NCBI RefSeq assembly: GCF_000737575.1
Contig: NZ_CP006270.1
Location: 1,491,163-1,555,162 of the forward strand
Direction of reading: 5' to 3'
From: Synechococcus sp. KORDI-49
Lineage (GTDB): Bacteria; Cyanobacteriota; Cyanobacteriia; PCC-6307; Cyanobiaceae
Length of the DNA stretch: 64,000 nucleotides
A model generated the notes under the pieces. That model did no database searches and was not told the origin of the DNA. It saw nothing but the letters and a program-made list of their open reading frames with translations. How positions within the stretch are numbered: the stretch's first letter is position 1; every line of letters starts with the position of its first letter. Of this stretch, positions 1-64,000 are shown piece by piece. The translations under genes were made by a program, and so were the position numbers.

Positions 1-665
1 AGGATCTGAGCTTCGCCGATCTGGGAGCCGTGGAGATCCCCTTCGGAGCCCCCGAGCCGGTGCTGGAGCTGGTTCGTCAGGCCACAGCCACGGTTCTGAC
101 CCAGGGACTACGGCCCTTGATGCTCGGTGGAGAACACTCGATCAGCTCCGGCGCTGTGGCCGCCGTGGCGGAACGGCACCCCGATCTGGTGCTGGTGCAG
201 CTCGACGCCCACGCTGACCTGCGCGACAGCTGGCTGGGGACACGGCACAGCCATGCCTGTGCCATGCGTCGCTGTCTGGACGTGCTGCCCAGCGGACAGC
301 TGTTGCAACTGGCGATCCGCAGCGGCACCCGAGAAGAGTTCCAGGAACTGAAGGCCAGCGGTCGTCGGATCACGGATGCAGAAGCGTTGCGGCAAGCCCT
401 GACACCACTGCAAGGGAAACCGATCTATCTCACGGTGGATCTGGACTGGTTTGATCCAGCGGTCCTACCCGGCACAGGCACACCGGAACCCGGAGGCTTC
501 CACTGGCGGGACTTCGCCGCCGTGATCGAGATCCTGCAACACCATCAGCTGGTGGCGGCCGATGTGGTGGAACTCGCTCCGCAGCTCGACACCAGTGGGA
601 TCAGCGCTGTCTTGGCCGCCAAGGTCACCCGCAGCCTGCTGCTGCTGCTCGGAAACCGTCAATAG
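1..665 (+). CDS. speB: Agmatinase / arginase-family ureohydrolase (5' partial)
   Basis: Manganese ureohydrolase, most likely agmatinase, which converts agmatine to putrescine and urea in the cytoplasm. The frame is open from base 3 through the GTG at 30, so the true start lies before the window and roughly the first quarter of a ~300-residue protein is missing. Metal-binding motifs of the family are visible in order: GGEHSI, LDAHADLR, then DLDWFDPA followed by a PGTGTPEPGG stretch near the substrate pocket. The gene ends seven bases inside the convergent downstream gene. Arginase and guanidinobutyrase share the fold and cannot be excluded from this fragment. The urea it releases could feed the urease encoded later in the window (inference). 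Confidence 0.9.
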   Translation, partial: DLSFADLGAVEIPFGAPEPVLELVRQATATVLTQGLRPLMLGGEHSISSGAVAAVAERHPDLVLVQLDAHADLRDSWLGTRHSHACAMRRCLDVLPSGQLLQLAIRSGTREEFQELKASGRRITDAEALRQALTPLQGKPIYLTVDLDWFDPAVLPGTGTPEPGGFHWRDFAAVIEILQHHQLVAADVVELAPQLDTSGISAVLAAKVTRSLLLLLGNRQ

Positions 666-1063
666 AAGTGCCGCGCCTGGCTGCGCTGCTGCCGCAGCCG
701 CTGGTGCTGCTTCAGCAGCAGATCGAGCACGAGGGTGGGATGCCGATGAATCAAGGTCAGAAAACCGGTCCGATTCAATCGGATCAGCGCCAGCGGAGTC
801 AGTGCCCTTGCATCACGACTGTGATATTCGGTGGCCGCAACGAGATCTTCGTAGAAGAAGAGTTCACCAGGCCCGTAACGCATGCGATTGCGAGGGCCAC
901 TGCTGAGCTCCACGAGGCCTCTCTGAACGACGTGGATCGCCTGAACCGGCTCTCCCCTCCGAAACACCAACGCACCGGTCGGAAGGGTGAGGCGGTCCCC
1001 CTCAGGGTGCTCCTCCATCAGCTCGAGCGGCGTCGCTTTGGTGCCGGAAGCACTCAAGTCCAA
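659..1063 (-). CDS. Cyclic-nucleotide-binding-domain protein without HTH (Crp-like)
   Basis: A 134-residue protein made almost wholly of one cNMP-binding beta-roll. The pattern is LPTGALVFRRGEPVQAIHVV, then VQRGLVEL, a GPGELFFYEDL turn, and a C-terminal helical tail (LIHRHPTLVLDLLLKQHQRL). No helix-turn-helix follows, so unlike Crp or NtcA it is not expected to bind DNA itself. It may be a small-molecule sensor partner or a shortened Crp paralogue. The canonical phosphate-binding arginine of cAMP-type domains is not obvious, so the ligand is unknown. It runs convergently to speB and overlaps it by seven bases. Family assignment is good; the role is not known. Confidence 0.75.
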   Translation of the reverse strand: MDLSASGTKATPLELMEEHPEGDRLTLPTGALVFRRGEPVQAIHVVQRGLVELSSGPRNRMRYGPGELFFYEDLVAATEYHSRDARALTPLALIRLNRTGFLTLIHRHPTLVLDLLLKQHQRLRQQRSQARHFY

Positions 1064-1156
1064 TCAAATCCAAACAATCATCTTCTGATCATCTCTGCTT
1101 TTACAAGGTGAGCAGGAGCACACATGTGCAAATTGGTTCGGTTTCTTGAGTCGGCC

Positions 1157-1372
1157 TCAAGCCAAGGCCCGGTCAAGTTCCAGCTGATGGTCCATCTCCT
1201 GGACAACGGCGGCGCCGATCCTGGGCAGCTCCGGCGACCTTGGCGTCCAGTGGTGACAGACCACCAGATCAGCCACCTCAGCGTGAACCTCCAGACGGCG
1301 CAAGCGGCACCAACCGGCAGCAGCCGCTCCTCCACCGGAGCAGTGCTGACAGGTTCGGCAACAGAGCCGCAT
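1157..1372 (-). CDS. Small cysteine-rich cyanobacterial protein
   Basis: A 71-residue hypothetical protein starting at ATG 1372 (a GTG lies two codons upstream). It opens with a compact cysteine cluster, CCRTCQHC, and continues with GWCRLRRLEVHAE and VCHHWTPRSPELP. The spacing of Cys and Cys-His pairs looks like a small zinc- or iron-binding knuckle. The pattern resembles short conserved cyanobacterial proteins of unknown function, recalled rather than searched. It is transcribed away from gcvT with 137 bases between the starts. Two other open frames overlap this stretch but read less like protein, being rich in Trp, Arg and Ser without motif structure. No function is proposed. Confidence 0.5.
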   Translation of the reverse strand: MRLCCRTCQHCSGGGAAAAGWCRLRRLEVHAEVADLVVCHHWTPRSPELPRIGAAVVQEMDHQLELDRALA

Positions 1373-1509
1373 GGACACGGGGAGATCCCCTGAATGAAAG
1401 CTCAGGGTAAGGACGGTTCAGAAAATGGACGAAGTCAGCACACGAATTTCCGGTTTCACTTCCAACTGCTGAAGCGGTCCATAAGATTGCGCGTCGCCAC
1501 TGATGGGCC
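1373..1509 (+). promoter_or_regulatory. gcvT 5' region, weak glycine-riboswitch-like segment
   Basis: Divergent intergenic region in front of gcvT. Around 1391-1410 the bases CCCTGA and TCAGGG form a six-base-pair hairpin. The following CTCAGGGTAAGGACGG resembles the 3' half of glycine aptamers (CUCAGG...AAGGAC). The characteristic CCGAAGG element was not found, so this is only a suggestion. Confidence 0.2.
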
Positions 1510-2613
1510 ATGGCACTCCTGCGTACCCCGCTCCACGACCTCTGCCGCGAGGGCGGTGGCCGCATGGTCCCCTTTGCCGGATGGGAGATGCCGGTGCAGT
1601 TCAGCGGATTGATTCAGGAACACAAAGCTGTCCGTGAACGGATGGGGATGTTCGACATCTCCCACATGGGCGTCCTGCGACTGGAGGGCCCGAAGCCCAA
1701 GGATGCTCTGCAACAGCTCGTCCCAACCGACCTTCACCGCATCGGCCCGGGTGAAGCCTGCTACACGGTGCTGCTCAACGACCGCGGAGGCATCCGCGAC
1801 GATCTGATCGTCTACGACCGCGGTGCCCTGGATGCTGATCGCGGCTCACTTGTTCTGGTGATCAACGCGGCCTGCGCCGACAACGACACCGCCTGGATCC
1901 GTGAACGGATGGAACCGGCTGGACTGACGGTCACCGACAGCAAGGCTGACGGTGTGCTGCTGGCCCTCCAGGGTCCGCAGGCCATCCCCCTGCTGGAACG
2001 TCTCAGTGGCAGCGATCTGAGTGGGCTTCCCCGCTTCGGGCACCGAGACCTAACCCTTGAAGGGCTGAGTCAACCGGTGTTCACGGCCCGGACGGGGTAC
2101 ACCGGTGAGGACGGCGCGGAGCTGCTGCTCAGCGCCGCCGACGGGCCGAAGTTCTGGAAACAGCTGCTGGAGGAGGGCGTCACTCCCTGCGGACTGGGAG
2201 CACGGGACACCTTGCGCCTCGAAGCAGCCATGCATCTCTACGGGCAGGACATGGACGCTGACACCACCCCCTTCGAAGCAGGGCTGGGATGGCTGGTGCA
2301 CCTCGAAATGCCTGCGGACTTCGTGGGCCGGCAGGCGCTGGAACGGGCTGCCGAAGTCGGCCCGTCCCGACGACTGGTGGGGCTGAAACTGCAGGGACGC
2401 GCCATCGCCCGCCATGACTACCCAGTGCTGCACAACGGCGAACACATCGGCATCGTCACCAGCGGAACCTGGTCTCCGACCCTTGAGGAGCCCATCGCCC
2501 TGGCCTCGGTGCCACCGGCGCTGGCCAAAGTCGGCACCGAACTGAGCGTTGAGATCCGCGGCAAGGCCCAACCCGCCACCGTTGTCAAACGGCCCTTCTA
2601 TCGACGGGCCTGA
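1510..2613 (+). CDS. gcvT: Glycine cleavage system T protein (aminomethyltransferase)
   Basis: Tetrahydrofolate-dependent aminomethyltransferase of the glycine cleavage complex. It releases ammonia from the aminomethyl arm carried on the H protein and forms 5,10-methylene-THF. In cyanobacteria this matters for photorespiratory glycine. At 367 residues it has the usual length. The N-terminus has the conserved [20 protein letters not shown] segment, followed by GWEMPVQF and MFDISHMG. Further on are ALQGPQA and the [13 protein letters not shown] loop, a glycine-rich folate-binding region. The C-terminal barrel has ALASVPP and the closing KRPFYRR. It precedes aspS on the same strand with a 49-base gap, so co-transcription is likely. 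No frame disruption is seen. Confidence 0.97.
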
Positions 2614-2662
2614 GGCGGGCCTGAGCTATGGGAAACTCGCCTGTCACCATCTGAGACACCCC

Positions 2663-4492
2663 ATGCGCAGCAACGGTTGCGGCGACCTGCGCGAGCAGAA
2701 CATCGACGACGCTGTGCAGCTCTGCGGCTGGGTGGACCGGCGTCGAGACCACGGCGGGGTGATCTTCATCGATCTGCGCGATCGCAGCGGCACCGTCCAG
2801 ATCACAGTGGACCCTGACCTCGGGGCCGAGGCTTTTGCCGTTGCGGAACACCTGCGCAGCGAAACCGTGCTGCAAGTGAACGGCAAGGTGCGGGCCCGAC
2901 CAGCGGAATCCCTGAACGACAAGCTGGCCACCGGTGCCGTGGAGGTGCTGGCCAGCGGCATCACCGTGCTGAACAGCGTGAAGGGCAATCTGCCTTTTCC
3001 GGTGTCGGTGCACGACGAGGAAAACACCCGCGAGGAGTTGCGGCTGCGCCATCGCTACCTGGATCTGCGCCGCAAGCGCATGAACGACAACCTGCGTCTG
3101 CGGGCCCAGACGATCCAGGCGGCCCGCCGCTTTCTCGAGAGCGAGGGCTTCATTGAGGTGGAAACCCCGGTGCTCACACGCTCCACCCCGGAAGGCGCCC
3201 GCGATTACGTGCTGCCCAGCCGCGTCTGCGGTGGCGAATGGTTCGCTCTGCCCCAGTCACCCCAGCTGTTCAAGCAGCTGCTGATGGTGGGCGGCATCGA
3301 GCGGTACTACCAGGTGGCTCGCTGCTTCCGCGACGAAGACCTGCGCGCCGATCGCCAGCCGGAATTCACCCAGCTGGACATCGAGATGAGCTTCATGGAC
3401 CAGGAGCAGATCCTGGAGCTGAACGAATCCCTGATCTGCTCCATCTGGAAGGGTGTGAAGGGCATCGAACTGCCGAGGCCATTCCCGCGCATGACCTGGC
3501 ATGACGCCATGGAGCGCTACGGCACCGACCGACCCGACACCCGTTACGGCATGGAGCTCACCAACGTGAGCGACATCGTCAAGGACATGGGCTTCAAGGT
3601 GTTCAGCGGTGCCGTCCAATCCGGTGGATCGGTGAAATGCATCGCCGTCCCCGGCGGCAACGACGCCCTCTCCAATGTGCGGATCAAGCCCGGCGGCGAC
3701 GTGTTCAGCGAAGCCCAGAAAGCCGGAGCCGGTGGCCTGGCCTTCATCCGCGTGCGGGATGGCGGCGAGATCGACACCATCGGCGCCATCAAGGACAACC
3801 TCAGCGACGAGCAGAAGCAGGAGCTGCTCAGCCGCACTGGCGCGGAACCCGGAACGCTGCTGCTGTTCGGAGCCGGAGACACCGCCATGGTGAACAAGGC
3901 GCTCGACCGCGTGCGCCAGTACCTGGCCAAGGAGCTGGGGATGGTCAAGGCCGAGCGCGACAACGACCAGTGGAACTTCCTCTGGGTGGTGGACTTCCCG
4001 ATGTTCGAATTCAACAGCGACGAAAACCGCTACGAAGCGCTGCACCACCCCTTCTGCGCACCGAACATCCAGGATCTCGGCAGTGATCCGACCCAATGGG
4101 CAAGCACTCTGCCCTCAGCCCGTGCCCAGGCCTACGACCTGGTGCTCAATGGTCTGGAACTGGGCGGTGGCTCCCTGCGCATCCACGACTCCGCCTTGCA
4201 GCGCCAGGTGCTGCAGACCGTCGGTCTGCCCTTGGAGGCAGCCCAGGAGCAGTTCGGCTTCCTGATGGATGCTCTCGATGTGGGCGCCCCACCTCACGGC
4301 GGCCTGGCCTTCGGAGTGGACCGCATGGTGATGCTGCTGGCCGGTGAGGAATCGATCCGCGACACCATCGCCTTCCCCAAGACCCAACAGGCCCGTTGCC
4401 TGATGACCAGCGCCCCCGGCGGCGTGGCCGACAAGCAGCTGGAGGAGCTGCACGTCGCCAGCACCTGGGTGGATCCCGACACAGAAGCCTGA
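2663..4492 (+). CDS. aspS: Aspartyl-tRNA synthetase
   Basis: Class IIb aminoacyl-tRNA synthetase that charges tRNA-Asp. In cyanobacteria AspRS is often non-discriminating and also charges tRNA-Asn; that cannot be settled here. The start is placed at ATG 2663 (609 residues), giving the standard [12 protein letters not shown]-terminus; the open frame extends farther upstream into gcvT. Domains in order: OB-fold anticodon-binding domain ([20 protein letters not shown]), class II motif 1 and motif 2 ([20 protein letters not shown]), the bacterial GAD insertion in the middle, and motif 3 near the end ([15 protein letters not shown]). Length fits bacterial AspRS. The sigma-factor gene follows about 85 bases downstream. 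Confidence 0.97.
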
Positions 4493-4577
4493 GCAGATCC
4501 CGAAGGGATTCGGCGCTTTTCTCGCACCGGAAGAATCCAGAGGGAACAGTGAAGTCGGATACCTCTGCTTTGCGCTG

Positions 4578-5711
4578 TTGCCCCGCCAACCCCGACGGAC
4601 AGGGGAAACCCGTGAACGCCGCAGCCGCAGCACGACGGATCTGCTGCGGCTGTACCTGCAGGACATCGGCCGCGTTGATCTGCTGACCAATGAGGAGGAG
4701 GTGACCCTGGCGCGCCTGGTGCAACAGCGTGAAACGCTGCTGCACCAGCAGAAGGATCTTGCCGAGCACGATCCCGCCATCAGCGAGCTGCATCGCCTGG
4801 AGGAACTGCAGCGACGCGAAGCGAATCAACACAGCCACTGGCCGACTCGACAGGAGTGGGCCAGGGCCGCAGGGATCAGTCTTCAGGAACTGCAGAACAG
4901 GCTCGAGACCGGCTATTCCGCCTGGGCGCAGCAGGCCTCTCTGGAGCCGAAAACGCTCAGAACGGCACTGCGTGAGGGGAGACGGGCCAAGGACCACATG
5001 ATCCAGGCCAATCTTCGCCTGGTGGTGGCCGTCGCCAAGAAATATCAACAACGGGGCATGGAACTGCTGGATCTGGTGCAGGAAGGCACCCTCGGCCTGG
5101 AACGGGCGGTGGAAAAGTTTGATCCCACCCGTGGCTTCCGCTTCAGCACCTATGCCTACTGGTGGATCCGTCAGGGCATCACCCGGGCGATCGCGACCCA
5201 GAGCCGCACCATCCGACTGCCGGTGCACGTCACCGAGAAATTGAACCGCATCAAACGGGTACAGCAGGAAATCGCCAGCAACGAGGGGAGGATTGCCTCA
5301 ATCTCCGATCTGGCCCGTGAACTGGGTCTCTCGGAAGACACCGTGCGGCAGACCCTGGCGCGGGTGCCCCGATCGGTCTCACTCGACACCCGTGTCGGTC
5401 GCGATCAGGACACGCAACTGGGGGATCTCATCGAAGACGGCAAGGCCACTCCGGAACAGACCCTCACCCACGATGAACTGCACAACGACCTGGAGCACCT
5501 GCTGGATGAACTCACCAGCCGGGAGGCCGCTGTGCTGCGTCGACGCTTCGGACTGGAGGACGACACGCCCCAGACCCTGGCCCAGATCGGGGAGCAGCTC
5601 AAACTCTCCAGGGAGAGAGTGCGCCAGATCGAAACCCGTGCCCTGCTGAAACTGAGGCAGCCCCAGCGCCGCAGCAAGGTTCGCGATTACATCCAGGGCT
5701 TGGATTCCTGA
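4578..5711 (+). CDS. RNA polymerase sigma factor, group 2 (RpoD-like, non-essential type)
   Basis: Sigma-70 family factor of 377 residues, the size of cyanobacterial group 2 sigma factors. Region 1.2 begins [20 protein letters not shown]. Region 2 contains [39 protein letters not shown] and [20 protein letters not shown] (the -10 recognition and melting segment). Region 3 follows, and region 4 ends with [20 protein letters not shown], the -35 helix-turn-helix. The long 1.1 region of the primary factor is absent, so an alternative, condition-specific factor is likely. The start is uncertain: no ATG or GTG is in frame near the N-terminus, so TTG 4578 is used. The gene follows aspS closely. Confidence 0.93.
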
Positions 5712-5743
5712 TCCACAATCCCATCGTCATCACACCAGCAACC

Positions 5744-6220
5744 ATGGGCGCTTCCATCGACATCGGCATCAGCGCCCAGCAACGTCAACAGATTTCCGAA
5801 GGTCTGAGTCGGGTGCTGGCCGATACCTATGTGCTTTACGGCAAAACGCACGGCTTCCACTGGAACGTCACTGGACCGATGTTCAACACGCTCCATCTGA
5901 TGTTCATGGAGCAGTACACGGAGCTGTGGACTGCCCTCGACGAGATCGCAGAACGGATTCGGGCCCTCGGAGTACCGGCACCATTCGGCAGCACCCTCAG
6001 CGCCTTGGCCTCGCTTGAGGATTCGTCCAGCCTCACACCAGCAGCGATGCAGATGGTGCGCGAACTGGTAGACGGTCACGAGGCAGTGGCGCGAACGGCC
6101 CGCAGCGTGTTTTCAGTGGCTGATGAAGCCAACGATCAGCCCAGTGCTGATCTGCTCACGCAGCGCCTGCAGATCCACGAAAAAACCGCCTGGATGTTGC
6201 GCAGCCTGCTAGAGGACTGA
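5744..6220 (+). CDS. dps: Dps-family ferritin-like DNA-protection / iron-storage protein
   Basis: A 158-residue four-helix-bundle protein of the Dps family. It oxidises ferrous iron with peroxide and stores it in a dodecameric shell, limiting oxidative damage. The signature [19 protein letters not shown] is followed by [20 protein letters not shown], which supplies the His, Asp and Glu ligands of the inter-subunit ferroxidase site. The N-terminus is short without a lysine-rich tail, so DNA binding is not obvious from sequence. It stands alone between the sigma factor (32 bases upstream) and pyrG (70 bases downstream). Bacterioferritin is longer and lacks this signature. Confidence 0.93.
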
Positions 6221-6272
6221 ACGGATCGTTGCCTGGGGCTCTGGAGACCAAGGGCGACGAAAGCTACCGTAA

Positions 6273-8536
<2,264 letters not shown>

Positions 8537-8552
8537 CGGGAAAGAGGCCGAT

Positions 8553-8600
8553 CCCCCAATTGGGGAAAAAAAGCATGCTTTTACCCCCCAAATGGGGGTA
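8553..8600. promoter_or_regulatory. Cluster of three palindromes between queE and a small RHH-like gene
   Basis: Three symmetric elements lie within 48 bases. CCCCAATTGGGG is at 8554-8565. AAAAGCATGCTTTT is at 8569-8582. TACCCCC and GGGGGTA (8582-8588 and 8594-8600) flank a five-base spacer. The first and third share the same C-run/AAT/G-run design, like paired operator half-sites. There is no T-tract after the last stem, so a simple terminator is less likely. The small gene at 8664 starts 64 bases downstream and may be controlled from here. Confidence 0.45.
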
Positions 8601-8663
8601 CAAAAAGCCTGCTAATGCCAAGAGGCTGGGGTCACGCTTCAGACCCTGAAAGGTCGAACAACC

Positions 8664-8867
8664 ATGACAGCTTCGAACTCACCGATGAGCCAGGTACAGG
8701 CCAGCCGCCTGGGTCGATCCGCCATCACCTTCTTTGTCCAGCCAGAGTCCAAAGCCTCGATACGGGCAGCGCTCGCCGATGGTGGATATGGAACAAGCTT
8801 TCAACAGGGCATCGTCAACCTGCTGAACGAACTGATGGAGAAACAGAACAGGGAACCGATCACCTGA
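8664..8867 (+). CDS. Small hypothetical protein, possibly ribbon-helix-helix
   Basis: A 67-residue protein with an AAAGG ribosome-binding site about ten bases before ATG 8664. After a polar N-terminus it reads RSAITFFVQPESKASIRAAL, then YGTSFQQGIVNLLNELMEKQ. That is one predicted beta-strand followed by two amphipathic helices, the outline of MetJ/Arc or CopG-type ribbon-helix-helix DNA binders. This is judged from pattern alone and no family is claimed. The repeated palindromes just upstream would suit an autoregulated small DNA-binding protein. It is isolated: queE ends 127 bases before and the protease gene begins 28 bases after. Confidence 0.6.
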   Translation: MTASNSPMSQVQASRLGRSAITFFVQPESKASIRAALADGGYGTSFQQGIVNLLNELMEKQNREPIT

Positions 8868-8895
8868 CCCCGTAAGACGGCTAGGGTCGAGATGA

Positions 8896-10311
8896 GTGTC
8901 GCAACGATCAAGTTCAGCAGCTCTGCGCAAGGACTACACAAGTGCCATGATTCCATCGATTGCAGAACTGATCAGCCCTGAATTAGCAGGAGCAAGTGCA
9001 CGCATCTTTGGAGACGACAGCGAAGTTGTTCGCATTTATATCCATGACGAGAGTGGCGACACCTACATCGGAGGCGGCAGCGTCGGGCCTCAGTGGATCA
9101 CCACCATGGCAATCGACGATGAACGATACAACTGGATCTTGAATGTTTTCCAGAAATTGGATCAACAACTTGATCTAGATTTCGTCGAAAGCAACACACC
9201 CAATGGCAGTCAGATCAATATTTACTTTGACACTGAAATCGAAGTCGGCGGATCAGGAACAACACTGGGCCTGGCACTCAGCAACGAGGGACGACGTCGA
9301 TCCTGGTGGGAAATCGTCATCAATGCTCCCGTGCTGGCCAATGACCAGGATTATCTCGACTTTGCCATCGTTCACGAACTCGGGCATGTCATGGGCCTGG
9401 AACACCCTTTTGACAACAGCGATGGGGACGTCGCCGGAGAACGCTTCGGTGATCCGGATGCATCGGAGACGACAATGTCGTACACCCGGCCAGACGAAGG
9501 ATGGCCTGACTTCTATTCCGACGCTGACCTCACAGCAATGGCAGCCATCTGGGGACTGGAGGATGACAGGGGAGAGGACTGGCTAATCGGCGACCGACAC
9601 GGCAATGCCCTGCTGTTCACGGCCGACGCCGCCAATGAACGCTTGCGAGAGGAACGCAGCGGTGATCTTGTCATTGGACAGGCTCCTGGGAAGCCACCGG
9701 AACCCATCCTTGCCCTTGATCAGAATGGAACACAACTTCAGATCAATCAACTGGTCAACGCTGGAAGCTGGCAATATCGCTGGGAAAATGAATCCGACTG
9801 GACAACGCAAGTCAATCCGATAGACCGTCATGCCAGTGTGCTGGAATTACACAGTGACGGCAGTGACAGCCTGACACTCACCAATGAAGCAGCACAGGCA
9901 CTGGAGGTACGACAAGTAGATCGCTGGGAGCGAGCCTCAGAAACAGTGATCCGCTACGCCGGCATCAACCAGCTGAGTGAAACAGCGCCGGAATCAGTCG
10001 CTGATGTGATCACTGAGCCGGATGAAATTACGAATTGGCAATCAGACTTCAATGCCGATGGAGAAACTACAGCGTCCCTGGAAGGTCACATTCTGCTACG
10101 CCATCTTCTGGGAACATTTCCTGGAGATGCTCTGATTCAGGGCATTCAGGGGCTCGCCTCCGAAAACCATATGCTGGTTGGAAGCGACACAAACGCCGGA
10201 CAACCCGAGGCCTGGCTAGAGCAAGGAAAAGCAGTCGGCGGCTTCGGAGGAGACAACAACCAACCCCTGAATGCCCTGACCGAAGGATTGGCATTCATCC
10301 AAACCATCTGA
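8896..10311 (+). CDS. Secreted-type metzincin metalloprotease with C-terminal EF-hand-like tag
   Basis: Zinc metalloprotease of the metzincin clan, resembling serralysin- or matrixin-type catalytic domains. Numbered from GTG 8896, the zinc site is HELGHVMGLEHP with ligands H160, H164 and H170 and catalytic E161. The Met-turn TTMSYT has M194, as in metzincins. There is no N-terminal signal peptide. A beta-rich stretch follows, and the last ~88 residues (from about 384) hold DFNADGETTASLEGHILLRH and GTFPGDAL, a calcium-loop-like tag also found at the ends of the 2727-residue protein and the cyclophilin farther on. ATG 8947 is an alternative start (454 residues). Export by a type I system is inferred from the missing signal peptide and acidic composition. 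Confidence 0.85.
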   Translation: MSQRSSSAALRKDYTSAMIPSIAELISPELAGASARIFGDDSEVVRIYIHDESGDTYIGGGSVGPQWITTMAIDDERYNWILNVFQKLDQQLDLDFVESNTPNGSQINIYFDTEIEVGGSGTTLGLALSNEGRRRSWWEIVINAPVLANDQDYLDFAIVHELGHVMGLEHPFDNSDGDVAGERFGDPDASETTMSYTRPDEGWPDFYSDADLTAMAAIWGLEDDRGEDWLIGDRHGNALLFTADAANERLREERSGDLVIGQAPGKPPEPILALDQNGTQLQINQLVNAGSWQYRWENESDWTTQVNPIDRHASVLELHSDGSDSLTLTNEAAQALEVRQVDRWERASETVIRYAGINQLSETAPESVADVITEPDEITNWQSDFNADGETTASLEGHILLRHLLGTFPGDALIQGIQGLASENHMLVGSDTNAGQPEAWLEQGKAVGGFGGDNNQPLNALTEGLAFIQTI

Positions 10312-10315
10312 CTTT

Positions 10316-10333
10316 CGGTGATCTGGATCACCC
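10316..10333. repeat. Short inverted repeat after the metalloprotease gene
   Basis: GGTGATC (10317-10323) and GATCACC (10326-10332) form a perfect seven-base inverted repeat with a two-base centre, six bases after the stop codon. Without a T-tract it may be a weak terminator stem or a protein-binding site. The rest of the 228-base gap up to 10540 is AT-rich; no gene was found in it. Confidence 0.3.
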
Positions 10334-10539
10334 AAGGAACGGCTTTGATATGGTATTAGTCGGAAAGCAAGTGAAACTTTGGTTAAAAGATATTGATCAT
10401 TACAGGTCGATAGAAGCCTGCTTTGCATATTTCTTGAGTGAAAAAGCATTAACGCACCATTTCAAACCTTAGATTTAACTGACAAGCAGATGAATGCTGG
10501 CTAGACTTAGGTGAGTGTGTCAATCCTCAGCAGGAAGTC

Positions 10540-13500
10540 ATGTCGAAGACGCAATCGATCCTCGTAACACCAGTTCTTGCAGACGATTCCAAGTCCCTGC
10601 TAGTACCTGTGTACTATCGCGTTGCGTCTGACGATGTCGACAATGATCCAGCAAGCGTGAACCTGGCTGGCGTTGGAGCTGTGGTGACTTTCGACAGTTC
10701 AGCCCTGACCTTTGATGGCTACAACGCAGACCTGGGAACAGATCTATTCCAGGTACCCACGGCATTCAGTGAATCTGATCTGCGCGGCTCGCTCGAATCA
10801 AGCGGTAGAACCTTTACAGGACTGGACGCGGGTGAGATCGATGGAAACGCATCAACAGATACAGGGATTGCCTTCAATTACATCGTCGCGAACGAATTGT
10901 TCGACGACGATCCCAACACCACTTGGAACGGAGAGCTGGACTGGCCAGGAGATGAAAAGGCTCTCAGCGACAGTGGTATCAAGCTGTTTGATCTCCGCTT
11001 CACGGCATCAGAGACGTTCACCGAAGGTCAGAGTCCGATCAACGTCTACCTGTCGACGACAGCACCCAACTACGGCGGAGTGGCAAGCAATGGCTTCGCC
11101 GTTGTGGAGACAGCCACGCAGGCTTTGAGCAGCATCGCGGTCACGGCCAGCGCAGCACACGTTTCCGAAGCAGACACAGCCGGAGTTATCACGTTCAACA
11201 TCGCCCGCACAGGCGATCTGACCGGCCAAGCCACCGTCAACTGGAACATCAAAACCACTGGTGATGGTGTGATCAACAGTGATGACCTGTTGAGCGCCAC
11301 CAGCGGTACGGTCAGCTTCGGCGATGGAGATGGTGACGCCAAAACCGTCACCCTGTCCATCAGCCAAGACAGCATCTTTGAGTCTGACGAGCAACTGAGC
11401 ATTGAGCTGAGCAATCCGACCGGAAACTCGGTGCTGCAGTCCGGTCAGTTCAGTGCCTCCACCATCATCGTTAACGACGACGCACCAGCTGAACGGCTGG
11501 TGGTCAACAACCCAGCCTTTGATCTGATCGGTTTAACGGGGCTACGCAACGACCCTCGTTACTCCGAAATCGATGGTGAACGCCCTCTGGTAAACGGTGA
11601 AAACATTGATAACTACAAAAATTTCAGCGTTGCTGTTCTCGATTCAGGGGTCGAGGGAACTCACGACAAACTGAAAGATAATTTTGTTGGATATGTCGAT
11701 TTCATCGGCAGTGCAGGGAATGGCACGACCCGTCAGATAACTCTGCTTGACACAAACAATGACAAGATAATATCCGACGCAGAGCTACAAGCAGCCTCCG
11801 AGGAATTCATCGACAATGTGGGGCACGGAACTCACGTTGCTGGAACCGTTGGCTCCAGCGATCCAGAAATTGGTGTTGCAACGGGTGTTGATGTACTTGG
11901 ATTACGCGTCGGCGACGCCTATGGAATGAATGCCGCTGATATCAATGAAGCTCTTCGCTGGGTTCTTCAGAATCGGACAGAGCACAACATTATTGCCGTC
12001 AACATGTCTCTGGGAGGCGGTTTCTTCGCCACCCGTCCAGAAAATGATGAATCAGTTCAACAGGTCAGAGAGATCATTCAAGAGCTGGAAGAGCACGGAA
12101 TAACTGTTGTTTCAGCAGCAGGCAACAGTTATTTCGCAAACCACCTCAGCAATGAACTGAGGGAGAACCTGATGTCTCCCGCCATTGCAAGTTCCCTGGC
12201 GGTCGGAGCTGTGTGGAAAGACAACTCCCTCCAAAATGTTCAGACGGGTGGAGGATCCATTGACTTCGAAACAGGAGCCGACCGGATTACAGCCTTCTCC
12301 CAACGCCTGAGCACTTACGACGGCATGCTGTTCGCTCCAGGAGCGATGATCCCGTCCACAGTGCCTGGAAACGGAATCGGGTCGAAAGCCGGCACATCCA
12401 TGGCTTCGCCAATGGTCGCTGGAGCAGTTGCTCTGCTCCAGGATGCTGCACTCACCTTCGGAGGCCGTCTTCTGTCCACCCGTGAAGTGGCAGACATCCT
12501 CGATCGCACCGCTGTTCAGGTGTTCGATGGTGATGATGAAAATAACAATGTCACGGCGACATTCAAGAACTACAAAAGGATGAATGTCTACTCAGCCGTT
12601 CAGCAGGTTGAAAGAATGTTTGTAGCACCAACCGATGGTGGAGATAAAATCACCTATTACTTCACTTACACATACAGCAACGGTGATTCATACAAAGGCT
12701 ATGGATACGCAACAGATGTAGATTCAATCTATGCAGAAGGCCTGACACCAGATGAGAATAACAGTGTCACAATCTCCAATGTTTCACTGACAGACACAGA
12801 AGGGTCAGCAACAACTGGAACAGGAATGTATGTAATTCACAGTATCGTCAATGGCGCCGAAGGTGACGTCGGCCGCGTTGAACTGACAACGTACAACGAC
12901 GTCGATACCGAGCACGGAAATGCCATTCAGGTGTACGGCTTTGGTACATCAGGGCTGGGATCGGAAAAAGGAGATGCTTTTGGTGAGGACGGCAGCGACG
13001 GAACATTTGATTCAGGATTCACAAATCAAAACGAAGCAGATCTCGTCGAAAATGCATATTTAGATATCCAGAAATATGGGTTTGTCTACCGTTACAGCAC
13101 CAAAGCAAGTTATGCCGTTGATGAAAACGTGACGCTCGCTGCCCAACTGAGCGGAAGCAACGAGAACTTCACCATTGTAGGAGGTGATGATCAAGAATTG
13201 TTCACTATCAATCCAATACAAATTGGCAACAACACCTTTGGAGTCCTGAACTTCAAAGAAAGTCCGGATTACGAGCAAGCGGCTGATAGCAATTCAGACA
13301 ATATCTACAAAGTCAATGTTCGCTCAAACGAAGTCGCCACGATCAATGGTGCAGATACAGAAATTGGTGTGATTCAGGAAATTACGATCAATGTCAGCGA
13401 TATCAACGAGCGACCAGAATTTCTTGATTCTCCGATCAATCAGGACCCGACAGAAAAACACGTCTACCTCGTTCCGGAAGGCAGCACGGCAGTTACCACG

Positions 13501-16500
13501 TTGCTCGCCAACGACCCTGATGCAGCCGATCAGAATGCTCTTAGTTTCAGCATCGTTGACGACAGCTCAGCCACCGATACAACACCAGGACTGTTCCAGA
13601 TCGATGAGGCGACCGGAGAATTAAGCCTAATCACTCCACCTGATCACGAAACACTGAAGCAAAACGGAAACTGGATTTTCGATCTCACCATTGAAGTTCG
13701 AGATAGCGGTGGTCCGGGAAACGAGCTCGATGCGAATGGTCAGGCCATTCCACTTAGCAAGAGGCGTTACATTCAAGTTCAGATTACTGATGTTGATCAA
13801 CACGACGTCGAATTCCTCGAGCCGGCTGATCGTCAGGGTGAAACCGTCGAAATCAACAACGGATTGTTTGATGGCGTCGTCGCCGAAGGATCTGTAGCAG
13901 GCACAGAGGTTGACATCACAGCAAATGCAATCGACCAAGATGCCACCAACAACACCATCACCTATTCGCTGAGTGATGGATCAGATGATGCTCTCTTCAC
14001 CATTCATCCCAACACCGGAGTTGTCACGGTCAAGAATGGCGCTGGTATTGATTTTGAAACAGCAGAAAGCCACACGATTGAAGTCGTCGCGGAATCATCT
14101 GATGGATCAACAACAAGCCGTCAGTTCACAATCGGTGTGGAAAATGTGCGTGAAGCCGATCCTTACTTCAACAGTTCTGCAAGCCGAAGTGTAGACGAAG
14201 GAACCACAACTGTTAGCACAACGGATGACTTTGTGGGCGGTCAGGCAATCACTGACCCCGAATCTCAGGGTCCATACACTTACAGTATTTCTGGAGGGGC
14301 AGATCAGAATCTGTTCAGCGTTGAGGCCAGCAATGGTTCCCTGAGCTTTATCGCAGCACCAGACTTCGAAGCTCCATCCGATACCGATACAGACAACGTC
14401 TATTCCGTCGAGCTCACGGCCAGCAACGGTGCGGGTACATCCAAAGCTCAGCTACTCACCATCAGGGTTAACGATGTCAACGAATCTCCGGTCAGTGCAC
14501 CGATCGATATCAACAGCACTGGTGATTCTCTTAACGAAAATGCCATCTCCGGCACTGCAACAGGGATCCAGGCCTCAAGCACCGATGCCGATGGAAGCAA
14601 CAACGGTGTGACCTACAGCCTTGTGGTGGCAGAGGGCGATGCACCTGCGGATACCTTCGCAATCAATCCCAACACAGGTGTCATCACTGTTCAGGTTCCA
14701 GACGCACTGAATTTCGAAGCCAATCCCGATGTCACAGTCACTGTACGGGCGACATCTGAAGATGGATCAACCGCAGACACACAATTCACCATCCCACTAG
14801 TCAACCTCAATGAGGAGTTTGAACTCAGCTCAGCAACCAATTTCTCCATCAATGAAGGAAGCAATCGCACTGTTGGACAACTGACTGCGATTGATGACGA
14901 CGGCACTACAGATTTCAGCTTCAACCTGGTTGGCGCTGATACCGGCGATGCCAATTTCTTCACAATTAATTCATCAACAGGTTTGCTGAGTTTCAAGGTC
15001 GATCCTGATTATGAAACTCTTGCAAGCGAATCAAGGCCGCACTTTCAATTTCAAGTTGAGATCTCTGATGATGTTCCAGAAGGCGCCATCGGTGATCAGA
15101 TCACCAAAACCATCGACGTCCAGGTTGACATCAATGATGTAGTCGAAAGAACCACGACACTTCCCGGTTTCCTGAGCGGTGACAGCGCGCAGACACAGGC
15201 TAATTCCATTGATTCGGAGCTCTACACAGGTCATGGCTATGCCCGTGTCGTCGATGAGACGCCTCTTTACAGCCTGAACCAGCAAGTGGTTGGTGATTAT
15301 GGTATTTACACCATCACCTCAGTACAAACCCTGAAGCGTGATGCCAATGAGGTGGAGAAACTTGATAACAAAGTCTTGATCGATGACTACTACGACTTCC
15401 AGGTATCCCACAACATCCTGGACGAGGATGGCAATGTTGTTACACCGGCCGGAACCAAACTGAGTTCTGATGACAGCAGTCTGGATGCCAATGCCCGAGC
15501 TGCATTCGCTATCCACACTCTGGGAGGAGGCAATGCTGGACTCGGGTCAGAAACCGGTGAAGCTTACAACTTCTTCCAGAACAATGAAAAATACGCATTC
15601 TCTCCTGAACTTCAGGCCGACGTCGTTGGTACCAACCCAACCGATTACGCCTATTACACGTTCACTTATTACTTTGGAGCAGGTGATGGAGACTTCTACA
15701 AAGGTTACGGATTTGCTCACGAGGGATCCTTTGGATTAAGCACCCAAGAGCAGAACAACAATCTATACGGAAACTGGAAAGCCATCCAGAATGGCAGAGC
15801 AGATGATGCCGGCACAACTGATGTGGATGAATCACGTGAGTTGAAATACACAGCCAACAACGAGGGTTACTACATTATCGATAGCGTGTTTGCTAATGCC
15901 CCGCTGGATGACTCCGCGCTCGGTCTCGTTGGCGTTGACGAATACTTCGATGCAGATTTTCTCAACAGAGAGGCTGGCGACACGCAAGCAGGTCTCTACG
16001 CCCGTGATGTGATCGGCTACGGTGAATCTGGATTGGGCAGTGAAGCAGGAAAAGTCGTCGATTACGACGAGGTCAGTTTTGACATCTATTTCGGCAATAC
16101 ATCAACACTGAACGATAATTTTTACGGTTGGACCGACATGCGTTGGGATTGGTCAACCGAAGGGGTGCATTACGACCTGAGCTTGAACCAGCAAGAAGCA
16201 AACCTCGAGTATCGAGGAACGGATCAAGACACCACAAAACATGAAGCTGACAATCTCGGCTCGCTGACCATCGACACAACGGCAATCACAACAAACGCCC
16301 TGAACGGAACATCAGCGACGCATGTAATCAACTCGGATGGATTTGCTGGAAACTGGATCGGACGTGATCGTCTGATGACGACTGGGAATGCACCTGATGA
16401 CACCCTGTTTGGTGGATGGATACCAGAAGACATCGACTTGTACAAATTTGTAGTTGACACTTCTGATGTCAACTTTGCAGCCATCGACAACTCGGGAGAA

Positions 16501-19500
16501 TTGGTCGATGGAGCTGATCCTGTGCAGGCCAAAGGGGCCCGCGTCACCATCGAAACGAGCTTCCTGAAAAATAATGCCGGTGAAGTAGTCAACCCTTCCG
16601 TCGACACAATCCTGCGCTTATTCAATGCTTTTGGCGAGCAGATCGGCTACGACGACGACTCCGGCACACTCCCCTTCCAATCGAAGATCAACGCCAGACT
16701 TGCTGATGGTGAGTACTACCTCGGCGTCAGCGGTTACGACAACGACGGCTACAACCCTCTCCGCGAAGAGAACGCTATCGAAGCCGATACAGGCCGCTAC
16801 GTACTCAACATCTCCACAGCTCCCCTCCGAGAAGTCGAAGCACAGGATCGCAATGGCACCTTGGCAACGGCGCGCTTCGCAGCCGACCCAACCACCGGTG
16901 AAGGAGCGCTCGACATCATCAATTCAGCTTCTTTCAAAAACGGCTTCGATGTCCCCGTCTGGATCGGAACAGATCCGATTGACTATTCAGTGACTGGTGA
17001 GGCTGCCAGCAACTGGTACACCGTCGGCCAGAAAGATGTCGACATGATCACGTTCGAAATCCCCAGCGAAGATCGTGCAGGTGTCAAGACACCCATCACG
17101 ATTCTCACCAGTCCGAAAGCAAGTCCCATGGCTTATGTGGAAGCTTATGAGGTGAATGGGGGAACACTCACAGCAGCAATCAGCAGCCCAACGAATATGG
17201 TCGACACGTTGAAGGCAAATACACAACATTACCTCCTGTTTGATTTCAATCGGGAGAACGTAAGCAACTTTGATCTGGCAGACATCGTTCTGTTCGACGG
17301 TAGCGCCATCTCAGATGCCATTGGTACATTTGATACCTCATATCTTGCAGCCGTCAATTCCTCCTATCAGGTCACGGCAGATGGAACAGCAGATAACACG
17401 ACGACCGCAAACATGTTTGCCGTCAAATTCACTCCTGTGCAGGACATGGCCTTTGACCCCGGGAAAGACAGAAGGGACACGTCTTTCCGCATTCGTGCTG
17501 CCGATGGCAACACCGATGTCGGGGTGATTGGAGCCTTCGATATGGATGCCGACATGGATGGTTTCTACGATGCGGAGATTGACACAGTCCTCAGACTATT
17601 CGATGCCGATCCAAGCAGTGAAACTTATGGCAACGAACTGGCTGTTAATGATGATTATGGCCATGATGTTTATTCACGTCTTGATCTGAACCTTGATCCA
17701 GGAATTTACGCCGTCGCGGTTTCTGGCTACGGCAACGAGGAATATAAGGCTGTTCCTGCTGACACAACCGGACCAGACGGTAGCCCTGATGGAACAGTAG
17801 ATGGCTACGACGCTGCTGCTGCCACGGATCGATTCCGCGGGTCTACAGGCATTACGCAGTTGCACGTGATCGTCAATACCAACGTTCAATCTGACCCGAA
17901 CGGAACACTCATCAATGCCGACACTATTGAATTAACGCCCGGCAACAGTCTTTCCCTGAGCGAATCCTTCGGAACCGATCTCAAACGAGAGGATGGCACT
18001 ACAAGGAATGTGCTTCTCGTCGACGACGTTGACCTTTACACCCTGAACGCAACGACAGATGGCAGATTACTGATTGATGTCGACGCGGTAGCAGATGCCA
18101 ATGAGAAGACAAAAGCAACTATGCTTCGTGTCTTCAACTCTCGGGGAGAAGAAATTGCCAGCGACACGGCGAGCAGCTATGCCCAGGACATCGCTGGCAA
18201 TGTCACTGAAAGCACCGAGGCGGATCACAAAGGAAGTCATCTCAACGTAGAAGTCCTTGAAGATCAGACGTATTACATCGGGGTATCCCAACTAGAAGGT
18301 CAACAGGACTATGAGCCGACCTCAATCAACGGCCGCTCAGTCAACACTGTCAATGAAGGTAGTTATCAGATACACATTGATTATCAACCCAATTTCAGCA
18401 GCCTAGAACTGGATGCCGATGGTTACATCGGCGCGACTTCAATCACCGATATTGATCTCAGCAGCAACAGCTTCACAGGTTCAGGAACAATCGGGGATGA
18501 CATCACCACCAACGACCTACTGGTGGGGCCTTCAGATATTGACTTTTTCAGGATCTTCTTCGATCGCGATGGAGAAGGCAATGCAACAAGCACAAACTCA
18601 CGAATTCTGAGTGTTGAAGCCAAAGGTGTTGCTGCCACGGAGCGACTCGACGTGGCTCTGGATCTTTACACGATGAACGATGCTGGATCTGAATACCTGC
18701 GCGTCAATGGCAATGATAATCAAGGTGACGTCAGCATCACTGACCCCAACGATGAAAACCGTGACGCCCACTTCAGTGCAAGCATCAACCCCGGCACCGA
18801 GTATTTCCTTGCCGTACGGGGTTCAGGGAATGACATCGTCAACCCAGAAAACCTCAGTCACTCCGTGTATGGGAGCACGGGCGATTACACCATCGCAGCA
18901 TCTCTGGCTGCAGCGGTCACCGGCCGAAGCAACAGCACCCTCACAGGCTTTCTGAACAACTCCGTCAGCTACGACGGATCAGACCTCTCAACCCTGCAGG
19001 GCAGCACGTTTGATCTCGATCTGATTGCCGACTCCCTTGAAGCCACTGGCATCACTACAGGTGAGGACAATACAGCAGTGGAACTGGACATCCCATCGGT
19101 TCCTGCAACAGGCCTGATCTTTGAGGGCGAAATCGGGGCCGATGGCGGTGAGAACACACACCCGTTCGCGGCCCTCTACCGCGCAGAGCTGGGACTGGAT
19201 GATGATGCACCTGTTCGCAGTGATTTCGTCGGTGCCGACGACATCGACCTGTTCCGCTTCCGGATCGAACAGGCAGGGTCCTATGAACTCCGCACCAAGA
19301 TCCTGGGTGATTCCACCCAGCAGGCAGATCCCGACATCCGACTGTTCAAAGCCGATGGCACTGAGCTGACGTCGTCCGCAAGCCTGGAGCATCCTGCACA
19401 AGGACTCACTGAACAACTGGTGATTCAGCTGGCCGTCGGCGATTACGTCGCCATGCTCTCCGGAGAAGGTGCCGCAACGGATCAGAAACTGAAGCTCGAC

Positions 19501-22500
19501 ACCAAAACAGACACAGCTGGTTCACAACCTGGCTTCGATGGCTCCCTCACGGAAGCTGATTACATCGAACTCGGCCGCAACATGGGCCAGTACGCGTTCG
19601 AGATCCGTCAGGCTGTGCTGGAAACCACAGAAGCTGAGCAGAGCGGTACAACCGCAGGATTCAACCTCAACATTCCCGTGAACATCGGTGGCTTGAGGGT
19701 CGCTGGCAACAGCAAATCGGTCTTCCTCGTTCGCACAGTCGATGGAGCTGAAACCGAGATTGCTGGTTCAGTGCATAAGGATGCGGTCACCAGCCGTCTG
19801 TCCTTCGTCCCCAGTGATCCCGCTGAGATGGCCCAACCGGGTCAATACGACTTCCGCATCCGCAAAGGTCACCTGCAGGGTCTGAATGCCGATGGCTCCC
19901 TGGCCATGGATCCCTCCACCGGCAATGCTCTGGTCGGAACTGTCGCTGGAAGCTTGCAGCTGACCACCGACGACACGGTGGAATCAACCACCATCCAGAC
20001 CGTGACGAATGAAAGCAGGCTGGTTTACCTGCCAAGCTTCACCCGTGCTCCTGGCCAGGAGGTGAATCTTGAAGGTGGAGACGGAATCCCCGTTTACATC
20101 ACCGACACCACTGATCTGCGCGAGTTAAGCGTCACACTTCACTTTGAACCCGGTTCACTCACCATTGCCGGCAGCAACACAATCACGCTGGCGAGTGACC
20201 TCACCGATGCAGGCTGGAGCATCAGCACCACGGATCTCGAGCAGAGCGTTGGTCGCTTGAGCGTGACTTTGTCCGGACCCTCTGAACTGGCCGCTATCGA
20301 AGACGATCGTGAACTGTTCCGCATCGATGCCAGCGTGCCGATGAACAGTACATTCCGATCAGAAGAGCTGTTCGGAGTTGAGGCATCCGGCCGTAAAGAC
20401 ACAGGTGCGCCGCTGGACATCATGGGGTCATCTGCTCTGATGAAGATCGCCATCATGGGCGACAACGATGGCGACGGAGAAATCAAAGTTGGCGATGCCA
20501 TCAGCGTTCTGCGCAACATCGTCGGGCTGGATGAAGGCTTTACTGGCTATTCCTACACTGATCCAACAATCATCGGTGACACAGATGGAAACGGTTCACT
20601 GAGTGTTGGCGATGCAATTCAGGGGCTACGAACTATAGTTGGTCTAGAGAACTCTGAATTCATGCAAGTGAACGACTACGTGAGCGATAGCATCGCCCAG
20701 CTGGCCGGTGCAGGCGTCAATCCCATCGACCCAATCGTCAGGATCGGATCTGCGACAGTCGAATCCGCTGAGACGGTACAAACGGTCACCCTCCCGGTTG
20801 ACATTGTTTTCCTTGACCCAGGCCCGACTCACATCAGTGGTTTTGAGATTGAGATTGGCTACAACGCCGCTGTACTCAATTTCGTAGAGGATGGATCAGC
20901 AGTTGAGATTTCCAAGCTGCTCAACAACTATCCCACGGATAACGACGTTTCAAGGCTGAGAGGATCCAACATGGTTGGGTGGCTGGTTGATCCTGGCTAC
21001 GAAATGAATGGAGATCATGATCCACTGCTCACGACGCTTGCGGCCTCAGCAACAGAGAATGGAGAGTCCGGTGTTATCAGGGTTGCAGGTGGCGCAAGTG
21101 CTAACGGAATTCCGGTGGCGGATGCCTCAGCCGTTGCTGAAGACAACCCGATCAGAATTGGAAGTCTTGTCTTCAAAATTCCAGCCGGAACCGCTGACGC
21201 AATATTTGATTTCGATCTAACCAAGGAGACAGTCTCGATCAACGGAATTGTTGACGGATCGAACACCCCACTCACCACAACAGATGTCATCGATGGTGTC
21301 GTGACACTGGGTGATGCTGTCGCTCCAGACACAACACCACCCACAATCGCGATCACAACAAACAGCGCTGAACTGGGTGTTGGCGATACAGCAACCATCA
21401 CCTTCACCTTGTCTGAAGCCTCGACAGACTTCACTGTTGACGATGTCACCCCCATCGGTGGTTCCATCAGCAACTTCTCTGGAAGCGGCACAAGCTACGA
21501 AGCAATGTTCACCCCCGACCCCGAAAGCACCACAGAAGGTGTTATTTCCGTTGACGCAAGCAAATTCACGGACGCTGCCGGCAACGCCAATACAAGTGCT
21601 AGCTCAGTCTCCATGACTGTTGACACCAGGGATACGACACCCCCAACGGTGACGATCACAACAAACAGCGCTGAACTGGGTGTTGGCGATACAGCAACCA
21701 TCACCTTCACCTTGTCTGAAGCCTCGACAGACTTCACTGTTGACGATGTCACCCCCATCGGTGGTTCCATCAGCAACTTCTCTGGAAGCGGCACAAGCTA
21801 CGCCGCCATGTTCACCCCCGACCCCGAAAGCACCACAACTGGTGTTGTTTCCGTGGCTGCAGGTGCATTCAAAGATGCCGCCGACAATGCAAGCATCGAC
21901 GATGCATCCGTGAGCATGACGGTGAACACTGTCGTTCCTGACACCACAGCTCCGACAGTTGCGATCACCACCAGCAATGACGCACTGGCCGCCAATGAAA
22001 GAGCCACCATCACCTTCACCCTTTCAGAGGATTCAGCTGACTTCACCGAAGATGATGTCACCGTCAGCGGCGGTACTCTCAGCAGCTTCAGCGGCACAGG
22101 AACCACGTACACCGCAACGTTCACACCAGCGGATAACAGCATTGCCGATGGTGTCGTGAGCATCGACGCGGGCAAATTCACTGATGCGGCTGGGAATGCC
22201 AACACTGCTGGATCAATCACAATGTCGGTGAATACCGATGTCACTGCTCCAACGGTAACGATCACCTCGAACGTCGACTCACTCGGCATTGGTGAAACGG
22301 CCAACATCAGCTTCACCCTCTCAGAGGCCTCAACAAACTTTGCGGTCGAAGATATAATCGTGGCTGGTGGTACTCTGAGCGGATTTAACGGAAGCGGCAA
22401 CTCCTACACCGCGACCTTTACTCCAACTCTCAACAGCAATGTTGATGGTGTTCTGACTGTTGAAGCCGAAAAATTCACTGATGCTGCTGGGAACGCCAAC

Positions 22501-24114
22501 ACTGAACGATCAATAACACTCTCGGTCGACACCAGGGACACAACGCCTCCATCAGTTGCTATCACAGCAGACGATCAAGAACTCACCATTGGCGAGACTG
22601 CTAATATCACCTTTACATTCTCTGAGCCTATACAGTCAGAGTCACCCCAAAATTTCGAAATTGAAGATATTTTGGTTACCGGAGGATCGATAAGCCAATT
22701 CTCCGGCGAGAACCTTACTTACACTGCACTCTTCACCCCAGCAGCCAACAGCACAACTGCCGGCGTCATCACAGTACCTAGATTTAAATTTAACGACCTG
22801 ACCGGGAACGTTAACAGCGCACAGACGCAAGCAATCATCAATATCAACACACTTGTTCCTCCTACGATAACAATCAACTACGACCTAAACGATGTTGATT
22901 TAGACGCAAGTCAGATCGCAATTCAATTCATTCAAAGTGTACCAACCGACTTCAAGATCGAACACGTCAGCGTTACAGGTGGAGAGCTCACTCTGCTAGA
23001 TGCAAGTTCAACAGATCAGTTGATCCGATACGGAACATTTACACCATCAGCAAACAACGTTTCCGGCGATACAACAATTACAATTCTCGCCAATAGTTTC
23101 AAAGACGAGAACAATACATTCAATAATGTTGAGATTTCTAAGATCATTGAAAATGATATTCCCACTCCGCCAACTACACCAACTACGCCAACTGCACCAA
23201 CGACTCCCTCGACTCCGAGCACGCCCGCAGAGACAAGCACACCTCCATCTGCACCCAGTGCTTCCAATCAAACACCTCCTATCACAACAAGTGCGGGTGA
23301 ACCTGCCATTGGAACAACGCCTCAGGGTGCTGCTATCAAAGCACCAACCAGCAACGCTTCCGAAGCAGCTAAAGCCGCTGTCAACAATATCAAAACCTCC
23401 TCAGATATTGCGGTTCAAGCGACAGACAAGGGTGTGGTCGCGACAACAACCGGTGGCTCAAAAGTCACAGTCAAACCTGAAACAGCAGACAAGGTCGAAA
23501 TCGCCGAAGACAACACTGGTCGCCTGACATTGAAAGCCACTGAGAAAGTTGAAGATGTTGAAATTGTCGCCAACAAGCCTGACCTCAGTATTGATGGATC
23601 CAAAATCAAAAACTCGACATTTGTTTTCGAGGAAGGCGTTACTGCAAATTTGGTCAGTACATCCAAGGTACTGAACAACGCGACCTTCACCATGCAGGAA
23701 GGCAAAGACAAGGCAACGTTTGAGAGTGGGACCATCAAAAATTCGACAGTTGATACCGGTGCCGGTGGAGACGATATTGTGATTGGAGCTGATGCAACTG
23801 TTAAAAAGGCAAGCTTTGACCTTGGAAGCGGTAAAGACGAAGTGGTTATTGAGGGTGAGGTCAAAAAGGCCGAGTTCAATATGGGTGACGACAATCAAAA
23901 AGACAAAATACAAATCGACTCACTGGAAAACATCAAGAAAAAGCTGACAATTGACAACTTTGGCAAGCGTGACAAGCTGATCGTTGATGGTGATAAATAT
24001 GGCTTTAAAGCCCTTCAAGAACTTGACGGATCATTAGGAAAAATAGAAGTCAACTTCCAGGGCGAAGAGAATAATTCAAGTTCTGATATTGTTTCTGGCT
24101 TCGACTTCCTATAA
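10540..24114 (+). CDS. Giant multidomain subtilase / cadherin / PPC / cohesin-dockerin / Ig-like surface protein
   Basis: One uninterrupted frame of 4524 residues. By rough position: 1-190 cohesin-like beta domain; 200-317 Calx-beta; 360-700 S8 subtilisin domain with catalytic D368 (VLDSGV), H429 (GHGTHVAG), N529 (AAGN) and S620 (GTSMASP), so it should be active; 704-814, 1562-1678 and 1703-1841 three copies of an unrecognised module ending in GLGSExG; 855-1545 about six cadherin-like repeats; 1900-3000 several prepeptidase-C-terminal-like domains (DIDLYKF, DIDLFRF); 3159-3590 cohesin-like, dockerin-like (3305-3373) and cohesin-like; 3597-4204 six Ig-like repeats; 4208-4247 a Thr/Pro linker; 4260-4524 an acidic beta-solenoid-like end closing with GFDFL. 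No signal peptide is present, so type I secretion to the cell surface is inferred. Domain names are by pattern. Confidence 0.9.
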   Translation: MSKTQSILVTPVLADDSKSLLVPVYYRVASDDVDNDPASVNLAGVGAVVTFDSSALTFDGYNADLGTDLFQVPTAFSESDLRGSLESSGRTFTGLDAGEIDGNASTDTGIAFNYIVANELFDDDPNTTWNGELDWPGDEKALSDSGIKLFDLRFTASETFTEGQSPINVYLSTTAPNYGGVASNGFAVVETATQALSSIAVTASAAHVSEADTAGVITFNIARTGDLTGQATVNWNIKTTGDGVINSDDLLSATSGTVSFGDGDGDAKTVTLSISQDSIFESDEQLSIELSNPTGNSVLQSGQFSASTIIVNDDAPAERLVVNNPAFDLIGLTGLRNDPRYSEIDGERPLVNGENIDNYKNFSVAVLDSGVEGTHDKLKDNFVGYVDFIGSAGNGTTRQITLLDTNNDKIISDAELQAASEEFIDNVGHGTHVAGTVGSSDPEIGVATGVDVLGLRVGDAYGMNAADINEALRWVLQNRTEHNIIAVNMSLGGGFFATRPENDESVQQVREIIQELEEHGITVVSAAGNSYFANHLSNELRENLMSPAIASSLAVGAVWKDNSLQNVQTGGGSIDFETGADRITAFSQRLSTYDGMLFAPGAMIPSTVPGNGIGSKAGTSMASPMVAGAVALLQDAALTFGGRLLSTREVADILDRTAVQVFDGDDENNNVTATFKNYKRMNVYSAVQQVERMFVAPTDGGDKITYYFTYTYSNGDSYKGYGYATDVDSIYAEGLTPDENNSVTISNVSLTDTEGSATTGTGMYVIHSIVNGAEGDVGRVELTTYNDVDTEHGNAIQVYGFGTSGLGSEKGDAFGEDGSDGTFDSGFTNQNEADLVENAYLDIQKYGFVYRYSTKASYAVDENVTLAAQLSGSNENFTIVGGDDQELFTINPIQIGNNTFGVLNFKESPDYEQAADSNSDNIYKVNVRSNEVATINGADTEIGVIQEITINVSDINERPEFLDSPINQDPTEKHVYLVPEGSTAVTTLLANDPDAADQNALSFSIVDDSSATDTTPGLFQIDEATGELSLITPPDHETLKQNGNWIFDLTIEVRDSGGPGNELDANGQAIPLSKRRYIQVQITDVDQHDVEFLEPADRQGETVEINNGLFDGVVAEGSVAGTEVDITANAIDQDATNNTITYSLSDGSDDALFTIHPNTGVVTVKNGAGIDFETAESHTIEVVAESSDGSTTSRQFTIGVENVREADPYFNSSASRSVDEGTTTVSTTDDFVGGQAITDPESQGPYTYSISGGADQNLFSVEASNGSLSFIAAPDFEAPSDTDTDNVYSVELTASNGAGTSKAQLLTIRVNDVNESPVSAPIDINSTGDSLNENAISGTATGIQASSTDADGSNNGVTYSLVVAEGDAPADTFAINPNTGVITVQVPDALNFEANPDVTVTVRATSEDGSTADTQFTIPLVNLNEEFELSSATNFSINEGSNRTVGQLTAIDDDGTTDFSFNLVGADTGDANFFTINSSTGLLSFKVDPDYETLASESRPHFQFQVEISDDVPEGAIGDQITKTIDVQVDINDVVERTTTLPGFLSGDSAQTQANSIDSELYTGHGYARVVDETPLYSLNQQVVGDYGIYTITSVQTLKRDANEVEKLDNKVLIDDYYDFQVSHNILDEDGNVVTPAGTKLSSDDSSLDANARAAFAIHTLGGGNAGLGSETGEAYNFFQNNEKYAFSPELQADVVGTNPTDYAYYTFTYYFGAGDGDFYKGYGFAHEGSFGLSTQEQNNNLYGNWKAIQNGRADDAGTTDVDESRELKYTANNEGYYIIDSVFANAPLDDSALGLVGVDEYFDADFLNREAGDTQAGLYARDVIGYGESGLGSEAGKVVDYDEVSFDIYFGNTSTLNDNFYGWTDMRWDWSTEGVHYDLSLNQQEANLEYRGTDQDTTKHEADNLGSLTIDTTAITTNALNGTSATHVINSDGFAGNWIGRDRLMTTGNAPDDTLFGGWIPEDIDLYKFVVDTSDVNFAAIDNSGELVDGADPVQAKGARVTIETSFLKNNAGEVVNPSVDTILRLFNAFGEQIGYDDDSGTLPFQSKINARLADGEYYLGVSGYDNDGYNPLREENAIEADTGRYVLNISTAPLREVEAQDRNGTLATARFAADPTTGEGALDIINSASFKNGFDVPVWIGTDPIDYSVTGEAASNWYTVGQKDVDMITFEIPSEDRAGVKTPITILTSPKASPMAYVEAYEVNGGTLTAAISSPTNMVDTLKANTQHYLLFDFNRENVSNFDLADIVLFDGSAISDAIGTFDTSYLAAVNSSYQVTADGTADNTTTANMFAVKFTPVQDMAFDPGKDRRDTSFRIRAADGNTDVGVIGAFDMDADMDGFYDAEIDTVLRLFDADPSSETYGNELAVNDDYGHDVYSRLDLNLDPGIYAVAVSGYGNEEYKAVPADTTGPDGSPDGTVDGYDAAAATDRFRGSTGITQLHVIVNTNVQSDPNGTLINADTIELTPGNSLSLSESFGTDLKREDGTTRNVLLVDDVDLYTLNATTDGRLLIDVDAVADANEKTKATMLRVFNSRGEEIASDTASSYAQDIAGNVTESTEADHKGSHLNVEVLEDQTYYIGVSQLEGQQDYEPTSINGRSVNTVNEGSYQIHIDYQPNFSSLELDADGYIGATSITDIDLSSNSFTGSGTIGDDITTNDLLVGPSDIDFFRIFFDRDGEGNATSTNSRILSVEAKGVAATERLDVALDLYTMNDAGSEYLRVNGNDNQGDVSITDPNDENRDAHFSASINPGTEYFLAVRGSGNDIVNPENLSHSVYGSTGDYTIAASLAAAVTGRSNSTLTGFLNNSVSYDGSDLSTLQGSTFDLDLIADSLEATGITTGEDNTAVELDIPSVPATGLIFEGEIGADGGENTHPFAALYRAELGLDDDAPVRSDFVGADDIDLFRFRIEQAGSYELRTKILGDSTQQADPDIRLFKADGTELTSSASLEHPAQGLTEQLVIQLAVGDYVAMLSGEGAATDQKLKLDTKTDTAGSQPGFDGSLTEADYIELGRNMGQYAFEIRQAVLETTEAEQSGTTAGFNLNIPVNIGGLRVAGNSKSVFLVRTVDGAETEIAGSVHKDAVTSRLSFVPSDPAEMAQPGQYDFRIRKGHLQGLNADGSLAMDPSTGNALVGTVAGSLQLTTDDTVESTTIQTVTNESRLVYLPSFTRAPGQEVNLEGGDGIPVYITDTTDLRELSVTLHFEPGSLTIAGSNTITLASDLTDAGWSISTTDLEQSVGRLSVTLSGPSELAAIEDDRELFRIDASVPMNSTFRSEELFGVEASGRKDTGAPLDIMGSSALMKIAIMGDNDGDGEIKVGDAISVLRNIVGLDEGFTGYSYTDPTIIGDTDGNGSLSVGDAIQGLRTIVGLENSEFMQVNDYVSDSIAQLAGAGVNPIDPIVRIGSATVESAETVQTVTLPVDIVFLDPGPTHISGFEIEIGYNAAVLNFVEDGSAVEISKLLNNYPTDNDVSRLRGSNMVGWLVDPGYEMNGDHDPLLTTLAASATENGESGVIRVAGGASANGIPVADASAVAEDNPIRIGSLVFKIPAGTADAIFDFDLTKETVSINGIVDGSNTPLTTTDVIDGVVTLGDAVAPDTTPPTIAITTNSAELGVGDTATITFTLSEASTDFTVDDVTPIGGSISNFSGSGTSYEAMFTPDPESTTEGVISVDASKFTDAAGNANTSASSVSMTVDTRDTTPPTVTITTNSAELGVGDTATITFTLSEASTDFTVDDVTPIGGSISNFSGSGTSYAAMFTPDPESTTTGVVSVAAGAFKDAADNASIDDASVSMTVNTVVPDTTAPTVAITTSNDALAANERATITFTLSEDSADFTEDDVTVSGGTLSSFSGTGTTYTATFTPADNSIADGVVSIDAGKFTDAAGNANTAGSITMSVNTDVTAPTVTITSNVDSLGIGETANISFTLSEASTNFAVEDIIVAGGTLSGFNGSGNSYTATFTPTLNSNVDGVLTVEAEKFTDAAGNANTERSITLSVDTRDTTPPSVAITADDQELTIGETANITFTFSEPIQSESPQNFEIEDILVTGGSISQFSGENLTYTALFTPAANSTTAGVITVPRFKFNDLTGNVNSAQTQAIININTLVPPTITINYDLNDVDLDASQIAIQFIQSVPTDFKIEHVSVTGGELTLLDASSTDQLIRYGTFTPSANNVSGDTTITILANSFKDENNTFNNVEISKIIENDIPTPPTTPTTPTAPTTPSTPSTPAETSTPPSAPSASNQTPPITTSAGEPAIGTTPQGAAIKAPTSNASEAAKAAVNNIKTSSDIAVQATDKGVVATTTGGSKVTVKPETADKVEIAEDNTGRLTLKATEKVEDVEIVANKPDLSIDGSKIKNSTFVFEEGVTANLVSTSKVLNNATFTMQEGKDKATFESGTIKNSTVDTGAGGDDIVIGADATVKKASFDLGSGKDEVVIEGEVKKAEFNMGDDNQKDKIQIDSLENIKKKLTIDNFGKRDKLIVDGDKYGFKALQELDGSLGKIEVNFQGEENNSSSDIVSGFDFL
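21351..21802 (+). repeat. Near-perfect tandem duplication of an Ig-like repeat
   Basis: The 149 bases at 21351-21499 recur without difference at 21654-21802, an offset of 303 bases (101 codons). The flanks diverge gradually, and four further Ig-like units downstream to about 23150 are clearly older copies. The pattern points to recent gene conversion or unequal recombination within the repeat array. Confidence 0.85.
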
Positions 24115-24542
24115 CAACTCTGACATCTAGTGCCACCATAAGGCACTAATGACATCCCCACAAAACCGTCAGTCACCAGCTGGCGGTTTTTTATTGATTT
24201 AGGGCGAAAGAACTCATATCAGATATGCAACAAATTAATGCCCAAACCAGAAGCGCACAGAAAAGATATCAGACTGACATTCACGGGTTGTCGCGGCTCA
24301 AAGGGCACTGAAAAACAATCGAAATAACATCATCCGCAATAGACTCATTGATCAAATTCAATAGATAGATTCCTGCGGACACACGAATTTCTCAATGACT
24401 GATTTACTAGGCCCCTTAACAAGAAATTAAGATATGGGGGGCCTCAAGAATCCAATAATGAGCATGACCAATGACCAAGCAGACTCGACAAATATGAAAA
24501 AAATATCTATCATAAAAGGATGAGCTCCTGCCGAAGCAAAGC
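24115..24542. other. AT-rich intergenic region between the two giant genes
   Basis: This 428-base gap begins with two hairpins (the second a probable terminator, listed separately). The first is TAGTGCC / GGCACTA at 24128-24148 with a seven-base loop. From about 24200 to 24540 the sequence is AT-rich; no coding frame, tRNA or clear promoter consensus was recognised. The promoter of the following acidic-protein gene presumably lies here. Confidence 0.6.
24162..24195 (+). terminator. Intrinsic terminator after the 4524-residue protein gene
   Basis: The arms AAAACCGTCAG (24162-24172) and CTGGCGGTTTT (24180-24190) pair over eleven bases with one G-T wobble around a seven-base loop. The T-run of the right arm continues as TTATT. 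It lies 48 bases after the stop codon. Confidence 0.85.
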
Positions 24543-27500
24543 ATGCTTCGAATGCAGGAAATGCTAAATCACCCTTGGTTTCTCATCATGAGCAAGCTCC
24601 ACGGTCTCGACGCATACGGATATGTGGTTAATGCTTGGCTCGATGGTGAACTGGAAACCAGTGGCCTCAGCGAGATACCTGCTCTTGGGTGGTTCTGGAG
24701 CGATTTGCTCAAGCACAGAATGTGGATGATTGATGAATTAGAGAATTGGGCAGGGATCATCAACGAACAGGAGGAGCCACCGGAGGGAGGGGACGGACCA
24801 GGAAACGAAGATCACGGCTTTGGGCCCGACCATGGAGAGAATGGTGATGGCCCAGGGGATCCCTTTGATCCGGAAGCTGAACTAGACGGCGGCGACGAAG
24901 AAGATATCGACGACAACCAGGCCGAAGACGACGAGCTGGATCCCGATGCTGAACTAGACGGCGGCGAAGAAGAAGATATCGACGACAACCAGGCCGAAGA
25001 CGACGAGCTGGATCCCGATGCTGAGCTAGACGACGGCGAAGAAGAAGATATCGACGACAACCAGGCCGAAGACGACGAGCTGGTTCCCGATGCTGAGCTA
25101 GACGACGGCGAAGATGGTGACAATTTTGAAGACATCGCACTACAGCACCCTGACAACGAAGAAGAAGACGCCATTTTCAACAATCAGATAGATGATGAAA
25201 ACAACGATGAATTTGCAAATGACGTGGATGACGGAAACGAAGGGAATGACGAAGACACAATCTCAGAGACTCAAGGAAATCCTGACATTGCAGAGAACTA
25301 CTCGTCGACATTCGTTTCTATCGCCAACAAATTAAGTGGTACCAACGACTACGATTCCTCAAATTTCCGTGAATTTTTCCATGGATCAAATGGTGCACCA
25401 GCACACAGCGAAGCTAATAAAGCAACTTTGGCAGAACTGTCGTTTATGGGTGATCTATCTGAACATTTTGATGATCTTGGCAATTTCACAGGAACGGTCA
25501 AGCTAGTAGATGAAGACGGAACAGTTATTGAAAACAATATACCCAGCTTTACTGACCCATTCAGCCTCATGTATCCCGACTCAGGGATGATGCCAGGGAT
25601 GAGAGAAGATTACATCTTCGTCTTTGTCAGTGAAGAAATTCAAGAAGGCTATAGCTTCGAAGTTGACTTCAAAATTGAGGGAGAGACAGAGGGTTCTACC
25701 GACGTTGTTGTCGGACCATTATTAGCTGAAAGTTATCCAATTTCTGATTTCTGGTCTCTTGATGCATTTCAACTGGACGTCAGGATAGGAGAAGCCGAAT
25801 ACTCAATTAATGGCATGGAAGAAGCTGAGGGATATTTTGACATCAACAACAATCAAATAGTTCTCAATGGAACCAATCTTGGCCTCGATAATGGAGTTGA
25901 ACTAGGCTTTGCCGAACATGAGGGATTACCTAACTCAATCAAATCGTTCGCGACATACAAAGTTTCGAATCTCGAAGAGACAGGACGCGAAACAATTTTT
26001 AATCTCACAAACAAAACAGGGAAAGTCGTTTCGTTCAATGACGACAAAATCTCCGAGCGTCTCGAAAGTTTGTCTGAGAACTCATACGGTGCAAATGATG
26101 GACTTCGCATGGCAGTCAGCAAGACAGAAACACAATTCAGAATTGATTGGGACATGGCAGGAGATATTGATTTTATAAGTCTCGACCCACTCATCACAGA
26201 AGATTTTGTCGTTGAAACCTTGAATCCAGATGCTGCAGATGGAGATGTGTTCACAACCTGGACAAAGCTTGAGCTCAATGACGTAAAAGCAGCATTTAGC
26301 GAGATTGAAATCTCATTGAAACAGGAGGGCGCTATTCCGTCTCTCGAATCCACAGATTATGCGATTCCAGAATCATGGGAAATTCGAATGTCATATGACG
26401 ACCTGATCAAAGAAACAATACCAGCAGATGCACTGGCAAGCAATGACGAACAAGATGCAGAACAAAGTATCAATGCAAACGAAACTTATCTGTTTTTCGA
26501 TAAGTCTGTTTTTGATGTTGTTATCGGCAATGAAGATCTGACCAGTGCCACACTTTCCATAGGTCCAGCAGGCGCCTCTCAAATTACCCTCGAGGACATT
26601 CATCAATTAGAAAGCCTCGAGGTCTTAATTGGTTCAATCACGGATGCAGCAGCTTGGGCGCAAGCAACGGATGTCACATGGACTAAATACATCGAAAGTC
26701 ACTTCATGCCTGGTTATGGGGTTGGGCATGACGAGATGGGTGGCGATGAAGGACCGAATGACATGCCAGAAGGCCAGCCACCAATCGGACATGATGAAAA
26801 CGGAATGATGAATGAGGGAGAGCCTGATATGAATGAAGAACATCAAGACATCCATACCACTCAGCTAGTCATGCAAGAGGAAGAGACAGAGCAGAACGAT
26901 GTACAGAATGTATCAACATCGCACAACGATGAAATTGATAATACCGGTGAAGTCCCAATCACTGGCAATCAACCGAACCATCAGGATGATACCGAAAATC
27001 CTCCCGGTGAAGAGGAGGATGCGCCGAACGAGATGCAAGAAGGCCCCTTCAATCCAGATCAGGAAGGAACTGGTGGCAACACGGAGATGGGTGGTGGTGC
27101 TGAAAGTACTGAAGTGGTCAACCCTGGCCTCAAACTTTCCGCTCTGACAGATGGAGAAGGGCTGAGTGACTTCAGTGTTACTTTGACTCTACAACATCAA
27201 GATGGGGAACTCGATAGAGTTTATAACTCAATCTGGTTTGGAAAACTAAATGAAGAAGGAACTGCTGTAGCGGCTGATCCCGATGGCTTCAGCCTGATCA
27301 CTCGCTCCTGGCAGAACTGGGAAGAAACTAATGTTGTCACGATTGATCGCTACGGGGATGGTCTGGGTGTCCTTGCCATTGATGATTCGGTTGATTACCC
27401 AGAGTGGTCTGATTACTTCCCGAATGTCTTCTTTGAAACACCATGGCATCTTCCCTGGGATCAGCAAAGACTTGCTGCCAAAACACTGAAAGTAGAAGGA

Positions 27501-30500
27501 AAAGCATTTGATAGTGGCGATGATCTTTTGCTGAATGTTGAAATCGAGATTCCAAAAGAAAATGAAGCAGGCCACACCCACTCAGAATATCGCCATTACA
27601 CACTATTGGTTGACATCTACGGGGGTGATTCTAATCAAGAATCTCCTCTCAGTGATCTTGAAAAGGAAGAGCTGTTTATGATGTCAGGCGGAGGTTTCAA
27701 AGATCCATATGGGCCTCAATACGAATCTGAAATCCATATCCCCTTGGCCTTGGAGGAAGGAGAAACAGCATTCACACCGGAACTACTTACGGGCCATCTA
27801 CAGCAGAAGCTTGAAAGCTTCTTCGACGGTCTTGAACTGTATGAGTCATTCGATTTCGGATCAGTATCGAGCCCAGGTCATAACTCCATTACTGATGGGC
27901 AACAGTTCAGGGCTCTGATCGACCTTTATGCGGAATCCAAAGGGCTGGAAGCTGTTGTAACTGAGGTCGATCCTTTTTCTGATGACAGTGAAGATGATGA
28001 CACCGATAATCCAGACGATCTCGATGCAGTAGCCCTTCAGCACGAGGACGAAGGCCAGGAGCCTCCTCAAGGCGACTTCGAAGATGACAATGGCGAAGGC
28101 CAGCAGCCTCCTCAAGGCGACTTCGAAGATCACGATGGCGAAGGGCAGCAGCCTCCTCAAGGCGACTTCGAAGATCACAACGGCGAAGGGCAGCAGCCTC
28201 CTCAAGGCGACTTCGAAGATGACAATGGCGAAGGCCAGGAGCCTCCTCAAGGCGACTTCGAAGATGACAACGGCGAAGGGCAGCAGCCTCCTCAAGGCGA
28301 CTTCGAAGATGACAATGGCGAAGGGCAGCAGCCTCCTCAAGGCGACTTCGAAGATCACAATGGCGAAGGGCAGCAGCCTCCTCAAGGCGACTTCGAAGAT
28401 CACAACGGCGAAGGTCAGGAGCCTCCTCAAGGCGACTTCGAAGATGACAACGGCGAAGGGCAGCAGCCTCCTCAAGGCGACTTCGAAGATCACAACGGCG
28501 AAGGTCAGGAGCCTCCTCAAGGCGACTTCGAAGATCACGATGGCGAAGATCAGGAGCCTCCTCAAGGCGGCTTCGAAGATCACAACGGCGAAGGTCAGGA
28601 GCCTCCTCAGGGCGACTTCGAAGATCACGATGGCGATCCAGCCGATAAGGATTACGGCCCAGGTTTAGAAATCACTGTTGGAGACGAAATTTTCACGTGG
28701 AATGTCAGTGGCCATGGTGGAGACCCTGATGAGGGAACAGGTCCTCATGCAACACGGAATGGGCAAGGACTTAGCTTTACCGATCAAGAACTGGAATCCA
28801 TAAAAGCACTTGACGAGATTGAGCTCTTCGCAGATCAAGTGCTGACATTTGGAGATATCGTTGACGAAAGTGACGAATTCAGAACTCTTAAAAGTTCAAC
28901 CATTGACTTCAATATTCCCGAAGACGGCGAAAAGCCTTTGGTTGATATGTGGGGGTACGTTGTCTTTGACGAAAGCAATGACCTCGCATTCATGGAAGCA
29001 GAAGAGGCATACAACAGCTCCTTCCATACAGAAAGTTATGAATGGGTCAACAATTTCGGTTTACGCAAGCCCGGCTTTGAATGGGCATGGACAGATCCTC
29101 TTGGTCCGGACTCAGATTCCAATCGACGCATCCAAGTGGACTATGTAGGGATGGACGAACTGGCCAAGATTGAGGCCAATGGATCAACATACAAGCCAGG
29201 CGACATTAAACTGAAGATCGACAAAAAGCTTGTTGACCCTGAAAAATATGACGTTCGAGTGGAATGGGGACACCAACTCATCATTACCTTGAAAGAAGAA
29301 GGCGAAATAATCCTGACACCGGAGAGTAAAGTCTCCTTCGAACTAAGTGATGATGTTTATGATGAAGAAGGTGTCTTGACCAAAGCCGGCCATGGCTTTG
29401 TCGACGTCAATGGCCAAAGACTTGAAGCTGGAGAAAAAGTCAAAGTCGATAACTGGGCTGCTTTCAGTCAAATGGGCTTTGATTTCAGTGAGCAGATCAT
29501 GCTCAATCCTGAGACAAGCGTGGTGAAGGGCAAAAAAATCACTCTTGAATTTTATGGTGATGCTGACTTCTCCACCGATTCTGAAAAGGCAACCGTCCCT
29601 GAAAAAGCAGACTTCCAATTCTATTCTTATGACCCAGCACGTGGTGTTGAAACCAGTCTGACACTGAGTGAAGAAGACATTGCTGTGGATGGAAAGAAAC
29701 TGGTCTTCACACTGAGTGAATCAGTTCCTTCGGGAACATTCGTGGAGGCAACCTATGACCCGTCCCTATCTACTTTCTCTGACAGCAGCACAGAAGCAGA
29801 CAACGCATTCACGAACCTCAATGGGGTTGCTGCTGAACCGTTCTACTTCTTACCACTGAAGAATGAATCACCTGATGAACAAGGGCCTCACATCATGTAT
29901 GCCGATGTAGCAGGCAAGATGATGCACCTTCAACTGGAAGATCCAAACGGAATCTATATTGGAGACGCTGAACTCAGCAATGAGAATCTACCAAATCCGT
30001 CTAATTTCTCACTTGAAGCAACCGACAGTGAGAATAAAACCAAAAAAATCACAGCAACCAGTGTCATCCTGAATCGGTGGGGGGATCTCGAGTTTCAACT
30101 TGACAGCGCTGTCACATCGACTGATGTCGTCAAATTGACATATTCAGGAAATTCATTGAAAGACAGTCTGAAAAACAGCAGCAAGATTCGTGATTTTGAA
30201 GTGTGGAATAACTCTGTTGACTTCAGCTTTGAAGATGCCAACTCATGGTTCTTACTGAATGATCTTACCAATGTTGTATTCAATGATGGACTTTACATTC
30301 AAGACAACGGAAATGTCTCCAGCTTGAGCAGTAATTTTCAATTCATCGATGAATACGTATTCAAACTAAAAGAGTTTTCCAAAGTCACCATTGATCTGAC
30401 AGATGTCAATGGAGAAACACTCGACGACGACGGCGATGCAAACCTTGATTTTGTCTTGGAAAATGAAAGAACATTTGACTATGTCGGTGGTTCATTCAAT

Positions 30501-32726
30501 TCAAAACAAGATGATTGGCAAGAATCCCCGACAAATGATGAGCGGAATGTCAGCTTCCAATTACCTGCCGGCGAGTGGAGACTCATTGTTGAACATGGCG
30601 AAACATGGAATGAAATCAGCCAAGACTATCAATTAAAAATCAGCACAAGTGCTGCAACCTTTGAAGCAGAAAAGACATTCACGGAAGATTCAACCAGCCA
30701 TGACTTCAATGTCAGCCTAGATAACTATAGAAAAGAAAAGATTTTCAATGTTGATGTTGCAGGAAATCTCACCTTTAGCCTGACAACACCTGAAGATTTC
30801 GAAGGTGATGTATTCATGAATTTATTTGACCTTGGCGGCCAATGGTTGAATGAATCTTGGACAGGAACATTTAACCAATATGTCGAAGCAGGTTCTTACA
30901 GACTCGAAATCAATTCCTGGACACCTCCAACCCCAGGACTTGAGGCTCCATCAGTCGCAATAAGCGCAACTCTGGATACATCCGTAAGTCTTGACGTTGA
31001 TACAGACACGAAAGATTCACCCAGCGGCTCGATCACAGTCGATGGTGTGCCGACAGAAGGTGAGTTAAATTCACTTGATCCAGAAGACTGGTGGACACTG
31101 AAGCTGAATGGTGGAAAAATCTACACCCTCAGAGCCACTGATTTCACGGAAGACGTGAACCTGGTTGCCCTGAATAATTTATTAAATTACGAAGAATGGA
31201 GCGTGAACTGGGGGACAGAAACAGTCAACGACGATGGCTCCTTCACGTTCACTCCCTCAGATGAAACACTGCTATTTGATCTCTCCGAATATGAAAGTAC
31301 CAAGACCTATCAATTCACTGTTAATCCCCATATCTATTCCTTCAATCCAACGAGTTACAGCCTAATAGCAAAAAGCCACGACACTTTGGAGGCGGCACAA
31401 ACTGAAATTAGCACAGGAATCGTTTCTTATGATGATATTTTTGACAGCTTCTTCGGAGAAACCAGTGACTCGTCTGATTCTGTCAAGATTGATAAAAACG
31501 ACTTAATGGGATTGGCCAAGCTAACAGAACCAACGACCGATGAAGTCAACACGCTGAAAGCTGCGCTGGAAAAAGAATTGGGTGCCATGGGTCAGGAACT
31601 CTCAGGAAACCCAATCGCGTTCAAGAGCTCCCTCACCTCAGAGGATGGCAGCTCAACCAGTTCAACAGTCGCTGTCGTTGTCACGAAGGACGTTCCAGAA
31701 ACGGTTTCCGATCAGGTCTCGTCTGAGAACATCACCGAACTGAACAACAACGAGCCTGCAGAACTCACCAGTACCGGTTCTACAGAAGAGTTCGGAGCGA
31801 AAGAAATTTCAGAACTGGGCAACGACACGAAGGACGAAGCGGAAGATCTCACTCCGATCAGCCAACCAGTTGATGTTTCTGCAAGATCGAGAAGCAGCAC
31901 ACTCTCTGGGTTCCTTGCTGAAGGGAATCCAGGAAACGCACTACAAGGAGAGAACTTCAACTCCAATCACGCTTCCACCACACAGGATCTCGGACTACAA
32001 CGAATTGGTATTCAACTCAGTGATGAAATCATTGCTCAGTTGAGTGATCCTGAAGAGACTCGAGACCTGATCTGGTATCGCAAACCAAATAATGGTGATG
32101 CTTTCATCTTTACGTACGACAGCACAACCGGTACCGGAGCACTCCTTGAAGACTCAGATTCAAATGGCACAAACGATGTCATGGCTCTCTATGTCAGAGA
32201 TGGTGGGCGTGGCGATGATGACAAGCAAGTGAATGGTGAGATCGTCTCACCAGGTGGCTTGGCATTCGCCAGCTTGACGGCCGCTGCTCCAGACACAACC
32301 ACCACCACTGTCATCAATGAAGATGGTGTAGCTGTTGAAGTTGAGACAGTACTCTGGAAATTGGATGTGGACTCTGATGGCATCATCAATGCCCTCGCCG
32401 ATGGACTGGCTATCACACGCCGTCATCTTGAAGGCAGTCTTGAAACTGATCCAGTTCTGAATCAACTGGTGTCGACCAGTGGAGAACGCACAACGGAATC
32501 TTCCGTGAGAAAATATCTTGACCTTGGCATTCAAACACCAGACAAGGTGCTTGACATTGACAACTCTGGTACGTTCGACACGAGTGATCTGGCACTGATT
32601 CTGCGTCAGGCCACTGGTACCTTCCCAAGCACATCTCTCTCAAACGGTTTCAGCAACGACACAGTCACGCACGCCGACATTATCGAAAATCTGAATAGTC
32701 TAATCTCAGATCAACAGGCAACATAA
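24543..32726 (+). CDS. Giant acidic repeat protein with C-terminal EF-hand/dockerin-like pair
   Basis: A 2727-residue, very acidic protein of unknown function. After a short non-signal N-terminus (Trp-rich helix, residues 1-75) come 24-residue acidic repeats (about 112-190), a beta-rich domain (250-730), an acidic Gln/Asn/Pro linker, a second beta-rich domain (about 860-1140), thirteen 15-residue repeats of type GEGQQPPQGDFEDHN (1169-1363), then a long beta-rich section. Parts of that section, such as VDGKKLVFTLSESV, look like bacterial Ig-like or SwmB-type repeats, and others like PPC domains (tentative). Near the end are two calcium-loop-like units, DVDSDGIINALADGLAITRR (from 2608) and DIDNSGTFDTSDLALILRQ with GTFPS (from 2671). 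No catalytic motif was seen. It is probably a cell-surface or matrix protein exported by a type I system. Confidence 0.85.
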   Translation: MLRMQEMLNHPWFLIMSKLHGLDAYGYVVNAWLDGELETSGLSEIPALGWFWSDLLKHRMWMIDELENWAGIINEQEEPPEGGDGPGNEDHGFGPDHGENGDGPGDPFDPEAELDGGDEEDIDDNQAEDDELDPDAELDGGEEEDIDDNQAEDDELDPDAELDDGEEEDIDDNQAEDDELVPDAELDDGEDGDNFEDIALQHPDNEEEDAIFNNQIDDENNDEFANDVDDGNEGNDEDTISETQGNPDIAENYSSTFVSIANKLSGTNDYDSSNFREFFHGSNGAPAHSEANKATLAELSFMGDLSEHFDDLGNFTGTVKLVDEDGTVIENNIPSFTDPFSLMYPDSGMMPGMREDYIFVFVSEEIQEGYSFEVDFKIEGETEGSTDVVVGPLLAESYPISDFWSLDAFQLDVRIGEAEYSINGMEEAEGYFDINNNQIVLNGTNLGLDNGVELGFAEHEGLPNSIKSFATYKVSNLEETGRETIFNLTNKTGKVVSFNDDKISERLESLSENSYGANDGLRMAVSKTETQFRIDWDMAGDIDFISLDPLITEDFVVETLNPDAADGDVFTTWTKLELNDVKAAFSEIEISLKQEGAIPSLESTDYAIPESWEIRMSYDDLIKETIPADALASNDEQDAEQSINANETYLFFDKSVFDVVIGNEDLTSATLSIGPAGASQITLEDIHQLESLEVLIGSITDAAAWAQATDVTWTKYIESHFMPGYGVGHDEMGGDEGPNDMPEGQPPIGHDENGMMNEGEPDMNEEHQDIHTTQLVMQEEETEQNDVQNVSTSHNDEIDNTGEVPITGNQPNHQDDTENPPGEEEDAPNEMQEGPFNPDQEGTGGNTEMGGGAESTEVVNPGLKLSALTDGEGLSDFSVTLTLQHQDGELDRVYNSIWFGKLNEEGTAVAADPDGFSLITRSWQNWEETNVVTIDRYGDGLGVLAIDDSVDYPEWSDYFPNVFFETPWHLPWDQQRLAAKTLKVEGKAFDSGDDLLLNVEIEIPKENEAGHTHSEYRHYTLLVDIYGGDSNQESPLSDLEKEELFMMSGGGFKDPYGPQYESEIHIPLALEEGETAFTPELLTGHLQQKLESFFDGLELYESFDFGSVSSPGHNSITDGQQFRALIDLYAESKGLEAVVTEVDPFSDDSEDDDTDNPDDLDAVALQHEDEGQEPPQGDFEDDNGEGQQPPQGDFEDHDGEGQQPPQGDFEDHNGEGQQPPQGDFEDDNGEGQEPPQGDFEDDNGEGQQPPQGDFEDDNGEGQQPPQGDFEDHNGEGQQPPQGDFEDHNGEGQEPPQGDFEDDNGEGQQPPQGDFEDHNGEGQEPPQGDFEDHDGEDQEPPQGGFEDHNGEGQEPPQGDFEDHDGDPADKDYGPGLEITVGDEIFTWNVSGHGGDPDEGTGPHATRNGQGLSFTDQELESIKALDEIELFADQVLTFGDIVDESDEFRTLKSSTIDFNIPEDGEKPLVDMWGYVVFDESNDLAFMEAEEAYNSSFHTESYEWVNNFGLRKPGFEWAWTDPLGPDSDSNRRIQVDYVGMDELAKIEANGSTYKPGDIKLKIDKKLVDPEKYDVRVEWGHQLIITLKEEGEIILTPESKVSFELSDDVYDEEGVLTKAGHGFVDVNGQRLEAGEKVKVDNWAAFSQMGFDFSEQIMLNPETSVVKGKKITLEFYGDADFSTDSEKATVPEKADFQFYSYDPARGVETSLTLSEEDIAVDGKKLVFTLSESVPSGTFVEATYDPSLSTFSDSSTEADNAFTNLNGVAAEPFYFLPLKNESPDEQGPHIMYADVAGKMMHLQLEDPNGIYIGDAELSNENLPNPSNFSLEATDSENKTKKITATSVILNRWGDLEFQLDSAVTSTDVVKLTYSGNSLKDSLKNSSKIRDFEVWNNSVDFSFEDANSWFLLNDLTNVVFNDGLYIQDNGNVSSLSSNFQFIDEYVFKLKEFSKVTIDLTDVNGETLDDDGDANLDFVLENERTFDYVGGSFNSKQDDWQESPTNDERNVSFQLPAGEWRLIVEHGETWNEISQDYQLKISTSAATFEAEKTFTEDSTSHDFNVSLDNYRKEKIFNVDVAGNLTFSLTTPEDFEGDVFMNLFDLGGQWLNESWTGTFNQYVEAGSYRLEINSWTPPTPGLEAPSVAISATLDTSVSLDVDTDTKDSPSGSITVDGVPTEGELNSLDPEDWWTLKLNGGKIYTLRATDFTEDVNLVALNNLLNYEEWSVNWGTETVNDDGSFTFTPSDETLLFDLSEYESTKTYQFTVNPHIYSFNPTSYSLIAKSHDTLEAAQTEISTGIVSYDDIFDSFFGETSDSSDSVKIDKNDLMGLAKLTEPTTDEVNTLKAALEKELGAMGQELSGNPIAFKSSLTSEDGSSTSSTVAVVVTKDVPETVSDQVSSENITELNNNEPAELTSTGSTEEFGAKEISELGNDTKDEAEDLTPISQPVDVSARSRSSTLSGFLAEGNPGNALQGENFNSNHASTTQDLGLQRIGIQLSDEIIAQLSDPEETRDLIWYRKPNNGDAFIFTYDSTTGTGALLEDSDSNGTNDVMALYVRDGGRGDDDKQVNGEIVSPGGLAFASLTAAAPDTTTTTVINEDGVAVEVETVLWKLDVDSDGIINALADGLAITRRHLEGSLETDPVLNQLVSTSGERTTESSVRKYLDLGIQTPDKVLDIDNSGTFDTSDLALILRQATGTFPSTSLSNGFSNDTVTHADIIENLNSLISDQQAT
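24876..25114 (+). repeat. 72-base tandem repeats encoding an acidic 24-residue unit
   Basis: Three full copies and a partial fourth begin at 24876, 24948, 25020 and 25092, exactly 72 bases apart. Each encodes a unit of the kind EEDIDDNQAEDDELDPD preceded by AELDGG or AELDDG. Copies differ at only a few positions, which indicates recent expansion. Confidence 0.9.
28047..28631 (+). repeat. Thirteen 45-base tandem repeats (PPQGDFED)
   Basis: Thirteen in-frame copies of a 45-base unit encode variants of GEGQ(Q/E)PPQGDFED(D/H)(N/D). Variation is restricted to three or four codon positions, and variants recur in mixed order, as expected from repeated slippage or unequal exchange. No spacers are present, so it is not a CRISPR array. 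Confidence 0.95.
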
Positions 32727-32747
32727 AGGGAGGACAGATCAACTGCT

Positions 32748-33995
32748 TTGGAATATCAGGAATTGCAGGCTATTTTTGATGAGTGGTTGACTCAAAATGA
32801 TCACTGGAAGCCGATCATCTATCGATCGGCTTCCAGTGAAATTCATTCCATCGACCTCCAAACATTTCAAGGCGGGCATCGAATTGCACGTTTTCTCCTT
32901 AGTGATAATTTAGCTGAACGCATCAATTCCGTTCTTGGCGATCAACTACCGATCGTCCTTACTCAGGACTGGATTGATGTCTCTCTACTTGACGACGAAA
33001 TATCCGGGGCACCGCAGACTGTCGCTAACTTTGAACGCTACGTTGAAGAGGGAAAATATACAGACGTTATTCTTCATCGTCTGATTGCAGGATTCGTGCT
33101 TCAGGGAGGAGGCTTTCAATGGTCTGACAACCAGACAAGTCCATCCACCATTGAAAGCTTTTCGCCAGTACAGAACGAATTCAGCAGTGAGCGAAGCAAT
33201 ACACGAGGCACGATTGCGATGGCCAAAATTGGCAACGATCCCGATAGCGCCACCAACCAGTGGTTTTTCAATCTTGCCGACAACAGCAACAATCTAGACA
33301 ACCAGAATGGCGGTTTTACTGTCTTTGGAAAGACAAAGACAGAAACAGACTTGCTCTTTGTCGACATATTAGCAAGCTCACCAGTTGCCAATGCAGGTGG
33401 CGTATTCAGCACTCTGCCTTATTTATCTCTAACCGACAATACAATTACAGCACCTGACACCGTGAGATTCAAATCAATTGAAATTATCGACCAGCGCAAG
33501 GAAATCGATTTTGAACTAAGCATTGACAATGCAGATCAGACCCCCATTAAAGCGACTCTAGAAAATGGCCAAACTCTGATCTCGTCGGAAACCATAATCG
33601 AACAAAGCTCTATGGATTGGCTCACATTACGAGCGACAGAAAAGCTAAGTGGCCAACACCTTGAACAACTGATACCCGTCTTCAACAGTACAAATGACAA
33701 CCTAACGGGCTACCAGCAACTCCTGGATAATGCATTGATCCTAAGCAACCATTTGAACACCAAAGAAGACGAACAGATCAATTCAATAGCCCTATCAAGT
33801 CAAACAGAAAGCATCATCGATATTGATCAGAATCGAAATATCGATCTTCAGGACGGCAAACTGATGCTGAGACACGCCTTTGGCACATTCCCAGGCCTGT
33901 CCTTACAGCAGAATTTAAATGGAATCGCCGAAGATACAAATCCTTCAGACTTGTTGAATTCCCTGAATCAGCTGACAACTCCTGTGGAAACCTGA
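32748..33995 (+). CDS. Cyclophilin-type peptidyl-prolyl isomerase with EF-hand-like C-terminal tag
   Basis: A 415-residue protein. The cyclophilin core covers roughly residues 85-225: APQTVANFERYVEEGKY, then ILHRLIAGFVLQGGGF (substrate-site Arg and Phe), TRGTIAMAKIG, SATNQWFFNLADN and FTVFGK. It should speed cis-trans isomerisation of proline peptide bonds. A beta-rich region follows, and from residue 358 DIDQNRNIDLQDGKLMLRH with GTFPGLSL repeats the tag of the two large neighbours. No signal peptide is seen. The start is taken as TTG 32748, behind an AAGGGAGGA ribosome-binding site 14 bases upstream; no in-frame ATG or GTG is nearby. It follows the acidic protein by 21 bases, so they are probably co-transcribed and may act together outside the cell. 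Confidence 0.85.
   Translation: MEYQELQAIFDEWLTQNDHWKPIIYRSASSEIHSIDLQTFQGGHRIARFLLSDNLAERINSVLGDQLPIVLTQDWIDVSLLDDEISGAPQTVANFERYVEEGKYTDVILHRLIAGFVLQGGGFQWSDNQTSPSTIESFSPVQNEFSSERSNTRGTIAMAKIGNDPDSATNQWFFNLADNSNNLDNQNGGFTVFGKTKTETDLLFVDILASSPVANAGGVFSTLPYLSLTDNTITAPDTVRFKSIEIIDQRKEIDFELSIDNADQTPIKATLENGQTLISSETIIEQSSMDWLTLRATEKLSGQHLEQLIPVFNSTNDNLTGYQQLLDNALILSNHLNTKEDEQINSIALSSQTESIIDIDQNRNIDLQDGKLMLRHAFGTFPGLSLQQNLNGIAEDTNPSDLLNSLNQLTTPVET
32801..32839. repeat. 16-bp perfect inverted repeat inside the cyclophilin coding start
   Basis: TCACTGGAAGCCGATC (32801-32816) and GATCGGCTTCCAGTGA (32824-32839) are perfect reverse complements with a seven-base loop. The hairpin sits about 50 bases after the assumed TTG start. 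No T-tract follows, so termination is unlikely; an RNA structure or recombination scar is possible. Confidence 0.85.
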
Positions 33996-34001
33996 TTGCA
34001 A

Positions 34002-34826
34002 TCAAGACATCGCATCAGGCAAGACACACCACATCCCCTGCTCTCGCCCCGATTCAGGATCTACCAATTTACCGCGAAAGACAACAGCGGCACCACTGAT
34101 GTTTGCCTTTACCAATCCTGGCTTCGAACCATAGCGTCTTAAAAAGCGTTGCAATGTTTCAACTGATCTATAGCCAATGGCTTCAGCAGCTTGCTGCGTT
34201 GTGAGAGGTGGCAACTTCTCAAGTGAACGCAATTCATCACTGGAAAGAATTCTTGGCTGACTGGAATCCTGTGAATCCTCTACCTCTGGTTTTGCTGCAG
34301 CTCCAGCACCAACAGCTGATTCAAGTTGCTCCAGTCGGTCGAGAATTTTCGAAACCAAATCCGGAGATGACGACGTTGCGGAAGATTCACTTGGATCGAT
34401 CAGAACCTTCTCGGCCTCAACGAATTTCTGACGTCTGAAAATCATCAGCATCAATGGGCCGACTGGATAAAATCCAACCAATTCCCAACCATGCTCACCA
34501 TTGGTGTTCAGAAAGCTCTGAAGCTGGTGTGCTGGATGAGAACTCTGACCTCCTCCTCCACTAGCACCCTGGCGAGAGGAAGGTGGATGGGAGTAGAAGC
34601 TTGGAAACTCCTGTTCAAGATAGGCCTGAGAGAAAATCGGGTTTGGAGAACCCGATTTCTGCGGTTCAGCTGATGGAGTGGGCTTTGGAGGCTGCTTCAC
34701 CGATGGAGGCGGGGGCCCATCAGAAACAGGCCGGGCACTCTTAGCATGCGAGGACCCGGCTGGAGGAGAGACATTCAAATGAATGACTCTGTATTCCCAG
34801 ACTGGATGATTGTTGTCAGTTGCCAT
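34002..34826 (-). CDS. Hypothetical protein, DUF4177-like with proline/glycine-rich insert
   Basis: A 274-residue protein of unknown role. The N-terminal VWEYRVIHLN and the later LNTNGEHGWELVGFYPVG with LMLMIFRRQK together match the outline of DUF4177-type small domains. Here the two halves are separated by about 85 residues rich in Pro, Ser and Gly. After an acidic linker, the C-terminal part reads LTTQQAAEAIGYRSVETLQR, which looks like a helix-turn-helix, followed by a short beta-rich tail ending VDPESGREQGMWCVLPDA. The domain call is from memory of the pattern and is tentative. It is convergent with the cyclophilin gene (six bases between stops) and heads away from the next small gene. Confidence 0.7.
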   Translation of the reverse strand: MATDNNHPVWEYRVIHLNVSPPAGSSHAKSARPVSDGPPPPSVKQPPKPTPSAEPQKSGSPNPIFSQAYLEQEFPSFYSHPPSSRQGASGGGGQSSHPAHQLQSFLNTNGEHGWELVGFYPVGPLMLMIFRRQKFVEAEKVLIDPSESSATSSSPDLVSKILDRLEQLESAVGAGAAAKPEVEDSQDSSQPRILSSDELRSLEKLPPLTTQQAAEAIGYRSVETLQRFLRRYGSKPGLVKANISGAAVVFRGKLVDPESGREQGMWCVLPDAMS

Positions 34827-34852
34827 TCAGTCAAAGCCGCATGCTGATGGGT

Positions 34853-35128
34853 TCAGCCCTGACCGCCGTCAGAGCTGGATTCCGTATTTTGTAACTTAGC
34901 GAATGCTTCAGGATTCTCAACAGCAAGACGAAGCTGAGCGACAAGAGCACGACGACCCACGTCCATCAAAGCCATCTGGTTGCGCAGACTCTTCATCTCA
35001 GCTTCCGACGAACGAAGAGCAGCAACAAGCTGTTTGGCTGGGTCCGAAAGAGAGGAGAAATCGTATTCTGTATCTCCAAGCTTGATCTTGGCCTGAGACT
35101 GCTGAGAGGCCTGCTGTTCTTCAGACAT
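34853..35128 (-). CDS. Small hypothetical cyanobacterial protein (DUF6447-like)
   Basis: A 91-residue acidic protein. The core IKLGDTEYDFSSLSDPAKQL followed by a long helix (VAALRSSEAEMKSLRNQMAL, then GRRALVAQLRLAV) resembles small proteins grouped as DUF6447, in which a short beta hairpin precedes a coiled helix. The assignment is tentative. The function is unknown. It lies 26 bases upstream of the DUF4177-like gene on the same strand, so the pair is probably one transcription unit. The region up to queC (about 200 bases) holds no recognisable gene. Confidence 0.65.
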   Translation of the reverse strand: MSEEQQASQQSQAKIKLGDTEYDFSSLSDPAKQLVAALRSSEAEMKSLRNQMALMDVGRRALVAQLRLAVENPEAFAKLQNTESSSDGGQG

Positions 35129-35325
35129 GGTCAGATGAATGCTTCATTTGGACGCTAGCACTGATGTTCAATTCGGACATCAAAGCTCGATTCGCAAAAG
35201 CCGTACATTATTTACGCGGCATAAAATTGTTTGGAAGATCGTAATCAGAACCAGAAATCGATGTCAGTCAACCCTTCCTGGAAGACCATACAGCTGGATG
35301 ACACGCCAGACTTCAGAATGAAAGG

Positions 35326-36006
35326 ATGACGTCCGCAACGGCTATCGCCCTGCTCTCGGGAGGACTGGACTCCGCCACAGCAGCAGCCCTCGCATTAGAG
35401 GATGGATTCCGGGTGATCGGATTGTCCTTTGATTACGGCCAACGCCATCGCCGAGAGCTGGAGGCCTCTGCCGCAGTTGCGGATCACCTTGGCCTCGCAG
35501 AACACCACCGCATTGCCGTCAACCTTGCCGCCTGGGGGGGGTCAGCTCTGACCGATGCCGCCATCACCATTCCCACCGATGGAGTTCAAGATGGTGTGAT
35601 CCCGCCGACGTATGTACCGGGACGGAACACGGTGTTCATCGCGATCGGCCTCAGCCTCGCTGAGGCCCGAGGCGCCGAACGGCTGGTGTTGGGCGTGAAC
35701 GCCGTCGACTACTCCGGCTACCCCGACTGCCGCCCCGACTACCTGCATGCCTTTCAGGATCTGGCGGATCTGGCCAGCAAAGCCGGTCGGGAAGGACATG
35801 GCACACAGCTGTGGGCACCGTTGGTGCACTGGAGCAAAACCCGAATTGTGGAAGAAGCCCTTCGATTGAATGTGCCGATCCAGGCAACGTGGAGCTGTTA
35901 CAGCGGAGGCAGCACACCCTGCGGAGTCTGCGACAGCTGTCGCATCCGTGATGCCGCCCTGCGGGAGGCTGGCCGGGCTGATCTCTGCAGCGCCAACCGA
36001 CCATGA
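35326..36006 (+). CDS. queC: 7-cyano-7-deazaguanine synthase
   Basis: ATP-dependent conversion of 7-carboxy-7-deazaguanine to preQ0 in queuosine synthesis, the step after QueE. The PP-loop is [15 protein letters not shown] near the N-terminus, followed by [13 protein letters not shown]. The C-terminal zinc site is provided by [18 protein letters not shown], giving four cysteines with the family spacing. At 226 residues it is of normal length. The ATG at 35326 has AAAGG just upstream. The stop overlaps the pabB start by four bases (ATGA), tying it to the folate genes as one operon. Confidence 0.96.
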
Positions 36007-37301
36007 TCACCACCCAGAGGTTGGAGCTGCCCTGGCGCGAGCCTGTCGCGGTGGCCCGGCAACTGGCAGTAGAGAACGGAGAGAGGGGACTGATCTGGCT
36101 CGATGGTGACGGGAGCGAACTGGGGCACAGGGTCACCATCGCCAGCAACCCCCGGGAGATCATCTGCTGCCGGGGATTGCCGGGAGATGCCAACGCCCGG
36201 GATCCCTTTGCAGCCCTGCATCAACTCGGCCCAGGTCACTGGACCGGATGGCTCAGTTACGAAGCTGCCGCCTGGTGTGAACCCGGCAACCCCTGGTCGC
36301 GCGATGGCATGGCCAGTCTCTGGATCGCCCGCCATGACCCCGTCCTGAATTTTGATCTCCGGCGCAGGGAACTGTGGGTCGTTGGCACGGATCCTCAAGC
36401 CATGGAAGAGCTTGCAGAAGGGCTTGCCGCCTGCCAGACCTCGGAGTTCGATCGTGGTCCGGCCATCCCTCTTGGTTCCTGGACGCACCACACCAATGCG
36501 CGGAGTTTCGCCGATGGCGTTCGGCACATCCGCAGACTGATCGCGGACGGCGACCTTTTCCAGGCCAACCTCACCGCCTGCTGCAGCACCACCTGGCCGG
36601 CCCATGGCTCAGCCCTGGAGCTGTTCCAGAGGATTCGGCAACGCTGTCCTGCCCCTTTTGCCGGACTGGTGATCGCCGATAACGGAGAAGCGCTGCTCTC
36701 CTCCTCACCGGAACGTTTCCTGCAGGTTGACTCCGCGGGCCGGGTCCAGACACGACCGATCAAAGGCACGCGACCACGCCACCCAGAACCGGAACAGGAC
36801 GCCGACCTGGCAGCGGAGCTGGTCTCCAGCGACAAGGACAGAGCCGAGAACGTGATGATCGTCGATCTGCTGCGCAATGATCTCGGCCGGGTCTGCATTC
36901 CGGGCTCAATCGAGGTGCCACAACTGGTGGGGCTGGAGAGTTACGCCTCGGTGCACCACCTCACCTCCGTGGTGGAAGGCCAGCTGCGGCAGAACCTGAG
37001 CTGGGTCGACCTGCTGCAGGCATGCTGGCCGGGGGGGTCGATCAGCGGTGCCCCGAAACTGCGGGCCTGTCAGCGCCTGCATGAACTGGAACCAACCAGC
37101 CGTGGTCCCTATTGCGGGTCACTGATCCGCGTTGATTGGGATGGACGTTTCGACAGCAACATTCTGATCCGATCGCTGATGCGAAACGGCATCACTCTGC
37201 GGGCCCACGCCGGTTGCGGCATCGTCGCCGACTCCGACCCCGATGGCGAAGCGGAAGAGCTGATGTGGAAACTGCAACCACTGCTGGAGGCTCTTGCATG
37301 A
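36003..37301 (+). CDS. pabB: Aminodeoxychorismate synthase component I
   Basis: Chorismate-binding enzyme that aminates chorismate to 4-amino-4-deoxychorismate for p-aminobenzoate and folate synthesis. The 432 residues contain the chorismate-binding fold: [40 protein letters not shown], then [20 protein letters not shown] and [14 protein letters not shown]. The PIKGTRPR motif with its lysine favours PabB over anthranilate synthase TrpE, which has Ala at that position. The very next gene is the matching lyase pabC, overlapping by four bases, which supports the call. The glutaminase subunit PabA is not in the window. Confidence 0.93.
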
Positions 37302-38107
37302 CCCGAGCGATCGCCTGGCTGAACGGGCAGTGGGGGGCTCCGCATGAGCTGAGCCTGCCCCTCAACGACCGTGGACTGCAACTCGCCGATGGCCTCTTCG
37401 AAACTGTGCTCATTGAGAGTGGTGAACCTCGACTGCTGGAGGAACATCTGCAGCGATGGAGCATCAGCGCCAACCTGCTTGGCATGGCACCACCCCCGGA
37501 GCGGAGCCATCTGCAACCGCTGATCGAGGAAGCGACCCAGCGCTGTGGTCTGCAGAGGCAAAGCGCTGTCCTCCGACTCAACTGGAGCCGTGGCGAATCA
37601 GGCCGGCGGGGAATCGATGTGCCTCAACCGGCACAACATCGATTCTGGATGACTCTCGAGTCCGGAGCACCGACATTCAGCGCTGTGACAGCGATCATCT
37701 GTCAACAGGAACGACGCAACGCCGACAGCCTGATCAGTCGATGCAAAACCTTTGCCTACAGCCAGGCGGTTCTGGCACGTCGGGAAGCCACGTTGCAAGG
37801 GTGCGATGACGCCCTGCTTCTGAACACCCGAGGTCAGTTGTGCTGCGGCACAGTGGCCAATCTGATGGTGAGGCGCAACGGTTCCTGGCTGACGCCACCA
37901 CTGAGCAGCGGATGCCTGCCGGGGGTGATGAGGGGACGGGCGCTGACGCTGGGATTGGTGAAGGAAGCGGAGCTTGGATCAGACCTGAACCCAGACGACG
38001 AGGCCGTTCTGATCAACAGCCTGAGCTGCCGACCGGTGATCGCCTTGAACGGACTGCCGCGAACTCTGGCTGACACAGAACGCTTTTGGCAGAGCCTGCT
38101 GAATTAG
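37298..38107 (+). CDS. pabC: 4-amino-4-deoxychorismate lyase (PLP class IV)
   Basis: Pyridoxal-phosphate enzyme of fold type IV that removes pyruvate from aminodeoxychorismate to give p-aminobenzoate. The start is ATG 37298, overlapping the pabB stop; the open frame reaches farther upstream but inside pabB. The product is 269 residues. Typical features are NDRGLQLADGLFETVLIESG near the N-terminus, the SRCKTFAYSQAVLARREA segment with the PLP-binding lysine, and GTVANLMVRRNGSWLTPPL with LPGVMRGRAL. Branched-chain or D-amino-acid transaminases share the fold; position next to pabB decides the call. Confidence 0.9.
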   Translation: MTRAIAWLNGQWGAPHELSLPLNDRGLQLADGLFETVLIESGEPRLLEEHLQRWSISANLLGMAPPPERSHLQPLIEEATQRCGLQRQSAVLRLNWSRGESGRRGIDVPQPAQHRFWMTLESGAPTFSAVTAIICQQERRNADSLISRCKTFAYSQAVLARREATLQGCDDALLLNTRGQLCCGTVANLMVRRNGSWLTPPLSSGCLPGVMRGRALTLGLVKEAELGSDLNPDDEAVLINSLSCRPVIALNGLPRTLADTERFWQSLLN

Positions 38108-38157
38108 CACGATATAATCAATATATCGTGGTGATATTGAGACGATTTCGTGCTAAT
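38103..38157. terminator. Nested inverted repeats between convergent pabC and gpgP
   Basis: An outer pair ATTAGCACGA (38103-38112) / TCGTGCTAAT (38148-38157) encloses an inner pair CACGATATA (38108-38116) / TATATCGTG (38122-38130). The left arms overlap, so the two hairpins exclude each other. The position between convergent stops suggests a bidirectional terminator or a transcript-stability element. There is no long T-tract. Confidence 0.55.
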
Positions 38158-38947
38158 CCTCCGGAAGCAGGCGCCGGACCGATTCAGCCCAGCCAGCGCC
38201 ATGAATATCCCGAGCCAGTTGAAAGCGACCGCTCGCCACGTTCACACTCAACTCCGGATGAGGACCTGCAGGGCCAGGAACAACAACGGCAAGATCAGCC
38301 ACCTCCAGCAGAGGAAGATCATTGGGCGAATCCCCGAGGGCCAGCACCTTCACCCCGGGTGCACCGACACGTTGCCGCAGAACATTCAGCGCCCTGCCTT
38401 TGCTGACGTCGGCTCCGAGGAGGTGACACATCCTGTTACCGCGCACAACTGCCAGACCGCGGACTGACGCCAGAGCCTCGAGGCGAGGCTGAATCTGCAC
38501 GGACGGGGGAACGAAAGGGACACTCCAACGACGGCGCTGGGCCTGCTGCAATCGCTCGCCGGAGAGTCCAAGCAGGCGCTCTCCCTGATCATCCGTCAGT
38601 TCATCGAGAGCTTGCAGCGGTTCACCGAGCTCCTCGGCCAGCTCAGACAACTGTGGCTTCAAAGCTGTCCAACCGGGACCAAGAGCCTCCTCCCAGTCCT
38701 CACCTGTGTCGGATGAACCGTGGATGGCACCGCCGTTCTCAACGATGTAGGGATCCTTCAGCTGAGCCGCTGCCCGGAACTGACGCACCTCCTCCGCGGT
38801 CTTGCTGGTGCAGGGAATCACAGGAATTCCACGCTGCTGGAGCCATCTCAGGGCCGTTTCGGCCGGAGTCCAGTCGTAGGCATGGTCCAGCAGGGTGCCA
38901 TCCAGATCCGTCACCACCCACCACCGGGAACTGAGGCGTTCTCTCAT
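38153..38947 (-). CDS. gpgP: HAD phosphatase, probable glucosyl-3-phosphoglycerate phosphatase
   Basis: A 264-residue haloacid-dehalogenase phosphatase of the mannosyl/glucosyl-3-phosphoglycerate phosphatase type. Motif I is VVTDLDGTLLDH, motif II is VIPCTSKTAEEVRQF, and motifs III/IV include DVSKGRAL and ALGDSPNDLPLLEVAD. YIVENGGAIHG is typical of the MpgP/GpgP group. It would dephosphorylate glucosyl-3-phosphoglycerate to glucosylglycerate, a compatible solute used by cyanobacteria especially under nitrogen limitation. The start overlaps the stop of the upstream GH13 gene by four bases, and gpgS lies beyond it. The gene symbol rests on family plus this context. Confidence 0.85.
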   Translation of the reverse strand: MRERLSSRWWVVTDLDGTLLDHAYDWTPAETALRWLQQRGIPVIPCTSKTAEEVRQFRAAAQLKDPYIVENGGAIHGSSDTGEDWEEALGPGWTALKPQLSELAEELGEPLQALDELTDDQGERLLGLSGERLQQAQRRRWSVPFVPPSVQIQPRLEALASVRGLAVVRGNRMCHLLGADVSKGRALNVLRQRVGAPGVKVLALGDSPNDLPLLEVADLAVVVPGPAGPHPELSVNVASGRFQLARDIHGAGWAESVRRLLPED

Positions 38948-40671
38948 GACTGAATCAACCAGTGCACGGCATAGGGCTCCAACTGCAGCAGAGAGCTGAG
39001 CGCTTCAGTCGAGCCGTTGAGACAATCGACCCAGGGGCCTGTCACAGGGTCGACGAATCCCCCCAGCGCCAGCGTCAGGCGGGAGGGAGTGAGGTTGTGA
39101 ATCGCCAGCAGGACCTGACCATGGCGGGAACGGCGCAGAACCACAAGATCGGATCGGCCCGTGCTGAGCACCTCAAGCGCTGCGTCCGGGTGGAGCGCAG
39201 CCTGGGTCTTGCGAACGTCCAGAGCCCGAGCAAGCATCGTCGTCACCGCCGTGGCATCACTGTCGGGATCCTGAAGACGACGCTCCAAAGCCTCGGCCTT
39301 GAACTGAGGTCGGTTGAGATCCCGACGGTGACCCGTGCGACGGAAGCGTCCGAGATCATTGGGCGCAGCCAGCAGGGCGGGAAGGTAGAACGCCGGAACT
39401 CCGGGCAGGGCAAGGATCAGCAGCTGAGTCATCAGAAACCGGGCCCGCTGGTGGTGAGCAGGATCGATTCCCCCATCCGCCATGGCGCTCCACCAACTGA
39501 TGTTGATTTCATACGGCGCCTCTTCGCCGCTGGTCAGTCGACGATGGCTGATCAAGCCACCCCTCTGTTCGCAGGCGATCAACAGCTGCAGCAGACGTCT
39601 CTCAGGCATCAGCCCCTCGAGGGCCCTCAGCCCAACCCCGTCATGACAGGCCGTGAAATTGAACAGACCCGTTGCTTCCGGGAGCTGAGGCCATCGGCTC
39701 AGCCATCCATTCAGCAGGTCTGCACGACCGCTGATCGCTGATTCCAGCAACAGGGGTGGCAGGGGAAAGTTGTAGGCCAGATGAGCCTCCCGGCCACTGA
39801 TCAGATACGACAGGTTCTCCTGCTCCGGCACATTCGTCTCCGTCACCACCACGCCGTGTGAGCAGGCCGCATCCATGAGATGCCTCATCACCTCAACGAT
39901 CCGGTGGGCCTGGGGCAGATGGATACATCCGGTGCCTGGGGTCTTCCAGATGAAACCGACGGCATCGAGTCGCACCCAGCGCACCCCGTGGCGGACCATC
40001 CGTGCCAGCAATCGCGTGAACCCGAGCAGAACCTCCGGACTGCGCCAGTCCACATCGACCTGGTCAGGACCGAAGGTGGTCCAGACCTGACGCACTCCCG
40101 CGGGACCACAGAGCTGGGTGAACAGGGAAGAACTGCGGGGCCGGACCACAGCGTCCCAGCAGGTGGAGGGAGAGGCTTCCAGAACACAGGAGCGACCCGG
40201 TTCGTCATCGCACAGAAACTGTTGAACCCAGGGATGGGACGCCGAGATGTGATTCAGCACCAGATCAGCCATCAGGCGTCGCCCCCCGGCAAGCGCGGAG
40301 AGATCACCCCAGTCACCATGACGCGACTCAAGTTGGTCATGACTGGCCACTGCGAAACCGCCATCGCTGGTGGACTGCAGGAAAGGCAGCACGTGAATGA
40401 CAGATGCGAAGGGGTTGAGGTGACGGTTCACCAGAAGCCGCAGGCTCTGAAGGCCGGGCTTCTCCTGCTCTGTCACCGTATCCGCATAGGTGATCAGAAC
40501 GGCATCAGCCCCTGACCAGCGCTCATCGACGGCAATGCAATCGCCATCGTTTGCACTACCACGCAGAATCTGCAGCAATTGCGACGACAGCACCTCGGGA
40601 TCAACGGAAGAATCGTCGAGGTAGAGGTCATGGAGCAGTGCCTGCAGCGTTTCGTCGCGCGGGAGCTGCAT
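38944..40671 (-). CDS. GH13 glucosylglycerate (or sucrose) phosphorylase
   Basis: Family GH13 sugar phosphorylase of 575 residues. The active-site segments are RWVRLDAVGFIWK (nucleophile Asp), VVVTETNVPEQE (acid/base Glu) and NFTACHDGVGLR (the third carboxylate). Such enzymes split a glucoside with phosphate to give glucose 1-phosphate. Sucrose phosphorylase and glucosylglycerate phosphorylase are close relatives; being next to gpgP and gpgS, glucosylglycerate is the likelier substrate (inference). The start is set at ATG 40671 because AGGAG lies seven bases upstream; a GTG at 40689 adds six residues. It overlaps gpgP by four bases and is divergent from gpgS. Confidence 0.85.
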   Translation of the reverse strand: MQLPRDETLQALLHDLYLDDSSVDPEVLSSQLLQILRGSANDGDCIAVDERWSGADAVLITYADTVTEQEKPGLQSLRLLVNRHLNPFASVIHVLPFLQSTSDGGFAVASHDQLESRHGDWGDLSALAGGRRLMADLVLNHISASHPWVQQFLCDDEPGRSCVLEASPSTCWDAVVRPRSSSLFTQLCGPAGVRQVWTTFGPDQVDVDWRSPEVLLGFTRLLARMVRHGVRWVRLDAVGFIWKTPGTGCIHLPQAHRIVEVMRHLMDAACSHGVVVTETNVPEQENLSYLISGREAHLAYNFPLPPLLLESAISGRADLLNGWLSRWPQLPEATGLFNFTACHDGVGLRALEGLMPERRLLQLLIACEQRGGLISHRRLTSGEEAPYEINISWWSAMADGGIDPAHHQRARFLMTQLLILALPGVPAFYLPALLAAPNDLGRFRRTGHRRDLNRPQFKAEALERRLQDPDSDATAVTTMLARALDVRKTQAALHPDAALEVLSTGRSDLVVLRRSRHGQVLLAIHNLTPSRLTLALGGFVDPVTGPWVDCLNGSTEALSSLLQLEPYAVHWLIQS

Positions 40672-40740
40672 TCTGTTTCTCCTGAACACCGTTCAGGTAT
40701 GGGCCAGGACCTCAGCCACCGTTGTCGCATTGAACACCGC
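40672..40740. promoter_or_regulatory. Divergent gpgS / phosphorylase control region with RBS hairpin
   Basis: These 69 bases separate the two start codons. CCTGAAC (40681-40687) and GTTCAGG (40691-40697) form a perfect seven-base inverted repeat with a three-base loop. On the minus strand its arm covers part of the AGGAG ribosome-binding site of the phosphorylase gene, so it could act as an operator or as a translation-limiting hairpin. No clear promoter consensus was identified. Confidence 0.45.
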
Positions 40741-42018
40741 ATGGATTTTCAGCAAAGCCTGATCACCACGGTTCATGACTACAGCCTTGGCAATCTCGAT
40801 TCCGTCGCGTTCAACCGAGAGCTGACGCAACGGCCCACGACGCTGCTGATTCCTTGCCTGATGGAGGAATTCAGCCGACCCGCCCTTGGCCTGATCCGCG
40901 ACACCCTCTCAACCTTGAAGGGTCTGAACCGCCTTGTGATCGCCCTGGCGGCGCCGGCGGCGGAGGATGTGGCGCATGCGGAAGCCTTTTTCGCCGGCAT
41001 GCCCTTCCCGGTTCAAGTGCACTGGACCAATGGACCGGCGGTCAAGCAGCTCCTTGAATCGATGGGTGAGCTGGGACTGGATGTCACCGGACCGCCAGGC
41101 AAAGGTTGGGCGGTCTGGCAAGGACTCGGTGTCGCCTGTCAGGACGCTGAAGTGGTGGGTCTGTTCGATGCCGACATTCGCACCTTCGGTTCCGCTTACC
41201 CGGAACGCATGCTGCGTCCGCTGCTGGATCGCTCCCATGGAGTGGCTTATGTGAAAGCCTTCTACAGCAGGCTCTCGCTGGAAACGCAGGCGCTGCAGGG
41301 ACGCGCAACAAGGCTGTTTGTCGGCCCACTGCTCGTGAGCCTGGAGCAGATCTTCGGCCCGCTTCCCTACCTGCGGTATCTGCAGTCCTTTCGTTATCCA
41401 CTCGCAGGAGAATTTGCCTTCACAACCGATCTGGCCATGAACCTCCGCATCCCATCCGATTGGGGGCTGGAGGTGGGACTTCTGTCGGAGGTCTTTCGCC
41501 ATGTGGCCCCGACCCGCATCGCTCAGGTGGACCTCGGCCTGTTTGATCACAAACACAAGGAGCTTGGCAGCAAACCCAGCGAAGGGCTCCAGCGCATGGC
41601 TGGTGAGATCTTCGGCACCGTGCTGCGAGGATTGATGGAGCACGAAGGATCCGTGATGACCATGGATCAAATACCAACCCTTGAGGTGCTTTATCGACGG
41701 GTCGGTGAAGATCGGGTCCGACAGTTCGGCATCGATTCAGCCATCAACCGTCTGCCGTACGACCGACACGGAGAGGAACTGGCCGTGCATCGTTTTGCTG
41801 AACTGCTGAGAAGTGGATTGTCAGATCTCATGGCATCACCGATTGCCCACCAATTGCCGAGCTGGTCGCGACTGAAAAGCTGTAACCCATCTCTACAAGC
41901 TGATTTGAGTGATGCCGGGCAAGCGGATCGAACCATGTCTGCGACGTCGACGCGAGCACAGACCCTGAGGCGGCCCAATCACAAGCCCAGAACAACATCT
42001 ACTGAATTGGTGGCCTAA
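40741..42018 (+). CDS. gpgS: Glucosyl-3-phosphoglycerate synthase
   Basis: Glycosyltransferase (GT-A fold, family GT81-like) that joins glucose from a nucleotide sugar to 3-phosphoglycerate, the first step to glucosylglycerate. The start is ATG 40741 (425 residues, MDFQQSLITT). Landmarks are TTLLIPCLMEEF, PGKGWAVWQGLGVA, and VGLFDADIRTFGSAYPERML, whose D-x-D coordinates the metal and nucleotide. Later come PLAGEFAFTTDLAMNLRIPS and DWGLEVGLLSEVF, conserved in GpgS. The last ~55 residues are polar and look like a disordered tail. The phosphatase and phosphorylase of the same solute lie on the opposite strand next door. Confidence 0.9.
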   Translation: MDFQQSLITTVHDYSLGNLDSVAFNRELTQRPTTLLIPCLMEEFSRPALGLIRDTLSTLKGLNRLVIALAAPAAEDVAHAEAFFAGMPFPVQVHWTNGPAVKQLLESMGELGLDVTGPPGKGWAVWQGLGVACQDAEVVGLFDADIRTFGSAYPERMLRPLLDRSHGVAYVKAFYSRLSLETQALQGRATRLFVGPLLVSLEQIFGPLPYLRYLQSFRYPLAGEFAFTTDLAMNLRIPSDWGLEVGLLSEVFRHVAPTRIAQVDLGLFDHKHKELGSKPSEGLQRMAGEIFGTVLRGLMEHEGSVMTMDQIPTLEVLYRRVGEDRVRQFGIDSAINRLPYDRHGEELAVHRFAELLRSGLSDLMASPIAHQLPSWSRLKSCNPSLQADLSDAGQADRTMSATSTRAQTLRRPNHKPRTTSTELVA

Positions 42019-42040
42019 AAAAGGCTACTGATATCAATTC

Positions 42041-42064
42041 GGAAGGCCTTTGTCCAGGCCTTCC
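42041..42064. terminator. Hairpin between gpgS and a convergent small gene
   Basis: GGAAGGCCT (42041-42049) and AGGCCTTCC (42056-42064) pair perfectly over nine bases with a six-base loop, 22 bases after the gpgS stop and 17 bases before the end of the convergent gene. It has no T-run, so termination would be weak or factor-assisted. Confidence 0.6.
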
Positions 42065-42080
42065 CATCAACATAGAACTG

Positions 42081-42263
42081 TCAGATCCCTTGCTGGTGCT
42101 GGCGGATCACCCAATTCGTCGCAGCTTTTTGCGAATACCATGCTTGCAACAGTTGCTTGGCAATTGTCTGCAGCTGGGCAGGATCAGCTGTTTCATCAAT
42201 GGCACGGTTGATGCGCTCCATTTCAAAGGATTGACTCATGGAGATGCTGATTGAGTTCTGCAT
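42081..42263 (-). CDS. Small conserved cyanobacterial hypothetical protein
   Basis: A 60-residue protein starting at ATG 42263, preceded by AGAGG five bases upstream. An internal ATG at 42239 would give 52 residues. The sequence SFEMERINRAIDETADPAQL followed by IAKQLLQAWYSQKAATNWVI is mostly alpha-helical. It is reminiscent of short cyanobacterial proteins of unknown function with an FEMER and WxxQKAAT pattern (recall, not searched). It is too short and too different to be NblA. It is convergent with gpgS. Confidence 0.6.
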   Translation of the reverse strand: MQNSISISMSQSFEMERINRAIDETADPAQLQTIAKQLLQAWYSQKAATNWVIRQHQQGI

Positions 42264-42488
42264 CACAGCCTCTATGACAAGACAGAATCAGTTTCTCGGG
42301 GCGCCACAAAAACAAATGTTTCATTTGAGACGAAAAACTGCAACTGTGTGTTTTCTCTGATCTCAAACGAACAAGACCCTGCTGCCATCCGGCACCACTG
42401 ATCCAGCACCACGCAAACAACCCTCAGGAACACAGGCAAAGCAACACCGGGAACGCTGAAAGTTACAAACACTACAGAAAAATCGACT

Positions 42489-42842
42489 TTGGTATCAAGC
42501 CGTCTTAACCAAATCGGAAACAGGATCCAATCGGTGACCAATCCAACACTTGTTGGGGCGAAAATTCTTCAAGATGCCACCATTCAAGATGGCTTAACAA
42601 TGGAATGCGTCTATCACAACGACACCGATCGAATGGTGATCGTGAAATGCGTCGGCCAGGATCAGTTCTATCGAGAGAAAGTCGTGTTGCCGACTGAATT
42701 GTTCTGGTTCGAAGCACCTGAAAATGCTCGCCTCGAAATCTGGAGGATGTCACTCCAAGGCCAGATGCTTCAGGTCAGAGCTGATGTCAAGGAATATGCA
42801 ACGCAGGATGAACCAGCCGAAGAGACACTCGGAGCCTGCTGA
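42489..42842 (+). CDS. DUF1830 family protein
   Basis: A cyanobacterial protein of unknown function. The core MECVYHNDTDRMVIVKCV, followed by FYREKVVLPTELFWFEAPEN and ARLEIW, matches the DUF1830 outline, in which a Cys-Tyr-x-Asn start, an R-V-V-x-P strand and an F-E-A-P turn recur. The start is uncertain: TTG 42489 (117 residues), GTG 42534, or ATG 42600, which begins right at the domain and gives 80 residues, nearer the usual family size. Nothing in the neighbourhood suggests a role. The 225-base gap before it has no recognised gene. Confidence 0.7.
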   Translation: MVSSRLNQIGNRIQSVTNPTLVGAKILQDATIQDGLTMECVYHNDTDRMVIVKCVGQDQFYREKVVLPTELFWFEAPENARLEIWRMSLQGQMLQVRADVKEYATQDEPAEETLGAC

Positions 42843-42890
42843 GGCGTCACCCCCCAACCCGGCTCCGACCGTATCGCTCCGACCGAATCG

Positions 42891-43151
42891 TCAGCGGCCG
42901 ATCAGATCCACCCCGAGCAGCTCAGCAGTCATCCTTGAGCGAAGGAAGCCACCACGCCGCAGTGGCTTCACACTGGCTGATCCTGTTGCAAGAGGAGGCT
43001 GAGACTGCTGGATCCCGTCCTGCGTCAGACGGAGAAGCTCAGCCGTTTTCTTGGACCGGATGATCTCGCCTTTTGTCGTCTTCCGCCCGGAGGGCCGGTA
43101 GAGCAGTTGAGATGTTTGGACTTTCTGGCTTTGAGACTGAAGTTTGGACAT
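42891..43151 (-). CDS. Small basic hypothetical protein with internal repeat
   Basis: An 86-residue basic protein. ATG 43151 is chosen because AGAGG lies six to seven bases upstream; the frame runs twelve codons farther. The sequence holds two related segments, RSKKTAELLRL and RSRMTAELLGV, each after a basic stretch (KTTKGEI and RRGGFL), suggesting a duplicated short helical motif. It is rich in Gln, Ser, Lys and Arg at the N-terminus. No family was recognised. It is flanked by DUF1830 (convergent) and, about 225 bases away, the divergent lipoprotein-like gene. Confidence 0.5.
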   Translation of the reverse strand: MSKLQSQSQKVQTSQLLYRPSGRKTTKGEIIRSKKTAELLRLTQDGIQQSQPPLATGSASVKPLRRGGFLRSRMTAELLGVDLIGR

Positions 43152-43375
43152 GGCGTCCTCTCGTTGATGAACAGGCCCCCGTTCCATGACCTGCGAACCA
43201 CTGCGCCCTGTATCAGGGTGAACGTTTGGTAGCGTTTGATACAGACAGAGCTTGGCAAGAATTCGTCCTCACGTGTCGTTCGCGCCGAAACAAAATGGCA
43301 ACTGGTAATGAGTCTTCACAGAAGGACGGCCAAGCAGAGTGGACGACGTCACATGAATGGCAGGACACTGTCTGG

Positions 43376-43861
43376 ATGCACGTGAAGGATCTCTTACGGA
43401 ATGGGGCGATGGCATGCCTGATGGCGCTGTCCATGACAGCCATGCAGGCATGCACAAATCAAGCCAGGGAAACTCCCAGCCATGAAGCCGAACTCGGTGA
43501 CACACTCGTGGTGGAGGGAGACACAGAGGTGCGCCTGACCGACGCCTTCAAGCCCGGAGAACCCAATGGTCTGTTCGATGGAGGCATCAGCGTCATCACC
43601 GATGGTTCCGAAGGGATCAGGGCAGAAGTGAATGCGGTTTGCAGCATGCCTGACCTGCCCAACTGGCCTGAGTACGACAACATTTACGGTCGCTGGTTGT
43701 CGGACGATGAGAAACCCGGAGTGGAAGGAGGCAAGACGGATTGGCAACTGCTGCTCTACTTCGATGGAGAGGCCAAGGACAAAGGACGCGAAACAGCGCC
43801 TGGCTGGGCCAAACGTCTAGCTCAGAACCTCTGCCGCAAAGGCGACTTCCAGGACAACTGA
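43376..43861 (+). CDS. Putative lipoprotein of unknown function
   Basis: A 161-residue protein whose N-terminus, MHVKDLLRNGAMACLMALSM then TAMQACTNQ, looks like a lipoprotein signal: two positive residues, a hydrophobic core, and a cysteine after A-M-Q-A. ATG 43376 is preferred on that ground, although the frame is open back to 43226. The mature part is acidic with EVRLTDAFKPGEPNGLFDGG, a CSMPDLPNWPEYDNIYGRW stretch and a second cysteine near the end (AQNLCRKGDF) that could pair with the first. No family was recognised. It precedes the amiF promoter region on the same strand. Confidence 0.55.
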   Translation: MHVKDLLRNGAMACLMALSMTAMQACTNQARETPSHEAELGDTLVVEGDTEVRLTDAFKPGEPNGLFDGGISVITDGSEGIRAEVNAVCSMPDLPNWPEYDNIYGRWLSDDEKPGVEGGKTDWQLLLYFDGEAKDKGRETAPGWAKRLAQNLCRKGDFQDN

Positions 43862-43925
43862 GCGACTGAGGGGGGCCAGCCATCCCGAACTCTCCGAACG
43901 GTTCGATCAACAACATGATCCAACA

Positions 43926-43967
43926 GTTGCGGTTGATACGGATCAACCCTCCTTCTGACCCGAATAT
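43926..43967 (+). promoter_or_regulatory. Candidate NtcA-dependent promoter of amiF
   Basis: GTT-N8-TAC at 43926-43939 differs from the NtcA consensus GTA-N8-TAC at one base. About 22 bases farther on is GAATAT (43962-43967), a possible -10 element, which would start transcription shortly before ATG 43992. NtcA is the cyanobacterial nitrogen regulator. The -10 match is only fair. Confidence 0.45.
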
Positions 43968-43991
43968 GGGAATGGTTCTCATTCTCGCTCA

Positions 43992-45038
43992 ATGGCTAGT
44001 ACCGGCAGCGTCAGCTCGTGGGATGAATCATTGCTGGTTGCAATGATTCAATATCCTGTGCCTGTCATTACAGGTCCAGCGGATATCCAGACACAAGTTG
44101 ATCAGATTTGCAAAGCCGTAGCGTCAACCAAGGCTGGTTACCCGGAGGCAGATCTGATTGTGATGCCTGAATACTCCACTCAAGGTTTAAACACAGCGAT
44201 TTGGACCTACGACGAGATGCTGCTACGCATCGATTCTCCGGAGATTGATCGCTTCAAACAGGCTTGCAAAGAGAATGATGTTTGGGGTGTTTTCTCTCTT
44301 ATGGAGCAGAACGACGACCCAAGCCTGCCTCCATTCAACTCGGCCATCATCATCAATTCAGATGGTGAAATTGCTCTTCACTACAGAAAACTCCAGCCAT
44401 GGGTGCCGATTGAGCCATGGTCTCCAGGCAACTACGGAATGCCGGTGTGCGACGGCCCCAAGGGCTCCAAGCTTGCAGTGTGCATCTGCCATGACGGCAT
44501 GTTCCCAGAACTCGCTCGGGAGGCTGCTTACAAAGGAGCCAACGTTTATATCCGCATCTCTGGTTACTCAACCCAGGTGAATGATCAATGGATCTGGACT
44601 AACCGAACCAACGCTTGGCAGAATCTGATGTACACGATTTCTGTAAACTTAGCTGGTTATGACGGCGTCTTCTATTACTTCGGCGAAGGAACAGTTTGCA
44701 ATTACGATGGAAATGTAATCCAGCAGGGCCACAGGAATCCTTGGGAAATCGTTACTGCTGAGCTGTTCCCTCGACTGGTTGATAAAGCAAGAGAGAACTG
44801 GGCCCTCGAAAACAACATCTTCAACCTAGGATGCCGGGCTTATGTCGGTCAACCCGGGGGAGAGAAAGAGAATTACCTCACGTGGGTCAAGGATCTTGCC
44901 AATGGAGAATACAAACTCCCTTGGGACGAAAAAGTGCGCATCCGCGATGGCTGGAAGTACTACCCCGATGGGGTCAAATTGGGACCGATGCCACAGAACG
45001 GAGTCAAAAAATCGATTCCCGCAGCAGCGGCAAGCTGA
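43992..45038 (+). CDS. amiF: Formamidase (nitrilase superfamily)
   Basis: Hydrolyses formamide to formate and ammonia. The 348-residue protein has the nitrilase-fold catalytic triad at the positions known for AmiF-type formamidases: E60 (VMPEYST), K133 ([14 protein letters not shown]) and C166 ([12 protein letters not shown]). Other typical segments are [10 protein letters not shown] and [16 protein letters not shown]. The aliphatic amidase AmiE is close in sequence, but the overall match and the position beside FmdA and FmdB favour formamidase. An NtcA-like site lies just upstream. It opens a set of nitrogen-scavenging genes running to the urease. Confidence 0.92.
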
Positions 45039-45049
45039 CCAAAGTCACT

Positions 45050-45086
45050 GCCGCACCTTGACTCCATGCCAGGAGCAAGGTGCGGC
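45050..45086 (+). terminator. Strong hairpin after amiF
   Basis: GCCGCACCTTG (45050-45060) and CAAGGTGCGGC (45076-45086) pair perfectly over eleven bases, with CTCC/GGAG adding four more pairs inside. The tail is TAACTTAAAA rather than a T-run, so it may be a 3'-end stabiliser as much as a terminator. Confidence 0.7.
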
Positions 45087-45133
45087 TAACTTAAAAAAAT
45101 AAGCTTTGTTATCATAAGCAAGCGTCTTAAAAA

Positions 45134-45147
45134 GTAGCACCTAGAAC
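45134..45147 (+). promoter_or_regulatory. NtcA-like site upstream of fmdA
   Basis: GTA-N8-AAC at 45134-45147 differs by one base from GTA-N8-TAC and is the reverse form of the sites seen at urtA and amiF. CAATCT at 45171-45176 is a weak -10 candidate. It lies about 105 bases before the fmdA start. Confidence 0.35.
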
Positions 45148-45188
45148 AAAGTTTTAATTTCAAAACGACGCAATCTTGCTTTGCGTAT

Positions 45189-45215
45189 AAAGGGTCACTT
45201 TTTGGCCCTTTTTGA
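45189..45215 (+). terminator. Intrinsic-terminator-like hairpin in front of fmdA
   Basis: AAAGGGTCA (45189-45197) and TGGCCCTTT (45203-45211) pair with one G-T wobble around a five-base loop, and the T-run continues. It ends 40 bases before the fmdA start, so it either ends read-through from amiF or works as an attenuator in the fmdA leader. Confidence 0.7.
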
Positions 45216-45251
45216 TTGCCTTCAATACAGGGTGTCGGCTTTTCATTCTCA

Positions 45252-46457
45252 ATGCCCGAAACCCTTTTCAAGGTTGATCTCACCAAGCCAATGGATCAAC
45301 AGGAAATGCCTGGACATAATCGTTGGCATCCTGATATTCCCGCGGTCGCGTCAGTAAATCCAGGCGACATCTTTCGCATTGAGTGCAAAGATTGGACCGA
45401 TGGTCAGATTAAAGATAACGACGACCCGAAAGATATCGCTGATGTCAATCTTGAGGTTGTTCATGTCTTAAGTGGACCAATCTGGGTCAATGGTGCTCAG
45501 CCAGGAGATATCCTGGTGGTCGATATCCTCGAAGTTGGAGCACTTCAAGGAGATGAATGGGGCTTTACTGGAATCTTCGCCAAAGAAAATGGTGGAGGAT
45601 TCCTGACGGATCATTTTCCTAAAGCAGCCAAAGCAATCTGGGATCTGGAAGGGATCTACACGTCCTCTCGCCACATTCCCGGAGTTCGTTTCGCTGGCAT
45701 CACCCACCCAGGCCTGATCGGCTGTGCTCCCTCCATGGAGCTGCTTCAGGAGTGGAACCGCCGAGAAACCGAGCTGGTTCAGACCGCTCCAGACCGCAGA
45801 ACCTACGGGGCTGGACTCTCAGGAACGGAACCTGTTCTGGCAGCTCTGCCGAATCCAAACAGTGCCATTCTCGGGAACGTTGCCTCTGGGGATTTCGAAA
45901 GGATTGCCAACGAGGCAGCTCGAACTGTTCCTCCTCGCGAACATGGAGGAAACTGCGACATCAAAAATCTGACGAAAGGGACACGCATCTATTTCCCTGT
46001 GTATGTCGAGGGTGCGAAGCTCTCCATGGGTGACATTCACTTTTCTCAAGGTGATGGTGAAATTTCATTCTGTGGCGCCATCGAGATGTCTGGATATCTC
46101 GATCTTCATGTTGAGCTGATCAAAGGCGGAATGGCTAAATATGGGATGGTCAATCCTATGTTCAAGACAAGCCCTGTTGAACCTCACTACTCTGACTATC
46201 TGGTTTTCGAAGGGATTTCAGTCGATGAATTCGAAGGCAAGCAATACTATATGGATGTACATATCGCCTATCGCAGAGCCTGCCTCAACGCAATTGAATA
46301 CCTGAAAAAGTTTGGCTACACAGGTGAACAGGCTTACCTTTTGCTGAGCTGCGCCCCAGTCGAAGGACGAATCAGCGGAATCGTCGATATTCCAAACGCA
46401 TGCTGCACTCTCGCCATACCAACGTCGATCTTCGACAAGGACATTCTTCCATGTTAA
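45252..46457 (+). CDS. fmdA: Acetamidase/formamidase family protein
   Basis: Formamidase of the FmdA/AmdA family, unrelated in fold to AmiF, that releases ammonia from formamide or short amides. ATG 45252 gives 401 residues with the typical start PETLFKVDLTKPMDQQEMPG and HNRWHPDIP. The frame extends twelve codons upstream. Characteristic segments are NPGDIFRIECKDWTDGQI, HVLSGPIWVNGAQPGDIL, HPGLIGCAPS, REHGGNCDIKNLTKGT and MGDIHFSQGDGEISFCGAIE, which include conserved acidic and His residues. CAPVEGRISGIVDIPNAC closes the protein. FmdB follows 39 bases later. Confidence 0.92.
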   Translation: MPETLFKVDLTKPMDQQEMPGHNRWHPDIPAVASVNPGDIFRIECKDWTDGQIKDNDDPKDIADVNLEVVHVLSGPIWVNGAQPGDILVVDILEVGALQGDEWGFTGIFAKENGGGFLTDHFPKAAKAIWDLEGIYTSSRHIPGVRFAGITHPGLIGCAPSMELLQEWNRRETELVQTAPDRRTYGAGLSGTEPVLAALPNPNSAILGNVASGDFERIANEAARTVPPREHGGNCDIKNLTKGTRIYFPVYVEGAKLSMGDIHFSQGDGEISFCGAIEMSGYLDLHVELIKGGMAKYGMVNPMFKTSPVEPHYSDYLVFEGISVDEFEGKQYYMDVHIAYRRACLNAIEYLKKFGYTGEQAYLLLSCAPVEGRISGIVDIPNACCTLAIPTSIFDKDILPC

Positions 46458-46496
46458 ACACTATCTACTTATTCATTATTCACTAATACCAGCAAC

Positions 46497-46781
46497 ATGC
46501 CTGTCTACGAATATTCCTGCCAATCTGGTGAATGTGACACCTATGAAGTATGGCGATCTATTGATCAACGTGCCATCCAAACAGAATGTCCTACCTGTGG
46601 CAGTGAAGGGAAGAGGGTTTTCAATCCACCCATGATGTTATCCTCTTCAATTCGATTGAAAGTAGAAGCAAAGGAACCGAAACTTATCAGTAAGAAAAAC
46701 TCATCCCGCGCATCTGAGGCCACCAAACCTCGACTACGCACAAACGATTCACGTCCTTGGATGTTGAATCGAGGTTGCTGA
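46497..46781 (+). CDS. fmdB: FmdB-type zinc-ribbon regulatory protein
   Basis: A 94-residue protein beginning PVYEYSCQSGECDTYEVWRS and continuing TECPTCGSEGKRVFNPPMM. The two cysteine pairs form the zinc ribbon of the FmdB family, which was first described beside fmdA as a possible regulator of formamidase expression. The basic tail (EPKLISKKNSSR, RLRTNDSRP) could bind nucleic acid. Direct evidence of its role is absent here; linkage to fmdA and the downstream bidirectional terminator suggests fmdA-fmdB is one operon. Confidence 0.88.
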   Translation: MPVYEYSCQSGECDTYEVWRSIDQRAIQTECPTCGSEGKRVFNPPMMLSSSIRLKVEAKEPKLISKKNSSRASEATKPRLRTNDSRPWMLNRGC

Positions 46782-46797
46782 AAAGAATCGGCACATT

Positions 46798-46842
46798 AAA
46801 AAGGGGGGATGTGATCATAATGATCGCATCCCCCCTTTTTTT
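46798..46842. terminator. Bidirectional intrinsic terminator between fmdB and urtE
   Basis: The arms run 46798-46816 and 46822-46840 with a five-base loop. Nineteen pairs form with a single G-T wobble. An A-run leads in and a T-run leads out, so it can stop transcription from fmdB (+) and from urtE (-). Confidence 0.95.
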
Positions 46843-46849
46843 GCACTCA

Positions 46850-47596
46850 TTAAACTGTAAGGAATTCTCCAATCACTTGATCAGACAATTGAGACGTCGG
46901 GCCACTCGAAACAATACCACCGCGTTGCATTGCATAATAAAAACTGGACTGCTTAACAAAATGAAGATGCTGCTCAACAAGAAGAACACTGATGCCTGTT
47001 TCATCAATGATGCGCTTGACAGCACGTTCGATATCAAGAATGATCGAAGGCTGAATCCCTTCAGTCGGTTCGTCTAACAAAAGAAGTTTTGGCTTACCAA
47101 GCAGTGCACGTGCAATGGCAAGTTGTTGCTGCTGACCTCCACTGAGATCACCGCCACGACGATTCAAAAACTGCTCCAGGATAGGAAAGAGTTCAAAGAC
47201 AATCGGGTCAATATGCCGATTTCGTCCCATCCCACCAGGGAGTGATTCCATCCCAATCAGAAGATTCTCACGAACCGTGATTCGGGGAATGATATCTCGA
47301 CCTTGAGAAACATAACCAATTCCTCCCCTGGCACGTTTATAGGGAGGTTGATTTGTCAACATTTTTCCATCGTATTCAATCGAACCAGATCGTTGCTCAA
47401 GAAGACCAATGATCGTCTTCAGAAAGGTTGTCTTTCCCACTCCATTACGACCGATCAAACAAATCATTTCCCCCTCAGGGATATGCAGGTCAACATTTCT
47501 GAGAATGTGACTCTCACCGTAATACACATTCAAGCCGCTAGCTCGAAGAATAGTTTTTGTGGAGCTGGGATGCGCGGTGGTTGTAGTTTGTACCAT
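46850..47596 (-). CDS. urtE: Urea ABC transporter ATP-binding protein UrtE
   Basis: One of two ATPases of the high-affinity urea importer. The 248 residues show LNVYYGESHILRNVDLHIPE near the N-terminus, Walker A GRNGVGKTT, the Q-loop GYVSQGRDIIPRITVREN, signature LSGGQQQQLAIARALL, Walker B LLLLDEPTEG and switch VEQHLHF. The QGRDIFP-like Q-loop separates UrtE from the branched-chain amino acid ATPase LivF. It is last in the urtABCDE series, 34 bases after urtD, and ends a few bases from the shared terminator. Confidence 0.95.
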   Translation of the reverse strand: MVQTTTTAHPSSTKTILRASGLNVYYGESHILRNVDLHIPEGEMICLIGRNGVGKTTFLKTIIGLLEQRSGSIEYDGKMLTNQPPYKRARGGIGYVSQGRDIIPRITVRENLLIGMESLPGGMGRNRHIDPIVFELFPILEQFLNRRGGDLSGGQQQQLAIARALLGKPKLLLLDEPTEGIQPSIILDIERAVKRIIDETGISVLLVEQHLHFVKQSSFYYAMQRGGIVSSGPTSQLSDQVIGEFLTV

Positions 47597-47630
47597 GGTT
47601 CTTCAGAGATTGGCAAATTAAATAATGACG

Positions 47631-48374
47631 TTATTCGGATTGACCGAGATAAACCTCAATCACTTTTGGATCAGACTTCACTTCGTCGAGTGAACCTTCC
47701 GTCAACAACTGCCCTTGATGCAACACAGTGACTGGTGCGGCAAGATCACGAATAAACTCCATATCATGCTCAATGACCACCACGGTATGTTCACCTGCAA
47801 GGGATTTAATCAGTTCAGCTGTTTTGTTCGTCTCTTCATCGGTCAAGCCGGCCACTGGCTCATCCAGAAGAATGATGTCTGGAGATTGAGCAACAAGCAT
47901 TGAGATCGCAAGCCATTGCTTTTGACCATGAGACAGGGAACCGGCCAAGACCTTGGCGTAAGGAGCAAGGCCCACATAATCCATCAAGCGATAGACCTCA
48001 TCTTTAGCCGTATTATTCAGCTTTTCAAACATCAGACTGAATGGCATCTTGCTCGGTGAAGCAGCCAACTCAAGATTTCTGGAGACCGAAAGATTTTCAA
48101 ACACACGAGGTGTCTGAAACTTTCGACCAACACCTAACCTTGAAATCTTCTGTTCCGACAAACCAATAATGCTGGAACCTCTCAGGGAGACTGAGCCTTT
48201 GGTTGGCTTAACCTTTCCAGTGATGACATCTAGAAAAGTTGTTTTACCAGCGCCATTGGGTCCAATGATTGACCTTAGTTCACCATGCTCCAGAGAGATG
48301 GAGAGATCAGTCAATGCAAAGAAACCATCAAAATCAACGCTGACATCATTTAATTCAAGAATTGGTGTTGACAT
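47631..48374 (-). CDS. urtD: Urea ABC transporter ATP-binding protein UrtD
   Basis: The second ATPase of the urea importer, 247 residues. It has NDVSVDFDGFFALTDLSISL, Walker A GPNGAGKTT with FLDVITGKVKPTKG, the Q-loop GRKFQTPRVFENLSV, signature SLSHGQKQWLAISMLVAQ, Walker B IILLDEPVAG and the H-switch VVIEHDMEF. The LSHGQKQWL form of the signature is typical of UrtD. LivG is the closest other family. It pairs with UrtE on the cytoplasmic side of the UrtB/UrtC channel. It lies 50 bases after urtC. Confidence 0.95.
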   Translation of the reverse strand: MSTPILELNDVSVDFDGFFALTDLSISLEHGELRSIIGPNGAGKTTFLDVITGKVKPTKGSVSLRGSSIIGLSEQKISRLGVGRKFQTPRVFENLSVSRNLELAASPSKMPFSLMFEKLNNTAKDEVYRLMDYVGLAPYAKVLAGSLSHGQKQWLAISMLVAQSPDIILLDEPVAGLTDEETNKTAELIKSLAGEHTVVVIEHDMEFIRDLAAPVTVLHQGQLLTEGSLDEVKSDPKVIEVYLGQSE

Positions 48375-48424
48375 AGCTTAAACAGTGTTGGTTGACATGA
48401 AAGCGAAGGTTGACCAAGAAAAGA

Positions 48425-49546
48425 TTATTGAGATTGAGTCGTATAACCCTCATCCATTTCTAGCTTTGGGTATGTTGAAGATTTCTTTGCAATTCCAAAG
48501 GCTGCCATCATCGATGTAAATCCGCCATTCTTAAACCATCCATAAATGCCATCAGGCATCAACACAACCACAAAGATGAACAAGCCACCCTGCACAAACA
48601 ACCAGGCTTCAGGCAGCGCTTCACTAACCAGACTTCGCAAATAATTGACTAAAACAGCACCAATAATCGGTCCGATCAATGTTCCACGACCACCAACAGC
48701 AACCCAAATCACCATTTCAATGGACATTGAAATGGCCATATATTGAGGTGAAACAATACCTGACTGAACTGTATAAAGTGCCCCAGAGATACCAGCTAAG
48801 GCGCCAGCAACCAGAAAGACAATGACTTTGAATGGGACTGGATTAAAACCACTGAAACGCAAACGCGCCTCATCGTCTCTGATACCGATCAAAGCATCAC
48901 CGAAACGTCCGCTGGTCAGAAACTTACAAAGAAGGTAGGCAAACGGCAGAATTATAAGAGTGATTCGATAAAACATGAGTTGAGCATCGTCTGAGCCCAC
49001 AATCATTCCGAATATCTCAGTGGTGCTAGTTTTAAGACCATTTGTTCCATTAACGAGCTTCTGCTGTCCATTGAAGAAATGGTAAAAAACCATCAAGGAT
49101 GCTTGGGTGATAATGGAGAAATAAACTCCCTTGATGCGGTTTCTAAAAATTAGATATCCAACAAGACCAGCTACCACAGCAGGAATCAACCAAATAGCGA
49201 TCAGTGTCCAGGGGAATGACCAGAATGGTTGCCAGAAAAATGGGAGGTTATCAACACCGTAATTCTCGAAGAACTTTGGTAGTCCATTGGCTCCCGTGGT
49301 GAAATCATTATTGGTCACCAACAGAAGATGCATGGCTATGGCATAACCACCCAAGGCAAAAAAGATACCTTGACCCAGGCTGAGAAGTCCGGTGTATCCC
49401 CAGATAAGATCAATGCCTAAAGCAACGATAGCTAGAGAAAAATACCTTCCAAAAAGATTGAGGCGGAACTGTGAAAGAATCGTCGGTAGAACAAAGAATG
49501 CGAAGGCTAGAAGAAGCCAGGGAAGCAGCTTTTTGAAAATTTTCAT
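48425..49546 (-). CDS. urtC: Urea ABC transporter permease UrtC
   Basis: Inner-membrane permease of 373 residues with about ten hydrophobic segments and the LivM-type motif GYTGLLSLGQGIFFALGGYA. The cytoplasmic coupling region reads GDALIGIRDDEARLRFSGFN. The N-terminus KIFKKLLPWLLLAFAFFVLP is the first membrane span. LYTVQSGIVSPQYMAISMSI and VAVGGRGTLIGPIIGAVLVN near the end are typical of urea and branched-chain amino acid permeases. It forms the channel with UrtB, whose gene ends 20 bases upstream. Confidence 0.94.
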   Translation of the reverse strand: MKIFKKLLPWLLLAFAFFVLPTILSQFRLNLFGRYFSLAIVALGIDLIWGYTGLLSLGQGIFFALGGYAIAMHLLLVTNNDFTTGANGLPKFFENYGVDNLPFFWQPFWSFPWTLIAIWLIPAVVAGLVGYLIFRNRIKGVYFSIITQASLMVFYHFFNGQQKLVNGTNGLKTSTTEIFGMIVGSDDAQLMFYRITLIILPFAYLLCKFLTSGRFGDALIGIRDDEARLRFSGFNPVPFKVIVFLVAGALAGISGALYTVQSGIVSPQYMAISMSIEMVIWVAVGGRGTLIGPIIGAVLVNYLRSLVSEALPEAWLFVQGGLFIFVVVLMPDGIYGWFKNGGFTSMMAAFGIAKKSSTYPKLEMDEGYTTQSQ

Positions 49547-49566
49547 GGAAAATGAAAACGCAAAGA

Positions 49567-50724
49567 TCAGGATTCGACGGATCGGCCCTTCTGAGGGAAC
49601 ATCCCAGTTGGCTTAAATTGAAGGAACGAAATAATAAAGATAAAGATCAGCACATAGGACATACTCGTTGTTGCGAAGAACTCAATGACAGCAGCAGGAG
49701 CAGCTGGTATGTCTGGGAAAGCAATCAGAATGGCGCCGGATCCAATGATGGATTGAATGATTCCAAGCATCATCGAAGCAATCACAGTGCCGACAAGATT
49801 TCCCACCCCTCCCAGAACAATAACCATGAAGCAGGAAACGATATAGGCAGCACCGAGATTGGGACCCACGGAGCCAAGCAAGGTAATCGCACTCCCAGCC
49901 ACACCAGCCAGGCCAGACCCAATGCCAAAGGTGATGCTATCGACGCTGTCAGTGGGAATACCGAGGCAATTGCTCATCTGACGATTTTGAGTCACCGCAC
50001 GGATGCGTAATCCCCAGACACTCTTTGTAAGAAACCATGCCACAAAACCAAGCAGCAGAGCAGAGAGGATAATGATGAAGATTCGAATACCCGGCAACTC
50101 AATCCCCGCAATCGAACCCCAGCTTCCTTGCAACCATTTCGGGGCCGTCACATCAATATTTCGAGGCCCGAACCAAGCTTTAGAAAGTGGTTTAGAAGCT
50201 GACATCGCAGTGATTGAAACGAAACCAATCACTGATGCCACAACCCAGACGAGTCCTGAAAGATAGGGATAGAACGAAGCGCTCTTGAGTTTTGTAGGCG
50301 AGAAACGCTGAAAGCAATAACCAAGAATGATGGCAACTAATATCCCTACAACCATACTTGTTGAAACACTACGAATGAATTGAATCAGAACGAGGCTGAC
50401 ACCCCACGTAGCGAGCAATGTTTCAAGAGGTCGCCCATATAGCTGTCGTATTAATGTTCTTTCCAGAAGAACTCCAACGAAGCCGGTGATGACGAAGGCA
50501 AAAACGAGCGCAAAAAGATAATAAAGTTGGAAAATGCCTTCGCCGAGTGGCTTGAACATATTTTGTGTGACAAAAGTCACATAAGCTCCAACCATCATCA
50601 ACTCGCCATGAGCGAGATTAATCACTCCCATCAAACCAAAAACGATGGCCAGGCCTGTCGCTGCGAGAAGCAGTACTGACCCGATGCTGAGCCCATCAAG
50701 GAGCTGTGAAAAAATTAATTCCAT
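49567..50724 (-). CDS. urtB: Urea ABC transporter permease UrtB
   Basis: LivH-type inner-membrane permease, 385 residues, about nine hydrophobic segments. The N-terminal LDGLSIGSVLLLAATGLAIV with GLMGVINLAHGELMMVGAY is the family signature. RAVTQNRQMSNCLGIPTDSV is the cytoplasmic coupling loop, and GVGNLVGTVIASMMLGIIQS follows. The extra central membrane stretch (GYCFQRFSPTKL to SITAMSASKPLSK) is longer than in LivH, as in urea permeases. It is separated from urtA by a hairpin with a T-run, so its expression may be lower than that of the binding protein. Confidence 0.94.
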   Translation of the reverse strand: MELIFSQLLDGLSIGSVLLLAATGLAIVFGLMGVINLAHGELMMVGAYVTFVTQNMFKPLGEGIFQLYYLFALVFAFVITGFVGVLLERTLIRQLYGRPLETLLATWGVSLVLIQFIRSVSTSMVVGILVAIILGYCFQRFSPTKLKSASFYPYLSGLVWVVASVIGFVSITAMSASKPLSKAWFGPRNIDVTAPKWLQGSWGSIAGIELPGIRIFIIILSALLLGFVAWFLTKSVWGLRIRAVTQNRQMSNCLGIPTDSVDSITFGIGSGLAGVAGSAITLLGSVGPNLGAAYIVSCFMVIVLGGVGNLVGTVIASMMLGIIQSIIGSGAILIAFPDIPAAPAAVIEFFATTSMSYVLIFIFIISFLQFKPTGMFPQKGRSVES

Positions 50725-50737
50725 CAGTACATGGGGT

Positions 50738-50769
50738 AAAAAAAAGGGGCCACAAGTTTATTGTGGCCC
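50738..50769 (-). terminator. Terminator/attenuator between urtA and urtB
   Basis: On the minus strand, GGGCCACAA and TTGTGGCCC (plus-strand 50747-50769) pair over nine bases with a five-base loop, followed by a run of eight T residues (plus-strand 50738-50745). It lies 28 bases after the urtA stop and before urtB. Partial read-through would give more UrtA than permease. Confidence 0.88.
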
Positions 50770-50797
50770 ACTATTCAAATGAGTTCAGACGTAACGA

Positions 50798-52108
50798 TCA
50801 CATCTTGAACTTTCCGGCGTCAGGACGATCGAGCGTCCAGTCGCACTTGTAACCCTTGGTCTCAGGAACGTACTGGTTCCAGGTAATGGGAGGAACGGGA
50901 GTCTTGCTATCCCAGAGAATCTCGAACTGGCCATTCTCCTTGGCTTCACCAATCCGCACAGTCTGCGAGATGTGGTGGTTGGGATACATCTCAATCGGAC
51001 CCTGAGGAGCATCAAGCTTGATGCCGATCAGTGCGTTCCGCACTGCATCAAGATCCTCATACGTGCCGGCCTTCTCAACAGCAGCCTTCCAGAGGTAAAC
51101 CATGTTGTAAGCCGACTCCATAGGATCGTTCGTCACACGATCGTCACCGTACTCAGCAAGGAATGCTGCGTTGAAGGTGTTGGAGGCTTCAGTACCGAGG
51201 GACATGAAGTAGTTCCAGGCTGCGTAGGTGCCGCCCACATACTCAGGTCCAATCTGACGGATCTCCTCCTCAGCGATGGAGAAGGACATGATCGGGTACT
51301 TGTCAGGAGTGATTCCTGCTGCCTTGAACTGCTTGAACAGGGCAACGTTGGAATCGCCATTCAGAGTGTTGATGATGATTCCACCATCAGGGAACTCTTT
51401 CTTGATCTTGGCGATGATGGGCGCCACCTCAGTGTTGCCGAGAGGGATGTAGTCCTCACCGACCGTCTCACCACCCAGGCTCTTGACCTGCTCTTTGATG
51501 ATGGTGTTAGCAGTTCTGGGATAAACGTAGTCAGAACCGACCAGGTAGACCTTCTTGCCGTACTTGTCGGCGAACTGCTCAAACAGCCAATCAACTGCAG
51601 GCTCAGCTTGCTGGTTCGGAACAGCGCCGGTGTAGAAGATGTTCTTGGAGCACTCCTGGCCTTCGTACTGAATCGGGTAGAAGAGGAAATGATCCTTGGC
51701 TTCATAAACCGGAAGCATTGCTTTCCGACTAGCCGATGTCCAGCCGCCGAACACAACGGCAACCTTGTCGGCGTCGATCAGCTTCTGAGACTTCTCTGCG
51801 AAGGTGGGCCAATCCGAGGCACCATCTTCGGAGGTGTAGGTGATCTTGTAGCTCTTGCCGTCGACCTTGACACCGCCGGCTTCATTGATTTCCTTGATCG
51901 CCATCTCCTCGACTTCTTTCAGAGTCGTTTCGGAGATCGCCATCGTTCCGCTCAGGGAATGAAGGATGCCAACCTTGATTTCACCATCAAAGTCGCTACC
52001 ACCACCACCAGCGGAATCATCGCTGCCACCGCCACAGGCGGTCATCGTGACTCCCACTGTCGTGGCCGCGAATGCAGCGAGCAGACGCTTCGTAAACGTT
52101 GAATTCAT
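50798..52108 (-). CDS. urtA: Urea ABC transporter substrate-binding lipoprotein UrtA
   Basis: Periplasmic urea-binding protein of the branched-chain amino acid / amide type. ATG 52108 gives 436 residues; a GTG four codons upstream is possible. The signal FTKRLLAAFAATTVGVTMTA ends in a lipobox (MTAC) and a Gly/Ser-rich tether follows. The mature part begins IKVGILHSLSGTMAISE, then GGWTSASRKAMLPVYE and YPIQYEGQECSKNIFYTGA, which matches urea-specific rather than leucine-specific binding proteins. MYPNHHISQTVRIGE lies near the end. An NtcA-like promoter precedes the gene, and the downstream terminator separates it from urtB. Confidence 0.96.
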   Translation of the reverse strand: MNSTFTKRLLAAFAATTVGVTMTACGGGSDDSAGGGGSDFDGEIKVGILHSLSGTMAISETTLKEVEEMAIKEINEAGGVKVDGKSYKITYTSEDGASDWPTFAEKSQKLIDADKVAVVFGGWTSASRKAMLPVYEAKDHFLFYPIQYEGQECSKNIFYTGAVPNQQAEPAVDWLFEQFADKYGKKVYLVGSDYVYPRTANTIIKEQVKSLGGETVGEDYIPLGNTEVAPIIAKIKKEFPDGGIIINTLNGDSNVALFKQFKAAGITPDKYPIMSFSIAEEEIRQIGPEYVGGTYAAWNYFMSLGTEASNTFNAAFLAEYGDDRVTNDPMESAYNMVYLWKAAVEKAGTYEDLDAVRNALIGIKLDAPQGPIEMYPNHHISQTVRIGEAKENGQFEILWDSKTPVPPITWNQYVPETKGYKCDWTLDRPDAGKFKM

Positions 52109-52155
52109 AAAGAAAGACACACGGTGGATGAGACCGCCATGAGGGCGACCATGGG

Positions 52156-52197
52156 ACCGTATGAACCGACTTGGACCCGCTTTGTATCGACAATAAC
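52156..52197 (-). promoter_or_regulatory. NtcA-type promoter of urtA
   Basis: On the minus strand GTT-N8-TAC occupies plus-strand 52197-52184, one base off the GTA-N8-TAC consensus. Exactly 22 bases further is TACGGT (52161-52156), fitting the TAN3T -10 form of class II NtcA-activated promoters. Transcription would start about 40 bases before ATG 52108. Confidence 0.7.
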
Positions 52198-52225
52198 ATT
52201 TTGGGAATTGCCGCGATTCGTTGAC

Positions 52226-52828
52226 TTAATTCGGTAGCTGTTGCAACACAAATGCCTCCACGCTCTCGAGGCCTTCTCCGGTTTGAAGGTTTGTGAAACA
52301 CCAGGGGCGATCACCACGCATCCGCTTGGTGTCATGCTCCATGACCACAAGATCTGCACCCACCATTGATGCCAGATCGATTTTGTTGATCACCAAAAGG
52401 TCCGAACGGGTGATACCAGGCCCTCCCTTCCGTGGAATTTTGTCTCCAGCAGCCACATCGATGACATAGATGCAGAGATCGACCAGTTCCGGACTGAAAC
52501 TGGCGGCGAGGTTGTCACCACCGCTTTCCACCAGCACAAGATCAAGACCCGGAAACTGAGCCTCAAGCTCCGCCACTGCAGCTCGGTTGATCGAGCAGTC
52601 CTCTCGGATCGCCGTGTGCGGGCAACCGCCGGTCTCAACGCCTCGGATCCGTTCAGGCTCCAGAGCACCAGCCCGCGTCAGAAACTGGGCATCCTCCTGG
52701 GTGTAGATGTCGTTGGTAACGACAGCGAGCTGAAGCTGATCACGCAGGCGGCGGCACAACGCTTCCACCAGCGCTGTCTTTCCTGAACCAACCGGGCCGG
52801 CGACTCCTAAACGCAGCTTGCTGCTCAT
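52226..52828 (-). CDS. ureG: Urease accessory GTPase UreG
   Basis: Nickel-delivery GTPase for urease maturation, 200 residues. It has the P-loop [18 protein letters not shown], the [14 protein letters not shown] segment, the nickel-binding CPH motif in [32 protein letters not shown], and the guanine-specificity motif VINKIDLA. It acts with UreF and UreD on apo-urease in the cytoplasm. The start codon overlaps the ureF stop, so ureE-ureF-ureG is a translationally coupled unit running opposite to ureDABC. No His-rich N-terminus is present. Confidence 0.97.
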
Positions 52829-53499
52829 CAGCTTCGAAACAGGCGTGAATAGAGCTCAGCATGGGCGAGCTGCGCCTGCCCGACACCGACACCACCACTC
52901 CACAACGTCCGAGGATCACGATCAAGCAGCTGCTCAGCCTGATCGGCGATCAAGGGAAGCGCTCTTTGCTGCAGCACCTGGGCCCGGGACGGACCCAACG
53001 GCAACAACCTGACCGCTGCACTGAGCTGATTGGCTACCCAGCTGTAGAGGTAACCCTGCACCATTTCTCTGTCTGAGAGCTTCAAAGCCCTCGCGGCCCA
53101 GGCCCATGACGCCGGCCAGGCCAGAGATAAAGGAGCCGGCAGGGAATGGCCCATCTCTGCCAACAACAGCAGCAAGGACTGACCCATCTGACGATGCTGC
53201 GCGCGCAGCTCGGCGGCATCACGCGTCGCCAGGAGCCAGCCGTCCAGATTCAACAGACGCTGGCGCGCCGCAGCATCCCCACGCCGAACCCAGGCCGAGC
53301 AGTCATCGGCGAGAGTCACCAGCGACGCTGCCTCCAGCCGCAGGGAGCCCCTGGTCAGCTCTGCCTCCAGCCAGCCCTCGAGAGCCCTTTCGTCCGCGAG
53401 CATGCCGGCCTGAATCTGCACTTCCAGGCCCTCGGAATAACTGAATCCTCCGACCGGTAAAGCCGGACTCACCAGCTGAAGCAGGGCAAGCGATGTCAT
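52828..53499 (-). CDS. ureF: Urease accessory protein UreF
   Basis: All-helical urease chaperone that bridges UreD and the GTPase UreG. ATG 53499 is used (223 residues, [20 protein letters not shown]), because it overlaps the ureE stop and matches the family N-terminus. The frame continues farther upstream. The [12 protein letters not shown] motif is the family hallmark. [18 protein letters not shown] and the C-terminal LYSRLFRS also fit, the C-terminal residues being those that contact UreG in known complexes. Confidence 0.94.
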
Positions 53500-53957
53500 C
53501 CGTGCTGATGCACTCCATAAGCACCCGCCTCCGGAGCGAACGACCGAACGCACCGACTCAGTTTGAGACCTCGGCTCTTCAGCAGATCGGCGAGGACGGA
53601 ATCATCCAGCAAGAACAGCTCCTGCTGATGAAGCTCGAGGGCAACATGGCGATTGCCCAGGTGGTAAACGGCCTGCATCAACTCCAGTGGAGTCGCGGCC
53701 TGCACCCGCAGCAACGCCTCGGGTGCCGCTGTCACCTCCACCCGCGTGATTCCATCAGCATCACAGAGTTGATCTCCGGGCTGGAGCGATTGGTCCCGCG
53801 GCAACTGCAGCAGCACCTCCCGGCCGCAGACCGTGCGGCGACGACCTCGCAGCACCGTTCTTTCATCAGCCGTCAGGGGTAATCGCAGATCTGGCTTCAA
53901 GGAATTGGGAGCGAGGCGCTGCTCCAGCACAAGCACCGATTCCGTCACCCATCCCAT
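53496..53957 (-). CDS. ureE: Urease accessory nickel chaperone UreE
   Basis: A metallochaperone that hands nickel to the urease complex, 153 residues from ATG 53957. The N-terminal peptide-binding domain includes RLPLTADERTVLRGRRRTVC, and the metal-binding domain includes MQAVYHLGNRHVALELHQQE, with the conserved interface His, and FLLDDSVLADLLKSRGLKL. The C-terminus ends GAYGVHQHG, only two histidines, not the long His-rich tail seen in Klebsiella UreE. It is 34 bases from the divergent ureD start. Confidence 0.92.
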   Translation of the reverse strand: MGWVTESVLVLEQRLAPNSLKPDLRLPLTADERTVLRGRRRTVCGREVLLQLPRDQSLQPGDQLCDADGITRVEVTAAPEALLRVQAATPLELMQAVYHLGNRHVALELHQQELFLLDDSVLADLLKSRGLKLSRCVRSFAPEAGAYGVHQHG

Positions 53958-53991
53958 CCCGATTGGTTGGGAGCCTGCCCAGCAGCAGCGG

Positions 53992-55002
53992 ATGGCTTGG
54001 TATGGATTGCTACAGAGATGTCGAGAGCAGCCATGGAGCGTGGCAACCATGCAACGACTCGAGCCCTGGCACGGCCACTGCAGGCTGCAGTTCACAACCA
54101 ATGACGGCGGCAGAACCCGTCACCAGGGTGGCTGCCGTGCTCCGTTCAAACTGCTGCGGGCGGAGGCGGGGGACGACGGCCGCTGCGAACTGCCCCTTCT
54201 TCACACCGCCGGTGGCCTGGTGGGCGGCGATCAGCTCAGCATCGACTTGAACCTGAAAGCTGAAAGCCGCAGCCTGATCACCAGCGTGGCTGCTCAGAAG
54301 GTCTATGGCTCTGTCGGCCGCAGCCGCCTGAATCCCGATGGAGCCTGGTCCAGGCAGGGCGTGACCTGCACCCTGGATGACAACAGCGATCTGGAATGGC
54401 TGCCTCAGGAAATGGTGCTGTACGCCGATGCACTGTTTCACCAATCGTTGAGGGTGTGCCTGCCGGAGAACGCCTCATTTCTCAGTGCGGAGATCGTGCG
54501 GCTGGGGCGGACCGCCGCGGAGGAACGGCTGAATCAGGGATGCTGGCGCTCATGCCTGGAGATTCAGCGCCATGGAGCCGATTCACCGCGCTGGGAGCTG
54601 GTGGATCGGCTGGAGCTCGGTGGATCGAGCCTGACGGACTGCCACGGACTGGCCGGTGCACCGGTGTTCGGGTCCCTGGTATGGGCGGCACCCAAGCCGC
54701 TCAGTCCCGAAGCGATCTCCATGCTGCTGAAGGATGCACGGGACGACCGTCATGGCCTGATCGGCACGATGCGCTGCAGCACGCTGGATCAAGGGCTTGT
54801 TGCCCGCTACATCGGTCCTTCGAGCCGGGATGCCCGCTTCTGGTTCAGCCGCATCTGGGCTCGGACACGGGCATTGCGGGGTCTCGCCCTTCCCCGCATC
54901 CCGCGGGTCTGGCCTTTACAAGAACAGCCCTTGCAGGACCAGCCGTTGCAGAGCTTGATGTTCAAGGAGAACACTGCTGAGGCCATTGCGGAGACACACT
55001 GA
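53992..55002 (+). CDS. ureD: Urease accessory protein UreD
   Basis: Scaffold protein that binds apo-urease and recruits UreF and UreG. ATG 53992 gives 336 residues. ATG 54049 (MQRLEPWHGHCRLQF) gives 317, which is closer to typical UreD; the frame also runs upstream to 53833 but through ureE. Family segments are APFKLLRAE, LLHTAGGLVGGDQLSIDL, LITSVAAQKVYGS, and EWLPQEMVLYADALFHQSL. GCWRSCLEIQRHG is also present. It is the first gene of ureDABC and is divergent from ureEFG with only a few dozen bases for a promoter. Confidence 0.93.
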   Translation: MAWYGLLQRCREQPWSVATMQRLEPWHGHCRLQFTTNDGGRTRHQGGCRAPFKLLRAEAGDDGRCELPLLHTAGGLVGGDQLSIDLNLKAESRSLITSVAAQKVYGSVGRSRLNPDGAWSRQGVTCTLDDNSDLEWLPQEMVLYADALFHQSLRVCLPENASFLSAEIVRLGRTAAEERLNQGCWRSCLEIQRHGADSPRWELVDRLELGGSSLTDCHGLAGAPVFGSLVWAAPKPLSPEAISMLLKDARDDRHGLIGTMRCSTLDQGLVARYIGPSSRDARFWFSRIWARTRALRGLALPRIPRVWPLQEQPLQDQPLQSLMFKENTAEAIAETH

Positions 55003-55020
55003 GCATGACCGAGTCTTCCC

Positions 55021-55323
55021 ATGCATCTCAGTCCTCAGGAAAAGGACAAGCTCCTGATCGTGACCGCGGCCCTGCTGGCTGAGCGACGGCTCAACCGCGG
55101 CCTCAAGCTCAATCACCCTGAGGCGACGGCCTGGCTGAGCTTCCTGGTTCTGGAAGGCGCCCGTGACGGCAAAAGCGTTGCGGAACTGATGCAGGAGGGC
55201 ACCACCTGGCTGAGCCGTGATCAGGTGATGGACGGTGTCGCGGAGCTGGTGCATGAAGTGCAGATCGAGGCGGTCTTCCCCGATGGCACCAAGCTCGTCA
55301 CCCTGCACGACCCCATTCGCTGA
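55021..55323 (+). CDS. ureA: Urease gamma subunit
   Basis: The 100-residue gamma subunit of the nickel urease, exactly the usual length. It begins [20 protein letters not shown] and contains [20 protein letters not shown] with VAELMQEG, ending in [15 protein letters not shown]. The subunit packs against UreB and UreC in the cytoplasmic (alpha-beta-gamma) complex. It follows ureD by 18 bases and precedes ureB by 11. Confidence 0.98.
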
Positions 55324-55334
55324 GGACGTCCCTG

Positions 55335-55655
55335 ATGCCACCCCTGATTCCCGGCGAACTGCTTCCGGAACCCGGCGAAATCGAACTCAACGCCGGTCGC
55401 CCTGTGACCACCATCAGCGTCGCCAACAGCGGCGACCGCCCCGTGCAGGTGGGCTCCCACTTCCACTTCGCTGAAGCCAACGCCGCTCTGCAATTCGACC
55501 GGATCGCCGCTCGCGGGCAACGGCTCGACATCCCCGCTGGCACAGCGATCCGGTTCGAGCCCGGCGACAGCCGGGACGTGAACCTGATTCCCTTCGCCGG
55601 CGCACGGCGTGTGGTCGGCTTCAACGGCCAGATCAACGGACCCCTTGACGCCTGA
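55335..55655 (+). CDS. ureB: Urease beta subunit
   Basis: Urease beta subunit of 106 residues. It starts [20 protein letters not shown] and has the family segment [20 protein letters not shown], then [20 protein letters not shown] and [16 protein letters not shown]. It completes the alpha-beta-gamma protomer and helps cover the active-site flap of UreC. Start and stop lie 11 and 3 bases from ureA and ureC, so the three are tightly co-translated. Confidence 0.98.
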
Positions 55656-55658
55656 TCC

Positions 55659-57368
55659 ATGCCTTTCCGCATCTCCCGCAAGACCTACGCCGAGACCTAC
55701 GGACCAACCACAGGCGACCGGGTCCGCCTCGCCGACACCGATCTGATCCTCGAAGTCGAGAAGGACTACACCGTCTATGGCGATGAGGTGAAATTCGGGG
55801 GCGGCAAAGTCATCCGCGACGGCATGGGCCAGTCCCAGATCCCACGGGCAAGTGGCGCCGTGGACACGGTGATCACCAACGCCCTGATCCTCGACTGGTG
55901 GGGCATCGTCAAGGCTGACGTGGGCCTGAAGGACGGCCGGATCGTGGGCATCGGCAAAGCCGGCAACCCTGACACTCAGGAGGGGGTGACGATCATCGTG
56001 GGACCGGGCACCGAAGCGATCGCCGGCGAGGGCCACATCCTCACCGCCGGTGGCATCGACACCCACATCCACTTCATCTGCCCGCAGCAGATCGAAACCG
56101 CCCTGGCCAGTGGTGTGACGACCCTGATGGGTGGCGGAACCGGACCTGCCACCGGCACCAACGCCACCACCTGCACCCCCGGCGCCTTCCACATCGCCAG
56201 CATGCTGCAGGCCGCTGAAGGCCTGCCGGTGAATCTGGGCTTCTTCGGCAAAGGCAACGCCAGCACACCTGAGGCCCTGGAAGAGCAGGTGCTGGCAGGG
56301 GCCTGCGGGCTCAAGCTGCATGAGGACTGGGGCACGACACCGGCAGCGATCGATGCCTGTCTGTCGGTCGCGGACCGGATGGATGTGCAGGTCTGCATCC
56401 ACACCGACACCCTCAACGAAGCGGGCTTCGTTGAGGACACGATCGCCGCGATCAAGGGTCGCACCATCCACACGTTCCATACAGAAGGTGCCGGCGGTGG
56501 TCATGCCCCCGACATCATCAAGATCTGCGGTGAAGCGAACGTGCTGCCCAGCAGCACCAACCCCACCCGGCCCTACACCCGCAACACTCTCGAGGAGCAC
56601 CTCGACATGCTGATGGTGTGTCACCACCTGGATCCGAAGATCCCTGAGGACGTGGCCTTTGCCGAATCACGCATCCGCCGCGAAACGATTGCCGCCGAAG
56701 ACATCCTTCACGACCTGGGTGCCTTCTCGATCATTGCCAGCGATTCCCAGGCCATGGGCCGCGTTGGCGAAGTGATCACCCGAACCTTCCAGACGGCCCA
56801 CAAGATGAAGGTGCAGCGGGGAGCGCTCCCGGAGGATTCCGATCGCAACGACAACCACCGGCTCAAGCGCTACATCGCCAAAGTGACCATCAATCCAGCC
56901 CTGGCCCACGGCATCAGCAGCGAGGTTGGATCCGTCGAAACCGGCAAACTCGCCGATCTGGTGCTCTGGAAGCCTGGTTTCTTCGGCATCCGTCCTGAAC
57001 TGGTGCTCAAGGGAGGTTCCATCGTGTGGGCCCAGATGGGTGATGCCAACGCCTCGATCCCAACCCCGGGCCCTGTGCATGGCAGGCCGATGTTCGGAGC
57101 GTTCGGCAAGGCACTGGTCCACAACTGCCTCACCTTCGTCAGCCAGGCAGCGATGGATGCCGACATCCAGAGCCAACTCGGGCTGGAACGGACCTGCCTG
57201 GCCGTCCAAGACACCCGCAGCGTTGGCAAAAGCGCTCTGAAGCTCAATTCCAGCCTGCCCAATGTGAGCGTGGACCCGCAGACCTATGAAGTGTTCGCCG
57301 ACGGCGAACTGCTCACCTGCGAACCCGCGGAGGTGCTTCCCCTCGCGCAGCGCTATCTGCTGCTTTGA
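55659..57368 (+). CDS. ureC: Urease alpha (catalytic) subunit
   Basis: Catalytic nickel subunit, 569 residues, splitting urea into ammonia and carbamate. The first metal-binding pair is [15 protein letters not shown]219 in [12 protein letters not shown] is the lysine carbamylated to bridge the two nickel ions. [14 protein letters not shown] and [17 protein letters not shown] supply further His residues. The mobile-flap Cys is in [13 protein letters not shown], with [20 protein letters not shown] next and [12 protein letters not shown] holding an Asp ligand. All expected active-site residues are present, so the enzyme should be functional. The stop overlaps the TTG start of the next gene. Confidence 0.99.
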
Positions 57369-58114
57369 GCACCACCCTGCTGGTGGTGCAGCATGTCGAC
57401 CACGAAGGTCCCGACCTGATTGCCGATCTGGCCCGGGAACGGCAAATGCAGATCGACGTCCGTCGGCCATCTCTGGGAGATCACTTCCCTGATCCGGATG
57501 GGTGCCGCAACACCATCGCCTTGGTGCTGGGAGGCCCCATGAGCGTGAACGACCGCCTGCAGCCAGGCATGGACTGGCTGCAACGGGAACTGGACTGGCT
57601 GACGTCCTGGCATCAGCACCAGCAACCGGTCCTGGGGATCTGCCTGGGCGCACAACTCCTGACGATGGCGGCCGGGGGAAGCGTTGAACAGCTGCTGGTG
57701 GGCCACCCGGCGCACCCCTTGAAGGAGGTTGGCTTCGGTGCCATCCACTGGGTTGTTGACCCAAGCGAGGAGCCGCTGCTGCAGGGGCTTCATCCCAGCG
57801 AGACCGTGCTGCATTGGCATGGCGATCGCATCCGCCTGCCCTCCGAAGCAACACTGCTGGGTTCTTCACTGCACTGCAAGGAGCAGGTGTTCCGGGTCAA
57901 ACACCATGCCATCGGCTTGCAGTGCCATCTGGAAGTCTCCGGTTCCAGCCTGGAGAACTGGATCAGAGCTGATCGCAGCTATGTGGTGAACGCCATGGGA
58001 GCGGATGGGCCAGAACAACTTCAGAACGACTGGAAACGCCTAAGTGCGGATCTGAACCGCAGTGGCCGAAGGCTCTTTTCCAATGCTCTAACTCAACTCC
58101 TGGCTGAGCTTTGA
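57365..58114 (+). CDS. Class I glutamine-amidotransferase-like protein
   Basis: A 249-residue stand-alone GATase1 domain, of the group often labelled GMP synthase-like. The nucleophile elbow [17 protein letters not shown] has the catalytic Cys. [12 protein letters not shown] is the oxyanion region, [11 protein letters not shown] is a substrate loop, and QCHLEVS supplies the His-x-Glu partner. No synthetase domain is attached, so its amine acceptor is unknown; some relatives hydrolyse gamma-glutamyl compounds. The start TTG 57365 overlaps the ureC stop (TTGA), so it may be expressed as the last cistron of ureDABC. A link to nitrogen metabolism is plausible but unproven. Confidence 0.8.
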
Positions 58115-58464
58115 GATCAGCAGTTGATGCCTGGATCAATGATGTGTTGGAGGCTGCTGGTGTGAGAAGACAGCCTCCGAGGAAGAAAGGCCAGTTTCAT
58201 CCCTCAAATCTTTTTTAGTTGAGCAGAAGATTAAAAACAGTTTAAGAGGATACAGATTTCTTTTTTCTCCTGGTGGATTCACGTTGTCTGGAACGCCACG
58301 GGAGATCAGCCGAAGACCGCATTCAGAGGGGGGCTTCACGTCACCAGAGATACGCAAATCACATGCTGATCCCGCTTTTGGAACCCAAGTCGAGCAATGT
58401 GTAGCAACGGCAACCCATGCGCCCCCTGTCGAGTTTTTGGATGCGTGCATCCATTGTTCTGGCG
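58115..58464. other. Intergenic region before the ATP-grasp gene
   Basis: The 350 bases hold GGAGGCTG / CAGCCTCC (58149-58178), an eight-base hairpin without T-tract that may end the urease transcript. Just before the next start is GGATGC-GT-GCATCC (58439-58452), a small symmetric element that could be an operator. A T-rich stretch lies around 58205-58265. No further gene was recognised. Confidence 0.5.
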
Positions 58465-59937
58465 ATGTTCACCCAGTACCGACCGACCGACGGGTACGAC
58501 GAATATTTCTGCCGTGAACAATCCGCACCCCGGGAAGATCTCGAACCGCTGCTGTCGTCCCTCGGCGCCATGGGACTGGCGGAACTGAACCGCAGCCACG
58601 CATCCGCCAGCAACCTGCTGCGGCGTCTTGGAGCCACATTTCGCCTGAATGGCTCAGGGCTTCAGGGCGGTGAGCGGATCCTGCCCTTCGACCCTCTACC
58701 CCGGCTGATCCACCGCCAGGACTGGTCTGTACTGGAACGAGGGTTGTTTCAACGCCTGGAAGCCATCGATCAGTTTCTTGAGGATGTCTATGGCCCGCAG
58801 ATGATCCTCCGGGACGGTGTGATTCCTCGTGAAGATGTGGAAAGTTCCCAGGGGTGGCGCCCTCAGATGCAGGGCATCACCACTCCCCTCAACCGCTGGT
58901 GCCACATCTCCGGGCTGGATCTGATCCGGGACGGAGAGGGAACTTGGCGTGTTCTGGAGGACAACCTGCGATGCCCCTCGGGAGTGGCCTACTTCCTGGA
59001 AAACCGGCGCGTGATGAAGCGGTTGTTCCCGAGCCTGTTCGAAGGGCGCATCGTGCAACCGATCGACGATTACCCATCGCATCTGCTGCGCACGTTGCAG
59101 GATCTGGCTCCGTGGAGCGATGCACCGAGGGTTGTTCTGCTCACCCCTGGAGTGTTCAACAGTGCGTACTTCGAGCACAGCTACCTGGCCCAGCAGATGG
59201 GGATCACCCTGGTGGAGGGCCGGGATCTGATCTGTGAGGACGGTCGGGTCTGGATGCGCAGCACCGCTGGACGGGAGCCTGTCGATGTCATCTACCGCCG
59301 CATCGACGATGACTTTCTCGATCCCACTGTCTTCCGTCGTGATTCGATGCTCGGCGTGCCGGGCCTGATCGATGTGATGCGATCCGGTCGGGTTGCGATC
59401 GCCAATGCCCCCGGCACCGGAGTCGCCGATGACAAGCTCATCTACGCCTACGTGCCGTCCATGATCCGTTACTACCTCAATGAGGAGCCGATCATTGACA
59501 ACGTTCCTACCTATCTGTGCTCCAGGGACGACGATCTGCGTTACGTGCTCGAACATCTGAACGAACTGGTGGTGAAGTCCGTCGCCGAGGCTGGTGGCTA
59601 CGGAATGCTGATCGGCCCTCACGCCACGGCTGGGGAGATCGATGGCTTCGCCGCGAAGATCAGAGCTCACCCTCGCAATTTCATCGCCCAACCCACCCTT
59701 CAGCTGTCCACGGTCCCGTCCCTCAGCGAAGGAGAGCTCTACCCCTGCCATGTGGATCTGCGTCCGTACGTGCTGCGGGGCAAGACCAACTGGGTCAGTC
59801 CTGGAGGACTGACCCGCGTGGCGCTGAAGCGGGGATCCCTGGTGGTGAATTCGTCCCAGGGTGGAGGCTGCAAGGACACCTGGGTGGTGAGTGAGAACCC
59901 TGTATCTGCTCCGAGACAGGAGGCATTGCCGTGCTGA
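58465..59937 (+). CDS. Circularly permuted ATP-grasp protein
   Basis: A protein of the circularly permuted ATP-grasp type 2 family (formerly DUF404/DUF407), 490 residues from ATG 58465; ATG 58417 would add sixteen. Family segments are YDEYFCREQSAPRED, FRLNGSGLQGGERILPFDP, NRWCHISGLDLIRDGEG, WRVLEDNLRCPSGVAYF, VIYRRIDDDFLDP and IANAPGTGVADDKLIYAYVP. AEAGGYGMLIGPHA lies late, with VLRGKTNWVSPGGLTRVAL near the end. Such proteins are thought to form an amide or peptide-like bond using ATP. They occur with alpha-E and transglutaminase proteins, as here. The substrate is unknown. Confidence 0.9.
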   Translation: MFTQYRPTDGYDEYFCREQSAPREDLEPLLSSLGAMGLAELNRSHASASNLLRRLGATFRLNGSGLQGGERILPFDPLPRLIHRQDWSVLERGLFQRLEAIDQFLEDVYGPQMILRDGVIPREDVESSQGWRPQMQGITTPLNRWCHISGLDLIRDGEGTWRVLEDNLRCPSGVAYFLENRRVMKRLFPSLFEGRIVQPIDDYPSHLLRTLQDLAPWSDAPRVVLLTPGVFNSAYFEHSYLAQQMGITLVEGRDLICEDGRVWMRSTAGREPVDVIYRRIDDDFLDPTVFRRDSMLGVPGLIDVMRSGRVAIANAPGTGVADDKLIYAYVPSMIRYYLNEEPIIDNVPTYLCSRDDDLRYVLEHLNELVVKSVAEAGGYGMLIGPHATAGEIDGFAAKIRAHPRNFIAQPTLQLSTVPSLSEGELYPCHVDLRPYVLRGKTNWVSPGGLTRVALKRGSLVVNSSQGGGCKDTWVVSENPVSAPRQEALPC

Positions 59938-60914
59938 GCCGAGTGGCTGATTCGCTGTACTGGATCAACCGGTACATCGAACGCGCCGAGAACATCTCAC
60001 GGTTCCTCGAAGTGAGTGAAGCCATGGCACTGGACTGCCCACCCGGCAGCGCGGAACCCTGGCTGCCCCTTGTCGATGCCATTGGTGATCGGGACAGCTT
60101 CGAGCAGATGTATTCCCAGGGATCTCCGAAAGAGGTCGTGAGCTTTCTGCTTCTGGATCGCGACAACCCGAACAGCATCGTCAGTTGCATCGCCAATGCC
60201 CGTGAAAACGCAAGGCAGATCAGAGATGTGATCACCACCGAAATGTGGGAGCAGCTGAACGATCTTTACTGGAACGTGCAGGACGGCGAAGCGCTCTGGC
60301 AAGAACCGGATCAGGAGCAGCTGCGCAGCATCCGGAGAGGTTGTCAGCTCTTCTACGGCATCACCGACGTCACCCTCAACCGGGATCAGACATGGCTGTT
60401 CAGCCGACTGGGCCGGCTGATCGAACGGGCGGACAAAACCTCACGCATCCTCGACGTGAAATATTTCCTGCTGCTGCCAGCGCCCACGGAAGTGGGGGGG
60501 GTGCTGGATGAACTGCAATGGATCTCTCTGCTGCGCACAGCTGGCGCTTATCAGATGTATCGCCAGAGCGTGCAACAGGCCATCACACCGTCATCGGTGG
60601 CTCGGTTTCTGTTGCTGGATCCGATCTTTCCCCGTTCCGTGCGTTTCTGCCTTCAGGCGATCAATGAAACCCTGTCGCAGATTCAACGGGCCCCCCAGGC
60701 AGGGCCTCCGGATGACCTCGAATGTCTGCGGGGTCAGGTGCTCGCCAAATGGAGTTACATCCGCATTGATGTTCTGATCGAGCGCGGACTGCATGAAGCC
60801 ATCGATCAATTGCAAACCGACCTGAACCAGCTGCATGCCTTGATTCACAACCGATATTTCATCACCGGCGACCTCGCCTCCACCCCCTCTGACCCCTCAT
60901 GCGCGCTCAGCTGA
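59931..60914 (+). CDS. Alpha-E domain protein (DUF403)
   Basis: A 327-residue all-helical protein of the alpha-E family. It begins with GTG inside the end of the ATP-grasp gene (seven-base overlap) and reads LSRVADSLYWINRYIERAEN, then LLLDRDNPNSIVSCIANARE and NARQIRDVITTEMWEQLNDL, all typical. A second half repeats the helical pattern (WLFSRLGRLIERADKTSRIL, FLLLDPIFPRSVRFCLQAIN). Its biochemical role is not established. Tight linkage to an ATP-grasp enzyme and a transglutaminase-like protein is a recurring arrangement and implies joint action in a peptide-modifying or proteolytic pathway. Confidence 0.9.
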   Translation: MLSRVADSLYWINRYIERAENISRFLEVSEAMALDCPPGSAEPWLPLVDAIGDRDSFEQMYSQGSPKEVVSFLLLDRDNPNSIVSCIANARENARQIRDVITTEMWEQLNDLYWNVQDGEALWQEPDQEQLRSIRRGCQLFYGITDVTLNRDQTWLFSRLGRLIERADKTSRILDVKYFLLLPAPTEVGGVLDELQWISLLRTAGAYQMYRQSVQQAITPSSVARFLLLDPIFPRSVRFCLQAINETLSQIQRAPQAGPPDDLECLRGQVLAKWSYIRIDVLIERGLHEAIDQLQTDLNQLHALIHNRYFITGDLASTPSDPSCALS

Positions 60915-61798
60915 CCCATAGCCTCACCTACCGCTACGAGGCCCCGGTTCAGCTCGGCGAACACAGGCTCTGCCTGCGTCCTCGCGCCCAGGGCCATCAA
61001 CATCTGATCGAGCACAGCCTTCGGATCACGCCTGAACCGAGCCACAGCCATGACCTCCTGGCTGCCAGCGGGGATGCCATCCAACGCGTCCGCTTCTTCG
61101 GACCCACCGACGCCTTGCACATTCAGGCCAGCAGCCTGGTGGTGACACACCCGGCTGCACCGCTGCTGGACTGCTTCAACGGTCTTGAACCGCCCCTCCC
61201 TTACCCCCGGCGACAACTCAACCAGGATCTGCTCGGAGCACTCGAAGGCTGGCTACCCAATGGCCAGCACGATCCTTCCGCTGTGGAGCTGGCACAGGAT
61301 GCGCTGATGGGCAGCAATCAACAGGTGCTGCCGTTCCTCCATCAATTGATGGAGATGATTCAGGATCGGGTGAAGTACACCCAGCGCCACGCGGGTCCGG
61401 CCTGGCCAGCAGGCCGGACCTTGCGCGAACGGATCGGATCCTGCCGGGATCTGGCGATGCTGATGACGGAGTGCTGCCGCAGTATTGGACTGCCGGCTCG
61501 CTTTGCGAGTGGTTATCACCTCGCCGACCCGGCACCGCAGAGTTACGACCTGCATGCCTGGACCGAGGTGTATCTGCCGGGGGCCGGCTGGCGTGGCTTC
61601 GATCCCAGTGCGGGCGGCGAAATCACCGAGCGCTACATCGTTCTGGCCAGTTCCTCGAAACCCGATCTCACCGCAGCCGTCTGCGGCACCTTCAGTGGCC
61701 CACCAGGAACGGTCAGCGAGCTGAGCTGGTTGATCGAAGCGATGGTGGAATCAGAATCCGACCAGAACCACGCACCCAGCCTGATTCAGGCCGCCTGA
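60899..61798 (+). CDS. Transglutaminase-like cysteine protease family protein
   Basis: A 299-residue protein with an N-terminal beta domain (LTHSLTYRYEAPVQLGEHRL, CLRPRAQGHQ) and a transglutaminase-like core. The catalytic triad is visible: Cys in RIGSCRDLAMLM, His in YDLHAWTEVYLPGAGW, Asp in RGFDPSAGGE. ARFASGYHLADP lies between them. Members of this group usually act as proteases or amidases rather than cross-linkers. The start overlaps the alpha-E gene by 16 bases, making a three-gene coupled operon, and the end overlaps the convergent cupin gene by 13 bases. The substrate is unknown. Confidence 0.9.
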   Translation: MRAQLTHSLTYRYEAPVQLGEHRLCLRPRAQGHQHLIEHSLRITPEPSHSHDLLAASGDAIQRVRFFGPTDALHIQASSLVVTHPAAPLLDCFNGLEPPLPYPRRQLNQDLLGALEGWLPNGQHDPSAVELAQDALMGSNQQVLPFLHQLMEMIQDRVKYTQRHAGPAWPAGRTLRERIGSCRDLAMLMTECCRSIGLPARFASGYHLADPAPQSYDLHAWTEVYLPGAGWRGFDPSAGGEITERYIVLASSSKPDLTAAVCGTFSGPPGTVSELSWLIEAMVESESDQNHAPSLIQAA

Positions 61799-62277
61799 AG
61801 CTCTGGTTCCACTCCATGAAGGCATGGTTTCGGCGCTGTGATGGTCGTGGCATCCATCAAGGCCGGAATGCGAGCACTGTTGTAAACGCGGAATTCATTC
61901 ACGAGGGAGACTCCCTGCTCGCGCACGGCCTGGTTCAGGACGACCGAACCATCGGGATCTGACACCGAACGATGGAAGGTGCCCGGAGGAATGCGCAGGA
62001 TGTCGCCGCCACTCTCCAATCTCACGATGTGGAACGGCTTCTCCCAGGCCAGATTCACGAGATAGAACGTGCGACCGCCACTGGCGGCAAGCAGATTGTC
62101 CTCCTGGTGAGGATGAAGATAGAACTGCCAGGCGCCACTGGCCGGATCGTTGGGTGGGCTGGTCGCCGGCCCGGTGTGAATCACCAGGTCACGGGCATTC
62201 GATGTTCCCACGGTGACATCGAAGAAGCGAACCGATGGTGTGTCGCGGAAGCGTTCGTAGGCCAGCAGTTCAAACAT
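61786..62277 (-). CDS. Cupin-superfamily conserved hypothetical protein
   Basis: A 163-residue protein from ATG 62277 (the frame is open to 62361). The core reads AWQFYLHPHQEDNLLAASGG, then RTFYLVNLAWEKPFHIVRLE, GGDILRIPPGTFHRSVSDPD and GSVVLNQAVRE. The H-x-H-x-E-like first motif and the G-x5-P-x-G-x3-H second motif suggest a cupin barrel with a metal site. It resembles cyanobacterial hypotheticals and sugar-nucleotide epimerase-type cupins, but no reaction can be assigned. It overlaps the transglutaminase gene by 13 bases, tail to tail, and lies 80 bases downstream of moaA on the same strand. Confidence 0.75.
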   Translation of the reverse strand: MFELLAYERFRDTPSVRFFDVTVGTSNARDLVIHTGPATSPPNDPASGAWQFYLHPHQEDNLLAASGGRTFYLVNLAWEKPFHIVRLESGGDILRIPPGTFHRSVSDPDGSVVLNQAVREQGVSLVNEFRVYNSARIPALMDATTITAPKPCLHGVEPELQAA

Positions 62278-62357
62278 CAAACCGGGTCGATGAAAACCCG
62301 AACACTGCATGTGTTGTACCGGGAGAAGCCTTGGGAAATGGTCGCGACAGCAACGGT

Positions 62358-63401
62358 TCACCCCCCCAGATAGGCCATCTCCGCATGTTGGTTTGAATCA
62401 GCGTTGCCATGACGCTCCTCGCTGTAGCGATCGCTTCGCCGATGCCAGAGAGCGGCCATGGTCCGCTCGAGCTCTGACTCCACGTCCAGTACCGGGGTCA
62501 GATCCGTGCCCTCCGCTGCGAACAGACAGGTGAAGGCACGGCCATCGGCCGTGACGCGCAAACGGTTGCAATCCGAACAGAAGGGCTCACTGATGGAGGC
62601 GATCACACCGAGGCAGCCTCCACCGTCGGCGTAACGCCAACTCCGCGCTGTACCGCTCACAGGGCGACCGAGCGGCTGGAGCGGCCACCGCGCACCGATG
62701 CGCTTCACCATTTCAGCGGCCGGGAGAACCTGCTGCGGACGCCAGCCGTTGCGATTGCCGACATCCATGAATTCGATCAGACGCAGCTCAAGCCCCCACC
62801 GCCGCGCCAGATCCGCCAGGGGAATCAACTGATCGTCATTCACAGTCCGCTGAATCACGGCATTGAGCTTCAGGCCACCGGCAGCAGGATCAAAACCGGC
62901 TGACGTGGCAGCCTGCAGCCCGGCAAACACCTGCTGCAGGAGGCGTTCACCGGCCGGAACACCGCCACGGAGGCCGGCCATGCGCGCTGCCACCTCTGGA
63001 TCGACAGCATCGAGACTGACGGTGATCCGATCCAGACCGGACGCACGAAGTGCCGTCGCCCGATCGGACGTCAGCAGCACGCCGTTGCTGGTGAGAGCGA
63101 CCTCGCGCAACCGGTTGAGAGGATCACCGAGCGTCTCCCGTCCGTTGTGAATCTGCTGAAGCAGAGGGAGCAAGCGGTCACTCAGCAGGGGTTCACCCCC
63201 GGTGAGCCGCAGGGTGTGCACGCCGAGACGACAGGCAACCCGAATCAGACGCAACTGCTGCTCCAGACTCAGCAGGCCTGGAGGATCCTCCGCATCGGGG
63301 CAGCAGTACGGGCAGCTCAGATTGCAGCGGGCTGTTAACGACAACCGCAACACACCCAGCGTCCGAGAACGCTGATCAGCAACCGATGGCTCACTGGTCA
63401 T
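62358..63401 (-). CDS. moaA: GTP 3',8-cyclase MoaA
   Basis: Radical SAM enzyme for the first step of molybdenum cofactor synthesis. ATG 63401 (347 residues) is chosen because it overlaps the mobA stop and gives a normal MoaA length. The N-terminal cluster is LTARCNLSCPYCCPDAEDPP with C-x3-C-x2-C. LRLTGGEPLLSDRLLPLLQ binds SAM. The C-terminal cluster is FCSDCNRLRVTADGRAFTCL, and the protein ends YLGG, the conserved double glycine that inserts into the active site. The cofactor would serve, for instance, nitrate reductase, in keeping with the nitrogen theme (inference). Confidence 0.96.
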   Translation of the reverse strand: MTSEPSVADQRSRTLGVLRLSLTARCNLSCPYCCPDAEDPPGLLSLEQQLRLIRVACRLGVHTLRLTGGEPLLSDRLLPLLQQIHNGRETLGDPLNRLREVALTSNGVLLTSDRATALRASGLDRITVSLDAVDPEVAARMAGLRGGVPAGERLLQQVFAGLQAATSAGFDPAAGGLKLNAVIQRTVNDDQLIPLADLARRWGLELRLIEFMDVGNRNGWRPQQVLPAAEMVKRIGARWPLQPLGRPVSGTARSWRYADGGGCLGVIASISEPFCSDCNRLRVTADGRAFTCLFAAEGTDLTPVLDVESELERTMAALWHRRSDRYSEERHGNADSNQHAEMAYLGG

Positions 63402-63982
63402 GGGGTCAACGCTGCCAGATCCTCGGGTCGGTTCGCATTGAGCAGCACATCGCGCGGCAATCGCACCGTCTGCAGCGGCAGCCGGTCCAACCAGTCCAGC
63501 CAACGCCACTGGCCGGCGGTGAGTTGCTCGATGAGGGCCGTTTGAAACGGTGCCCCCGATGGGATCACCGCCAGAAGTGGCTGCAGACGCTCGCCGTCAT
63601 GCGCAACGGCGATCCGATCCGGCCTGCATTGCCAGGCCATGATCAACTGCCTGAAGGTGTCCGTTCTGAGTCGCGGCATATCCACAGGAAGAACCAGCAC
63701 CGCCTGCCCCGGTGTCGACGGCAACACCCTGGCCAGGGCATTCAGCGGCCCGCTCCAGGGCGGCGGTTCCAGCAGAACACGCACGTCGGAACGATGCGCC
63801 AGTTGATCGGCATGGGTCTGATGACGACTGACGACCTGGACCGGGAGTTCAAGGGGCAGCAACTGATCCACAATCGCCGTGAGCCAGACACCACCATCGG
63901 GATGAGGCAACAACGCCTTATCGCGTCCCATGCGTCGGCTGTCGCCACCACTGAGCAGACACACCTGCAGGAGTGGATTCAC
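63398..63982 (-). CDS. mobA: Molybdenum cofactor guanylyltransferase
   Basis: Nucleotidyltransferase that attaches GMP to molybdopterin. The 194-residue protein starts with GTG 63982. The nucleotide-binding motif is LLSGGDSRRMGRDKALLPHP, and LVLPVDMPRLRTDTFRQLI contains the metal-binding Asp. PLLAVIPSGAPFQTALIEQL and the C-terminal LLNANRPEDLAAL are typical of MobA. Its stop overlaps moaA by four bases (ATGA), so the pair is coupled. Only 18 bases lie between its start and the window edge. Confidence 0.93.
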   Translation of the reverse strand: MNPLLQVCLLSGGDSRRMGRDKALLPHPDGGVWLTAIVDQLLPLELPVQVVSRHQTHADQLAHRSDVRVLLEPPPWSGPLNALARVLPSTPGQAVLVLPVDMPRLRTDTFRQLIMAWQCRPDRIAVAHDGERLQPLLAVIPSGAPFQTALIEQLTAGQWRWLDWLDRLPLQTVRLPRDVLLNANRPEDLAALTP

Positions 63983-64000
63983 GCCAGCGAATGAAGTTAT

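Follow-up and report, generated by a model that had tools for sequence, protein, structure and literature searches.

A possible cohesin-dockerin-like system in Synechococcus sp. KORDI-49

Three of four neighbouring genes of Synechococcus sp. KORDI-49 encode proteins (MP, ACID and CYP) with a common C-terminal tag, here called DocA, and the fourth encodes a giant subtilase (SUB) with an N-terminal cohesin-type domain, CohA (Table 1). The most likely reading, in which we place about even confidence, is a dockerin-variant assembly on SUB. DocA would be an elongated dockerin relative at the protein end, made of two calcium loop-helix units with extra helices after each, and, outside the cell, would hold the protein that carries it to domains of the cohesin type. 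With calcium, SUB would collect MP, ACID, CYP and some twelve further tagged proteins through CohA, and the candidate domains CohC (on three proteins) and CohB (on two) may offer further sockets. What forms would be an assembly for proteolysis and structure, at the surface or extracellular, rather than one that degrades cellulose. Because SUB has one CohA, there would be one good socket for 15 tags, which counts against this reading.

Locus organization

The window, the stretch of 64,000 nucleotides analysed here, was initially described as holding four such genes, and MP, SUB, ACID and CYP were confirmed in place, all on the forward strand. MP has an HExxHxxGxxH motif at residue 160 (found by script) and matches Pfam Peptidase_M10 below the cut-off (E 0.0011). 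The S8 domain of SUB spans residues 360-665, with motifs at 368, 429 and 618, and the protein further carries Calx-beta, cadherin and Big_12 repeats. ACID gives a sub-threshold pullulanase-X25 match (Pfam, E 0.095), and CYP matches Pfam Pro_isomerase at E 4.2e-26. The ACID-CYP intergenic gap is 21 bases; between 24050 and 35400 a promoter scan found 7 promoter-like sites against 11.8 expected, and a terminator scan 11 terminator-like sites against 10.0 expected.

Table 1. Features of the locus (positions in the window)
Feature	Position	Strand	Details
MP, matrixin/serralysin-like metalloprotease	8896-10311	+	471 aa
DocA tag of MP	10045-10308	+	residues 384-471
SUB, giant subtilase, putative scaffold	10540-24114	+	4524 aa
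CohA of SUB	10651-11073	+	residues 38-178; hhalign 96.0% / 96.6% to CohA
CohB of SUB, cohesin-like region directly before DocB	20005-20439	+	residues ~3156-3300
DocB, internal dockerin-like pair of SUB	20458-20646	+	residues 3307-3369
CohC of SUB, cohesin-like domain	20728-21318	+	residues 3397-3593
ACID, acidic protein with acidic tandem repeats	24543-32726	+	2727 aa
ACID tandem repeat, 72 bp x 3.4	24867-25114	+	
ACID tandem repeat, 45 bp x 13.1	28049-28636	+	
Choice-of-anchor-U-like stretch shortly before ACID tag	32160-32264	+	NCBIfam NF041766, E 1.3e-5, below cut-off
DocA tag of ACID	32352-32654	+	residues 2604-2704; complete two-loop form
CYP, cyclophilin-type peptidyl-prolyl isomerase	32748-33995	+	415 aa; PPIase residues 88-202
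DocA tag of CYP	33819-33920	+	residues 358-391; one loop-helix with GTFPG

The DocA tag

A calcium loop, a helix and GTFPG are common to the C-termini of MP, ACID and CYP, and the tags were found where the preliminary description had located them (from residues ~384, ~2671 and ~358, respectively). Its proposal of one design for all three holds for these shared elements but not for the calcium loops: by eye, ACID has two clear loops, the second loop of MP is degenerate and CYP has one. The lack of a full second loop in MP and CYP counts against docking. The MP tag also has a reversed order, with the GTFPG loop-helix first and the degenerate loop (residues ~452-471) last, an arrangement shared with tagged frames of 11,299 and 580 aa. 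A profile of eight tags from this genome, including that of ACID and leaving out those of MP and CYP, recovered the CYP tag at E 6e-10 and the MP tag at E 2.7e-6 from the whole genome. Among the fetched frames of this genome, a 47-row profile in which all rows but one (that of ACID) come from other organisms matched them at 3.6e-6 and 2.5e-5. By sequence comparison, the MP and CYP matches exceed chance.

DocA resembles dockerins weakly, both in sequence and in its predicted fold. Pfam Dockerin_1 is matched by 4 of 11 tag members (best E 1.1e-7), the ACID tag scores 18.8 bits against Dockerin (PF00404), under the gathering cut-off of 22.9, and the MP and CYP tags have no match to it in Pfam. 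The tags had been likened to dockerins; a relationship is upheld by the members that match, but the likeness is weak and the tags of the window are below the cut-off or unmatched. The ACID tag is modelled with six helices (pLDDT 82.7), and the best solved structures for this model are dockerins, at a weak score (Z 4.2, rmsd 2.9 over 70 residues); they account for 10 of the 14 structural rows with Z >=2, and the best row is the double dockerin of a Clostridium thermocellum S8 protease (Z 4.2). Foldseek returned no significant match for the ACID tag (best E 0.71), and the tag profile found nothing below E 0.8 among PDB sequences. The loops of the tag lie farther apart than those of dockerins.

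Tagged proteins and the position of the tag

This genome contains at least 15 DocA-bearing frames, not the three first described. They include two matrixin-like proteases, a subtilase, an esterase and the 11,299-aa frame; a Pfam scan of 14 of the 15, with the 11,299-aa frame left out, found proteases, an esterase and a cyclophilin, and no glycoside hydrolase. The 33 other genomes of the genus gave no tag matches. Elsewhere, the same kinds of passenger come with the tag again, which favours the docking reading: a matrixin-like protease in Prochlorococcus (frame L197, E 1.2e-4, just below the cut-off), a subtilase (L116) and a cyclophilin in Anabaenopsis (L130). Frame L131 seemed by eye to be a metalloprotease and is not counted as one because Pfam found none. 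Inspection by eye excluded two other frames from the tag relatives, L011 and L013, which presumably encode a phosphatase-like protein and a DEAD-box protein.

DocA is C-terminal in all 15 frames of this genome, its matched stretch ending 2-53 aa from the C-terminus. This position would also suit a C-terminal export or surface-sorting signal that serves a secretion or anchoring machine without cohesin binding, an explanation we consider rather unlikely. It gains from the little sign of N-terminal signal peptides in the tagged frames by a crude measure: the highest 12-residue hydrophobicity near the start is 2.02 in one frame (L056) and does not exceed 1.66 in the remaining 14, compared with 2.12-2.88 in ten hand-picked proteobacterial relatives. 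It gains too from the weak choice-of-anchor-like stretch that three tags follow, those of ACID and of frames L046 and L055 (NF041766 at 1.4e-5 and 5.6e-5 in the latter two, below the cut-off). The 76 relatives argue the other way, since 16 carry the tag near the N-terminus, several of them behind signal-peptide-like starts, and 11 internally (46 are C-terminal and 3 undecided); repeats are also internal in G196 and G273, upstream of regions that by eye resemble RTX. Because relatives sit N-terminally and internally, a mere type I secretion signal is set back; with only 46 of 76 C-terminal, a signal of this type at the extreme C-terminus throughout the family fails.

The CohA domain

SUB residues 38-178 have no direct match to Pfam Cohesin (PF00963), and their assignment comes through the CohA family. 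SUB is the best match of a CohA profile in its own genome (E 2.9e-4), a further CohA profile search gave 5.7e-5, and unrelated windows used as an hhalign control reached at most 1.6%. The N-terminal domain of SUB is the only convincing CohA in this genome. A family member from Prochlorococcus with two CohA (L229) matches Pfam Cohesin at E 3.9e-15 (56.7 bits, cut-off 24.1). For the modelled CohA of L130, structural rows 1-33 are all cohesins (Z 13.8-11.0), and Foldseek gave E 8e-9. As modelled, the CohA family has a cohesin beta-sandwich fold, and for the CohA of SUB itself we infer this fold from its relatives. SUB had been credited with several cohesin-like domains, of which the N-terminal one is well supported, whereas that at 3397-3593 is weakly supported and that at ~3156-3300 by no family search.

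The last cohesin rows are tied with CLIPPER (DUF11; row 34, Z 10.8) and integrin (10.5) domains. The CLIPPER fold (PMC12617251) is the nearest non-cohesin considered for CohA.

Co-occurrence of tag and CohA

Of 14 cyanobacterial genomes that bear the tag, 13 have CohA at E<=0.01, versus none of 12 without the tag; with the five profile-supplying genomes left out, it is eight of nine. Two points weigh against docking here: the genomes that have both are relatives of one another, and in many of them a single protein holds both modules. The 33 other genomes of the genus, all tagless, lack CohA. In a phylum sample, Pfam Cohesin (E<=0.1) occurs in 4 of 6 tag-bearing genomes versus 20 of 380 tagless ones (Fisher p 1.6e-4). 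Among 37 genomes with the tag that were found by way of loci, however, 25 lack it at the same threshold, which counts against docking.

Among the 45 frames from elsewhere with at least 150 aa upstream of the tag, CohA directly precedes DocA in 17, which speaks for docking; its absence before the tag in the other 28 counts against it. Where CohA and DocA share a chain, they may face inward as one unit, a further point against docking. In another reading, CohA and DocA are a structural pair that folds within one chain, the separate copies here being leftovers or calcium-stabilised ends without docking. The 17 frames favour this explanation, as does the adjacency of CohB and DocB in SUB and in a 704-aa frame, but we judge it unlikely: many tags have no CohA directly in front (9 of the 19 cyanobacterial frames whose upstream part is long enough), and at E<=0.01 CohA is missing from all 15 in this genome, the CohC of L047 giving 0.021. 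Here, CohA and DocA are on separate neighbouring genes. In a Prochloraceae MAG the two are likewise apart, on different contigs: L131 has the tag but no CohA, and an RTX protein (L234) has CohA but no tag.

Other cohesin-like and calcium-loop modules

The dockerin-like pair reported inside SUB is present, but DocB belongs to another class than the tags. DocB matches EF-hand_6 at 5e-4 and reaches 86.5% and 76.1% against the tag profiles, and in three other frames of this genome it lies 12-42 aa from the C-terminus. The CohB-DocB unit retrieved a ScaB dockerin (4uyq) in a phmmer search of the PDB (E 0.001), and it also ends the 704-aa matrixin-like frame (L128; 37% identical). CohB has no family match, and it stays unproven because hhalign of CohB-DocB versus CohA-DocA aligned only the Doc parts.

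The sole Pfam match of CohC, to Cohesin (E 0.025, 15.2 bits), is under the gathering cut-off of 24.1, and in the PDB it matches ScaB (3l8q) at E 0.32. Three copies exist in this genome; none was found at E<=0.01 in the 33 other genomes of the genus, and the CohC alignment found no relative in genome contigs. Two of the copies lie at the N-termini of tagged frames (1194 and 1097 aa). The cohesin-like domain and the tag are thus at opposite ends of these frames, as would fit a head-to-tail polymer with SUB as a component and not a hub. The likeness of CohC to CohA is weak, however (52% for the alignment; 63% and 26% for single windows), and we regard a polymer as very improbable.

Comparison with known systems

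The pairing of cohesins with dockerins serves as a model for how proteins are built from modules, and most known cases come from anaerobes that degrade cellulose. If the assembly on SUB is real, oxygen-producing picocyanobacteria would show that free-living phototrophs use a plug-and-socket principle to arrange their exoenzymes and giant proteins. This would offer a way to group many unexplained giant proteins of picocyanobacteria, and protein engineering would gain a new coupling part in the elongated tag. SUB residues 1-200 with the ACID tag form a directly testable pair. A wider proposal, which we advance only tentatively, is that a calcium-dependent multi-enzyme complex outside the cell, with a new elongated dockerin class and a cohesin hub, serves some picocyanobacteria for proteolysis and matrix building and not for cellulose; these would be this strain, Synechococcus lacustris, and Prochlorococcus AG-402-L23 and AG-412-J13. 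In this strain, the 4524-residue protease would be the hub and the cargo would include the 11,299-residue protein.

The putative system would share with the cellulosomes of Clostridium and Acetivibrio (type I/II) C-terminal dockerin-type modules on enzymes, a large cohesin-bearing protein and, in the CohA model, a fold matching cellulosome cohesins. It differs in the absence of glycoside hydrolases from the 14 of 15 tagged frames scanned, in its longer tag with extra helices, and in a scaffold candidate that is itself a protease. The C. thermocellum S8 protease offers a parallel in dockerin modules on a subtilase, but these are two whole dockerins in tandem and the host has a cellulosome (PMC12484212; PDB 8x39/8x3a).

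A cohesin-dockerin complex for peptide degradation, the 'Planctosome', was hypothesized for freshwater Nemodlikiaceae planctomycetes (PMC6461901). Cohesin/dockerin proteins occur there with metallopeptidases, and there is a lamin-tail-domain anchor protein, an LTD domain being present in tagged frame L055 here too; the planctomycetes have a dockerin-bearing adaptor with a signal peptide, whereas the cyanobacterium has elongated terminal tags. Both proposals rest on sequence only. Genomes of the Cloacimonadota Ca. Stygibacter are predicted to encode dockerin-bearing peptidases and a large cohesin scaffold, but with polysaccharide enzymes too and in a different phylum (PMC8542988). Among the matches listed, by titles and abstract openings, no such cohesin-dockerin system is in print for cyanobacteria, Synechococcus and Prochlorococcus included; to that extent the novelty first claimed stands, but a proteolytic cohesin-dockerin system had already been proposed in planctomycetes.

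Very large proteins with cadherin-like or RTX-like repeats are known from marine Synechococcus, SwmB being an example, and the 11,299-aa tagged frame compares with them in size; they differ in that the cited part of the SwmB report mentions no dockerin-like end (PMC9387257). Subtilases with Dockerin_1 are known from Halobacterium and from one other record (PMC2605481).

The protein cluster and its surroundings

The window (bases 1,491,163-1,555,162 of one 2,585,813-base contig) contains a cluster of four frames, for a metalloprotease (MP, 471 aa), a subtilase (SUB, 4524 aa), an acidic protein (ACID, 2727 aa) and a cyclophilin (CYP, 415 aa). The three subtilase motifs are intact in SUB, as is HExxHxxGxxH in MP. 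In the stretch that holds the cluster the G+C content goes down from about 62% to 44-56%, and this stretch looks like an island. An inverted repeat at the CYP frame may mean that the real start of CYP lies further on, or may be a regulatory hairpin after ACID.

Features of the cluster and its neighbourhood (window positions)
Feature	Position	Strand	Remark
Radical-SAM gene	7922-8536		flanks cluster on one side
MP, SUB, ACID, CYP	8896-33995	+	four frames
Inverted repeat	32801-32839		17 pairs, one G-T pair, 5-base loop; within first codons of CYP frame
274-aa frame	34002-34826	-	adjoins cluster on opposite strand; no Pfam match at E<=0.001
queC	35326		flanks cluster on other side
Second low-G+C stretch	42000-52000		G+C 44-53%; genes for formamidase, a carbon-nitrogen hydrolase and a branched-chain-type ABC transporter

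A C-terminal tag in many proteins

A search of the KORDI-49 genome with a 101-aa stretch from the end of ACID gave 17 rows at E<=1, and their reading revealed a common C-terminal layout: a D-x-D loop with DG(L/I) after it and, beyond a spacer, another loop and LR...GTFPG. The preliminary description had seen this tag at the ends of MP, ACID and CYP, and further carriers were indeed found. A profile built from eight KORDI-49 tags gave 20 rows at E<=1 in this genome and marked at least 15 of its frames, plus eight in Synechococcus lacustris, among 942 frames of the window and of retrieved stretches chosen for having hits; because frames were retrieved on the strength of hits, 15 is a minimum. 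The matched stretch ends 2-53 aa short of the C-terminus in 15/15 KORDI-49 frames. The order of the units is reversed in MP, an 11,299-aa frame and a 580-aa frame, and only a partial tag is present in CYP and a 1097-aa frame.

Pfam or NCBIfam scans, with the 11,299-aa frame left out, identified as passengers of the tag matrixin-like domains (MP, under the cut-off, and L056), a subtilase (L051), a PHB-depolymerase-type esterase (L057), the cyclophilin of CYP, RCC1, RTX and Ig-like repeats, and a lamin tail domain (L055); the Pfam scan gave no family for the 1789-aa frame of L046. The 11,299-aa open frame (G000:C1:2140646-2174545, L052-L054), with its reversed tag at the end, is comparable to SwmB in size.

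At E<=0.001, the tag occurs in 2/151 genomes of the family sample, 1/34 of the genus (19 of the 34 being >=90% complete) and 6/386 of the phylum sample. A contig scan with one pattern, from an alignment including wider tag relatives (A6), found at least 76 loci in cyanobacteria, gammaproteobacteria, Phycisphaera, deltaproteobacteria and others. Mechanical sorting of 76 loci, some with poorly read frames (for example, L169), placed the tag at the C-terminus in 46, near the N-terminus in 16 and internally in 11, with three undecided; several near-N-terminal relatives come after signal-peptide-like starts. Given these varied places, the family is tied to no single export signal; that the tag is a sorting signal is a less likely alternative.

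Relation of the tag to dockerins

The suggested likeness of the tags to dockerins was supported for part of the family: Dockerin_1 matches 4/11 tag members (best E 1.1e-7), but ACID, at 18.8 bits, is below the cut-off. Two of six other KORDI-49 tags have weak Dockerin matches (L046, 0.0098; L050, 0.0034), and the Pfam scan gave none for the tags of MP, CYP, L049 and the 11,299-aa frame. The model of the ACID tag (pLDDT 82.7) has six helices. Its top Foldseek row is a double dockerin with a non-significant E of 0.71, and dockerins make up 10 of the 14 structural rows with Z>=2 (best Z 4.2). We read the tag as a distant, elongated relative of dockerin, short of a proven dockerin.

DocB, a calcium pair of a different class inside SUB, is also found in KORDI-49 frames of 999, 340 and 704 aa, respectively 42, 14 and 12 aa from the C-terminus. 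The last of these, the 704-aa frame, resembles matrixins (E 2.4e-4, under the cut-off) and is 37% identical to SUB over the cohesin-like region plus DocB pair.

CohA, a candidate partner domain

The cohesin-like N-terminus ascribed to SUB was borne out. Eight KORDI-49 proteins were covered by 146 windows, each 200 aa long; of these, SUB 1-200 scores 96.6% against the profile of this domain (CohA) and the overlapping 101-300 window 87.7%; CohC, another cohesin-like region, reaches 62.8% and 25.8% in two tagged frames, and all other windows <=1.6%. SUB 1-196 matches over the whole domain (96.0%, E 4.9e-9). With a profile lacking SUB, the single convincing place in the 34 genus genomes is SUB residues 44-178 (E 2.9e-4), followed by weaker rows at 0.05 and 0.18 in KORDI-49 and 0.46 in G506. 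When the CohA-tag unit from a cyclophilin of Anabaenopsis (L130) was modelled with AlphaFold2 (pLDDT 83.8), the closest solved structures to the model were cohesins (Foldseek E 8e-9); cohesins fill rows 1-33 of the structural list (Z 13.8-11.0), followed by CLIPPER (10.8) and integrins (10.5), with which the last cohesins are tied. In this Anabaenopsis elenkinii locus, the cyclophilin frame ending in CohA and tag is present twice, about 5 kb apart.

CohA lies directly upstream of the tag in 17/45 frames of A6 loci with >=150 aa upstream and is absent there in 28/45. At L049 in KORDI-49, a 3828-aa frame ending in Pfam Dockerin_1 (E 2.8e-9, genome search) is directly followed by a tagged 798-aa frame, and this order of a giant with a terminal dockerin pair and a tagged protein recurs in Prochlorococcus AG-402-L23 (L230). 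The giants are 48% identical over KORDI-49 residues 738-2370 and 2399-3828; between these blocks the Prochlorococcus giant has about 190 additional residues (1625-1812) containing CohA (1680-1799). The N-terminal 185 residues of the 798-aa frame recur in the second Prochlorococcus gene (37%), which ends in CohA and tag. Contact between CohA and tag is argued for because the two are split over neighbouring genes in the KORDI-49 cluster and fused in many relatives; that they form a cis unit is likewise less probable.

Tag and cohesins also occur together across genomes, a link inflated by modules fused in one protein and drawn from genomes that are kin: Pfam Cohesin (E<=0.1) is found in 4/6 tag-bearing versus 20/380 tagless phylum genomes (p 1.6e-4). 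CohA (E<=0.01) is present in 13/14 tag-bearing cyanobacterial genomes, the exception being G436, and in 0/12 tagless ones (8 selected for Pfam cohesin matches, 4 from the family). Five of the 14 (G520, G525, G548, G273 and G196) contributed rows to the CohA profile; without them the count is 8/9, including G522, which is closely related to G525. Of the 37 tag-bearing genomes to which loci led, a Pfam Cohesin match at E<=0.1 is present in 12 (5/7 cyanobacterial, 7/30 others) and absent from 25. In the deltaproteobacterial MAG ER2bin7 (G536, L152), which has the tag family, Pfam cohesin is matched 29 times at E<=0.1. Near G196:C1 3310784 (L112), an open frame of 36,883 aa that includes a cohesin, partly N and of doubtful length, lies next to a CohA-tag protein.

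Possible role

We infer binding, calcium, location and biological role alike; most likely, the partners of the tags would be extracellular domains of cohesin type. SUB carries CohA, CohB and CohC once each, more domains of this type than any other KORDI-49 protein examined; a less likely alternative is a polymer of proteins that combine a tag with a cohesin-like domain. A literature search of partial coverage found no proteolytic cohesin-dockerin complex for cyanobacteria. Such complexes have already been proposed in planctomycetes (PMC6461901) and Cloacimonadota (PMC8542988), and proteases are known in cellulosomes (PMC12484212).
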